Origin: Ulva prolifera
Taxonomy: Eukaryota; Chlorophyta; Ulvophyceae; Ulvales; Ulvaceae
Direction of reading: 5' to 3'
Assembly: GCA_023078555.1 (NCBI GenBank)
Contig: CM041199.1
Span: 2,662,513-2,726,512 of the forward strand
DNA: 64,000 bases
This document shows positions 1 through 64,000 of this stretch, piece after piece. Numbering within the stretch: position 1 is the stretch's first letter; every line of letters begins with the position of its first letter. The notes beneath the pieces are model-generated. The model saw nothing but the letters and a program-made list of their open reading frames with translations, did not search any database and was not told the origin of the DNA. The translations under genes and the position numbers were made by a program.

Positions 1-185
1 GCTGCTGGCCATGGGCGTTCGTGAGTCTGCTCCGAGGTGGGCCTTCTCCTGGACAATGGTGCCTCGTCAGCATGCATGACTCGTCAGTCTCCTCTGAGCA
101 TGCCGTGAAGCTGCTGATGCGCTGGCAGCTATGCTTGGACCTTCGACCAGACTCATACAAATCCGGTTGCTTTGTTCCTTTGCTT
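1..185 (+). pseudogene. Damaged 3' part of an exon that is intact at 35180-35533
   Basis: Aligned with 35341-35523, this stretch carries about six single-base differences and indels (for example ATGGGCGTTCG against ATGGCGTGCGG, GACCTTCG against GACTTCG). They break the frame that is fully open in the other copy. The errors stop near base 170 and the following 23 kb is almost identical. This clustering is what an unpolished long-read contig end looks like; a true decayed copy is less likely. The 5' part of the exon is absent because the window starts inside it. Confidence 0.6.
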
Positions 186-420
186 ACGTCAGTTCGTATA
201 TGTTGCCAGGCTCAGATGTTGAACCTTCTTACCACGTGCGGTATTATATGGTGGTCAGCATGCCATCTCGGCAATGAGGGGGAGAGATGCATGAGGTGTG
301 GTGGTGCCAGCCCACCGTGTGTCACGGGGTCAAAGACGGAGAGGCAGCAGACCCCAGAGCCCGCTGACTCCAGCCCGCCATGTGTCAGCGGGACACAGGC
401 AAAGCAAAGCATGAGCTGCA

Positions 421-813
421 GTGCTCCAGTTCCCGCTCGCAATGTCGGTGTTGGAAACCAGCAATTGTCCGCAGCCGCAGCAAGTACAAGCCACTCCATC
501 TGCTGTGGTGAGGTTTGATCCACATTACACTGTGAGTGCAGGGCTGGTGCTCAGAGACGGTCGCACATGGAGGGATCACCTGGGATATAACAAGGCACAC
601 GCTTGTGTGGGGGGTTCTGTATCACATCTGACTGCGATCGCCATCGTTGTGAAGGTCAAGGCACTTGTGCTTTTCTTTGTAGGGAACGCCTTGAGAGAGT
701 CGCCAAGTGAAGGATATGGGGCGGTGTCCACAAATGGACATCGAGAGTGCTTTATTGCAGTGCACAGGCTGCCAGGTGGCTATGTGCCACATGCCTTGTT
801 GTCAAGATTTTGA
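421..813 (+). CDS. Weak candidate coding exon(s), unknown product
   Basis: Open frame of 130 codons with a plausible stretch of protein (residues about 20-55, with VVRFDPHYTVSAGLVLRDG) and a possible second exon after the acceptor TTTGTAG near 680. A Cys-rich alternative frame (CTGCQVAMCHMPCC) overlaps its 3' part. No family is recognised and the splice pattern is not resolved. The sequence is rich in TG and CA, which makes Cys-rich frames by chance, so confidence is low. Same sequence at 35759-36151. Confidence 0.25.
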   Translation: MLQFPLAMSVLETSNCPQPQQVQATPSAVVRFDPHYTVSAGLVLRDGRTWRDHLGYNKAHACVGGSVSHLTAIAIVVKVKALVLFFVGNALRESPSEGYGAVSTNGHRECFIAVHRLPGGYVPHALLSRF

Positions 814-3410
814 CAGTTCCCAGTTCAATGTCCGTCGTTCTGGTGCTGGTACATGGTTCCTGTTTTCTCAGTGTTTCTGCCTTCTGCCCTGGCACTGAGC
901 ACCTTACGGTTGCCATTGTCACACATGATGTTTGAGATTGGATTAGAGTTGGAAGATGGCAACACCATTTTCATGCCGTCTGGAGCTTTGCCATGGTGCT
1001 GCAGGCTGTACGGCAATAGTGCAGGAGCTGTGTTTTGAAACGAGTGCACGTTGGGTGACATTCATAGAACAGTAAAGTGAAAGTTTCAAATTCTGTTGCA
1101 TGCGACCAGACATGTTATGCAGCGCGAGATTGTTCGCCTCAAGGGCTTGCCTTGCATTGTTTGCACGTACATGGCCCGTGTCTGTATCCTGCTTCTGCGA
1201 AAACACGGCAGATTCACCTGACTCAGGATGTTTCCGATTGTTTCTCCATGTGTCACATGCTGATGCGATTCACTCTGCACTATGTAGACCCGTGTTAGGT
1301 GGGGCTTCCAGCCATAGTCGGTTGTAGCAGTGAGTGATACTCTGGAGCTCTGTCCAATATTTACAGCGGTTCTGTCGTTGGATATGATCAGTGGTAAAGA
1401 ACACCTATATTGTCGTCTACATCATACTCGTATTGCAAAATGTCTTCACATGCACAGCAAACAGTCAATACGGGCAGTCGGATTTGAGGTCGAATGGTCT
1501 TACGTTCACTGCTAAGCTTCATCACAAGTACAAGGCTTTCAGCGTAGGTAGCAAAGGTTTTCATGTTTTCACTGATGAGCTGTAGCCCCTACATAACACC
1601 TTGCTGGACACATCAGCGGATGCAACAAGCAATTGTGGCAGATGCTGCAGACGAAAGGGGCATCGGTATTCAATCAATGGTGCCATCTTGACTCAACTCT
1701 ACAGCCAACCAGCAAATTGACTGAAATACCGCTCCAAACGGTCCACAGTTGTACATCCTCACATGGCACATGTGATTGTGCTCTAGACATTCAGCTCTAG
1801 AAATGTGCTCTAGACATTCAGCTTCCAATGAGAATCGCAGGATCAGAATCATTTGGCTGCGGTGGCAGGAAGCGTCGCTGTGTCTGATTGCAAGGTGATC
1901 GGGCGACGCTGGGCTATATCACAAACATCGCCCGCGAAGCAAGTGCACGAGATGAATCGCACATCGACCACGTGCAAGCCACAAAGCGGATTTGTGATGG
2001 GGCGAAGCTACCTGGGATGCTGTGCGCAGTGTGCCGTCTCTTTGCAATGGCATGCATGCTGAGCGGCGCGCCATCAGAACGTTGCTGACTGCCTTCTCCG
2101 GACCTGAAGCATCCGCCCAAGTACCCATTTCACGGTGCAGGCTCAACGTCCTCCGTTGACAAACAGCATTGTTGTCATCGCCCCGGAGTGACGCAAGTCC
2201 GGATACAGGTTACAGCCTGTCACTGAGCGATCGTAGGTGCTCTGGCTTTTGTCTCTCAAAGTGATTTTGATCTTCGATCCACTTCCTGAGTATCTGTGCA
2301 TCACGCCCCACGCAGTCCTTAGCTTTGAGGGCATCTCTCGCCCTGTCAGGGCTGCTGGATCTAGGGCTCCACCAGGAGGAATTCAGCGGGTGCGGACGCA
2401 CTCTTTCAGCTTCGATCTCATGTTGCTCAATTTGGATTTGTCAGTGTCACTAACAGACCTGCAAACACATGTGGCCAACAAAGTAGGGCACCTGGTGGCC
2501 TCCCATGATGACCATCTGACGTGCTTAATCTTAAGCGTGTTAATTTGGCCAACATGGTGACCGACAAATTTGATCAAATCGCATGCAAAGTCACTTGTAT
2601 GTAAATGTGACCCTAGACTTTGTCAACAAGTAGCGATTCTTGGGAGTGCTCACAGGGATCCCTGGTGTCAATTTGAGCATGGAGCGCTCAACAGCTCGAA
2701 GGTCTTCAACTTCAAAGGACTGCTCAGTGGGCGCTTTCAAACAAGGCTGCACCAAACGGCTGGGCTCAACGTCACACAAATCACGGGTCGTGGCTCTCGC
2801 GACAGGTCCGTCTATGTGAGGACTGCCAATAAACACACTAGCTTGTGAGCTTAGATTTTGATAGCATGTCATATGCATCTATTCGCGACCTCGTGTTGTC
2901 CTCTATACGATCCTTGCATTGTTGCCAACATTGCACATGGCATTTGCATGTTCAAGCTGTACAACACCGCCAATGCAATGATGTGTGGCGCGTCTTCGGC
3001 ACCATGCTTCGTAGCTTGTGGATTTGGCTGGTGGTCTCCCATAGACGGATCATGACCAGAGCAGTATCCAAGAGAAGATCTGGCTTCATGACATCATGTA
3101 CATTGCAATATTACGTGTTGAAATGGCCATGTAGTTTGGAGCAGCCTAAGCGATTAAGTATGGCTGCGTGCACATCCGTTCGCGTGCTGTGATGTCCTCA
3201 CCGTTGGGGCACTCACCGAGTTGCTATACGCTTCTCATCTCGCTTCACCCTCCGGTGCTCTTCATTGATATGTTGGTCCATGCACTCACATGTGGTGCAC
3301 TTCATGCAATTTCCTGGTCATCCACAAGTTACGGCATGTTCTTTTTGCTACTTCATCTTTGGACATGCCATATGTTGTGGTGAACTTGTGCCGTAAACTG
3401 TGATTCGCAG
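814..3410. other. Stretch with only weak coding signal
   Basis: No frame here is convincing. The best candidates are 1888-2088 (plus; an Asp/Arg/Glu-balanced stretch after GATTGCAAG) and overlapping opposite-strand frames at 2143-2560, where both strands are open and cannot be separated. A 27-bp-period direct duplication lies at 1777-1823. From about 3310 a frame in phase with the 3411 exon is open apart from a TGA at 3401-3403. The same content is at 36152-38748. Confidence 0.4.
1777..1823 (+). repeat. 20-bp direct duplication, 27-bp period
   Basis: Two perfect copies of a 20-base sequence containing CTCTAGACATTCAG at 1777-1796 and 1804-1823. Same at 37115-37161. Confidence 0.9.
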
Positions 3411-3614
3411 GTGCAGAGGTTGATAATGTACCAAAAGAATTCACATTCGAAGGACATGACCGTGGCGCGGAGCAACGGGTTGCCACTGTGCGCACTCAAC
3501 TGGACTCTACAGCTCTGCATCTGCTGCAAACCGATGCAGCATCTCACGACGATGAGCATACAAATGTGCAATCTGAGCAATTGTGCATGCTTTTGCAGCC
3601 CGTGCGCAATGAGG
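3411..3614 (+). CDS. Internal exon of a spliced gene, unknown product
   Basis: The exon follows GATTCGCAG (acceptor ending at 3410) and stops before the donor GGTATGAC (GT at 3615). Two bases precede the first full codon and one base follows the last, so both flanking introns would be phase 1. The 67 codons are open and have a balanced, charged composition (VPKEFTFEGHDRGAEQR, later HLLQTDAASHDDEHTN), unlike the Cys-rich chance frames nearby. It contains no in-frame ATG. It lies upstream of, and in the same orientation as, the repeat-protein gene at 4470-9044 and may be one of its 5' exons; that link is inferred. Copy at 38749-38952. Confidence 0.55.
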
Positions 3615-3818
3615 GTATGACCACATCCTTCTGAGCTGTCATGGTGATAATGCGTGCACCTATGCCACATCGGTGGACATGCCTTTAGCAGCCTTTGGTC
3701 CACACAACGTGCATCTACCTACAGTTGTCTACATAGTCACAGGATGCTCGTGTGACGCGATGTGTCTATGTAGACTGAATCTTGCAGGTAGTGGGAAGGG
3801 GCACACCATTGCGGTCAA

Positions 3819-4273
3819 ATGCAAGGTGCCAGTGTTTCGTGCAAACAATGCGCCCGTTTTGTGTCAGCCCGAGACTGTACTGCATCAGGTCACCGTTTGG
3901 AGTCCAAAATGCATAACAGTGATGTTAACTTCCCGTCCCTGCGGGGCTCGCAACGGTTCTGCACATTGACTACCGTAGATGATGTTGTGTATGGTCCAGC
4001 GCCAGTGTTCCCAATTGTTCCAAACATGTGCATTGCAGGTTTCAGGCGCTGGCCTGCCGCCGGAATTATCAGGTCGGTATTCAAAGCCATCTGCGCGAAC
4101 TCGGATGGCCTACTCGAGGCTTTGTACATGTTCGTATTGGCCCAATTCGCACCAGCCTTACAGCCAAGCCCGGACCACGTCATGCAGCTGGCGATGAAGT
4201 TGTTTGCGACTTGTTGTTTTCGCGGGATTGGCTCGGTGCTGCAATCACCAACCATATGGGGCAGCAACTCTAG
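3819..4273 (+). CDS. Two candidate exons with a Cys-rich patch, unknown product
   Basis: Exon one (to 3974) carries a CKQC motif followed by further Cys and His and ends at a donor ACC|GTAGATG. Exon two starts at 4046 after TTGCAGGTTTCAG. Both are phase 0, so a 71-base intron joins them in frame. Exon two has a good charged composition (LRELGWPTRGFVHVRIG, then FSRDWLG) and stops at a TAG at 4271-4273. Competing frames exist: 3787-3890 is also open in another frame that would fit the phase of the 3411-3614 exon, and a 178-codon frame overlaps. The true splice path needs transcripts. Copy at 39157-39611. Confidence 0.4.
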
Positions 4274-4469
4274 CAGAGCCCAGCCGAACGATGTCACTTG
4301 CATCAGGGTGCGCAGCATCACATGCCAGTGGTTGCATGATATTGTGCTGAGTTGAATTTGGCCATCAAGTTGGTTGGACACGGACATAAACAGGATTTGC
4401 AACTCGACTGAAAGGCAATGCCTCAGGAGCTGTCACAATAATCTCACTTGAAGTACACACCGTATGTAG

Positions 4470-7400
4470 ATGCCCTGGGTACTTGAGCTTCAAGACGCAG
4501 AGCTGCCGAGGACAACAAATTTGGCGCAGACAGGATCAGACGTGGCAGCATTCGGAGCTGGACAGGATTCGGCCATGGCACGGCGTATACAGGTGATAGT
4601 TCGCTCTGCTTGCCGGAAATGGGGTTGGCGGACTTCTTCGATGCCCGAACGATCCCGCGGTGGTGCGGGGCCTTCTTCGGTGCCCGAAGGCACTCCTAGT
4701 GGTGTGGACATTGCCTCGCTGCCGGAAGACAATCCTACGGCTGTGGAAATTGGGTCGGTGCCCAAAGGCACTCCTACAGGTGTCGAAATTGCCTCGGTGC
4801 CCGAAGGCACTTCTGCAGGTGTCGGAATTGCCTCGGTGCCCGAAGGCACTTACACTGCAATGGAAATTGCCTCGGTGCCTGAAGGCACTCCTACAGGTGT
4901 CGAAATTGCCTCGGTGCCCGAAGGCACTCACACTGCTGTGGAAATTGCCTCGGACCCCGAAGGCATTCCCACTAGTGTGGAAATTGCCTCGGTATCGGAA
5001 GGTAAACCTAATGCTATGGAAGTTGCCTCGATACCTGAAGGAACTCCTGCTGCTGTGGAAATTGCCTCGGTGCCTGAAGGCAATCCTAGTGCTGTGGAAA
5101 TTGCCACGGTGCCGGAAGGTACTCCTGCTGTGGTGGGGCCGTCTTTGGTGCCTGAAGGTAGTCCTGCTGGCTTAGGGTCTTCACCGGTGGCAGAAGGTAC
5201 TCGAAAAGGTGCGGCATTCATGTATTTATTATTTCAAGACGACTTTGCTGGTCATGTATGAAGTGCTCAACGGCAAAGTGATACATGTGTTGTCAGCAAG
5301 ATGTGACCGGAAGTGATTTGTATCCTCAGTACAACATCTGTGTATAGTATGCACAGGGTGGCAAAGCCAGTCGAGTGACAATAATCCACATGCAGGGAAA
5401 CGCAGCCGTGACCGTCCAAACGAAGATGCTGGGGCGTTCAGCGTGCACATTGATTCGGTTCCTCACTGGAACAGTGCGGGGCTTCATATGCGGGCCCTGA
5501 AAAAGCGCAAGGTACATGCTGTGCATACATTACCATTGCCAAGTGGTCAAGCGATCCCGTCACAGATTACACATTCTCCAGTATACAACATCACTTCCGT
5601 GCACAACCTTGCAACAGCTATGATCACTACACAGGCTGGTACGGCTTACAACCTGTGTCAGCTTGTGCCAGATTGCAAAGCATGCAAAATTGCCACAAAC
5701 ATATACAAATTAAAAACCGCAGCTTAGAGCAAAGACGCTCTATGTCTGTGGCCAGTGTCACTTTCACATTGTTTTCCGCATCTGCACATGGTTTGCGGAA
5801 CCAGGCCTCATCCAAAAAAATTTTGATGCAGAGAACGAGGCAGCTACTGTGGAAAATGGAGATGATGCTACTGATGCACTACCGCCTTCAGCTCAAGCTG
5901 ATGGCGTCGGCCCAGAGGTGCAAAGCCCGCTCACTTACATGAACATGCTCGAGGGGAACATGACAGCAGCTGGATGCAGCAAATCCATTGCAGACGGTGC
6001 CCCCACCGCGAACGTCGCTGCCTTGGCGCGGAATAACAACCCTTTTATGCACTCAATGTCGCTTGGCATACACTCGTCCGCAACATATGACAGGGGAAAC
6101 GGGGCGAATGGAATTCTCGCCGCGAACAACATTGCCCTGCCACAAATCTTCAGCACACGCACACCAGTGTCGACAGCCAAGCCTGACGAAGTCGCAGCCG
6201 GCAGCGGCACTGTGGTGGCCGACTATGCCCCCAACCATGACAACGCCGACCTAGTCCAACACAATGGCCCTGGAACACCATTGAAAATCGCAGCAGACGA
6301 TGGTGGACACGTGATGCCTGGAACCCCTGAGGCAGTCAATACTACCCCACCACAAAACCGCAGCACACCCGGACCGGATTCGACAGCCATCGCTCATGCA
6401 ACTGCAGCTGGGCCTGGCTCTGTCGTGGCCAACTGCGCCCCCAACCATGACAGCGCTGACCCGGTTCAACACAACGGCCCAGGAATCCCATCAAACATCG
6501 CAATCGCAGACTCGCTTGCAGCAGATGATGGTGGAGATGCGATGCATGGAACCCCTGAGGCAGTCAATACTACCCCACCACAAAACCGCAGCACACCCGG
6601 ACCGGATTCGACAGCCATCGCTCATGCAACTGCAGCTGGGCCTGGCTCTGTCGTGGCCGACTGCGCCCCCAACCATGACAGCGCTGACCCGGTTCAACAC
6701 AAAGGCCCAGGAATCCCATCAAACATCGCAATCGCAGACTCGCTTGCAGCAGATGATGGTGGAGATGCGATGCATGGAACCCCTGAGGCAGTCAATACTA
6801 CCCCACCACAAAACCGCAGCACACCCGGACCGGATTCGACAGCCATCGCTCATGCAACTGCAGCTGGGCCTGGCTCTGTCGTGGCCAACTGCGCCCCCAA
6901 CCATGACAGCGCTGACCCGGTTCAACACAACGGCCCAGGAATCCCATCAAACATCGCAATCGCAGACTCGCTTGCAGCAGATGATGGTGGAGATGCGATG
7001 TATGGAACCCCTGAGGCAGTCAATACTACCCCACCACAAAACCGCAGCACACCCGGACCGGATTCGACAGCCATCGCTCATGCAACTGCAGCTGGGCCTG
7101 GCTCTGTCATGGCCGACTGCGCCCCCAACCATGACAGCGCTGACCCGGTTCAACACAAAGGCCCAGGAATCCCATCAAACATCGCAATCGCAGACTCGCT
7201 TGCAGCAGATGATGGTGGAGATGCGATGCATGGAACCCCTGAGGCAGTCAATCCTACCCCACCACAAAACCGCAGCACACCCGGACCGGTGTCGACAGCC
7301 ATCGCTCATGCAGCTGCAGCTGGGACTGGCTCTGTCGTGGCCAACTGCGCCCCCAACCATGACAGCGCTGACCCGGTTCAACACAACGGCCCAGGAATCC

Positions 7401-9044
7401 CATCAAACATCGCAATCGCAGACTCGCTTGCAGCAGATGATGGTGGAGATGCGATGCATGGAACCCCTGAGGCAGTCAATAATGCCGCAACACAAAACCG
7501 CAGCACACCCGGACCGGTGTCGACGGGCATCACCGCTGCGGCCGCAGCTGGCAACGGCGCAATTGTTGAAGGCCGCGTCCCTGCTAACGTAGCCGCCCCG
7601 CCGGTGAGCGGCGGTCCAGTCAATCCTTCGGCCACGCGTCAGGGAATGGCCGCCTCTGCAGGCGGCAGTGCCACCACACCTCAAGGTGCTCAGGTTGCTG
7701 GCGACGCCGCCCTTACTCTGCGTTGCTCACTGCCTCGGGTAAAAGTTGCTCCTGCGGCAGCCTTGAGGTCAAAGTGCCCAACCCACATGCATGATGATAT
7801 TTTACCACATGGCTTGTATGCTATAATCCACAACGTTCGGATGATGATGCATGGAGCAGCTGGGTTGCAACTGCCTGTGTTCCTGCCGTATACGGACTTT
7901 GTGCTGCAAGTATGTATGCCAGAGGAGTGGGGGTCAGCAAGAAATGCAGCCGCGACATCTGGCCCGAGATCCGGAAACACCTTCGCACAGGTGTCAACAA
8001 GCAAAGCAGCGGGGTTTGTAGCTGATACATCTCTAGCCGACATGAAGAGGATCAGACTTGAAATGTCCAAGGCGCGTTCTCTGCCGTTGTGTGTCCTCCC
8101 TACATGTTCCTACATGTTCCCTTGCCAACACGGCTGTGACAACACGGCAATGAGCAAGGCGATCAAAGCAAGATAACCACAATGTGTCCATACATGCAAG
8201 CACTCATGGCGAAAATCGGATTCTCCATATGATCAGGAGATTCCACGCTATTCTCGCAACACATACATGCACAAATGTCTGTCCGCATAAAGAAGCATTT
8301 GGACACGAGGAGAAGAGGGTATGAACAAAATTGCTTCTGTGCCTCCGCAATGTGAATGAAGTGGTTGTGGTGCAGGCAAAGCATGATGTCTTTGAAAAGA
8401 CTCGGCGATGTGTTCGAAGAGTTCAGAAATCTGGATTCATTCCAGAGCCGGTACAGCGCAGACTGCATGAGATTGATTCAACGCTCGCCGAGCACTATAA
8501 AGCAGTGCTGGCGTTTTTGGGCGTTTCGTGGGGTGCGCAAGCTGCAGTTCTGAAGGAAACCAAAGTTACAGCAGATGACCTGCTGAAATATGGCCGTGCT
8601 ATCGCAGCGATGTGTGCCGCCAGAATCACAAATGTCACCGGCGATCACGAAAGCATGGTCAAACTCAAGCGGGATTGCATCCGTACCAGAGCGCTCGCAA
8701 TGAAGATGTTCAATGGCAGCCCACCGCCGGGACTGCCGGTTCCTCCTGCAGACGAGGACAGCCCTTGGTTGAATGATGCAATGTGGCGCGCCGTGGAAGG
8801 CAGTGCCATGTTGTGAACGTGTCTGGAGTGGGTCTGCATACGGCTGCCTGGAGAGGTACCAGTGAGCGGACGCTTCAACATGATATACCACAGTGATGTG
8901 CTCAGGATATGATATGTAATAGTACCACGGGGAATTTCAGTGGCGAAGAAATTGGCACTCACCGCCTGCGACGCAGACGCTGCTGCGGCTCCCGAGGCGG
9001 CGCTCGTCAGTGCCGCAAACGGTCTCGCAGGGCAGCTCACATGA
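4470..9044 (+). CDS. Five-exon gene for a two-array repeat protein, unknown function
   Basis: Exons: up to 5208 (open from 4470; true 5' end unknown), 5396-5511, 5723-7909, 8376-8802 and 8941-9044. Phases match at every join (1, 0, 0, 1) with GT-AG ends: AAAAG|GTGCGG, CGCAAG|GTACAT, CTGCAA|GTATGT, GGCA|GTGCCA. Protein order: a basic region, about 14 units of a 13-residue S-V-P-E-G-T repeat, a Lys/Arg-rich piece (KRSRDR), a CGQCHFH patch, about six 76-residue Ala/Pro/Asn-rich repeats, then a mixed domain ending in SPWLNDAMW. The stop is TGA at 9042. Low-complexity arrays followed by a conserved compact end suggest a surface or scaffold protein, but that is inference. The end domain has a paralogue at 25853-26283, which supports the start of exon four. 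No known family recognised. Confidence 0.7.
4638..5208 (+). repeat. 39-bp coding minisatellite (13-residue SVPEGT repeat)
   Basis: About 14.6 tandem units of 39 bp, entirely in frame. The unit reads roughly S-V-P-E-G-T-P-x-x-V-E-I-A; the first unit (SMPERSRGG...) is divergent and the last is cut by the donor at 5208/5209. Units differ mostly at residues 7-10, so the array is not freshly duplicated. Opposite-strand frames across it are shadows caused by the repeat length being divisible by three. Copy at 39976-40546. Confidence 0.9.
6210..7560 (+). repeat. 228-bp coding tandem repeat (76 residues)
   Basis: Five nearly identical 228-bp units preceded by a shorter, diverged unit and followed by a diverging one, all in the frame of the 5723-7909 exon. 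Each unit includes NRSTPGP, APNHDSADPVQH and DSLAADDGGDAM. Units alternate between two types (ANC...QHN and ADC...QHK), showing growth by dimers of 456 bp. Nucleotide identity between units is very high, so the array was recently homogenised. Copy at 41548-42898, with one Gly to Asp change. Confidence 0.92.
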
Positions 9045-10450
9045 GACACGCACTCGATGGCCGCGGCTGTGCCGCGGAGTTTCTACGCAGATCTCTCGGA
9101 TTCTGATGCTGACATCGACTTCCTCTAGGAACGTGCCACGAAACTCTCAGGGATGTGCTTCTGGGGCTGCTACGACGTATTAGCTACGAGGGTGGCGTGG
9201 TAATGCTATGGGAGACAAGATGACGATCATCTCGCCATAGCTCGAGCTAGGGGATAGGACTGATATGTGCCTTATGCATTGTGAAGGTTGACAGCAGTGT
9301 AGGAAAGTGTACTGTTTGTCCCCGCGGATGGTGTGTTCCTACCCGTGGTGTGTGACATGTCGTCGGGATTATTCATGTTGTGAATCTTTCCTCTCAAGAT
9401 CCTCAGGCTTGACACACGCCAAAACTAATTATGGACGCTCTGTGATCTCCATGTGCGCGCTATCTCAAATTATCAACCATGATTTCAGCTCTTGTGCTAG
9501 TGTGGTCAGGCTGCTGTACTGCACTGCTGGACTCGCTGCCAGCTACTCACTCGCAGCAGTTCACAACCATGCAACACTGATTGTTGCATACAGCCACGCC
9601 TCAGGCAGTTGGCGTTCAATGCTCATGTCTTGATGCTCTTTCCCCACTCCAAACGATATCTGTGCACAAATCACCACCCCATTGTGCACGAACGATGACC
9701 CCTAACCCCCTTTTTTATGCATGTGTATATGCTCAATCGTTGGCACATGATCCCAAGTACAACAGACTATGCAGAGAATGAGGATCGATTGAATGCCATG
9801 CATCAGATGAACAAGGACGAAGAGCTCAACAACCAATACAGGAACTTAGACGTCGAGAGCCCCAGCGGTCTGCAAAGCTTGACTCGCCATGGGCCTTCGT
9901 GAACAGAGCTTCCACTATATTGCTAGTCCAATCGGTGTGGTTTTTGCTCAACCTGACTTTGACCCATGTATGATGCTACCCACAAAGCCTTGGCTCCCGA
10001 CACTTTCCGTGCGGGTGAACCATGATCTTGGCCATGACAGCTTATTGAACAATATAGATAGACACGCAGCTGTTGCGCCTGCTTGGCGTGTGGAAGAGCG
10101 TGCACATGCCCCGTAATGGGTATAAATACTTCACGTAGTCTGTCTAACAGTGGCCCCACCGATACATGGGTATGCGTACATCATGAGCCAGCAATGTTGG
10201 GTCATCATTCCATGGAGGAACCGAAGTAATGGTATCATCTTTTAGTTCGGTTGTGTGACGATGAACATTCCCAGAAGGCTGTGGTGCACAACCGTGATCA
10301 ACAAGTTCCACGAAGGCTGCGAATTCGATTACAGCAAATCTATATGTTAACATATTGAAGTTCTGTTGCGCAAACTTGAGCCTAAGCGGTAATAAATTCG
10401 ACTGCGGTTATCTGATCTGGATTGCCTTCAAAAACAGTTGATGATTGCAG
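9045..10450. other. No supported gene
   Basis: After the TGA at 9042 the same frame stays coding-like for 27 codons (SFYADLSDSDADIDFL) to a TAG at 9126. Beyond that only short, Cys-rich or conflicting frames occur. A TATA-like GGGTATAAATAC lies at 10117-10128, but no gene start can be tied to it. Same content at 44383-45788. Confidence 0.45.
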
Positions 10451-10647
10451 GTTGGCAACCTGACAGGCCCAATGTGCACCTGCATGGACAATCCCAGGAG
10501 AGGGCAAAAGTCTGGAGGCATGCCGTTGATCTTGAAGACACGGCTTGCCGAAAAGAAATATGGCTTGCGGCCAGCGAACACTGTCCGGCTTCCTTTGATT
10601 GCAGTCACGCTGGCGTGGTACTATGTGGCTTTCCTGAACGCCGGCAG
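10451..10647 (+). CDS. Candidate internal exon, unknown product
   Basis: Bounded by ATGATTGCAG (ending at 10450) and CCGGCAG|GTGCCC. Two frames are open across the whole interval and both look protein-like: one with LKTRLAEKKYGLRPANTVR followed by a hydrophobic run, the other with WQPDRPNVHLHGQSQERAKVW. I cannot choose between them from sequence alone. Copy at 45789-45985. Confidence 0.35.
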
Positions 10648-10821
10648 GTGCCCATGAAGACCGGCAGCACACATGTATGAAGTTTCACCATGTCTCCATG
10701 AACATATCGACAGGCTCCAAGAGCCGCCTATTGAACTAGTATCAACATCAATCGTTTATCAAGCCGCAAGCCGTTCCTCACTGTGGTCAAATACATGTGC
10801 CACACGGCCATAGCATAGGCA

Positions 10822-11418
10822 GTGAGCTTGGCAGGGACCACCTGGTCATCCGAGCAAAGCTGGGCAGTCTTTGGTTGCCACCGTGAATCTCAGCAGCAGC
10901 AAAGCATCAATGCAACATTCGACTTCTACCAGCAGTGGCCAGCAGAGACAGATATGTCAACCACAGAAGCGCATCAAATGTACAGCATGCTCAGCCTAGT
11001 CTTTGTGCCCAGCCCTGCTCTGCATTGCTTCACTGCTGCGGTTGACCCGGTCGCACATCAGTGCACACTCGAACACAGATGCATAGATCCAGCTATACCG
11101 TGCAATAGTGCGTCCCTGATTCACTACGCGGGCAGACACTGGAAAAAAACTTTCAACAGACAAGCGTGCCGAGACCAGGCATTGTTCCCATGCCGGTTCC
11201 GATTCCGTGTGACAGCTGTATTCGCTTCACACCTTCATTCCGTGTATAGAATCCAGCGTCTACTTCTGGGATCAGCAATGGGACGCCCTGGGTCATACGG
11301 AAGGCGAGCGACTTCACATCGGTGCAGCTGCGTCATTAGCGATCGGCGAGAAATCCTTAGTGAGCGAGCCGCCCGTTGCGGACAAGTCTACGTCACAGTC
11401 GGGTTGTTGATCATGTAG
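10822..11418 (+). CDS. Open frame of 198 codons, unknown product
   Basis: Unusually long open frame for this composition, beginning just after GCATAGGCAG. The first third is Gln/Ser-rich with balanced residues (FDFYQQWPAETDMSTTEAH), which looks coding; the last third is Cys/Arg-rich and may be intronic. No domain is recognised. Two conflicting frames follow at 11376-11868. Copy at 46160-46756. Confidence 0.35.
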   Translation: MSLAGTTWSSEQSWAVFGCHRESQQQQSINATFDFYQQWPAETDMSTTEAHQMYSMLSLVFVPSPALHCFTAAVDPVAHQCTLEHRCIDPAIPCNSASLIHYAGRHWKKTFNRQACRDQALFPCRFRFRVTAVFASHLHSVYRIQRLLLGSAMGRPGSYGRRATSHRCSCVISDRREILSERAARCGQVYVTVGLLIM

Positions 11419-13239
11419 AAATTTCACTGACGGAGAGGTTGAATGCGTTCGACATGTATTTTACCGAAAGGCTCCTGTCGAGCAGCTGCTGCATGCCTGG
11501 CTACAGGATGGTTGCAATGCATGAACCCTCACCTGGCACAGGCATATCCATGTGGGCAGGTAGCACCGTATCCACCCACTCAACACAGCCACTCAATGGT
11601 ACACTTAGCTCGCCAGGTGCCGCAGCTGCCTCCTTGGACTTTGTGTTTGTTGGCGTGCAATACTCAAGATTCAGCACTGCTGGCTCATGCAACAGTCAAA
11701 AACAATGATTCTGCGTGTTGCAGCACATTGCAGGCGTACGTTGGCAGTGGTTACTGTATGTACGTGAGACACCAGTATTGCCGCCAGGTCAAAGCCGGAG
11801 AAGCAGATATATCAGCAGGAGAGAGAGATAGCACAGCAGGATTGGCAGACACCAATCACGCCAGCTGACCGGCTGGATCCACTGGCCACAACTTGCAACA
11901 TTGAGAGCAGTATGTATATGTCATGTCATAGATCAGCGATACATCGATGCTTGGATCTGTGGATTAAGCACAGTTCGTACGGTAAAGGGCGCTCGTCACA
12001 GGGTAGCACCTTCCGTATACTAGGAAGAACCACACAGCGCAATGTACTGTGTAAGCACATTACAATTGCAACACGAGCTGCAACACGCCGTTACTTGACG
12101 TGCCCCGACCTTGGCAGGGCCACTGCCGTAGTTTATCTCAGGGATGCAGCTGTCTGGTGCGACGACTTTACAACAGGGACGTCAGTATTGCCAATTCCGT
12201 GTCCCCAGGCAGCAAACTGCTGAATCGAAACAGGACAGGACCACACCGACAGACACATTCACGCCGACAGGTGACCAAAGAGACAAACGTGTGTCCCGTG
12301 CGGCAAATCACGCTGCTCTTGATGTACCCTGTTGGTACCTGAAACACACAACGCAGGATAGGAACGGAACTCATGCTCGGACGCGGTACCTACAGAGCTC
12401 GTAACTATTCCGAAAGCGTGACAAGTGTTATCGAGATGTCAAAATGGCTACCAGGTCCCTGAAGACCTGGAGTGTCTGGGGTCATGGCTGTGCGTCTCTT
12501 GTGTTGTTATCTTGCTTTGTGCAACAGATGTTACGATTGCGAAACGGTCACTTGTAATGGGTCACTCAGGCTGATGTGGTCAAGATTCACCGTGCTGCGC
12601 AGATTATCACGAAACGTCAAGGCCATTGCAATAAGCATCAGTAATATTCTGATATTCATCCTTCTGCCACCGGATTCAAGCAACGTGAAAGTGTGTCGCC
12701 AATAGGTTCTCGAGGTCCGCTTCTGTGACACGAGGCTGCCACACACGATAGGGACGGTTCCGAAGGGACCTCACCTGTCCGAAAGTCGTCTCACATCAAT
12801 GAATGAAATGCTTTTACGTCGCGGGCTGCACCGTCAGTGGTATCCGCAGTGATTACCAGGCGCTCTCTGTGTGTTCGTGTGCTTTGAGATCGACGTGCTA
12901 GGCTGTGCCAGGCGAGCAGTCACAACAGCGACACCAGAGGCTTGACACGGTCCTTGCAGGAACAGATACATTTGTCACAAGATTCTCCCAATTGCTGATT
13001 TCAGATTCGGTGCGTGGTACTGTGGACATATCGGACAGGCTCAACACAGAGGCTCCACATCAATCCTGATAGGTTACAACTGGCCACAAAGACTTGACAC
13101 ACGTTCAGAAGTCTTCAAAATGCCTTGTGCTGGAGATGAGGTGCTGGCAATCAAGCGTTGCTACTGCTTTGTATGCTGTGCAGCGGACATCAACTTCAGG
13201 CTCATTCTCTGGCACAGATTTGGCACCACTTGACTTGGC
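11419..13239. other. No firmly supported gene
   Basis: Overlapping open frames at 11376-11868 and 11912-12404 conflict with each other. Two stretches, near 11770-11880 and 12175-12290, resemble each other weakly (both have a CAGTATTGCC core and an ACGCC end), which may be an old duplication. The rest up to 13239 shows nothing I can support. Same at 46757-48577. Confidence 0.35.
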
Positions 13240-14946
13240 GTGCTGCTATTGTGTGGCGACAACTGTTTGGATGTTGGAAGCATGCAGGATGCAACTCAGG
13301 GAGGGACCTCGGCGTCGAAGTCGGGTTGCATGGGAGGAGCTACAGTGGCAGAGCGGCAAGACATAATGGCCCGTGAACAGTATTTGGAAATGGTAGAGGA
13401 AAACTTGGTGTTCGGCGGCAATGAAGCAATGTTAGGAAAGACTGAACTCATGTACCTCCAGCGGCAAAACGAAAACTCTCAGTCACCACATGCTGACTGT
13501 GCCGAACACACACAAGCCGTGTGCAAAACACGAAATGTGATGCAGAAATTGAAGAGTTCCCCAAGATGGAGCGCATGACCCACGACACAAGCGCACCAGG
13601 GTTAAGCAATGCATCGTTTGGATCCAGTTTCGAAGTGAACATCGACCACGAGCAGAACACACAGGCTGACAAAATTGACAATGAGGTCGCTATGCGTGAG
13701 CTGGGCGCTGCTGGAAAGGTGGAGAGAATAATGGGTGAGCTGGCCTCCGCAACTGCAAAGAAAGAGATGCTCAGCAGCAATCTGGCTGATGCTGCTGGAA
13801 GGGAGGAGACGATGAAAGGCAAGCTGACCGCTGCTGGTGCAGAGAGGGACAAGCTGAACCACAAGCTGGCCGCAATTGCTGCAGACAGGAGGACACTGAT
13901 GAGCAAGCCTGCCGCTGCAGCCGAAAGGACAGTCGCCCTGGAGATCGAGTTGTCTGCTTGAGCTATCAGGGAAGAAAATATGAAGGCGAAACTGATCATA
14001 GCTACTGCAAAGAAAGAGCTGCTGAAGAGCGTGGTTGCTGCAGCTGCAGAGATCGAAGAGGATGTAAAGGGCGAGCTGACTGCCGCTACAGATTGGAACG
14101 AGATGTTTGAGGAGCATCTGGCAACAGCCCATGAGATGACATGCGTGAGCAAGTGGGAGCACAAGCGGAGTGGTGCAGAGCGTCCAGCAGGCGGATCTGC
14201 ATGTCGGAAACAGGAGGAAGGTCCATATGACGCGTCAAACAAAGGTGAGGCTCAGCCCCTGAGTCACCAGCCGAGTTGGCGCACTCCAGCCAAGGTGCAT
14301 GATCACTGACCACCTGTCTATTGCATATATGTATGTAGAAAATGAGTTATACAAGACAATGGAAGGCTGGGCGAACAATGCTGGTGTGCACATCACCGAC
14401 CAGACTCCAGACCTCTTGGACAGTGGGAAGGTGAACCTGCAAACTGATGCAGCGAATGCCGAGATAGAATGCCTCAAACCAGAACAGTTCTCACTTACCG
14501 AAAGCAGTTTGAAGGCCCAGGAGCAGCAAAAGGAAAGAGTGTTGGATGTGGAATGCCATCACAATCACATCAAGTGGGCACACGGGCACAACAAATCAAA
14601 CTCACAGGTTGACCTTGGCACAACGGCAAATCCATGCATAATGTATTTCAATGGGCTTTTCAGTGTTGAGGCTTGTGATCAGGCAAGAGAGCAATGCATT
14701 CTTCAGAACGAGGAACAAGACGCGGCCGGCGACACGACTCAAGCGAGACTTCGGAACCAGGTTATCGCGGTTGAAGAAAGGTTGAGTCGCTTCAGGCCGG
14801 GCTTCAGGCGTCATGTTCTTGCATGTCAGTATGTTGAACCTAATTCGGACGTTGGCCAACTGCATGTCGCCCATTTTGAGGTCGAACACAGCTCTGCATG
14901 CACTGCTGCCGATCACCTTGCATTCACACACAGCGACGCATGCTGA
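13240..14946 (+). CDS. Coiled-coil protein gene with 14-residue repeats and one internal stop
   Basis: Upstream codons (13240 to about 13500) are charged and helix-prone in one frame; the main part is in another frame from about 13500, so an intron or a frameshift lies between. From about codon 13728 the protein is ten consecutive 14-residue units, each with Leu or Val at position 6 and Ala at 7-9 (MGELASATAKKE, MKGKLTAAGAERD). Unit six has TGA (13959-13961) at position 9, where the other units have Ala or Ile, and the register continues unbroken behind it. A strong donor AACAAAG|GTGAGG (14245) and acceptor ATGTATGTAG (14338) join phase 1 to an exon starting ENELYKTMEGW, ending at TGA 14944. 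A structural coiled-coil role is likely; no family is named. Copy at 48578-50284. Confidence 0.6.
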
Positions 14947-15348
14947 CACTGCAGCAACATGTTTTTGACCCTACAAGGTCCATCGTACGATGATTGTCTA
15001 GAGCATCCTCCTGTGCAAGTTGTAGCAGTGAGTCCACAATCAGCACTTCCGATCTACGTTCAACCGTGCAGCATAGCTCACTGAATTCCATAGCTGGGAG
15101 AGTCATTCGACTGGACACGTTGACAGGTCGGGAAATCGCTCTAGTTTTCCAAACTGCGGTAGCATTCAATCGGCCACAGCACGCAGACAGGAACTGACAC
15201 ACTGGTTGCTCTCAAGACTACAACCTTTCATAGCCATGGCGACCCACATAGGACAGAACTCGCAACAAAGGCTGTGTGCCAGGACACACCCCAACCTTGT
15301 GGCTACAACTGGAACGAAGGTGCTTTGATGTGAAGACATCTCTACCGC
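14947..15348. other. No supported gene
   Basis: Only short frames broken by TGA and TAG. Nothing else recognised. Same at 50285-50686. Confidence 0.4.
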
Positions 15349-15858
15349 ATGCACGATGTGGCAGTAATCTCATTGCTAGGTGCATGGCCGCAAGGCTTGA
15401 CGAAGTTCCATGTTGTTCTTCGTTTAAGGATTCTCTCTACTGTGAAGAACAGCATGGGTGACAGCGCGGACATTCTCTGGATGGAGCACAGCAAATATCA
15501 CTATTTGGCTTGGAATATCGTCCCTGGTTGCGCACTGCTTACATCAAGGGTACTACTGTTGGGGCTGCAGGACATTCCCATGTACTCAGTGCTGTAGAAA
15601 TGTGCACGTTTGAAAGCAGGGATAGAGTGGGAGTGTTACACATGCGATGGTTTCCGCACGACAATGCATGTCTTGGTGACCAATACAGCTGCTGCGGTTG
15701 GTCACCACGCCGGAGCCACACCTTGTCGACTCCATAGTGCTGATCTCCCGCCGGATGTGCACGTGGGATGTCCTTGGTGCAGTCTCCGCGTCCGATGTGC
15801 TCAGCCGTTTGAACATCCTTGCCACACCTTCGGGACTGCGGAACAAGCTGTGGCCTAG
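15349..15858 (+). CDS. Two in-frame coding-like segments, one Cys/His-rich
   Basis: Segment one (15349-15597) has a convincing mixed composition (VKNSMGDSADILWMEHSKYH). After a TAG at 15595 the same frame continues at 15610 with WECYTCDGF and later GCPWCSLRVRCAQPF plus EHPCH, two CxxC pairs that could bind zinc. A competing frame (GTTVGAAGHSHVLSAVEMC) overlaps. The region is immediately upstream of the paralogous block at 15880. Treat as a candidate only. Copy at 50687-51196. Confidence 0.35.
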
Positions 15859-15879
15859 CAGCAGCAGTGCTGCCAGGAA

Positions 15880-16435
15880 GTATTTGCAGTCTCAGGCACG
15901 CCATTACACACTGCACATCCCACAGCTTCGGCACAGCAGCTCGGTAAGACCACATTCCAAACGAGTCTGTACTCGACCCGAACGTGTCTGTACATGTTGT
16001 CCAGCACATATGGTGCGAAGTGGTGTCTCAGAAGTGAAAAATCTCAAGTTGAAGTGCTCGATGCTTCTTTAAGAGTGTCAACAAACCACACTCACTGGTG
16101 CTGCTCCTCCTTGTGCTGTCACCGGACCAGTCAGCTCAGTAAAAGTGACAGTAGAGGACATGAGCTGTGCCATAAATTCATCACTCACAGGAAACTCTGT
16201 TGGAATCGATAAGCAAGGGCTGAGGCTCACAGTCGAAGAAATGATCACGCGGGATGTATGAGAACCACTGACCAGGCATTTCTAGGACATGCTACAAACA
16301 TGCAATTAGCCGTGGCAACACCAGCTCAGTATAGATCCATATCCGGGTGCTACATGGGTGTGTTGAAAGTTGCACCCACCTGAAATTTGATGTCATGTTC
16401 TGGACCATATTGATGCGTACCATACATATAACCCG
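15880..16435 (+). pseudogene. Diverged paralogous block, copy 1 (frame broken)
   Basis: Aligns over about 550 bases with 17480-18070, with matching landmarks in order: QSQARHYTLH/QYQACQFMLQ, a GTAAGACCAC/GTCAGACCAC donor-like site, GCTCGATGCTTCTTTAAGA/GCTCAATGATTCTTTGAAA, GID...LRL/GVD...LRL, CTGACCAGGCA, and GCACCCACCTGA. Relative to copy 2 it has a two-base insertion just before CTGACCAGGCA plus a TGA, so the reading frame is broken here. Copy at 51218-51773. Confidence 0.55.
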
Positions 16436-17479
16436 CCAGCCAAGCAACATACAACTGCAACTTCTTTATCGAATGATGTTGTTCCGATGTGCCCTTTCAG
16501 AAGCCAGGGCATAGCTTGCAAGGATGTGTGCCCCGTATGCTGTACAGCCTCCGCATTGCAGATGAGTACTCACCTCAGCGAAACAAAATGCAGTTTTTCT
16601 TGTTGTGATTGGTCGCCGACTGGGCTGCTGCAAGGCGGTTTTTACATTCCTTTGTACACAAGTGGAGATTGGTGTTGCAGGCACGGCAGAGTGCACTGTG
16701 TGTGGCATTGGGCAAAGCCGGCAAGGTAGAATCCAGTAGCAAGACAATGCTGTCAGACACCCGTGGACTGTAAATTTCACGGCACGACATAGCCTGGAGC
16801 TGTACTTACGTCCAGGACCGATGCCACGGACAAATGGTGCTGAAGCAAGAGTCCGGTGCGTCCTGACTGGTGCCCCGACAATGACCTGCAGTATCCGGGA
16901 ACGACCTCCTTACTTGTCCTTTGCTGATGACTCACGGACCTGGCAGCCCGCAAGCGTCACTGAAGCTAAGCACTGTGCAGCAGCCCGCCCTACGAGCCAG
17001 ATGACCCGTGAATCTACATGCAACATTGAGGTGACATGGCATATCATGACGACAGACTGGGTACTCGTGCATGCAGTCGGGTAGCATCTCGCTGGCATCA
17101 GAAGCAACCTTTCAGCATCAAGAGCATCGTGCAAGTTTTGGTGAACAAGCGATGTAATTTCGCCTACCGAAACATCACTCTGACAAAACCCTGCCAGAAG
17201 TATGCCAAGGCGGAGCCCATGCACTGTTCCTAGCTTCGATTTGGTCAACAGAAGTGAAGTATGATCTATCCCGGCTGTGCTGATGTACCACACCTTCACC
17301 TCGTCAGGGTGCTTGCCAATGGTGGAGAGCTCCAGTGGACACATTTCAAGCCTTCATCCGCGCAAACCCATATCTCGCAGACATGCAGCCTCCGTACGGC
17401 CACATCATTTGGAAGTACCGTTCTTGGAATGTAATGTCACACTGCAAAAACCGGGTTCATCAGACGCTTGCGTCGGCGA
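16436..17479. other. No firmly supported gene
   Basis: Open frames on both strands (16466-16780 minus, 16910-17344 minus, 17277-17657 plus) overlap and none stands out. Same at 51774-52817. Confidence 0.35.
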
Positions 17480-18070
17480 AAGGTCTGCTTCTCTCAATTC
17501 TCAATATCAGGCATGCCAGTTTATGCTGCAGGTCTGCTCCACAGGTTTGCCGCCCCGGCTCAGGTCAGACCACAATGTAGTTCAGATGAAGCTGCACTCA
17601 GTTTGGGTGACTTTGCAGATGACTCGCATGCATATATGGTATGAGCTGGTATCTTAGTGGTGCTTCTTTGCAAGTGCTCAATGATTCTTTGAAACGTGTC
17701 AACAACGAATCGCTCACCGCTAATGCTCGCCCTTGTGATGTCAAAGATCCAGCCAGATGACAATTCAGACTATGCCTGGCGCAGACATACATGAGATGTG
17801 CTATGGCTGCAGCACTTTCGACACATCTTTTGGAGTGGATGTACATAGTCTGAGGCTGAGACTCGAAAGGAAGACCATTCGGAGGGCGTATGTACGTGCT
17901 GACCAGGCATACATGGGTCGAGCTGCATGTCATGCATCTGTCTTTGATGGAGCACAATCTGGCACCGCAACTCAGTATGAATACACGTCAGAGAAGTGCA
18001 GGTGAATGATGAAAACCGCACCCACCTGAGATCAAACTGAGGCTTTTTCTGGTCCGTGTCGACGGTGCAA
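17480..18070 (+). repeat. Diverged paralogous block, copy 2
   Basis: Partner of 15880-16435, about 1.6 kb away in the same orientation. It keeps an open frame (17757-18001) where copy 1 is broken. The shared GCACCCACCTGA lies inside the predicted intron of copy 2 and may be a conserved branch-point region. Copy at 52818-53408. Confidence 0.6.
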
Positions 18071-18211
18071 TGCATCACAAATGGCTCTTACCAACCAGAA
18101 ACTGGGCTCTTGCAGCTTCTTCCTGTGCCTGGCAAGTCATTAAGCTGCTGATATTGGGGCTGGCAAGCGGCCCTGCCGTAGAGGCAGTCCAAAAGGCTTC
18201 ACTGAAGCGAG
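17757..18211 (+). CDS. Two-exon segment of a spliced gene, unknown product
   Basis: Exon 17757-18001 ends at AAGTGCAG|GTGAAT in phase 2; the next exon starts at 18099 after CTTACCAACCAG with the one base needed to complete an Arg codon, and ends at CGAG|GTACAA (18211). Exon one carries VDVHSLRLRLERKTIRRAY; exon two carries WALAASSCAWQVIKLLILG, a short amphipathic to hydrophobic stretch. Exon one has a broken paralogue at 15880-16435. The 5' start is not resolved because the frame changes just upstream of 17757. Copy at 53095-53549. Confidence 0.5.
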
Positions 18212-18420
18212 GTACAAACACCGCGACACCAGAACTTGGATAGACATCTCGACATGCTAGAGGCATGTAATGGTGTGACTGGTCGGCCCTGTTTCAGATC
18301 CATACCTTCACTGTGTGGTCTGACTGTTCTGACTGTCACGCTGCTCCGTTGTTCAATGCGCTATGAGACAAGGACATTGCAATCAAGGCGTTGTGTGCAT
18401 AGAGCATGTATATGCTGCAG

Positions 18421-18522
18421 CTGGCGCAGCGGGAGCGCATCGCAGCTGGTGAGGACATGGAGGCACCGCGAACGATTGGGGGTTCCCATGCATCGTGGGT
18501 GAAGCCAGCACGTCCAGCCTGA
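18421..18522 (+). CDS. Candidate terminal exon, 33 codons
   Basis: Follows ATATGCTGCAG and reads LAQRERIAAGEDMEAP... to a TGA at 18520, a strongly coding-like, charged stretch. The frame upstream is also coding-like but has TAG and TGA. It could join in phase 0 to 18099-18135 if an alternative donor (CTGGCAA|GTCATT) is used. Copy at 53759-53860. Confidence 0.35.
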   Translation: MAQRERIAAGEDMEAPRTIGGSHASWVKPARPA

Positions 18523-18729
18523 CGGTGCTTCATGCGCAATGGCGGTAGCGGCATTTTCATCTGCTGAGTCAGACATCGAGTAGATCCCTTTCACCGGAGC
18601 CCGGCGGTGACAGACGCAATAGTGCAGTGGCTCCGCCCTGGCAACTGCTGGCAGTGTCCTGTGTGATCACATGCCATATCACGTCAACGTAGGTGTTGCC
18701 TGTAGATGTATGGGTCATCTGGCTTGCAG

Positions 18730-19326
18730 GAAGAGCTTTCTGCGCTTACTAACGATTCAGGGAAGAGTTTTGCGCCGTTCGTGCATGAGCTCTCTACGAC
18801 CCAGCTTCGAAACTTCCTGTCAACCCACCAGCCCCCGTCAGAAGCTGACACACATTGCAGTGATGATAGATCAACAACGCTTGCAGCTGTGATTGCTACC
18901 AAATGTTGGACGGGAACGCTACGGGCGCCAGTGCATGTGGGCGCATGCGTGGCCCTGCTGCTGTGAGTGGATGCTCGAGTGTAAGGGGCGCCACTGACTG
19001 CAGACATCATCGCTTCCGTACAACAGCTAAAGAAGAGGTCTGTAAAGATTGCTTTGTTGGGATATGGCTGGGAGCACACACCACATGTACACTTTCACGA
19101 ACCGACACATAACACACTGAGCCAAAGTTGCTGCTTAGTCTTGTCTGAGGAGACCAAGGAACAGGAGAGAAAGAACCCGAGTACAGGTGTTTGCAAGTCC
19201 GAGGTGCGGAACCCGCATGCGCCCCGTGAATGTCAATGAACAGTGGCCTGCAGCTATAGCATTGCTGCAGCGATGATCATGTCCATTTGCACTGACACTA
19301 TCACAGGGCTAAAAACTCAATTTTAG
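18730..19326 (+). CDS. Three-exon 3' end of a spliced gene, unknown product
   Basis: Exon 18730-18962 starts after GGCTTGCAG (EELSALTNDSGKSFAPF) and ends at a consensus GTGAGT. Exon 19004-19186 starts after GACTGCAG and reads DIIASVQQLKKRSVKIALLG, then HVHFHEPTHNT, ending ACAG|GTGTTT in phase 1. Exon 19271-19326 starts after TTGCTGCAG with the two bases needed and ends in TAG. The last join is phase-correct. The first join (41-base intron) is off by one base, so either another splice site is used or the copy carries an indel. No domain recognised. Copy at 54068-54664. Confidence 0.5.
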
Positions 19327-20644
19327 GTGGCACAATTGAGTCTGTTGTGGTGACATATTTGTTTGCTGAACTTGGCGTCCCAGCATGTTGTGTCTCTCAG
19401 TGTGATGTGATGGTCATCAAGCATGAAGTGTGAGCAGGTTTAATGGCCCATCGAGGACAACCCAAAGGCCCACCGTCTAGAGCCACACCGCAAGAATCAT
19501 TGCCGATCTGGGCGCTTCCACCAGCGCTTCTGCAGAGTCGTGCAGCCTCCGGGGCTTCCTGACAGGTGTTGAGTGCTGACAACAAGCAGCGCTGTTGTAG
19601 TGATGTCATCTGGGCACACATACACACACCTAGAAGCAGCATCTATCATCTCAGCTCTACTTGAATCAATAGCACAGAGATTGTAGAGCGTCGTTGCGCA
19701 GAGTTGCTCAGAGTGTAGAGATTGTCGACTGTTTTTTGCGCCCCAGTGCTACATGGATCTCTAGGCTGGACCGCGCTTGGCCACATAATATTCGCCAGCC
19801 TTTACCTTGTGACCGAAGGTCCGTGTGTGAAAATTCCTCGCATTTGCAGAATGTATTGTGATCCGTCTGTCTGGACATGGACATGCTTCGCACGCTGCTG
19901 GAACCTGACTTTTGTGATGGCAAAGCATTACCATCCTCAAAACTGTACAACCTCACACAATTCTAAACCCCAAAAAACAGTTGGGAGCTGATGCCTTGCT
20001 TTGTGTAAGAGACATTGATATTTGGTCATCCCACAGCAATCATGAAAGGATAGTGTGTTTCGATAGAAGTTGTTTGGAAAACTGTCTGGTCGCAGAAATC
20101 ACTGCTGGTGTGTGCATGTCGAGGAAAGACACATACGATATTCCCTGTGTGTTGTTGCGGATTGCTGACAGTGCTGCTAGGATCGGTGCGGTAGCCTGCT
20201 ACGTTCAGCTTGCTAGCTTCTGGGCTGCTCGTTATACGATCGTTATACGATCGCTCGAGCTTTGCTGCTACCTGTGACTGGGGTGTGTTTTGCTGTGCAG
20301 GTGCACTGAAACATGTTGTAAATCTTGTTGCTGCATGCTGGCAGTGCGGTGTTGCTTGCCGTTGCCCTTGCCACACGAAATTCTGCAGCAGGTGCAGGGG
20401 AAGTGCTCGGCATGGTGTGAGACTGGTCAAAGATTTACATACATGATTCCGTGGAAGTCTGCACATGCCCGAATCTGGGTCTGCAGCTTACCCGGCCAGA
20501 AACCTCAGATCCGCTCCTTCCCGCCTGCCCCCGCCGGCTGACCCTATCTGCTGGCAGCCGTCTTGACCTGGGCTTGTCAGTATTCACAGATCTGCTACAG
20601 GGTCTATTGCAATGCTGGGCGGTGTATGAACATGTCAATAGATA
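19327..20644. other. Interval between convergent genes; no supported gene
   Basis: Separates the plus-strand gene ending at 19326 from the minus-strand LRR gene ending at 20645. A minus-strand frame at 19397-19642 and Cys-rich plus-strand frames at 20210-20541 are open but unconvincing. An 11-bp tandem duplication lies at 20231-20252. Same at 54665-55982. Confidence 0.45.
20231..20252 (+). repeat. 11-bp tandem duplication
   Basis: GTTATACGATC twice in a row. Same at 55569-55590. Confidence 0.9.
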
Positions 20645-22585
20645 CTACATGCCTCTGGCTGCGCTGGTGCTAGCATTGTGCACACTCGCACGCGCATCAG
20701 CTAAGGGCATGAAGATGACATGCTCCAGCCCGAGTGGGGCCGCGCGCGCCACCACCTGCTTGCACTTGTGGCTATACTTGCCGCGGCCCAGGCGCAGCAC
20801 GCGCAGACCCCTCACCTCTCGCAGCACACTCGCGAACTCGTACACCCCCTCCTGCCCCAAGTTTGAGGACTCGAGGACAAATAACCTCAGCATGCGCAAT
20901 GCCGGCAGCGTGTTGGCCACTGTGCGGACTGAAAGAACATTCATATCACACCACAGTACGAGCTCATGCATGGTAGGCATGAGGGACAGCGCCTTTGCGA
21001 GCTCCGCTGCAGCCGCAGTGTCCAGGCGGCACCTCGCCAACAGCAATCGCGTCAGCTGAGTCAGGGGAGCCAGCCCACGTGCAACATATTCCGTGCTGAC
21101 GGGGATCACACTGCAACGAATCCCAAGCTCAAGCCGACGAAGGTTCGAGAGCGATCCGATTGCCCGCAGGAACGGCTGCATCACTGGCGGCTTTACGCAC
21201 AGCCGCGGCATCTCCAGAGAAGTGACCTGTTGTGCGCGGGACAGCGCCTCAGCCACCACTTCGGGTTGACCTTCAACCAGAAACTCCGCTTCACCCAGGT
21301 CCACCTCATGCAGCTATTGCAGGCTTGAAAGGGGCTGCAGCGCGCGCACGAGGACCGAGGCGTGTTCGCACCCCAACGCCAGCCGCCGCAGCTGCGGGTG
21401 CCGCTCCAGGCACCCGGCGAGCGCGGCGCCCAGCAACTCCGCGGCAAGCGCTGGTGATGCCGTGTGCCGAAGATTGGAGATGCACACTCCAATCCCCAGG
21501 ACCTTGAGATCTGGCGCATGCAACAGCTGCAGGATCTGCTGCCGCGCATCTACCGTGAGCTTGGTGCGGGTGAGCGAGAGCCCGGTCAGCCGCGGCATCA
21601 GGGCGAGGAACTGGAGCGTGCTTTCTTTGAAGAGGTTGCACGAAAGTCGGAGGCAGCACAGGTCGGAGAAGGGGGTCGGCTGTGCAACGGCCTCGGCCAC
21701 AGCGGCGCTGCCATAGGGTGCCTCAAGGGTGAAACCATCCCCCAACTCACACCCATGTAGGTGTAGAGACTGCATGGGCAGAGCCGCCACCGACGGGGTG
21801 AGGGCCTCCCAGCCATTGGCCCCGATTTGATTGTTCGCCAGGCAGAGGTGCGTGAGCGTGGTCAACACACGCAACACCGCAGCCAGACTGCACAGTGGCG
21901 CATCTTTGGGGTGCAGCGGAGCGATGCCGTTGTTGCTCAGGTCCAGCGCACACAGCATGCGCAGCGCAGGCAAGCGCGGCGCAAGCTGCTGCGCGATGTG
22001 CCCGCACTTCGACCACGCCCGCACGCGCAGACTCAGCAGCTGCGACAGCCGCTGCACCACATCGCCGAGCGCAGCAACGCAAGCGACCCGATCCTTGCTG
22101 CTCACCCAATCATCTTCGAGCTCAATGCGCAGGTACAAAAGCGAGCAGAGCGTTGCTAGTGGGGCAAACATACGGCGCATCGCTGCGTCGGCCGCAGTAG
22201 ACTCGAGTTTCGCATAGCCGTTGGACACAGCATCAGCGCCCTCCGATGAGCAGCCCACGAGCGCGAGAGACGTGAGCTGCAAGGCGGGGGCCGCGGCCAA
22301 AGCGTGGATGATCGGCGCGGCTTGGCATAGCTGTGGAAGCGGCAGTGAGAGGGCGCGCTGGTCCGCTGCGGCAGGGGTGTGGGCGCGAAGCACGAGGTGC
22401 TGCAGGTGCTGCGGGAGGAGGGCCATGATGGCGAGCAGCACGGCCTGCCGGCGCCGGGCCAGAGGCATGTCTTCGGGAGACAGGCATGACGCCCGATTGA
22501 GTTTGCACTGTACATCTGGCCGCGCGGCGGAGATAGCAGTGCGCAGAATCTGCACGGCTAGGTGCTCTGGAAGTGTCTCCAGCAC
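20645..22585 (-). CDS. Leucine-rich-repeat protein (ribonuclease-inhibitor-like), one internal TAG
   Basis: Minus strand, 646 codons plus stop from an acceptor CTCTGCAG at 22586. The start of this exon (ETLPEHLAVQILRTA) resembles the opening of an F-box but is too short to call. LRR units run through most of the rest: LPALRMLCALDLSNNGI, LTTLTHLCLANNQIG, LSNLRRLELG, LTQLTRLLLARCRLD. The long, alanine-rich spacing suits ribonuclease-inhibitor-type LRRs, which bind proteins. Codon 424 is TAG (21314-21316), falling inside an LRR consensus (LSSLQ-stop-LHEVDL) with the pattern and 220 more codons open behind it. GC is clearly higher than in neighbouring genes. Copy at 55983-57923. Confidence 0.75.
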
Positions 22586-22640
22586 CTGCAGAGCTTCAAA
22601 CTTTGTGCAATTTTGTGTTCCTTACATGCCTCACAGTGAG

Positions 22641-22661
22641 GTAGCACGTAGCACGTAGCAC
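22641..22661 (+). repeat. Three tandem GTAGCAC heptamers
   Basis: Perfect 7-bp unit three times, within the likely intron of the LRR gene. Copy at 57979-57999. Confidence 0.85.
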
Positions 22662-22955
22662 CACGGGACAGCGGGTAGCAGAAGAACAGGAACAATCGCA
22701 CAGCCTGGAGTGCTGCAAGCGTGACCGCGTCTCCGACTGCCAAGTAGCTGGCAGGCCCTGGGGGGTGAGGAGGGGTATGTGTCACATATGCATGCATGCA
22801 TGCGCCGGCCTCCGCAGCAAGAAGGTAGTTGAAGAACGAGTGCACCTGGAGCCTAGCAGCGCATGCTCCTGGACTGAGTTCATCCGCGGCACTGAAGCGC
22901 GTTGCACCATGCTGGACATTTGGCGACGCTTGTGGTTTGGGATTAGAAGCATCAC

Positions 22956-23036
22956 CTGGGAATGCTAGCCTCATCAGCGCAAGGCTGGAGCGCTGAACAG
23001 CTTCCTGGTCATCAAAGAAATCCGCGGCCTCCACAG
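22956..23036 (-). CDS. Probable upstream exon of the LRR gene
   Basis: On the minus strand it follows GAACTTCAG and ends at TTCCCAG|GTGATG. It reads VEAADFFDDQEAVQRSS then LALMRLAF, a good coding composition. The frame stays open to 22558, including VHSFFNYLLAAEA, so a further exon may lie between here and 22585. Assignment to the LRR gene rests on position and strand only. Copy at 58294-58374. Confidence 0.45.
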
Positions 23037-23230
23037 CTGAAGTTCTACTGCCGCAAGAGCTGTGGATGCATGAGCTTGTTGTGTCTCATTCTCAGTGCAG
23101 CTGCTGTCCTTCAGTCGGATCAGGAAGCACTGGTGCCAAGCAATGCATGTCAAATCTACAGAGCCCTGAGTCATGTACCGCCTATTTGTTCTTGCTTCCA
23201 TGTTTGGCGACCCAAGCTGTTCTGCATATG

Positions 23231-23530
23231 CTAAGGACTATGACGACTGACCGGCAGACTCAGCTGCACATTGAGCGTAGGGTGATGGTGTATGCCTGTG
23301 CTGGCGCACAGATCAGTACGTGCGCGGCACACATACAGCACACCCGAGATCACCACTCTGGCATTCGGGATCACACGGCTCTTAATTTTGAGTATCGTGA
23401 CGCATGTATGGCAGGGACTATGGCTGCCAAGTTTCAACTTCAGCTGCTGCACATCGAGTGCATGTTGCTGGTGTGTGCTTGTGCTGGCACACAACACGGC
23501 AAATCTGCGGCACTTGTACAGCACACACGT
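23231..23530 (+). repeat. 183-bp tandem duplication in frame
   Basis: Two diverged units, starting near 23231 and 23411, both contain CTGCACAT(T/C)GAG, TG(C/T)TGGC(G/A)CACA and GTACAGCACAC-like blocks. In the frame of the open ORF 23066-23640 both give LHIE, then ACAG(A/T)Q, then QHTR, spaced by exactly 61 residues. Frame conservation hints at coding use, but the product is not recognised and the ORF runs straight into poly-G. Copy at 58569-58868. Confidence 0.6.
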
Positions 23531-23640
23531 TTAGGCGGTGACCGCACTGGCTTGCCGTGCGCCCAGATGGCTGGCTTTGCACTCGGCGTGCCGCGACATT
23601 GGCGACGCCCTAGCCGTGCAATTTGCGTTTCGCCCGCCGT

Positions 23641-23669
<29 letters not shown>
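23641..23669 (+). repeat. Poly-G tract (29 G), first copy
   Basis: Uninterrupted G run directly after CGCCCGCCGT, followed by G/T-rich sequence. It marks the end of the shared A sequence except for about 36 bases beyond it. Confidence 0.97.
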
Positions 23670-23671
<2 letters not shown>

Positions 23672-23706
23672 GAGGGTTTGGGAAGGCCTTGCTAGGGCTT
23701 TGCGGA

Positions 23707-24420
23707 TTGGGGGTTGAGGGGGAACAGGTGAGCGGGGTGGTGTGCGGGTGGGGGCTATTTACTGGGCGGGGTGGGTTTTTTCTGGGGGAGGCTTGGGCCT
23801 TCCCCTGAATCGTTGCGGGCGTCGTTGTGTTTGGCTTTGCAGCTTGGGCTGCGTGTGCTTTCCGGGCTCTGGGTCCGGGCTTTGGGACGGGGTGCGAGCG
23901 GGGTTGGGCGTGCGAATGCTCCTACACCTAAAAAAACCTCAAACACACGCAGCCTTGTGCCTGCACGCAAATCGACCCCGCCGCTTGCGCGGCGGCTCAA
24001 GCTGGCGGCCCGGCCATCGCCGGCCCAACGTGATAGTCACCGTCCCCACCTACACTCTCGCGTTCGATCAGCGCAGCCCCGAGCGGCAGAGCCACGCCTG
24101 TGTGTGCACGGCTGCGGCCAGGGCGGGTGCTGCTGACAGGGCGGGTGCTGCTGACATGTGCGGTTGCATAGGTGTGTTGGTCTGTGCTGCGTGTTGCTGG
24201 TTGCGTACGCGTGGGTGTGCGGTTTTCCTGGTTGTTTCCCGTGCTGCTACCTGCCTCGCTTGCTTTGTCCTTGTAACACAGATCACCTGTGTTTGCACGT
24301 ATTCATTCCATTGCAGAGGTCACATACTCCGGTGCCTATGCATGTACAGTGGGACCCCGCTCAGTCAGTACAGGTGGGTCTGTTGCACGTGCACTGCTGA
24401 TGACTGCCACTTTGTTGCAG
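23707..24420. other. Left edge of unique segment B, G/T-rich then mixed
   Basis: A 303-codon open frame spans 23742-24653, but its protein is Cys/Trp/Gly-rich and typical of chance translation of G/T-rich DNA. An 18-bp perfect tandem duplication lies at 24120-24155. No supported gene. Confidence 0.45.
24120..24155 (+). repeat. 18-bp tandem duplication
   Basis: Two perfect, adjacent copies of a unit containing GGGCGGGTGCTGCTGAC. Confidence 0.9.
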
Positions 24421-24670
24421 AGGCATGTTCTTGCTCTGCGAAGTGGCTGATGATCGAATTGCGGCTTTGGAGAATGTTGTGTCAAGCTATGTGTGGCGCT
24501 GTGCAGCTGTGTGCAGCGAGGTGGACAGCCAGCCATGTCTGCAATATTTCTGCAGATGTGCGGTCATTGATGTGGAGCAGTTGTGTGCACGACAGCAAGT
24601 TGTCACGCTCTTTCGCGCCCAGTGCATTGTTTCCCGCAACGAGAAAACGATGAACCCTTTGCAATACTAA
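24421..24670 (+). CDS. Candidate terminal exon, 82 codons, unknown product
   Basis: Follows CACTTTGTTGCAG (ending at 24420) and ends at TAA. Charged, balanced composition (FLLCEVADDRIAALENVV, then VIDVEQLCARQQVVTLF). Overlaps the end of the long chance frame 23742-24653 but is more protein-like. Upstream exons are not identified. Confidence 0.45.
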
Positions 24671-24816
24671 GTGCAAGCAAGCGTGGGGAGCAATGCTACA
24701 GCAGCAGTTGGGCTGTAAGGCACATACCGCCTGTACAGCAAACTGTGGTGTTGGTCCGTTCAGCAAATAAGCGTCCCATATCCCTGATCCACGATAACAG
24801 CTACATTATCGATTAA

Positions 24817-25326
24817 TTGGCTGCGGGTGCAGCCTCATTCGCATGTGTCTTTAATGAAGGGCTGCGGTCCATCAACACGATATGTGTCTTTCGTAGGACC
24901 TGCTTGCGCACACAACGCGATATTGACATAATATACATGAGCACCACTGTGAGGCACCTGCCGGAGCCTTTCATGCAGCCTGTAATGCGAAGGTACGGTC
25001 AATTGCGCACTGAAGAAGCCGTATTCGACAGGTGCATGCGCATGCTGTACGTCAAACATACAAAGCACGTTACTAGATGTAATTCGCCTCTTACAGCAGC
25101 TAATCGAACTGAGTTATGCTGTGTCACCACTGGCACAAACTTCTCGAGAGAACGGTGGCACGCACACGACCACGCGTGGCCACGCCGGGGAGCGGGGCCT
25201 ACAGCTACCGGAGTCGAGATCACACAGAGGTGTTCAATGCACCTGAAATTGAGTATACATAGTAGTCAGATATACGTATACAGTAGTACTTGTGTCACGT
25301 TTGATGCTGTATTGACAAGTGTCTGA
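24817..25326 (+). CDS. Open frame of 169 codons, unknown product
   Basis: The middle part (RDIDIIYMSTTVRHL, RRYGQLRTEEAVFDRCMRM) looks coding; both ends are weaker. No splice sites stand out and no domain is recognised. Confidence 0.35.
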   Translation: MAAGAASFACVFNEGLRSINTICVFRRTCLRTQRDIDIIYMSTTVRHLPEPFMQPVMRRYGQLRTEEAVFDRCMRMLYVKHTKHVTRCNSPLTAANRTELCCVTTGTNFSRERWHAHDHAWPRRGAGPTATGVEITQRCSMHLKLSIHSSQIYVYSSTCVTFDAVLTSV

Positions 25327-25852
25327 GAATATCAGCATGATTCTGGACTTCATGGGCAAACTGTGACCTGTGCCAGTGCTCACAGGACTTCCTCGTAACA
25401 AGAATGGAGCGGTGAAGAGCTCCTGAGTCTTTTATCTCACTGGATCATAAATCGAATCGAGACTCCGTCAAGCAGGCGTGCCTGCCAAATACAACTCAGA
25501 CCGATGGAGCAATGGGAACGGGAGACACGTTGCCTCTCAGACATGCTAAAGTAATTGCTAGGATTAGGAGCGCGGTGTCCAAGGTGTGCCCTTCTGTGCC
25601 CCAATCCAAAGCATCGCTACAATTTGCATCATTGATGCCTTGGCTACGCTTCTGACCCAAACCGCCATGATCATCACGGATGGACTCACAAAAGCGCCGC
25701 AATTTGAGTGTGGGCTCGGGCATGATAATACACCAGCATTTCGCAATGGCACGGAATGAAAATGGCAGTGTGCCCAGAATAGTGCCTGTGTTGACATGTT
25801 AATTCATGTCAAATTATGGAGCACTGATATGAAATTCGGTGATGTTATGCAG

Positions 25853-26283
25853 GCTCAAGATGTTATGATCGCTGCTACGCGGCTGAATGTACGAAGAGTT
25901 CAGAATTCTTGCATGCCCAAAGCAGTACATGGGACAATGTGTGGCTCCCCCGTCGAATGTCTCTACAAAGCAGTCTGATCGTGTCCGGGCGTTTCCTGGT
26001 GCGCTCAAACTGCGATTATGACAGGCATCAAAGTGACGGAGAAGGACTTGATCGCATACGCAAGTGCTATCGCGGCGATGTGTGCTGCAGGATAGCAAAA
26101 ATGTCTTGCGCTGAAGAAGGCATGGCTGATCTGAAGAAAACATGCAACGAAATCAGGGCTCTTGTTCAGAAAATGTTCAACGGTGTACCACCAGCGGGCC
26201 TGCCCGTCCCTCCACCGGATGAGGAGAGTCCATGGCTGAACGATGCAATGTGGCAGGCTGTGGAGGTGCATGTCATTATATGA
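25853..26283 (+). pseudogene. Decayed paralogue of the C-terminal domain of the 4470-9044 gene
   Basis: Similarity to 8376-8802 begins exactly after GTTATGCAG, as in the intact gene after GTGGTGCAG, which supports that acceptor. Shared blocks: VRRVQ, GVSW.AQ, KVT..DL..Y..AIAAMCAA, then KMFNG, GLPVPP and SPWLNDAMW. In the last block most codon differences are synonymous (about 15 against 5), the mark of past protein-level selection. The copy has TGA at 25976 between the first two blocks and loses one base near 26090, so it is broken as read. The last block is open to 26283. Confidence 0.7.
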
Positions 26284-27667
26284 AGAAGCCTAGGTTGAAC
26301 TGTGCCATGTACACCATAACAAACATGGCATCAGCATCCTCCACAATATACATAAACAGCCCTCCTGCGTAAGGTTCAAAATCTGCTATCGCTAGGCAGC
26401 AGTGTGCAATCATGCCCGTGGGAAGCCGCCCTCCTTGATGCCATTTCGCTGTAGCTACACTGTACCCCGTTGTCTGGAGTACAGCGGTGCTGCGTGCTTC
26501 TGCCAGGCAGACACAACTGACGCTGTTCTGAGTACAATAGGCACATAAGCCAAGACGCCACAGTTTACCTGAGGATTTCGACTCAGTATTCTAATCATCA
26601 TCTCGTGTATACATTACTTTTCAATGTCAACGGTTTCACCCCTTCTGAGAGGTCTCGTCCAGTGTAAGTTCAGTCTTGCAGAAGACCTTCAGTCTGCGAT
26701 TTTGGCTTGATCTTGACTGCCTGATCGCATGAGCTGTAGAGTTCCTGATCTCACACCGGTGAGTTGTCAATGTCTCTGGACAATTGGGTTCCCATGGCAT
26801 GGCTACTTTGGCCATACATGGCACAATCCTACTCAGACTTCATGAGTGGCAACGCCATGAATGCCAGTACAGGCCAGCATATACTGCAACAGCCTGCCAC
26901 AGGCCTTGCCAGAATGCACGCCATAGCTACAGCCACAGGGTAAAACGCAATGCATGCCACTGCAACCGCCAGTAATCCATCAGTTGAAATCGCAGTCAAT
27001 GCTGCAGTCAACACCACAAGTATCAGAATCATCAAATACAAGGCGAGCTAGGCGAACCTCGTAGCAAGACACATACTGTAGGAACGGCAACGCGGGTGTC
27101 AACACATGCCTGTAGCTCTGGAGTCCCATGTAACACAAGACATGCATACATCAGGGTACAAAGTGCCAATGAACATCGTGGTGCGCCTGATAGCAGCAGA
27201 AACAGTGCGTTGATGTATATTGAGCAACAACTATGACCATGCCATTTAATTGAGAAAGAGCTGCAAATGGTAACACCATCGGAATTCTGATCTTGGTGCA
27301 GCATGCGGTGTTGAGGATTCACCGCGAGAGGCCACCTGAAGGTTCAATTTACGCACTACGGTAAATTTTCCAACAGGTTCAATACTCTCGTGCTTCACCA
27401 GGACTTCATGCAGCTGGATTTGGAAAATATTATACAGCATTCAAACCAACTAATGGCAACATAGCAATTCATCCCATACCGAGAGAAGGATTTTATACAC
27501 AAAAGTTGCACGAGCACATCACAGACATTCCACATGCGAACTGAAGAGAATCATGTCACAGCAGCTTGGAACATTACATGGTGGTGCATGCAAGACTGAG
27601 CAACAGGATTGGCGAGAGTGCAGAGCGGTAATGCCAATGCAACTGCGGTCATGCTGTATAAATTGTT
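26284..27667. other. Mostly no supported gene
   Basis: One coding-like stretch, about 26838-27050 on the plus strand (NAMNASTGQHILQQPATG, then VEIAVNAAVNTTS), has a low-complexity Ala/Asn/Thr style like the 76-residue repeats, but contains an in-frame TAA and competes with an open His/Cys-rich frame. The remaining sequence is unremarkable. Confidence 0.4.
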
Positions 27668-28331
27668 GTGATGGATTTATTGTGGCAGTCTAAGCGCGCT
27701 GGTCGAGATCTCAGTCACAGCATCCCGGTCAGCAAAGTGACAGACAGAGGATTGCATGCGAATACCAATGGCTATTGTGCAGCCTGGCAGACACCGCCGA
27801 GACCCTTAAATCATGACCTATTTGCCTGCAAATTGTCACTTTCAAGATCTGTCAGGCCGGCGTAGGCTCTGTCGCGTGGGCCAACGTGGCGATGAAGAGT
27901 TTGCATGCAAGTGCAGCACGGCCATCGAACGGCACTCAGCTAGCAATAGCTATTGCTATGAGCATGCAGACATAAACCTATGTACGGCACATGCCACAAG
28001 TTGGTCAGACGGCATGTTTAACAGTATCACCCCTGGCAGACAGATAATAAATGCAACTGTATCTCCAACGGTCTTCTTCTTGTGCATGATACGTCTGCAA
28101 GCCACAAGAAATCGTCAAAGGCAGCGACAGCAGAACCGTCACCTGTTTGAGTCCCACATGATGCCTGCGTTTTCATGCAAGCCAATCTTGTCAGACTTCA
28201 TCACGCTGGGCTATGTGGCTGCGCACCTCCATGTGCGCACCTACTTCCAAGTTGAAGTCCGCTGCGGTGTCACGCATGACCTGCAGCAAGGTAGGCACAA
28301 TGGAATACAGCACAAAGTTGCAGTCACCTGA
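27668..28331 (+). CDS. Candidate exons of a spliced gene, unknown product
   Basis: Two open frames: 27668-27865 (with HSIPVSKVTDRGLHANTN after GAGATCTCAG) and 27813-28331 (RGDEEFACKCSTAIERHS and, later, a Gln/Arg-rich run). Both look partly coding. Splice path not resolved; they lie directly upstream of the exon at 28271-28539 in the same orientation. Confidence 0.35.
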
Positions 28332-28539
28332 GGGAATGAAGTTCACTGACGACGTGAGATTTAGCACGTGCCACAGAGAGGACTACAGTGACACTGTGGA
28401 GCGTTCACAACTGGAAGATGTGACAAAGCAGATGCGTAGGGTCACCCAGGCATCGAACGGTGGCGAGTGCGCATGGCTCAGCTACTCTGACAGCAGAGTG
28501 ATGGAGTCAAAACAGACAACAACACACGAGTATATGTAG
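28271..28539 (+). CDS. Candidate terminal exon, unknown product
   Basis: Open and strongly charged: MKFTDDVRFSTCHREDYSD, then ERSQLEDVTKQMRRVTQ, ending at TAG 28537-28539. An acceptor may be GACCTGCAG or GCAGCAAG near 28290. Likely the 3' end of the gene whose upstream exons are at 27.7-28.3 kb. Confidence 0.5.
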
Positions 28540-28889
28540 GAATGTAGGAGCGCGGTGGAGGCGGCGCGGCGGATGGCGGCGAGGTCGCCCCATGCGCGGC
28601 AGGAGGCGGCCAGGCCGGAGGGGGCCTGGGTGTAGGCGGTGAGGCGGATGGCGGCGAGGACGACCCATGCGCGAGACAGGACACCGCCGAGGAGGTTTTG
28701 GCTGGAGGCGTCCACGCAGAGGAGATCGAAGCTGCCGTGAGCGAGGCGGACGGAGCCCAGTCCGGAGCGAGCGCGGCTAAAGGCGGCGACGCTGGCTTTG
28801 GCCCGGCTGCCGCAGTCGCAGCGGGAGGGGGCAGGGCCGGTGCGAGCTGCTCCTCCTATGCATTTCTGGCAGCCGTGGAGTAGCCACAT
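28529..28889 (-). CDS. GC-rich open frame, minus strand, unknown product
   Basis: A 120-codon stretch with two similar halves (SRAWVVLAAIRLTAY and CRAWGDLAAIRRAAS), suggesting an internal duplication. The composition changes abruptly to GC-rich here. The opposite strand is also nearly open, as is usual in GC-rich DNA, so the strand is uncertain. Confidence 0.35.
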
Positions 28890-29091
28890 GTATATGCATG
28901 GATTGGCATGTCGCTTTCAGGTCCCGCACCAGTAGCGGCGCCGTCCCTCCGATGCTCAACGCCTTTCCATCATGGGTCGCACTTGTAGTTACATTATCCT
29001 TTCGGCCCGGTCCGGCAGACCTCCACGTATGCAGTGGCTAGCAGTGTGAAGTGTACACAATGTTTCATAGGCCGTCTCTGAACGGTGCACT

Positions 29092-31322
29092 ATGGCGGAG
29101 CAAGTAGACCTGTTTTGTAATGCAGGCTTGGTCAAGGTGGTAGTTATGCTGGTGCTGGTGATTGCGAGTGCATTGCTGGCTGCACATGTGCGCCTGTGGC
29201 CTGCCCAGCTGCCTCCCCAGAATGTCAAGTCGCGGACTCCGCACGGGACCTCGAAATGGAGAGCGCCCCAGCTTGTTGTGAGCATGAAATCACCTGCTAT
29301 TTCAGTGCATCCAAGGAAGCAGTGGTCCCAGCATGATATTAGGGATCGGAGTGCATCCAAGCACGAAGTGACTACGCAGTCACGTCTTGTCTCGGTATGT
29401 TTTTCTGAGCCCAGGTGGTCCAAGAAGTTCATGTCCCACATATTTTGCATTATTTGTGTGGTAGGTTCTAGCTGATGACACGAACCCACAATGATATTGG
29501 TTGCTTTGCAGTAACTGCTGGAGCTCCAATCGCAATCACATATCGCATGTGCTGTCCATCTCAAGTCTCAAATGGACACAACTACAAGCATGTGCTGTAC
29601 CCATTTTCAAGTGCTGCAAGCAATTCAAACAATTATGCGCAGGTAGCATCAGAGGCTGCGTCCACAGCGATAGGTGCAGAGATGGGAGATTTCCTGAACA
29701 GTGTCGGTTGCGATGCGGACATCAGTACACCGCCGTTGCCCAAGTGGCACTTGGTGCATGATACCTGTGGTATCACAGCCCCCACCGCAAACGACAACGT
29801 CTCTGGTCGTATGACCATGCTTGACGCTGTCACCGACACACAGGGACCTGGTAGGGCTGCACAGCCGATGCTGAAGATCCATGTGGACACGCCTGCTCAC
29901 ATGAATGACATGCACAGGACAAGCTCGGCACTGTCTTCATTTAGAAACATTTTGGGGATCGACTTCACTCCCGCCACATGTAGCGCTCTGCTGACGGAGG
30001 TATGATTCTGCAGTTGGGACATGAGTAAAGTCTGCTCACGCCGCTGAGCAACTCGCATGCGCTGTTTCGCAGTTTCCCATCTCGCTGCCTTTGCCGGTAG
30101 AACCAAGTGTCAGAAGTATGAGTCCACTGCCCGTACATGCAGCCACCTAGACAGGTAGCTACGTGTAGCCAGCCACAGAGTGAAAATACTCCTGTGAACA
30201 TTGTTTGCGTGGCCAGCATTCCAACCCATCATGTGCAGGCCGTACAGATGTCTGCGCCTGCAGCGAATGATACAGCATTGCTCGGAAGAAAACACAGATT
30301 TGAGACTGATGTGGACATCCGAGACCGTTGCACACCCTCACCGATTGAGTTGCCGTTAGCATACGGCAGACGTGACATCAGATGCGCAGTCTCGGGCCGG
30401 AACAGCATGGTTAGCCTAGTGCACGCGCCGGGTTCGCTCTCTGACACACACATGCCCATCGCGGCCACCCCAGCGCTTCTGCTTGACGCTTCAGGGGAAT
30501 CGTCAGCTGATGTTGCAACTCTACACGGGACGACAATACTTCCTGATGTCATACACATACTGACTCGCGGCTCCACCAGCCCCACGTGTCCTGCTTCTTC
30601 AGAGGTGCGCTACACACGCACCAGGCCTCAGGTCTCTCAGCATGTTCGCAAGGGGGACCGATCAATGCCGCTACACACTCAGCTAACATCTATGCTGCGT
30701 GTAGCTGTACAGTGCGTACATATGGCAGTAGCCTCGTGTATACTTGCGTACCAGGTGGTGCTCAATATGAGATGACTCATCGCATACTAGTCTATAGGAT
30801 ACCAATCCTCTAGACTGCATGCAGAACCCGAAGACACCGTTAACAGCACGCCAGAACCACTTTGACAAATAAAAAACGGTCTTTGGATCAGTGCAGGTAG
30901 CTGTTATTGGCTCAAAGACGCACACTCATGAGCAGGCTGTTACACATCGTGCAAGAGCAAACAAGCCAGGGACAGCAGGGAATATGCTGCTGCTAGGCTC
31001 ATCGGCTGGCCAGAGCAAAGGAAATCCGCAGACCAGTGCAGAGCAGCAGGGGAGTGAGGTAGATTCATGTCACTCCCAAGAAAGCTACAAGTTTCTAGAG
31101 GAGACCACGTTACAAGTTTGTGACATCGAGGAATTTGAGCAAGATGAGCCTCAGGACCACATCACAGGGTGGGATGCCATAGAGATGGTGATAGATCTCA
31201 CCCTTGTTCTCACATTTCGAGAATACCTGATGAGCGCACCACGACTGCAAGCGCTTGCGCTACTTGCCAGTGCAGGGCTTGTTCGATGGTGCATCAACAA
31301 TTTTATTGGTGTATGGTGGTAA
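29092..31322 (+). CDS. Four-exon gene, 622-residue predicted membrane protein, unknown function
   Basis: Exons 29092-29394, 29472-29999, 30143-30754 and 30897-31322. Every exon length is a multiple of three and every intron (77, 143 and 142 bases) is phase 0 with good sites: CTCG|GTATGT, GGTTCTAG, ACGGAG|GTATGA, TACATGCAG, TACCAG|GTGGTG, CAGTGCAG. It begins at ATG and ends at TAA. Residues about 13-34 form a hydrophobic helix (VVVMLVLVIASALLA) behind a short N-terminus, fitting a signal anchor. The middle is Ser/Thr/Ala/Pro-rich and probably disordered. Exon four carries an acidic stretch (CDIEEFEQDEPQ) then a second hydrophobic region near the C-terminus. TAA overlaps a GTAAGA, so a further exon is possible. 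No family recognised. Confidence 0.72.
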
Positions 31323-32150
31323 GAATTTCCAGGTGACAACATAATATATTAAGAAATGCATGGTGGCTGATGCTCAACGATGAAGCAGCATAGAGATGTG
31401 CCGTATGTGCGCGGTGTGCATGGTGACAAAAGCGCTGTCTGCCAAATGGTTGCTGAATGCTCTTCTGTACACATGCAAAAACAACGGATAGATGCTTCAC
31501 GAATGCCAAAAGCAAGAGTGTGCATTGTGTCAGACGCAGGCACACTTTAAAGCTGCAACGTAGCCACTGTACACTGCAAAGTTCATGAACTTACTATCCA
31601 TGCGCACAGTGCACTGGCAATCCATGCGCACAGTCCAAAACCCAATTTGAGACAATCGCTGCGATGACCTAGGAAATATGTAGACATTGGCTTGGCCTTA
31701 AACGGTCAGACCAGTGCTGGGTAAGGTGTCGTTGATTCACGCTGTTGTAAAGCTCAGAGGCGATGAAGCTCAGAAAATGAAACAACATTAGAATGCAGAG
31801 AGTATGTAAGCTGCCCTCACACGAGCATAGCAAACGTTCAAGCGCATACCGGAGGCAGCTGGCACAGAAATCTCACCTTTAAGGTTTAAAAAGCGCTGGC
31901 CAACACTGCACAGAATCAAAGTACTCTTAAACGTCAATGTTGGCCCGTGGCGACGTCCGCAGGCCCAGTGCAAACTGCTATGCACACTCGCCGGTGGCGG
32001 TCAGACCGTCCTCGACAGACAGCACCCGGTCGTCCTGCCATGAGGATACACAGGCAGACTTTCACGCCGACACGTGTGAAAAGGTGTCCCAGTCGAAGCC
32101 ATAGGCCTGATGTCTTTTGACCCCGACGTCGAGCACAGGCCAGAGCCCTG
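31323..32150. other. No supported gene
   Basis: Short frames only. A 15-bp direct repeat (24-bp period) lies at 31596-31634. Confidence 0.45.
31596..31634 (+). repeat. 15-bp direct repeat, 24-bp period
   Basis: ATCCATGCGCACAGT at 31596-31610 and 31620-31634. Confidence 0.9.
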
Positions 32151-32777
32151 ATGTACGACCAACAAGGGAGTGCAGTGTTGATCATTGTCGCGACGGCGGC
32201 TCGGAGCGCTCTGCAGCTCGGAGCGCCATCTGCAGAAAAAGTGGTCAGGTGTGCGCAGCTCGGCTACATGCAATGGGGTCAGTGCTCAGCTGTGCGACAG
32301 ACTCGAAACCAGGCAAGATTTGTTCTACGCAAGTATGTACGTAAGAGTTTTTTTGTAGCGCTCACCTGCATGAATGGGGTCGAGTGGTCGATCTGTGATC
32401 ATACTGTTCTGCTGCCTTGTTTCGCGTTACTAGCACAGCTACATGAGCCCATGGAAGGGGGAACAGGACTTGCCGAATGCAACGATGATGACATGAAGGA
32501 AAATGTTGCCTCCGTGGCTGAGGATGTTGCCGTGCAGACGACGTCGTGGGATGGTGCGCTCGGGCTTCGTTCATGGCGTCGTGGTGCTCAAACTGGCATC
32601 AGTACACCTTTGACAATGAAGATTATGCAGACCTCCTGCGGACGGCGTGCGCGGAGGGCGTGTGTACGGTGTGTTTTTGTGTCTGGCTGCTGCACACGAC
32701 CAGAGATGGTTGTACATGTTTCATCAATAGCCTCATGCGTGATCAAGAAGCGGTGCCACCTACAAGCAACTCAATGA
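32151..32777 (+). CDS. Open frame of 208 codons, unknown product
   Basis: The middle of the frame looks coding (ECNDDDMKENVASVAEDVA, then SWDGALGLRSWRRGAQTG). A second frame starting near 32600 (YTFDNEDYADLLRTACAEG) is equally protein-like, so a splice or frameshift near 32540-32600 is likely. No domain recognised. Confidence 0.4.
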   Translation: MYDQQGSAVLIIVATAARSALQLGAPSAEKVVRCAQLGYMQWGQCSAVRQTRNQARFVLRKYVRKSFFVALTCMNGVEWSICDHTVLLPCFALLAQLHEPMEGGTGLAECNDDDMKENVASVAEDVAVQTTSWDGALGLRSWRRGAQTGISTPLTMKIMQTSCGRRARRACVRCVFVSGCCTRPEMVVHVSSIASCVIKKRCHLQATQ

Positions 32778-33018
32778 GCTCGACATCGCTGCATCCTCTT
32801 GGTTTGAATCTCAAATAATGAGCCTTGACCGCAGCCACGATCTCGAGCCAAAACCTGGCATCATCTGCAGGAATCTACTTTGGTTTCTTTAAGATAGCTC
32901 TGCAGGCCGCCATGGGCAGCCGAGCTTGTCAGATTTTCTCCAGCTGCAAGACTGCAAGTACCTTCCAGCATGCCGCCTCTCGATGAGACCTACCCAGGAT
33001 TTGGGCAATCTACCTCAG

Positions 33019-33241
33019 CTTCATTGCAATATTGTATGCATCGCCACGTGCAGAGAGCCCTCATAGATTCACTGACAACGAAGATGACTGGGAATTTGCA
33101 CACTGTGTCTGATTCAGTGCTTTTGACGAATTCATGTCAGACGGTGAACTCGACAGCTAGGTCAAATTGCCAGTTAAGCTGGGAAACGTACACCGGCATG
33201 ACCCTGCCGGTCACCTGGCCTCTGTTGGTCTCACTGATCAG
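33019..33241 (+). pseudogene. Exon-like block with two in-frame stops
   Basis: Bounded by TCTACCTCAG and a consensus donor GATCAG|GTGAGT. The frame reads FTDNEDDWEFAHCV, TGA (33110), FSAFDEFMSDGELDS, TAG (33158), VKLPVKLGNVHRHDPAG, LASVGLTDQ. The acidic, structured composition on both sides of each stop suggests a formerly coding exon. Another frame is open in the last third, so a different splice path could avoid the stops. Confidence 0.4.
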
Positions 33242-33842
33242 GTGAGTTCCCGAGTCAGGAGTGCCGCTGCAGCCATACACGGTCGATGGTCGACAGGACA
33301 TCCGGAAACAGGCCGCAACAGCTCCAGATTCCTTCTGCACTCTGACCTGTTTTCAATACGTGGTATGTTTCATTTGCAACATATGCAGGTGAGGACCGAT
33401 CATGTGGGGTAGAATGTTCAACCAGAGACTTGCTGTGCACAACACCGGAAAGAGCTTGCCTACCTGCAGCCAGCTGTAAGCACGCCGTGCAGGTGTGATA
33501 ACACAGGCTGAAGCCGCTTGCGACACGTCACAACCTGCGGTGTACTTGCATTTTTGTCAAGGTTTCTGAGTCAGGGTGTGACCTGTGAGCCTCTAACGAG
33601 CTACAAGACTGCCTAACACGCACGCCAGCGGTGGTGTCCACTGACCTGTGCGCAGCAACGACCTCACATCTCGATAGACACATGATGTGTTGCGTGCAGA
33701 CGCCATACATGTGCATCTAGAAGCAGTGGCTAGCAGCGCGGTGGCGCCATCTCGAGGCCAAGCGGGCGGAGTGCACTGCGGGTGCGAGAGACAGATTCCC
33801 CGGCTCCCCGACTGCCGGCGGCGACGGCGGCTGCACGGCCCC
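33242..33842. other. No supported gene
   Basis: Short conflicting frames; composition shifts to GC-rich from about 33740. Confidence 0.4.
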
Positions 33843-35533
33843 CCCCGAGCATGCAGGTTGCGCTTGTGACTGAGCGCTTCAGCTTGCCGGGGGGCGAGTG
33901 GCTGTCAGAGGTGGGCGCGGCGGTGCAGGCAGACGTGGATAAGCGAAGAGCTTCCTGATGGCGGGCATGCGCAAAGGCGTGGCGTCGATGCGTTCTCCTC
34001 GCGCGCGTGGACTCACTACTACGCCGGCACCGGAGACGACGACGCCAACGTGCGCTGCCGTCCATTGCTTGCCTGTACCACATGCATACTGTGAAAACAC
34101 ATGTGCAACTATTGCTTTCGCGCGTATACTCCTGGCCATAGCGCGCCTGGACGGGGCAGGCTCAATGTGAGTTGCACGCTCATGCCTGAGCTCTGGTCCA
34201 CTGTGAAGCAAACTGTAAGCCGCTGACAAGTGCACCCACACATGCTGTCTGTACTCGTCATCGGTACACAGATCGCATGCATGCTGCACCGTAGGCTCCG
34301 AGCGCTTGTATGAGGAAAGTGACATAGCTCACAGGGCTCGAAAGCTGTAGGAAACAGCCCAGTGCTGAAAAATTGCATCTGCTAACAGAACAGTGGATAG
34401 TATACAAGAGAAGCTGGAAGTACTTGACAACTGACATTGTGCGTGCAGGCGGTGGTGGACCTGAAACGGACCCCGACCTCCCCCCTGCTACGTGCTCGCC
34501 CAGATCATCTCACACACAGTGTCCGGCAGCTCGGCTGCGAGCCGCCGCTCGCACGCGGGTCTCAAGGTCCCGCTGGTGGTTGCTGACGCAGCGTCGATGC
34601 GGCAGACGCGTTCATGGATGCAGGCACGTACGAGGTGCAGCGCGCGGTGACAGTGGCGGGGGAGCTCGTGGACGCGGTGCAGCGGCACTTCAGTATGACG
34701 GGACAGCCGAAACTGCTGGTGGTGCGTGCATCTGCTGCCCCCCTCCTGGCTCACCCCTCTTTGGAGGAAGAGGGATGAAAACAACATGATGACACCGTCC
34801 GCAGACGGAAGTTATCGTATCGGTGCCGGGCGGTCAGGCTCATTGTGCGAGTGCAGGCTGTGAGCGATGACAGTGCGCTGACAGCGTACCTGCAGCGTCG
34901 TAGGTTAGCTTTGCGCTAGGTCGACTGCAAAGGCTGCTCGTAGGCTTCAATGGTCACTCCCACCAGGCAATGGAAGTGACTGTGGGACGGCTGCGCTTGT
35001 TTGATGATCATATGTTGGCGCGCCAGCGTGTCAGATCACACTACATTGCTGTCGCTACAAAGGTCAGCACCATGAAGAGGGCCACGGCTGTACCCTGACA
35101 CTGCCAGTGGAGCCGACGGGCGCTACCACAGCCATGCATCGCCCCCCATGCATGCTCCAACATGCCTGAGCTCACGTAGGTGCTCGAGCGCAGCATTGAG
35201 GCGCTTACAGCGTTGGACGACGCGGCAAGTGCATCCGGGGCGCACGCTGCAGGCGGAGCAGAGGCACGCCTACTTCCTGGCGGCGGCGGGCGTGTGCGCG
35301 CTGACGTCGCTTGTTTGCTCGCTCGCGCCGTTGCCACCGCGCTGCTGGCCATGGCGTGCGGGAGTCTGCTCTGCGAGGTGGGCCTTCTCCTGGACAATGG
35401 TGCCTCGTCAGCATGCATGACTCGTCAGTCTCCTCTGAGCATGCGTGAAGCTGCTGATGCGCTGGCAGCTATGCTTGGACTTCGACCAGACTCATACAAA
35501 TCCGGTGCTTTGTTCCTTTGCTTACGTCAGTTC
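33843..35533 (+). CDS. GC-rich spliced gene running from B into A', unknown product
   Basis: Four coding-like pieces in the same orientation: 33851-33955 (VALVTERFSLPGGEWLSEV), 33930-34074 in another frame (GVDAFSSRAWTHYYAGTGDD), 34593-34721 (FMDAGTYEVQRAVTVAGEL, donor GTG|GTGCGT) and 35180-35533 (acceptor CACGTAG, donor TTC|GTATAT; EALTALDDAASASG, REAADALAAMLGLRPDSY). The first two overlap in different frames, so a splice or an indel lies near 33930. A further coding-like piece is at about 34820-34915. The last exon crosses the B/A' boundary at 35341 without interruption. No domain recognised. Confidence 0.45.
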
Positions 35534-38500
35534 GTATATGTTGCCAGGCTCAGATGTTGAACCTTCTTACCACGTGCGGTATTATATGGTGGTCAGCATG
35601 CCATCTCGGCAATGAGGGGGAGAGATGCATGAGGTGTGGTGGTGCCAGCCCACCGTGTGTCACGGGGTCAAAGACGGAGAGGCAGCAGACCCCAGAGCCC
35701 GCTGACTCCAGCCCGCCATGTGTCAGCGGGACACAGGCAAAGCAAAGCATGAGCTGCAGTGCTCCAGTTCCCGCTCGCAATGTCGGTGTTGGAAACCAGC
35801 AATTGTCCGCAGCCGCAGCAAGTACAAGCCACTCCATCTGCTGTGGTGAGGTTTGATCCACATTACACTGTGAGTGCAGGGCTGGTGCTCAGAGACGGTC
35901 GCACATGGAGGGATCACCTGGGATATAACAAGGCACACGCTTGTGTGGGGGGTTCTGTATCACATCTGACTGCGATCGCCATCGTTGTGAAGGTCAAGGC
36001 ACTTGTGCTTTTCTTTGTAGGGAACGCCTTGAGAGAGTCGCCAAGTGAAGGATATGGGGCGGTGTCCACAAATGGACATCGAGAGTGCTTTATTGCAGTG
36101 CACAGGCTGCCAGGTGGCTATGTGCCACATGCCTTGTTGTCAAGATTTTGACAGTTCCCAGTTCAATGTCCGTCGTTCTGGTGCTGGTACATGGTTCCTG
36201 TTTTCTCAGTGTTTCTGCCTTCTGCCCTGGCACTGAGCACCTTACGGTTGCCATTGTCACACATGATGTTTGAGATTGGATTAGAGTTGGAAGATGGCAA
36301 CACCATTTTCATGCCGTCTGGAGCTTTGCCATGGTGCTGCAGGCTGTACGGCAATAGTGCAGGAGCTGTGTTTTGAAACGAGTGCACGTTGGGTGACATT
36401 CATAGAACAGTAAAGTGAAAGTTTCAAATTCTGTTGCATGCGACCAGACATGTTATGCAGCGCGAGATTGTTCGCCTCAAGGGCTTGCCTTGCATTGTTT
36501 GCACGTACATGGCCCGTGTCTGTATCCTGCTTCTGCGAAAACACGGCAGATTCACCTGACTCAGGATGTTTCCGATTGTTTCTCCATGTGTCACATGCTG
36601 ATGCGATTCACTCTGCACTATGTAGACCCGTGTTAGGTGGGGCTTCCAGCCATAGTCGGTTGTAGCAGTGAGTGATACTCTGGAGCTCTGTCCAATATTT
36701 ACAGCGGTTCTGTCGTTGGATATGATCAGTGGTAAAGAACACCTATATTGTCGTCTACATCATACTCGTATTGCAAAATGTCTTCACATGCACAGCAAAC
36801 AGTCAATACGGGCAGTCGGATTTGAGGTCGAATGGTCTTACGTTCACTGCTAAGCTTCATCACAAGTACAAGGCTTTCAGCGTAGGTAGCAAAGGTTTTC
36901 ATGTTTTCACTGATGAGCTGTAGCCCCTACATAACACCTTGCTGGACACATCAGCGGATGCAACAAGCAATTGTGGCAGATGCTGCAGACGAAAGGGGCA
37001 TCGGTATTCAATCAATGGTGCCATCTTGACTCAACTCTACAGCCAACCAGCAAATTGACTGAAATACCGCTCCAAACGGTCCACAGTTGTACATCCTCAC
37101 ATGGCACATGTGATTGTGCTCTAGACATTCAGCTCTAGAAATGTGCTCTAGACATTCAGCTTCCAATGAGAATCGCAGGATCAGAATCATTTGGCTGCGG
37201 TGGCAGGAAGCGTCGCTGTGTCTGATTGCAAGGTGATCGGGCGACGCTGGGCTATATCACAAACATCGCCCGCGAAGCAAGTGCACGAGATGAATCGCAC
37301 ATCGACCACGTGCAAGCCACAAAGCGGATTTGTGATGGGGCGAAGCTACCTGGGATGCTGTGCGCAGTGTGCCGTCTCTTTGCAATGGCATGCATGCTGA
37401 GCGGCGCGCCATCAGAACGTTGCTGACTGCCTTCTCCGGACCTGAAGCATCCGCCCAAGTACCCATTTCACGGTGCAGGCTCAACGTCCTCCGTTGACAA
37501 ACAGCATTGTTGTCATCGCCCCGGAGTGACGCAAGTCCGGATACAGGTTACAGCCTGTCACTGAGCGATCGTAGGTGCTCTGGCTTTTGTCTCTCAAAGT
37601 GATTTTGATCTTCGATCCACTTCCTGAGTATCTGTGCATCACGCCCCACGCAGTCCTTAGCTTTGAGGGCATCTCTCGCCCTGTCAGGGCTGCTGGATCT
37701 AGGGCTCCACCAGGAGGAATTCAGCGGGTGCGGACGCACTCTTTCAGCTTCGATCTCATGTTGCTCAATTTGGATTTGTCAGTGTCACTAACAGACCTGC
37801 AAACACATGTGGCCAACAAAGTAGGGCACCTGGTGGCCTCCCATGATGACCATCTGACGTGCTTAATCTTAAGCGTGTTAATTTGGCCAACATGGTGACC
37901 GACAAATTTGATCAAATCGCATGCAAAGTCACTTGTATGTAAATGTGACCCTAGACTTTGTCAACAAGTAGCGATTCTTGGGAGTGCTCACAGGGATCCC
38001 TGGTGTCAATTTGAGCATGGAGCGCTCAACAGCTCGAAGGTCTTCAACTTCAAAGGACTGCTCAGTGGGCGCTTTCAAACAAGGCTGCACCAAACGGCTG
38101 GGCTCAACGTCACACAAATCACGGGTCGTGGCTCTCGCGACAGGTCCGTCTATGTGAGGACTGCCAATAAACACACTAGCTTGTGAGCTTAGATTTTGAT
38201 AGCATGTCATATGCATCTATTCGCGACCTCGTGTTGTCCTCTATACGATCCTTGCATTGTTGCCAACATTGCACATGGCATTTGCATGTTCAAGCTGTAC
38301 AACACCGCCAATGCAATGATGTGTGGCGCGTCTTCGGCACCATGCTTCGTAGCTTGTGGATTTGGCTGGTGGTCTCCCATAGACGGATCATGACCAGAGC
38401 AGTATCCAAGAGAAGATCTGGCTTCATGACATCATGTACATTGCAATATTACGTGTTGAAATGGCCATGTAGTTTGGAGCAGCCTAAGCGATTAAGTATG

Positions 38501-38748
38501 GCTGCGTGCACATCCGTTCGCGTGCTGTGATGTCCTCACCGTTGGGGCACTCACCGAGTTGCTATACGCTTCTCATCTCGCTTCACCCTCCGGTGCTCTT
38601 CATTGATATGTTGGTCCATGCACTCACATGTGGTGCACTTCATGCAATTTCCTGGTCATCCACAAGTTACGGCATGTTCTTTTTGCTACTTCATCTTTGG
38701 ACATGCCATATGTTGTGGTGAACTTGTGCCGTAAACTGTGATTCGCAG

Positions 38749-38952
38749 GTGCAGAGGTTGATAATGTACCAAAAGAATTCACATTCGAAGGACATGACCG
38801 TGGCGCGGAGCAACGGGTTGCCACTGTGCGCACTCAACTGGACTCTACAGCTCTGCATCTGCTGCAAACCGATGCAGCATCTCACGACGATGAGCATACA
38901 AATGTGCAATCTGAGCAATTGTGCATGCTTTTGCAGCCCGTGCGCAATGAGG
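38749..38952 (+). CDS. Second copy of the 3411-3614 exon
   Basis: Identical in length and translation to the exon at 3411-3614, at +35338. Confidence 0.5.
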
Positions 38953-39156
38953 GTATGACCACATCCTTCTGAGCTGTCATGGTGATAATGCGTGCACCTA
39001 TGCCACATCGGTGGACATGCCTTTAGCAGCCTTTGGTCCACACAACGTGCATCTACCTACAGTTGTCTACATAGTCACAGGATGCTCGTGTGACGCGATG
39101 TGTCTATGTAGACTGAATCTTGCAGGTAGTGGGAAGGGGCACACCATTGCGGTCAA

Positions 39157-39611
39157 ATGCAAGGTGCCAGTGTTTCGTGCAAACAATGCGCCCGTTTTGT
39201 GTCAGCCCGAGACTGTACTGCATCAGGTCACCGTTTGGAGTCCAAAATGCATAACAGTGATGTTAACTTCCCGTCCCTGCGGGGCTCGCAACGGTTCTGC
39301 ACATTGACTACCGTAGATGATGTTGTGTATGGTCCAGCGCCAGTGTTCCCAATTGTTCCAAACATGTGCATTGCAGGTTTCAGGCGCTGGCCTGCCGCCG
39401 GAATTATCAGGTCGGTATTCAAAGCCATCTGCGCGAACTCGGATGGCCTACTCGAGGCTTTGTACATGTTCGTATTGGCCCAATTCGCACCAGCCTTACA
39501 GCCAAGCCCGGACCACGTCATGCAGCTGGCGATGAAGTTGTTTGCGACTTGTTGTTTTCGCGGGATTGGCTCGGTGCTGCAATCACCAACCATATGGGGC
39601 AGCAACTCTAG
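39157..39611 (+). CDS. Second copy of the 3819-4273 exons
   Basis: Same two exons (39157-39312 and 39384-39611) with the same alternatives. Confidence 0.4.
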
Positions 39612-39807
39612 CAGAGCCCAGCCGAACGATGTCACTTGCATCAGGGTGCGCAGCATCACATGCCAGTGGTTGCATGATATTGTGCTGAGTTGAATTTGGC
39701 CATCAAGTTGGTTGGACACGGACATAAACAGGATTTGCAACTCGACTGAAAGGCAATGCCTCAGGAGCTGTCACAATAATCTCACTTGAAGTACACACCG
39801 TATGTAG

Positions 39808-42800
39808 ATGCCCTGGGTACTTGAGCTTCAAGACGCAGAGCTGCCGAGGACAACAAATTTGGCGCAGACAGGATCAGACGTGGCAGCATTCGGAGCTGGA
39901 CAGGATTCGGCCATGGCACGGCGTATACAGGTGATAGTTCGCTCTGCTTGCCGGAAATGGGGTTGGCGGACTTCTTCGATGCCCGAACGATCCCGCGGTG
40001 GTGCGGGGCCTTCTTCGGTGCCCGAAGGCACTCCTAGTGGTGTGGACATTGCCTCGCTGCCGGAAGACAATCCTACGGCTGTGGAAATTGGGTCGGTGCC
40101 CAAAGGCACTCCTACAGGTGTCGAAATTGCCTCGGTGCCCGAAGGCACTTCTGCAGGTGTCGGAATTGCCTCGGTGCCCGAAGGCACTTACACTGCAATG
40201 GAAATTGCCTCGGTGCCTGAAGGCACTCCTACAGGTGTCGAAATTGCCTCGGTGCCCGAAGGCACTCACACTGCTGTGGAAATTGCCTCGGACCCCGAAG
40301 GCATTCCCACTAGTGTGGAAATTGCCTCGGTATCGGAAGGTAAACCTAATGCTATGGAAGTTGCCTCGATACCTGAAGGAACTCCTGCTGCTGTGGAAAT
40401 TGCCTCGGTGCCTGAAGGCAATCCTAGTGCTGTGGAAATTGCCACGGTGCCGGAAGGTACTCCTGCTGTGGTGGGGCCGTCTTTGGTGCCTGAAGGTAGT
40501 CCTGCTGGCTTAGGGTCTTCACCGGTGGCAGAAGGTACTCGAAAAGGTGCGGCATTCATGTATTTATTATTTCAAGACGACTTTGCTGGTCATGTATGAA
40601 GTGCTCAACGGCAAAGTGATACATGTGTTGTCAGCAAGATGTGACCGGAAGTGATTTGTATCCTCAGTACAACATCTGTGTATAGTATGCACAGGGTGGC
40701 AAAGCCAGTCGAGTGACAATAATCCACATGCAGGGAAACGCAGCCGTGACCGTCCAAACGAAGATGCTGGGGCGTTCAGCGTGCACATTGATTCGGTTCC
40801 TCACTGGAACAGTGCGGGGCTTCATATGCGGGCCCTGAAAAAGCGCAAGGTACATGCTGTGCATACATTACCATTGCCAAGTGGTCAAGCGATCCCGTCA
40901 CAGATTACACATTCTCCAGTATACAACATCACTTCCGTGCACAACCTTGCAACAGCTATGATCACTACACAGGCTGGTACGGCTTACAACCTGTGTCAGC
41001 TTGTGCCAGATTGCAAAGCATGCAAAATTGCCACAAACATATACAAATTAAAAACCGCAGCTTAGAGCAAAGACGCTCTATGTCTGTGGCCAGTGTCACT
41101 TTCACATTGTTTTCCGCATCTGCACATGGTTTGCGGAACCAGGCCTCATCCAAAAAAATTTTGATGCAGAGAACGAGGCAGCTACTGTGGAAAATGGAGA
41201 TGATGCTACTGATGCACTACCGCCTTCAGCTCAAGCTGATGGCGTCGGCCCAGAGGTGCAAAGCCCGCTCACTTACATGAACATGCTCGAGGGGAACATG
41301 ACAGCAGCTGGATGCAGCAAATCCATTGCAGACGGTGCCCCCACCGCGAACGTCGCTGCCTTGGCGCGGAATAACAACCCTTTTATGCACTCAATGTCGC
41401 TTGGCATACACTCGTCCGCAACATATGACAGGGGAAACGGGGCGAATGGAATTCTCGCCGCGAACAACATTGCCCTGCCACAAATCTTCAGCACACGCAC
41501 ACCAGTGTCGACAGCCAAGCCTGACGAAGTCGCAGCCGGCAGCGGCACTGTGGTGGCCGACTATGCCCCCAACCATGACAACGCCGACCTAGTCCAACAC
41601 AATGGCCCTGGAACACCATTGAAAATCGCAGCAGACGATGGTGGACACGTGATGCCTGGAACCCCTGAGGCAGTCAATACTACCCCACCACAAAACCGCA
41701 GCACACCCGGACCGGATTCGACAGCCATCGCTCATGCAACTGCAGCTGGGCCTGGCTCTGTCGTGGCCAACTGCGCCCCCAACCATGACAGCGCTGACCC
41801 GGTTCAACACAACGGCCCAGGAATCCCATCAAACATCGCAATCGCAGACTCGCTTGCAGCAGATGATGGTGGAGATGCGATGCATGGAACCCCTGAGGCA
41901 GTCAATACTACCCCACCACAAAACCGCAGCACACCCGGACCGGATTCGACAGCCATCGCTCATGCAACTGCAGCTGGGCCTGGCTCTGTCGTGGCCGACT
42001 GCGCCCCCAACCATGACAGCGCTGACCCGGTTCAACACAAAGGCCCAGGAATCCCATCAAACATCGCAATCGCAGACTCGCTTGCAGCAGATGATGGTGG
42101 AGATGCGATGCATGGAACCCCTGAGGCAGTCAATACTACCCCACCACAAAACCGCAGCACACCCGGACCGGATTCGACAGCCATCGCTCATGCAACTGCA
42201 GCTGGGCCTGGCTCTGTCGTGGCCAACTGCGCCCCCAACCATGACAGCGCTGACCCGGTTCAACACAACGGCCCAGGAATCCCATCAAACATCGCAATCG
42301 CAGACTCGCTTGCAGCAGATGATGGTGGAGATGCGATGTATGGAACCCCTGAGGCAGTCAATACTACCCCACCACAAAACCGCAGCACACCCGGACCGGA
42401 TTCGACAGCCATCGCTCATGCAACTGCAGCTGGGCCTGGCTCTGTCATGGCCGACTGCGCCCCCAACCATGACAGCGCTGACCCGGTTCAACACAAAGGC
42501 CCAGGAATCCCATCAAACATCGCAATCGCAGACTCGCTTGCAGCAGATGATGGTGGAGATGCGATGCATGGAACCCCTGAGGCAGTCAATCCTACCCCAC
42601 CACAAAACCGCAGCACACCCGGACCGGTGTCGACAGCCATCGCTCATGCAGCTGCAGCTGGGACTGGCTCTGTCGTGGCCAACTGCGCCCCCAACCATGA
42701 CAGCGCTGACCCGGTTCAACACAACGGCCCAGGAATCCCATCAAACATCGCAATCGCAGACTCGCTTGCAGCAGATGATGATGGAGATGCGATGCATGGA

Positions 42801-44382
42801 ACCCCTGAGGCAGTCAATAATGCCGCAACACAAAACCGCAGCACACCCGGACCGGTGTCGACGGGCATCACCGCTGCGGCCGCAGCTGGCAACGGCGCAA
42901 TTGTTGAAGGCCGCGTCCCTGCTAACGTAGCCGCCCCGCCGGTGAGCGGCGGTCCAGTCAATCCTTCGGCCACGCGTCAGGGAATGGCCGCCTCTGCAGG
43001 CGGCAGTGCCACCACACCTCAAGGTGCTCAGGTTGCTGGCGACGCCGCCCTTACTCTGCGTTGCTCACTGCCTCGGGTAAAAGTTGCTCCTGCGGCAGCC
43101 TTGAGGTCAAAGTGCCCAACCCACATGCATGATGATATTTTACCACATGGCTTGTATGCTATAATCCACAACGTTCGGATGATGATGCATGGAGCAGCTG
43201 GGTTGCAACTGCCTGTGTTCCTGCCGTATACGGACTTTGTGCTGCAAGTATGTATGCCAGAGGAGTGGGGGTCAGCAAGAAATGCAGCCGCGACATCTGG
43301 CCCGAGATCCGGAAACACCTTCGCACAGGTGTCAACAAGCAAAGCAGCGGGGTTTGTAGCTGATACATCTCTAGCCGACATGAAGAGGATCAGACTTGAA
43401 ATGTCCAAGGCGCGTTCTCTGCCGTTGTGTGTCCTCCCTACATGTTCCTACATGTTCCCTTGCCAACACGGCTGTGACAACACGGCAATGAGCAAGGCGA
43501 TCAAAGCAAGATAACCACAATGTGTCCATACATGCAAGCACTCATGGCGAAAATCGGATTCTCCATATGATCAGGAGATTCCACGCTATTCTCGCAACAC
43601 ATACATGCACAAATGTCTGTCCGCATAAAGAAGCATTTGGACACGAGGAGAAGAGGGTATGAACAAAATTGCTTCTGTGCCTCCGCAATGTGAATGAAGT
43701 GGTTGTGGTGCAGGCAAAGCATGATGTCTTTGAAAAGACTCGGCGATGTGTTCGAAGAGTTCAGAAATCTGGATTCATTCCAGAGCCGGTACAGCGCAGA
43801 CTGCATGAGATTGATTCAACGCTCGCCGAGCACTATAAAGCAGTGCTGGCGTTTTTGGGCGTTTCGTGGGGTGCGCAAGCTGCAGTTCTGAAGGAAACCA
43901 AAGTTACAGCAGATGACCTGCTGAAATATGGCCGTGCTATCGCAGCGATGTGTGCCGCCAGAATCACAAATGTCACCGGCGATCACGAAAGCATGGTCAA
44001 ACTCAAGCGGGATTGCATCCGTACCAGAGCGCTCGCAATGAAGATGTTCAATGGCAGCCCACCGCCGGGACTGCCGGTTCCTCCTGCAGACGAGGACAGC
44101 CCTTGGTTGAATGATGCAATGTGGCGCGCCGTGGAAGGCAGTGCCATGTTGTGAACGTGTCTGGAGTGGGTCTGCATACGGCTGCCTGGAGAGGTACCAG
44201 TGAGCGGACGCTTCAACATGATATACCACAGTGATGTGCTCAGGATATGATATGTAATAGTACCACGGGGAATTTCAGTGGCGAAGAAATTGGCACTCAC
44301 CGCCTGCGACGCAGACGCTGCTGCGGCTCCCGAGGCGGCGCTCGTCAGTGCCGCAAACGGTCTCGCAGGGCAGCTCACATGA
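39808..44382 (+). CDS. Second copy of the five-exon repeat-protein gene
   Basis: Exons up to 40546, 40734-40849, 41061-43247, 43714-44140 and 44279-44382. The only change seen against the first copy is Gly to Asp in the last 76-residue unit (42781 G to A). If both copies are real the genome has two nearly identical genes. Confidence 0.65.
39976..40546 (+). repeat. Second copy of the 39-bp coding minisatellite
   Basis: Same unit number and order as at 4638-5208; no difference in the translated array. Confidence 0.9.
41548..42898 (+). repeat. Second copy of the 228-bp coding tandem repeat
   Basis: Same unit number and the same alternating unit types as at 6210-7560, with the one substitution at 42781. 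Arrays like this normally change unit number quickly, so the equality argues for very recent or artefactual duplication. Confidence 0.92.
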
Positions 44383-45788
44383 GACACGCACTCGATGGCC
44401 GCGGCTGTGCCGCGGAGTTTCTACGCAGATCTCTCGGATTCTGATGCTGACATCGACTTCCTCTAGGAACGTGCCACGAAACTCTCAGGGATGTGCTTCT
44501 GGGGCTGCTACGACGTATTAGCTACGAGGGTGGCGTGGTAATGCTATGGGAGACAAGATGACGATCATCTCGCCATAGCTCGAGCTAGGGGATAGGACTG
44601 ATATGTGCCTTATGCATTGTGAAGGTTGACAGCAGTGTAGGAAAGTGTACTGTTTGTCCCCGCGGATGGTGTGTTCCTACCCGTGGTGTGTGACATGTCG
44701 TCGGGATTATTCATGTTGTGAATCTTTCCTCTCAAGATCCTCAGGCTTGACACACGCCAAAACTAATTATGGACGCTCTGTGATCTCCATGTGCGCGCTA
44801 TCTCAAATTATCAACCATGATTTCAGCTCTTGTGCTAGTGTGGTCAGGCTGCTGTACTGCACTGCTGGACTCGCTGCCAGCTACTCACTCGCAGCAGTTC
44901 ACAACCATGCAACACTGATTGTTGCATACAGCCACGCCTCAGGCAGTTGGCGTTCAATGCTCATGTCTTGATGCTCTTTCCCCACTCCAAACGATATCTG
45001 TGCACAAATCACCACCCCATTGTGCACGAACGATGACCCCTAACCCCCTTTTTTATGCATGTGTATATGCTCAATCGTTGGCACATGATCCCAAGTACAA
45101 CAGACTATGCAGAGAATGAGGATCGATTGAATGCCATGCATCAGATGAACAAGGACGAAGAGCTCAACAACCAATACAGGAACTTAGACGTCGAGAGCCC
45201 CAGCGGTCTGCAAAGCTTGACTCGCCATGGGCCTTCGTGAACAGAGCTTCCACTATATTGCTAGTCCAATCGGTGTGGTTTTTGCTCAACCTGACTTTGA
45301 CCCATGTATGATGCTACCCACAAAGCCTTGGCTCCCGACACTTTCCGTGCGGGTGAACCATGATCTTGGCCATGACAGCTTATTGAACAATATAGATAGA
45401 CACGCAGCTGTTGCGCCTGCTTGGCGTGTGGAAGAGCGTGCACATGCCCCGTAATGGGTATAAATACTTCACGTAGTCTGTCTAACAGTGGCCCCACCGA
45501 TACATGGGTATGCGTACATCATGAGCCAGCAATGTTGGGTCATCATTCCATGGAGGAACCGAAGTAATGGTATCATCTTTTAGTTCGGTTGTGTGACGAT
45601 GAACATTCCCAGAAGGCTGTGGTGCACAACCGTGATCAACAAGTTCCACGAAGGCTGCGAATTCGATTACAGCAAATCTATATGTTAACATATTGAAGTT
45701 CTGTTGCGCAAACTTGAGCCTAAGCGGTAATAAATTCGACTGCGGTTATCTGATCTGGATTGCCTTCAAAAACAGTTGATGATTGCAG

Positions 45789-45985
45789 GTTGGCAACCTG
45801 ACAGGCCCAATGTGCACCTGCATGGACAATCCCAGGAGAGGGCAAAAGTCTGGAGGCATGCCGTTGATCTTGAAGACACGGCTTGCCGAAAAGAAATATG
45901 GCTTGCGGCCAGCGAACACTGTCCGGCTTCCTTTGATTGCAGTCACGCTGGCGTGGTACTATGTGGCTTTCCTGAACGCCGGCAG
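45789..45985 (+). CDS. Second copy of the 10451-10647 candidate exon
   Basis: Same two competing open frames. Confidence 0.33.
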
Positions 45986-46159
45986 GTGCCCATGAAGACC
46001 GGCAGCACACATGTATGAAGTTTCACCATGTCTCCATGAACATATCGACAGGCTCCAAGAGCCGCCTATTGAACTAGTATCAACATCAATCGTTTATCAA
46101 GCCGCAAGCCGTTCCTCACTGTGGTCAAATACATGTGCCACACGGCCATAGCATAGGCA

Positions 46160-46756
46160 GTGAGCTTGGCAGGGACCACCTGGTCATCCGAGCAAAGCTG
46201 GGCAGTCTTTGGTTGCCACCGTGAATCTCAGCAGCAGCAAAGCATCAATGCAACATTCGACTTCTACCAGCAGTGGCCAGCAGAGACAGATATGTCAACC
46301 ACAGAAGCGCATCAAATGTACAGCATGCTCAGCCTAGTCTTTGTGCCCAGCCCTGCTCTGCATTGCTTCACTGCTGCGGTTGACCCGGTCGCACATCAGT
46401 GCACACTCGAACACAGATGCATAGATCCAGCTATACCGTGCAATAGTGCGTCCCTGATTCACTACGCGGGCAGACACTGGAAAAAAACTTTCAACAGACA
46501 AGCGTGCCGAGACCAGGCATTGTTCCCATGCCGGTTCCGATTCCGTGTGACAGCTGTATTCGCTTCACACCTTCATTCCGTGTATAGAATCCAGCGTCTA
46601 CTTCTGGGATCAGCAATGGGACGCCCTGGGTCATACGGAAGGCGAGCGACTTCACATCGGTGCAGCTGCGTCATTAGCGATCGGCGAGAAATCCTTAGTG
46701 AGCGAGCCGCCCGTTGCGGACAAGTCTACGTCACAGTCGGGTTGTTGATCATGTAG
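46160..46756 (+). CDS. Second copy of the 10822-11418 open frame
   Basis: Same translation as the first copy. Confidence 0.33.
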   Translation: MSLAGTTWSSEQSWAVFGCHRESQQQQSINATFDFYQQWPAETDMSTTEAHQMYSMLSLVFVPSPALHCFTAAVDPVAHQCTLEHRCIDPAIPCNSASLIHYAGRHWKKTFNRQACRDQALFPCRFRFRVTAVFASHLHSVYRIQRLLLGSAMGRPGSYGRRATSHRCSCVISDRREILSERAARCGQVYVTVGLLIM

Positions 46757-48577
46757 AAATTTCACTGACGGAGAGGTTGAATGCGTTCGACATGTATTTT
46801 ACCGAAAGGCTCCTGTCGAGCAGCTGCTGCATGCCTGGCTACAGGATGGTTGCAATGCATGAACCCTCACCTGGCACAGGCATATCCATGTGGGCAGGTA
46901 GCACCGTATCCACCCACTCAACACAGCCACTCAATGGTACACTTAGCTCGCCAGGTGCCGCAGCTGCCTCCTTGGACTTTGTGTTTGTTGGCGTGCAATA
47001 CTCAAGATTCAGCACTGCTGGCTCATGCAACAGTCAAAAACAATGATTCTGCGTGTTGCAGCACATTGCAGGCGTACGTTGGCAGTGGTTACTGTATGTA
47101 CGTGAGACACCAGTATTGCCGCCAGGTCAAAGCCGGAGAAGCAGATATATCAGCAGGAGAGAGAGATAGCACAGCAGGATTGGCAGACACCAATCACGCC
47201 AGCTGACCGGCTGGATCCACTGGCCACAACTTGCAACATTGAGAGCAGTATGTATATGTCATGTCATAGATCAGCGATACATCGATGCTTGGATCTGTGG
47301 ATTAAGCACAGTTCGTACGGTAAAGGGCGCTCGTCACAGGGTAGCACCTTCCGTATACTAGGAAGAACCACACAGCGCAATGTACTGTGTAAGCACATTA
47401 CAATTGCAACACGAGCTGCAACACGCCGTTACTTGACGTGCCCCGACCTTGGCAGGGCCACTGCCGTAGTTTATCTCAGGGATGCAGCTGTCTGGTGCGA
47501 CGACTTTACAACAGGGACGTCAGTATTGCCAATTCCGTGTCCCCAGGCAGCAAACTGCTGAATCGAAACAGGACAGGACCACACCGACAGACACATTCAC
47601 GCCGACAGGTGACCAAAGAGACAAACGTGTGTCCCGTGCGGCAAATCACGCTGCTCTTGATGTACCCTGTTGGTACCTGAAACACACAACGCAGGATAGG
47701 AACGGAACTCATGCTCGGACGCGGTACCTACAGAGCTCGTAACTATTCCGAAAGCGTGACAAGTGTTATCGAGATGTCAAAATGGCTACCAGGTCCCTGA
47801 AGACCTGGAGTGTCTGGGGTCATGGCTGTGCGTCTCTTGTGTTGTTATCTTGCTTTGTGCAACAGATGTTACGATTGCGAAACGGTCACTTGTAATGGGT
47901 CACTCAGGCTGATGTGGTCAAGATTCACCGTGCTGCGCAGATTATCACGAAACGTCAAGGCCATTGCAATAAGCATCAGTAATATTCTGATATTCATCCT
48001 TCTGCCACCGGATTCAAGCAACGTGAAAGTGTGTCGCCAATAGGTTCTCGAGGTCCGCTTCTGTGACACGAGGCTGCCACACACGATAGGGACGGTTCCG
48101 AAGGGACCTCACCTGTCCGAAAGTCGTCTCACATCAATGAATGAAATGCTTTTACGTCGCGGGCTGCACCGTCAGTGGTATCCGCAGTGATTACCAGGCG
48201 CTCTCTGTGTGTTCGTGTGCTTTGAGATCGACGTGCTAGGCTGTGCCAGGCGAGCAGTCACAACAGCGACACCAGAGGCTTGACACGGTCCTTGCAGGAA
48301 CAGATACATTTGTCACAAGATTCTCCCAATTGCTGATTTCAGATTCGGTGCGTGGTACTGTGGACATATCGGACAGGCTCAACACAGAGGCTCCACATCA
48401 ATCCTGATAGGTTACAACTGGCCACAAAGACTTGACACACGTTCAGAAGTCTTCAAAATGCCTTGTGCTGGAGATGAGGTGCTGGCAATCAAGCGTTGCT
48501 ACTGCTTTGTATGCTGTGCAGCGGACATCAACTTCAGGCTCATTCTCTGGCACAGATTTGGCACCACTTGACTTGGC

Positions 48578-50284
48578 GTGCTGCTATTGTGTGGCGACAA
48601 CTGTTTGGATGTTGGAAGCATGCAGGATGCAACTCAGGGAGGGACCTCGGCGTCGAAGTCGGGTTGCATGGGAGGAGCTACAGTGGCAGAGCGGCAAGAC
48701 ATAATGGCCCGTGAACAGTATTTGGAAATGGTAGAGGAAAACTTGGTGTTCGGCGGCAATGAAGCAATGTTAGGAAAGACTGAACTCATGTACCTCCAGC
48801 GGCAAAACGAAAACTCTCAGTCACCACATGCTGACTGTGCCGAACACACACAAGCCGTGTGCAAAACACGAAATGTGATGCAGAAATTGAAGAGTTCCCC
48901 AAGATGGAGCGCATGACCCACGACACAAGCGCACCAGGGTTAAGCAATGCATCGTTTGGATCCAGTTTCGAAGTGAACATCGACCACGAGCAGAACACAC
49001 AGGCTGACAAAATTGACAATGAGGTCGCTATGCGTGAGCTGGGCGCTGCTGGAAAGGTGGAGAGAATAATGGGTGAGCTGGCCTCCGCAACTGCAAAGAA
49101 AGAGATGCTCAGCAGCAATCTGGCTGATGCTGCTGGAAGGGAGGAGACGATGAAAGGCAAGCTGACCGCTGCTGGTGCAGAGAGGGACAAGCTGAACCAC
49201 AAGCTGGCCGCAATTGCTGCAGACAGGAGGACACTGATGAGCAAGCCTGCCGCTGCAGCCGAAAGGACAGTCGCCCTGGAGATCGAGTTGTCTGCTTGAG
49301 CTATCAGGGAAGAAAATATGAAGGCGAAACTGATCATAGCTACTGCAAAGAAAGAGCTGCTGAAGAGCGTGGTTGCTGCAGCTGCAGAGATCGAAGAGGA
49401 TGTAAAGGGCGAGCTGACTGCCGCTACAGATTGGAACGAGATGTTTGAGGAGCATCTGGCAACAGCCCATGAGATGACATGCGTGAGCAAGTGGGAGCAC
49501 AAGCGGAGTGGTGCAGAGCGTCCAGCAGGCGGATCTGCATGTCGGAAACAGGAGGAAGGTCCATATGACGCGTCAAACAAAGGTGAGGCTCAGCCCCTGA
49601 GTCACCAGCCGAGTTGGCGCACTCCAGCCAAGGTGCATGATCACTGACCACCTGTCTATTGCATATATGTATGTAGAAAATGAGTTATACAAGACAATGG
49701 AAGGCTGGGCGAACAATGCTGGTGTGCACATCACCGACCAGACTCCAGACCTCTTGGACAGTGGGAAGGTGAACCTGCAAACTGATGCAGCGAATGCCGA
49801 GATAGAATGCCTCAAACCAGAACAGTTCTCACTTACCGAAAGCAGTTTGAAGGCCCAGGAGCAGCAAAAGGAAAGAGTGTTGGATGTGGAATGCCATCAC
49901 AATCACATCAAGTGGGCACACGGGCACAACAAATCAAACTCACAGGTTGACCTTGGCACAACGGCAAATCCATGCATAATGTATTTCAATGGGCTTTTCA
50001 GTGTTGAGGCTTGTGATCAGGCAAGAGAGCAATGCATTCTTCAGAACGAGGAACAAGACGCGGCCGGCGACACGACTCAAGCGAGACTTCGGAACCAGGT
50101 TATCGCGGTTGAAGAAAGGTTGAGTCGCTTCAGGCCGGGCTTCAGGCGTCATGTTCTTGCATGTCAGTATGTTGAACCTAATTCGGACGTTGGCCAACTG
50201 CATGTCGCCCATTTTGAGGTCGAACACAGCTCTGCATGCACTGCTGCCGATCACCTTGCATTCACACACAGCGACGCATGCTGA
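48578..50284 (+). CDS. Second copy of the coiled-coil gene
   Basis: Same frames, same TGA inside the 14-residue repeats (49297-49299) and same intron (49583-49676). Confidence 0.58.
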
Positions 50285-50686
50285 CACTGCAGCAACATGT
50301 TTTTGACCCTACAAGGTCCATCGTACGATGATTGTCTAGAGCATCCTCCTGTGCAAGTTGTAGCAGTGAGTCCACAATCAGCACTTCCGATCTACGTTCA
50401 ACCGTGCAGCATAGCTCACTGAATTCCATAGCTGGGAGAGTCATTCGACTGGACACGTTGACAGGTCGGGAAATCGCTCTAGTTTTCCAAACTGCGGTAG
50501 CATTCAATCGGCCACAGCACGCAGACAGGAACTGACACACTGGTTGCTCTCAAGACTACAACCTTTCATAGCCATGGCGACCCACATAGGACAGAACTCG
50601 CAACAAAGGCTGTGTGCCAGGACACACCCCAACCTTGTGGCTACAACTGGAACGAAGGTGCTTTGATGTGAAGACATCTCTACCGC

Positions 50687-51196
50687 ATGCACGATGTGGC
50701 AGTAATCTCATTGCTAGGTGCATGGCCGCAAGGCTTGACGAAGTTCCATGTTGTTCTTCGTTTAAGGATTCTCTCTACTGTGAAGAACAGCATGGGTGAC
50801 AGCGCGGACATTCTCTGGATGGAGCACAGCAAATATCACTATTTGGCTTGGAATATCGTCCCTGGTTGCGCACTGCTTACATCAAGGGTACTACTGTTGG
50901 GGCTGCAGGACATTCCCATGTACTCAGTGCTGTAGAAATGTGCACGTTTGAAAGCAGGGATAGAGTGGGAGTGTTACACATGCGATGGTTTCCGCACGAC
51001 AATGCATGTCTTGGTGACCAATACAGCTGCTGCGGTTGGTCACCACGCCGGAGCCACACCTTGTCGACTCCATAGTGCTGATCTCCCGCCGGATGTGCAC
51101 GTGGGATGTCCTTGGTGCAGTCTCCGCGTCCGATGTGCTCAGCCGTTTGAACATCCTTGCCACACCTTCGGGACTGCGGAACAAGCTGTGGCCTAG
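50687..51196 (+). CDS. Second copy of the 15349-15858 segments
   Basis: Same translation, same TAG between the two segments. Confidence 0.33.
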
Positions 51197-51217
51197 CAGC
51201 AGCAGTGCTGCCAGGAA

Positions 51218-51773
51218 GTATTTGCAGTCTCAGGCACGCCATTACACACTGCACATCCCACAGCTTCGGCACAGCAGCTCGGTAAGACCACATTCCAAAC
51301 GAGTCTGTACTCGACCCGAACGTGTCTGTACATGTTGTCCAGCACATATGGTGCGAAGTGGTGTCTCAGAAGTGAAAAATCTCAAGTTGAAGTGCTCGAT
51401 GCTTCTTTAAGAGTGTCAACAAACCACACTCACTGGTGCTGCTCCTCCTTGTGCTGTCACCGGACCAGTCAGCTCAGTAAAAGTGACAGTAGAGGACATG
51501 AGCTGTGCCATAAATTCATCACTCACAGGAAACTCTGTTGGAATCGATAAGCAAGGGCTGAGGCTCACAGTCGAAGAAATGATCACGCGGGATGTATGAG
51601 AACCACTGACCAGGCATTTCTAGGACATGCTACAAACATGCAATTAGCCGTGGCAACACCAGCTCAGTATAGATCCATATCCGGGTGCTACATGGGTGTG
51701 TTGAAAGTTGCACCCACCTGAAATTTGATGTCATGTTCTGGACCATATTGATGCGTACCATACATATAACCCG
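51218..51773 (+). pseudogene. Second copy of the broken paralogous block
   Basis: Same two-base insertion and TGA as at 15880-16435. Confidence 0.5.
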
Positions 51774-53094
51774 CCAGCCAAGCAACATACAACTGCAACT
51801 TCTTTATCGAATGATGTTGTTCCGATGTGCCCTTTCAGAAGCCAGGGCATAGCTTGCAAGGATGTGTGCCCCGTATGCTGTACAGCCTCCGCATTGCAGA
51901 TGAGTACTCACCTCAGCGAAACAAAATGCAGTTTTTCTTGTTGTGATTGGTCGCCGACTGGGCTGCTGCAAGGCGGTTTTTACATTCCTTTGTACACAAG
52001 TGGAGATTGGTGTTGCAGGCACGGCAGAGTGCACTGTGTGTGGCATTGGGCAAAGCCGGCAAGGTAGAATCCAGTAGCAAGACAATGCTGTCAGACACCC
52101 GTGGACTGTAAATTTCACGGCACGACATAGCCTGGAGCTGTACTTACGTCCAGGACCGATGCCACGGACAAATGGTGCTGAAGCAAGAGTCCGGTGCGTC
52201 CTGACTGGTGCCCCGACAATGACCTGCAGTATCCGGGAACGACCTCCTTACTTGTCCTTTGCTGATGACTCACGGACCTGGCAGCCCGCAAGCGTCACTG
52301 AAGCTAAGCACTGTGCAGCAGCCCGCCCTACGAGCCAGATGACCCGTGAATCTACATGCAACATTGAGGTGACATGGCATATCATGACGACAGACTGGGT
52401 ACTCGTGCATGCAGTCGGGTAGCATCTCGCTGGCATCAGAAGCAACCTTTCAGCATCAAGAGCATCGTGCAAGTTTTGGTGAACAAGCGATGTAATTTCG
52501 CCTACCGAAACATCACTCTGACAAAACCCTGCCAGAAGTATGCCAAGGCGGAGCCCATGCACTGTTCCTAGCTTCGATTTGGTCAACAGAAGTGAAGTAT
52601 GATCTATCCCGGCTGTGCTGATGTACCACACCTTCACCTCGTCAGGGTGCTTGCCAATGGTGGAGAGCTCCAGTGGACACATTTCAAGCCTTCATCCGCG
52701 CAAACCCATATCTCGCAGACATGCAGCCTCCGTACGGCCACATCATTTGGAAGTACCGTTCTTGGAATGTAATGTCACACTGCAAAAACCGGGTTCATCA
52801 GACGCTTGCGTCGGCGAAAGGTCTGCTTCTCTCAATTCTCAATATCAGGCATGCCAGTTTATGCTGCAGGTCTGCTCCACAGGTTTGCCGCCCCGGCTCA
52901 GGTCAGACCACAATGTAGTTCAGATGAAGCTGCACTCAGTTTGGGTGACTTTGCAGATGACTCGCATGCATATATGGTATGAGCTGGTATCTTAGTGGTG
53001 CTTCTTTGCAAGTGCTCAATGATTCTTTGAAACGTGTCAACAACGAATCGCTCACCGCTAATGCTCGCCCTTGTGATGTCAAAGATCCAGCCAG

Positions 53095-53549
53095 ATGACA
53101 ATTCAGACTATGCCTGGCGCAGACATACATGAGATGTGCTATGGCTGCAGCACTTTCGACACATCTTTTGGAGTGGATGTACATAGTCTGAGGCTGAGAC
53201 TCGAAAGGAAGACCATTCGGAGGGCGTATGTACGTGCTGACCAGGCATACATGGGTCGAGCTGCATGTCATGCATCTGTCTTTGATGGAGCACAATCTGG
53301 CACCGCAACTCAGTATGAATACACGTCAGAGAAGTGCAGGTGAATGATGAAAACCGCACCCACCTGAGATCAAACTGAGGCTTTTTCTGGTCCGTGTCGA
53401 CGGTGCAATGCATCACAAATGGCTCTTACCAACCAGAAACTGGGCTCTTGCAGCTTCTTCCTGTGCCTGGCAAGTCATTAAGCTGCTGATATTGGGGCTG
53501 GCAAGCGGCCCTGCCGTAGAGGCAGTCCAAAAGGCTTCACTGAAGCGAG
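53095..53549 (+). CDS. Second copy of the 17757-18211 two-exon segment
   Basis: Exons 53095-53339 and 53437-53549, same splice sites. Confidence 0.48.
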
Positions 53550-53758
53550 GTACAAACACCGCGACACCAGAACTTGGATAGACATCTCGACATGCTAGAG
53601 GCATGTAATGGTGTGACTGGTCGGCCCTGTTTCAGATCCATACCTTCACTGTGTGGTCTGACTGTTCTGACTGTCACGCTGCTCCGTTGTTCAATGCGCT
53701 ATGAGACAAGGACATTGCAATCAAGGCGTTGTGTGCATAGAGCATGTATATGCTGCAG

Positions 53759-53860
53759 CTGGCGCAGCGGGAGCGCATCGCAGCTGGTGAGGACATGGAG
53801 GCACCGCGAACGATTGGGGGTTCCCATGCATCGTGGGTGAAGCCAGCACGTCCAGCCTGA
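53759..53860 (+). CDS. Second copy of the 18421-18522 exon
   Basis: Same 33 codons and TGA. Confidence 0.33.
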   Translation: MAQRERIAAGEDMEAPRTIGGSHASWVKPARPA

Positions 53861-54067
53861 CGGTGCTTCATGCGCAATGGCGGTAGCGGCATTTTCATCT
53901 GCTGAGTCAGACATCGAGTAGATCCCTTTCACCGGAGCCCGGCGGTGACAGACGCAATAGTGCAGTGGCTCCGCCCTGGCAACTGCTGGCAGTGTCCTGT
54001 GTGATCACATGCCATATCACGTCAACGTAGGTGTTGCCTGTAGATGTATGGGTCATCTGGCTTGCAG

Positions 54068-54664
54068 GAAGAGCTTTCTGCGCTTACTAACGATTCAGGG
54101 AAGAGTTTTGCGCCGTTCGTGCATGAGCTCTCTACGACCCAGCTTCGAAACTTCCTGTCAACCCACCAGCCCCCGTCAGAAGCTGACACACATTGCAGTG
54201 ATGATAGATCAACAACGCTTGCAGCTGTGATTGCTACCAAATGTTGGACGGGAACGCTACGGGCGCCAGTGCATGTGGGCGCATGCGTGGCCCTGCTGCT
54301 GTGAGTGGATGCTCGAGTGTAAGGGGCGCCACTGACTGCAGACATCATCGCTTCCGTACAACAGCTAAAGAAGAGGTCTGTAAAGATTGCTTTGTTGGGA
54401 TATGGCTGGGAGCACACACCACATGTACACTTTCACGAACCGACACATAACACACTGAGCCAAAGTTGCTGCTTAGTCTTGTCTGAGGAGACCAAGGAAC
54501 AGGAGAGAAAGAACCCGAGTACAGGTGTTTGCAAGTCCGAGGTGCGGAACCCGCATGCGCCCCGTGAATGTCAATGAACAGTGGCCTGCAGCTATAGCAT
54601 TGCTGCAGCGATGATCATGTCCATTTGCACTGACACTATCACAGGGCTAAAAACTCAATTTTAG
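54068..54664 (+). CDS. Second copy of the 18730-19326 gene end
   Basis: Exons 54068-54300, 54342-54524 and 54609-54664; the same one-base phase mismatch at the first join. Confidence 0.48.
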
Positions 54665-55982
54665 GTGGCACAATTGAGTCTGTTGTGGTGACATATTTGT
54701 TTGCTGAACTTGGCGTCCCAGCATGTTGTGTCTCTCAGTGTGATGTGATGGTCATCAAGCATGAAGTGTGAGCAGGTTTAATGGCCCATCGAGGACAACC
54801 CAAAGGCCCACCGTCTAGAGCCACACCGCAAGAATCATTGCCGATCTGGGCGCTTCCACCAGCGCTTCTGCAGAGTCGTGCAGCCTCCGGGGCTTCCTGA
54901 CAGGTGTTGAGTGCTGACAACAAGCAGCGCTGTTGTAGTGATGTCATCTGGGCACACATACACACACCTAGAAGCAGCATCTATCATCTCAGCTCTACTT
55001 GAATCAATAGCACAGAGATTGTAGAGCGTCGTTGCGCAGAGTTGCTCAGAGTGTAGAGATTGTCGACTGTTTTTTGCGCCCCAGTGCTACATGGATCTCT
55101 AGGCTGGACCGCGCTTGGCCACATAATATTCGCCAGCCTTTACCTTGTGACCGAAGGTCCGTGTGTGAAAATTCCTCGCATTTGCAGAATGTATTGTGAT
55201 CCGTCTGTCTGGACATGGACATGCTTCGCACGCTGCTGGAACCTGACTTTTGTGATGGCAAAGCATTACCATCCTCAAAACTGTACAACCTCACACAATT
55301 CTAAACCCCAAAAAACAGTTGGGAGCTGATGCCTTGCTTTGTGTAAGAGACATTGATATTTGGTCATCCCACAGCAATCATGAAAGGATAGTGTGTTTCG
55401 ATAGAAGTTGTTTGGAAAACTGTCTGGTCGCAGAAATCACTGCTGGTGTGTGCATGTCGAGGAAAGACACATACGATATTCCCTGTGTGTTGTTGCGGAT
55501 TGCTGACAGTGCTGCTAGGATCGGTGCGGTAGCCTGCTACGTTCAGCTTGCTAGCTTCTGGGCTGCTCGTTATACGATCGTTATACGATCGCTCGAGCTT
55601 TGCTGCTACCTGTGACTGGGGTGTGTTTTGCTGTGCAGGTGCACTGAAACATGTTGTAAATCTTGTTGCTGCATGCTGGCAGTGCGGTGTTGCTTGCCGT
55701 TGCCCTTGCCACACGAAATTCTGCAGCAGGTGCAGGGGAAGTGCTCGGCATGGTGTGAGACTGGTCAAAGATTTACATACATGATTCCGTGGAAGTCTGC
55801 ACATGCCCGAATCTGGGTCTGCAGCTTACCCGGCCAGAAACCTCAGATCCGCTCCTTCCCGCCTGCCCCCGCCGGCTGACCCTATCTGCTGGCAGCCGTC
55901 TTGACCTGGGCTTGTCAGTATTCACAGATCTGCTACAGGGTCTATTGCAATGCTGGGCGGTGTATGAACATGTCAATAGATA

Positions 55983-57923
55983 CTACATGCCTCTGGCTGC
56001 GCTGGTGCTAGCATTGTGCACACTCGCACGCGCATCAGCTAAGGGCATGAAGATGACATGCTCCAGCCCGAGTGGGGCCGCGCGCGCCACCACCTGCTTG
56101 CACTTGTGGCTATACTTGCCGCGGCCCAGGCGCAGCACGCGCAGACCCCTCACCTCTCGCAGCACACTCGCGAACTCGTACACCCCCTCCTGCCCCAAGT
56201 TTGAGGACTCGAGGACAAATAACCTCAGCATGCGCAATGCCGGCAGCGTGTTGGCCACTGTGCGGACTGAAAGAACATTCATATCACACCACAGTACGAG
56301 CTCATGCATGGTAGGCATGAGGGACAGCGCCTTTGCGAGCTCCGCTGCAGCCGCAGTGTCCAGGCGGCACCTCGCCAACAGCAATCGCGTCAGCTGAGTC
56401 AGGGGAGCCAGCCCACGTGCAACATATTCCGTGCTGACGGGGATCACACTGCAACGAATCCCAAGCTCAAGCCGACGAAGGTTCGAGAGCGATCCGATTG
56501 CCCGCAGGAACGGCTGCATCACTGGCGGCTTTACGCACAGCCGCGGCATCTCCAGAGAAGTGACCTGTTGTGCGCGGGACAGCGCCTCAGCCACCACTTC
56601 GGGTTGACCTTCAACCAGAAACTCCGCTTCACCCAGGTCCACCTCATGCAGCTATTGCAGGCTTGAAAGGGGCTGCAGCGCGCGCACGAGGACCGAGGCG
56701 TGTTCGCACCCCAACGCCAGCCGCCGCAGCTGCGGGTGCCGCTCCAGGCACCCGGCGAGCGCGGCGCCCAGCAACTCCGCGGCAAGCGCTGGTGATGCCG
56801 TGTGCCGAAGATTGGAGATGCACACTCCAATCCCCAGGACCTTGAGATCTGGCGCATGCAACAGCTGCAGGATCTGCTGCCGCGCATCTACCGTGAGCTT
56901 GGTGCGGGTGAGCGAGAGCCCGGTCAGCCGCGGCATCAGGGCGAGGAACTGGAGCGTGCTTTCTTTGAAGAGGTTGCACGAAAGTCGGAGGCAGCACAGG
57001 TCGGAGAAGGGGGTCGGCTGTGCAACGGCCTCGGCCACAGCGGCGCTGCCATAGGGTGCCTCAAGGGTGAAACCATCCCCCAACTCACACCCATGTAGGT
57101 GTAGAGACTGCATGGGCAGAGCCGCCACCGACGGGGTGAGGGCCTCCCAGCCATTGGCCCCGATTTGATTGTTCGCCAGGCAGAGGTGCGTGAGCGTGGT
57201 CAACACACGCAACACCGCAGCCAGACTGCACAGTGGCGCATCTTTGGGGTGCAGCGGAGCGATGCCGTTGTTGCTCAGGTCCAGCGCACACAGCATGCGC
57301 AGCGCAGGCAAGCGCGGCGCAAGCTGCTGCGCGATGTGCCCGCACTTCGACCACGCCCGCACGCGCAGACTCAGCAGCTGCGACAGCCGCTGCACCACAT
57401 CGCCGAGCGCAGCAACGCAAGCGACCCGATCCTTGCTGCTCACCCAATCATCTTCGAGCTCAATGCGCAGGTACAAAAGCGAGCAGAGCGTTGCTAGTGG
57501 GGCAAACATACGGCGCATCGCTGCGTCGGCCGCAGTAGACTCGAGTTTCGCATAGCCGTTGGACACAGCATCAGCGCCCTCCGATGAGCAGCCCACGAGC
57601 GCGAGAGACGTGAGCTGCAAGGCGGGGGCCGCGGCCAAAGCGTGGATGATCGGCGCGGCTTGGCATAGCTGTGGAAGCGGCAGTGAGAGGGCGCGCTGGT
57701 CCGCTGCGGCAGGGGTGTGGGCGCGAAGCACGAGGTGCTGCAGGTGCTGCGGGAGGAGGGCCATGATGGCGAGCAGCACGGCCTGCCGGCGCCGGGCCAG
57801 AGGCATGTCTTCGGGAGACAGGCATGACGCCCGATTGAGTTTGCACTGTACATCTGGCCGCGCGGCGGAGATAGCAGTGCGCAGAATCTGCACGGCTAGG
57901 TGCTCTGGAAGTGTCTCCAGCAC
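55983..57923 (-). CDS. Second copy of the LRR gene
   Basis: Same translation and same internal TAG (56652-56654) as 20645-22585. A possible upstream exon is at 58294-58374. Confidence 0.73.
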
Positions 57924-58978
57924 CTGCAGAGCTTCAAACTTTGTGCAATTTTGTGTTCCTTACATGCCTCACAGTGAGGTAGCACGTAGCACGTAGCACC
58001 ACGGGACAGCGGGTAGCAGAAGAACAGGAACAATCGCACAGCCTGGAGTGCTGCAAGCGTGACCGCGTCTCCGACTGCCAAGTAGCTGGCAGGCCCTGGG
58101 GGGTGAGGAGGGGTATGTGTCACATATGCATGCATGCATGCGCCGGCCTCCGCAGCAAGAAGGTAGTTGAAGAACGAGTGCACCTGGAGCCTAGCAGCGC
58201 ATGCTCCTGGACTGAGTTCATCCGCGGCACTGAAGCGCGTTGCACCATGCTGGACATTTGGCGACGCTTGTGGTTTGGGATTAGAAGCATCACCTGGGAA
58301 TGCTAGCCTCATCAGCGCAAGGCTGGAGCGCTGAACAGCTTCCTGGTCATCAAAGAAATCCGCGGCCTCCACAGCTGAAGTTCTACTGCCGCAAGAGCTG
58401 TGGATGCATGAGCTTGTTGTGTCTCATTCTCAGTGCAGCTGCTGTCCTTCAGTCGGATCAGGAAGCACTGGTGCCAAGCAATGCATGTCAAATCTACAGA
58501 GCCCTGAGTCATGTACCGCCTATTTGTTCTTGCTTCCATGTTTGGCGACCCAAGCTGTTCTGCATATGCTAAGGACTATGACGACTGACCGGCAGACTCA
58601 GCTGCACATTGAGCGTAGGGTGATGGTGTATGCCTGTGCTGGCGCACAGATCAGTACGTGCGCGGCACACATACAGCACACCCGAGATCACCACTCTGGC
58701 ATTCGGGATCACACGGCTCTTAATTTTGAGTATCGTGACGCATGTATGGCAGGGACTATGGCTGCCAAGTTTCAACTTCAGCTGCTGCACATCGAGTGCA
58801 TGTTGCTGGTGTGTGCTTGTGCTGGCACACAACACGGCAAATCTGCGGCACTTGTACAGCACACACGTTTAGGCGGTGACCGCACTGGCTTGCCGTGCGC
58901 CCAGATGGCTGGCTTTGCACTCGGCGTGCCGCGACATTGGCGACGCCCTAGCCGTGCAATTTGCGTTTCGCCCGCCGT

Positions 58979-59048
<70 letters not shown>

Positions 59049-59175
59049 GGGGGGGGGGGGGGGGGGGGGGTTGGGGAGGGGGGGGGGGTTGGGGTGGGGG
59101 GGTGGGTGGTTGTTGGGGTGGTGATATGTTGGTGGTTGGGTGGGGTGGGGGTGGTGGTGGGGTGGGTTGCGGTTT
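58979..59175 (+). repeat. Poly-G tract (69 G) plus noisy G-rich tail, second copy
   Basis: 69 uninterrupted G (58979-59047), then about 130 bases of G runs broken by single T or A, very unlike the short G/T sequence that follows the first poly-G. The remaining 22 bases before the gap match the first copy again (CTTGCTAGGGCTTTGCGGA). The tail looks like polymerase slippage or base-calling noise. Confidence 0.9.
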
Positions 59176-59202
59176 GGTCCTGCCTTGCTAGGGCTTTGCG
59201 GA

Positions 59203-59302
59203 NNNNNNNNNNNNNNNNNNNNNNNNNNNNNNNNNNNNNNNNNNNNNNNNNNNNNNNNNNNNNNNNNNNNNNNNNNNNNNNNNNNNNNNNNNNNNNNNNN
59301 NN
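59203..59302. other. Assembly gap of 100 N
   Basis: Exactly 100 N, the usual placeholder for a gap of unknown size. The satellite to the right is therefore not proven to adjoin A'. Confidence 0.99.
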
Positions 59303-62300
59303 CCACAATGTTCATTGCCCTACATTATATTTATCATCCAAGTATGGCGTTCATTGGATGTGTCAATATGCATTGGGACAACATCCCAACATGGTCATTT
59401 TCTGAAATCACCCACAGCTAAAGTTGCCGCAAGCTCCAAGAACGCATTGGAATTTGACACCGAAATCAAAGCCACAATGTTCATTGCCCTACATTTTATA
59501 CATCATCCAAGTATGGCGTTCATTGGATGTGTCAATATGCATTGGGACAACATCCCAACAGGGTCATTTTCTGACCCACCCAGAGCTAAAGTTGCCGCAA
59601 GCCCCAAGACGCGTTTGAATTTAACACCGCAATCAAAGCCACAATGTTCATGGCCCTACATTATATTATCATCCAAGTATGGCGTTTCATTGGATGTGTC
59701 AATATGCATTGGGACAACATCCCAACATGGTCATTTTCTGACCTCACCCAGAGCTAAAGTTGCCGCAAGCCCCAAGAACGCGTTTGAATTTGACACAAAA
59801 ATCAAAGCCACAATGTTCATTGCCCTACATTTTATACATCATCCAAGTATGGCGTTCATTGGATGTGTCAATGTGCATTGGGACAACATCCCAACAGGGC
59901 CATTATCTGACCTCACCCACAGCTCAAGTTGCCGCAAGCCCCAAGAACGCGCTTGAATTTTACACCGCAATCAAAGACACAATGTTCATTGCCCTACATT
60001 ATACACATCATCCAAGTATGGCGTTCATTGGATGTGTCAATATGCATTGGGACAACATCCCAACATGGTCATTTTCTGACCTCACTCAGAGCTAAAGTTG
60101 CCGCAAGCCCCAAGAACGCGTTTGAATTTAACACCGCAATCAAAGCCAAAATGTTCATTGCCCTACATTATATTTATCATCCAAGTATGGCGTTCATTGG
60201 ATGTGTCAATATGCATTGGGACAACATCCCAACATGGTCATTTTCTGAAATCACCCACAGCTAAAGTTGCCGCAAGCTCCAAGAACGCATTGGAATTTGA
60301 CACCGAATCAAGCAAGCCACAATGTTCATTGGGCCCGATACATTTAAAACATCATCCAAGTAGGGGCGTTCATTGGATGTGTCATGTGCAGTGGGGACAA
60401 CATCGCGCAACAGGGTCAGTTCTGGACCTCAACCACAGCTAAAGTTCAGCGCCGCTAAGCCCCAAGAACCGCGTTTGAAATTTGACATTGAAATCAAAGC
60501 CACATGCTCATTGCCCTACATTTGATACATCATCCAAGTATGGCCGTTTCAATTGGATGTGTCAATGTGCATTGGGACAACATCCCAACAGGGTCATTAT
60601 CTTGCCTCACCCACAGCTAAAGTTGCCGCAAGCCCCATAAACGCAGTTTGAATTTACGACAACAATTACAAACCGCAATCAAAGCCACAATGTTCATTGC
60701 CCTACATTTTATACATCATCCAAGTATGGCGTTCATTGATGTGTCAATGTGCATTGGGACAACATCCCAACATGGTCATTATCTGACCTCACCCACACTA
60801 AAGTTGCCTTGCAAGCCCCAAGAACGCGTTTGAATTAACACCGAAATCAAAGCCACAATGCCAGTGCCCTAAACATTATATACATCATCCAAGTTGGCGG
60901 TTAATTGGATATGCCATATGCAGTGGACACATCCCAACAGGGCCATTATCTGGACCTCACCCACAGCTAAAGTTGCCGCAAGCCCCAAAACCGCGTTGAA
61001 TTTAACACCGCAATCAAAGCCACAATGTTCATTGCCTACATTATATACAATCATCCAAGTAATGGCTTTCATTGAGTGTGTCAATAGTGCATTGGGACAA
61101 CATCCCAACATGGTCATTTCTGACCTCACTCCAGAGCTAAAGTTGCCGCCACGCCCAAGAACGCGTTTGAATTTACAACCACCGCAATTCAAAGCCACAA
61201 TGTTTAATTGCCCTACATTATATGTACATCATCCAGTATGGCGTTCATTGGATGTGTCAATATGCATTGGGACAACATCCCAACATGGTCATTTTCTGAA
61301 TCACCCAGCTAAAGTTGCCGCAAGCTCCAAGAACGCGTTTGATTTGACACCGAAATCAAAGCCACAATGTTCATTGCCCTACATTATATACATCATCCAA
61401 GTATGGCGTTCATTGGATGTGTCAATATGCATTGGGACAACATCCCAACAGGGTCATTATCTGACCTCACCAGAGCTAAAGTGCCGCAAGCCCCAAGAAC
61501 GCGTTTGAATTTGACACCGAAATCAAAGCCACAATGTTCATTGCCCTACATTTTATACATCATCCAAGTATGGCGTTCATTGGATGTGTCAATGTGCATT
61601 GGGACAACATCCCAACAGGGTCATTATCTGACCTCACCCACAGCTAAAGTTGCCGCAAGCCCCAAGAACGCGTTTGAATTTTACACCGCAATCAAAGCCA
61701 CAATGTTCATTGCCCTACATTATATACATCATCCAAGTATGGCGTTCATTGGATGTGTCAATATGCATTGGGACAACATCCCAACATGGTCATTTTCTGA
61801 CCTCACCCAGAGCTAAAGTTGCCGCAAGCCCCAAGAACGCGTTTGAATTTGACACCGAAATCAAAGCCACAATGTTCATTGCCCTACATTTATACATCAT
61901 CCAAGTATGGCGTTCATTGGATGTGTCAATGTGCATTGGGACAACATCCCAACATGGTCATTTCTGACCTCACCCAGAGCTAAAGTTGCCGCAAGCCCCA
62001 AGAACGCGTTTGAATTTGACACCGAAATCAAAGCCACAATGTTCATTGCCCTACATTATATACATCATCCAAGTATGGCGTTCATTGGATGTGTCAATAT
62101 GCATTGGGACAACATCCCAACATGGTCATTTTCTGACCTCACCCAGAGCTAAAGTTGCCGCAAGCCCCAAGAACGCGTTTGAATTTGACACCGAAATCAA
62201 AGCCACAATGTTCATTGCCCTACATTATATTACATCATCCAAGTATGGCGTTCATTGGATGTGTCAATATGCATTGGGACAACATCCCAACATGGTCATT

Positions 62301-64000
62301 TTCTGACCTCACCCAGAGCTAAAGTTGCCGCAAGCCCCAAGAACGCGTTTGAATTTGACACCGAAATCAAAGCCACAATGTTCATTGCCCTACATTTTAT
62401 ACATCATCCAAGTATGGCGTTCATTGGATGTGTCAATTTTCATTGGGACAACATCCCAACATGGTCATTTTCTGACCTCACCCAGAGCTAAAGTTGCCGC
62501 AAGCCCCAAGAACGCGTTTGAATTTGACACCGAAATCAAAGCCACAATGTTCATTGCCCTACATTTTATACATCATCCAAGTATGGCGTTCATTGGATGT
62601 GTCAATGTGCATTGGGACAACATCCCAACAGGGTCATTTTCTGACCTCACCCAGAGCTAAAGTTGCCGCAAGCCCCAAGAACGCGTTTGAATTTACACCG
62701 CAATCAAAGCCACAATGTTCATTGCCCTACATTATATACATCATCCAAGTATGGCGTTCATTGGATGTGTCAATATGCATTGGGACAACATCCCAACATG
62801 GTCATTTTCTGACCTCACCCAGAGCTAAAGTTGCCGCAAGCCCCAAGAACGCGTTTGAATTTGACACCGAAATCAAAGCCACAATGTTCATTGCCCTACA
62901 TTATATACATCATCCAAGTATGGCGTTCATTGGATGTGTCAATATGCATTGGGACAACATCCCAACATGGTCATTTTCTGACCTCACCCACAGCTAAAGT
63001 TGCCGCAAGCCCCAAGAACGCGTTTGAATTTGACACCGAAATCAAAGCCACAATGTTCATTGCCCTACATTATATACATCATCCAAGTATGGCGTTCATT
63101 GGATGTGTCAATATGCATTGGGACAACATCCCAACATGGTCATTTTCTGACCTCACCCAGAGCTAAAGTTGCCGCAAGCCCCAAGAACGCGTTTGAATTT
63201 GACACCGAAATCAAAGCCACAATGTTCATTGCCCTACATTATATACATCATCCAAGTATGGCGTTCATTGGATGTGTCAATATGCATTGGGACAACATCC
63301 CAACATGGTCATTTTCTGACCTCACCCAGAGCTAAAGTTGCCGCAAGCCCCAAGAACGCGTTTGAATTTGACACCGAAATCAAAGCCACAATGTTCATTG
63401 CCCTACATTATATACATCATCCAAGTATGGCGTTCATTGGATGTGTCAATATGCATTGGGACAACATCCCAACATGGTCATTTTCTGACCTCACCCAGAG
63501 CTAAAGTTGCCGCAAGCCCCAAGAACGCGTTTGAATTTGACACCGAAATCAAAGCCACAATGTTCATTGCCCTACATTTATACATCATCCAAGTATGGCG
63601 TTCATTGGATGTGTCAATATGCATTGGGACAACATCCCAACAGGGTCATTTTCTGACCTCACCCAGAGCTAAAGTTGCCGCAAGCCCCAAGAACGCGTTT
63701 GAATTTGACACCGAAATCAAAGCCACAATGTTCATTGCCCTACATTTATACATCATCCAAGTATGGCGTTCATTGGATGTGTCAATATGCATTGGGACAA
63801 CATCCCAACATGGTCATTTTCTGACCTCACCCACAGCTAAAGTTGCCGCAAGCCCCAAGAACGCGTTTGAATTTGACACCGAAATCAAAGCCACATGTTC
63901 ATGGCCCTACATTATATTACATCATCCAAGTATAGCGTTCATTGAATGTGTCAATATGCATTGGGACAACATCCCAACATGGTCATTTTCTGACCTCACC
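59303..64000 (+). repeat. Satellite array, about 169 bp per monomer, about 28 monomers
   Basis: Head-to-tail monomers with landmarks TTGCCGCAAGCCCCAAGAAC, AATCAAAGCCACAATGTTC, CATCATCCAAGTATGGCGTTC and GGGACAACATCCCAACA. Spacing is 169 bp in the clean part (for example 62831, 63000, 63169). Monomers fall into two linked variants. The unit contains an inverted GGGA..CATCCC. It continues past the window end. Open frames of 111 codons here are shadows: 169 is not a multiple of three, so they only run across two monomers. The length is close to one nucleosome repeat, as in many centromeric or heterochromatic satellites; that role is inference. Confidence 0.95.

Follow-up and report, generated by a model that had tools for sequence, protein, structure and literature searches.

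A 23.7-kb repeat on contig C4 of Ulva prolifera is probably one sequence printed three times over a tandem duplication

The first 59,202 bases of a 64,000-nucleotide stretch of the Ulva prolifera genome, hereafter called the window, form a contig composed of a segment A, a segment B, and an almost identical second copy of A, named A'. This arrangement probably represents a chromosomal tandem duplication that the assembly failed to resolve, with A being a single consensus printed three times. The near-identity of A and A' is most likely not evidence of unusual biology, and the duplication beneath the repeat is probably an ordinary one. Taken at face value, the locus would yield spurious gene copies and would wrongly suggest extreme concerted evolution. 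The window corresponds to C4:2662513–2726512 of an 88.9-Mb assembly that comprises 44 contigs, and 100 kb were fetched on each side of it. It contains the following features:

1–23669, plus strand: A, first printing, delimited by self-alignment; position 1 is the start of the contig
4677–5130, plus strand: 39-bp tandem array in A; the same array is at 40015–40468 in A'
6290–7531, plus strand: 228-bp tandem array in A, containing position 7443; the same array is at 41628–42869 in A'
23094–25310, plus strand: dispersed repeat element extending across the A/B join, with the poly-G inside it
23641–23669, plus strand: poly-G of 29 bases at the A/B boundary, 17 bases ahead of the 20-mer
23670–35340, plus strand: B, between the printings of A; relatives start at C4:10031943 and C4:10058946 (for 29337–35340) and lie at C4:2626960–2629144 (for 28554–30739, 97.5%)
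23687–23706, plus strand: 20-mer at the start of B; three exact copies in the genome, each at the right end of a copy of A
35180–35557, plus strand: stop-to-stop open frame of 126 codons at the B/A' junction
35341–59202, plus strand: A', second printing, in the same contig as A; the aligned repeat ends at 59007 and the contig at 59202
58979–59182, plus strand: poly-G of 69 bases followed by 135 mostly G or T bases, at the end of A'
59183–59202, plus strand: identical 20-mer, the final 20 bases of the contig, directly ahead of the 100-N gap
59203–59302, no strand: gap of 100 N
59303–64000, plus strand: start of the 169-bp satellite array, which continues past the window

The self-alignment of 1–23669 with 35341–59007 has 23,671 columns and an identity of 99.962%, with three mismatches and five gap openings, and the period of the A-B-A order is 35,340 bp. 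Between window positions 200 and 23600, A and A' differ in a single base (G/A at 7443, within the 228-bp array), whereas the divergence of other A or B copies is approximately 1–5%. The near-identity over 23.7 kb noted in the initial annotation of this DNA is therefore confirmed, as are the equal unit numbers of the two tandem arrays, which comprise 11.6 units of 39 bp and 5.4 units of 228 bp in both copies. The B/A' junction had been placed inside an open exon, and the 126-codon frame does cross it. A had been described as starting inside that same exon; it starts there, and position 1 follows a gap of 5,028 N, which means that the left flank is missing rather than demonstrably different. The description of A' as running through poly-G into a gap was accurate as to the poly-G and the gap, but 135 mostly G or T bases and then 20 bases of B (59183–59202, identical to 23687–23706) intervene.

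A third copy, A0, is located to the left of the window at C4:2633654–2657484. It has a length of 23,831 bp and lies alone between two gaps, of 4,509 N on its left and 5,028 N on its right; the window starts immediately behind the latter gap. A0 and A start at one homologous base. Within approximately 32 bases of this start, they have four deviations in common (an extra G, two G-to-T changes, and a missing TG, at A positions 13, 19, 22, and about 32), and A', as well as the two copies P and Q from a second locus, agree against both of them there. A additionally carries private one-base insertions at 103, 140, and 167. On the right side, A0 and A' both stop exactly at the last base of the 20-mer. 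Their right ends consist of a G run (66 bases in A0, 69 in A'), mostly G or T bases (98 and 135, respectively), and the 20-mer; at the start of B, 17 bases separate the 29-G run from the 20-mer. A genome search identified exactly three copies of the 20-mer, at the contig ends of A0 and A' and at the start of B. The outer ends of A and A' are both gaps.

Paralogous copies were used as umpires of these differences: P and Q for A 1–1860, and a copy from the left flank for A 13144–21753. Ahead of the poly-G, 31 sites private to A0 were counted, with adjacent alignment columns grouped, and nine of them lie outside the umpire stretches. After one group was dropped as a slice-cut artefact, the tested set comprised 29 sites, four common to A0 and A, three private to A, and 22 private to A0. 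The paralog contradicts the deviating copy at every one of the 29 sites, including all 22 that are private to A0. Sixteen of these 22 are one-base indels, and the remaining six are substitutions or multi-base changes, which could be real variants. The error-like sites in A are confined to its first 167 bases, and A' has none ahead of the poly-G. A0 looks less like an allele than like a second printing that received too little polishing. The base-exact contig ends, together with the verdicts of the paralogs, show at the level of sequence comparison that A0 and A, at minimum, are not independent.

The second locus, at C4:10.03–10.09 Mb, is formed by contig P (10031943–10058944) and the sequence Q (from 10058946), with a single N between them. 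P and Q share their starting base. They match perfectly for 1,647 bases and at 99.46% for a further 19.4 kb; an alignment of the first 20 kb has 261 differing columns, of which 15 are substitutions. The last 986 bases of P equal Q up to 10085986, with approximately 5 kb of Q in between lying outside the comparison. Locus 2 appears to exhibit the A0/A assembly fault again, with P repeating the start of Q across a one-N gap. In the 324 kb scanned, two of the five N gaps lie between pieces with a common starting base. A gap is present between A0 and A (5,028 N) and between P and Q (1 N), and is absent between A and A'. Single-N gaps mark predicted overlaps, and assemblers of the Flye type print repeat edges at contig ends.

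At locus 2, a roughly 24.8-kb insertion breaks up the copy of A at a position equivalent to approximately window 10178; it starts at C4:10041521 (L031) and C4:10068585 (L033). Its left end was read: the insertion begins with CACTA after GTA, and the flanking matches overlap by five bases. A 177-codon open frame within it matches Peptidase_C48 just over the cut-off. The insertion resembles a CACTA/EnSpm transposon. Adjoining locus 2, at C4:10020001–10028098 (L029), is a minisatellite of at least 8 kb, the minus strand of which reads as repeats like MEVNVQNGGQCPEWRSMS.

The shared ends, the shared deviations, the A0 sites contradicted by paralogs, and the P/Q pattern make it most likely that A is one piece printed three times. 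The contig of 1–59202 would pass once through a tandem duplication, reading A, B, and A again. A would have been too long to resolve, one consensus of it would have been kept, and this consensus would have been output three times, once by itself as A0 and once on each side of B. Scaffolding would then have placed A0 next to A-B-A' and inserted gaps. This account includes three inferences: A and A' share a single consensus instead of being separate loci, a real array of two or more A units underlies the cyclic order, and the assembler behaved in the manner outlined. Counting against this explanation, however, A, B, and A' form a single gapless contig, and A' ahead of the poly-G lacks the error-like differences seen in A0 close to that contig end, so that the printings would have been treated unalike; the nine A0-private sites outside the umpire stretches and the six possible real variants also weigh against it.

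For each of the two joins in the cyclic order there is support from paralogs. At the B-to-A' join, P is continuous with window 29337–37198, with zero differences over 34883–35819, and Q is likewise continuous apart from a 71-base insertion near 30982. A rise in identity to locus 2 exactly at 35341 was considered and dropped, since the last preceding mismatch is at 34882. At the A-to-B join, six of the seven loci examined (L003–L008 of L002–L008) hold both parts of the dispersed element in the same order and orientation; at the seventh, L002, the match to the element extends only from 23827 on. Further genomic matches to both parts were listed beyond these seven loci. The candidate interpretation of the poly-G as a false join was rejected because a single dispersed element spans it. 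This element, 23094–25310, has well-defined ends, and its relatives vary in the number of inner partial copies, some of which are 183 bases apart.

Compared with the 35,340-bp unit, the 71 kb to the left of A0 give 33 matches with a length of 150 bases or more. They include 13144–21785 at 95.6% and 28554–30739 at 97.5%; many of the others are a 75-bp minisatellite, and some pieces are inverted. The left flank looks like an old, rearranged array. Its copy of B ends at the equivalent of 30739, which is 4,601 bases short of the A boundary and near the size of the 4,509-N gap, but the 5,028-N gap after A0 is too small for the remaining 11.6 kb of B, which counts against the single-piece explanation. 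According to one reading, A0 would be a misplaced extra printing. Window 17144–19643 has six mismatches in 2,500 aligned bases to the paralog at window coordinates −60348 to −51706, which is otherwise approximately 4% different, and this tract may be the product of gene conversion or of polishing cross-talk. Since near-identical tracts occur away from gaps, gene conversion may also act, which likewise counts against a single printed piece. Directly left of the diverged copy of B, at window coordinates −38945 to −35425 (C4 at about 2.624 Mb), the 75-bp minisatellite lies in a 1,304-codon open frame.

The same flank and joins have to be weighed in favour of a correctly assembled, very recent 35.3-kb tandem duplication or array, in which A, A', and perhaps A0 would be separate loci, alike because of their youth or gene conversion. 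The paralog support for both joins, the older relatives of A and B in the flank, and the near-identical tracts within a paralog all agree with such an array. We nevertheless consider it unlikely, given the base-exact contig ends and the deviations common to A0 and A, the one interior difference in 23.4 kb, and the same redundancy at locus 2. Still less probable is a real 35-kb array beside the 169-bp satellite, the 23.7-kb units and coding minisatellites of which would be strongly homogenised, with relatives approximately 1–5% different.

The repeat is direct, and its unit joins are supported by locus 2 (B to A') and by six of seven copies (A to B), with 12350–13143 and approximately 25501–28553 outside paralog coverage. 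A chimeric join in B or A could have produced a false cycle, in which case A would be single-copy and A-B-A' would have no genomic counterpart. The searches made provided no continuity-testing paralog for these two stretches, and the relation of B to the left-flank copy of the 75-bp minisatellite begins sharply at 28554; a collinear relative exists for all other stretches of the cycle, however, and we assign the chimera a slim chance.

A circle or a tandem repeat cut at one point had been put forward in the initial annotation, and the tandem half of this proposal fits, with its joins supported by paralogs. The A-B-A order, the 35,340-bp period, and the supported joins are also what would be expected of a 35.3-kb circle that existed free alongside the chromosome. 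Because degenerate pieces of A and B are present in the chromosomal flank, a tandem duplication explains the order without a circle; furthermore, locus 2 provides a chromosomal relative that runs through the B/A join, and nothing requires a circle, which makes one highly improbable. Least probable of all is the placement of two haplotype contigs of one locus side by side: false duplications from haplotypes are well described (PMC9516828), and some of the A0 differences are clean multi-base changes, but A and A' share a contig with B between them, and the tested A0-private sites are mostly one-base indels (16 of 22), all 22 being contradicted by the paralog. The earlier alternative of an assembler wrap or joined haplotype contigs is thereby retained in its first part, as one piece printed repeatedly explains the near-identity best, and weakened in its second.

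The proposed unresolved tandem duplication with a repeatedly printed A shares features with two known systems. The locus is like a chromosomal tandem segmental duplication in its direct order, its paralog-supported joins, and its older relatives in the flank. It is unlike one in its almost zero divergence, its base-exact shared contig ends, and the lack of independent outer flanks of A and A'; neither independent differences nor different outer flanks were found, as there is one interior difference and the outer ends are gaps. A study of false duplications (PMC9516828) reports that the copies are separated by gaps in the assembly and contain more erroneous k-mers. The locus is similar to the homotype false duplications of that account in having redundant pieces by gaps, one of which is richer in error-like differences (A0 versus A, and P versus Q). 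Unlike in those cases, A and A' occupy a single gapless contig, and a real duplication probably lies beneath.

None of 10 open frames of A and B searched against Pfam has a match above the curated cut-offs. The frame at 21317–22621 on the minus strand has weak leucine-rich-repeat matches below these cut-offs, and three other frames have weaker, chance-like matches. No tRNAs were detected by ARAGORN with the bacterial code, and no Rfam family matched at the gathering score. A genome search for the RuBisCO small subunit gave four matches on two contigs, all over the cut-off, as in a green alga or plant. A satellite query of 361 bases had 36 matches, all on C4, among the matches listed, for which two of the four candidates were scored and which do not include the window's own array; this list says little about other contigs. 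The 169-bp satellite itself self-aligns unbroken from window position 59303 to approximately 145027; the array, which adjoins the duplicated region, is 85 kb or more in length and is possibly a centromere.
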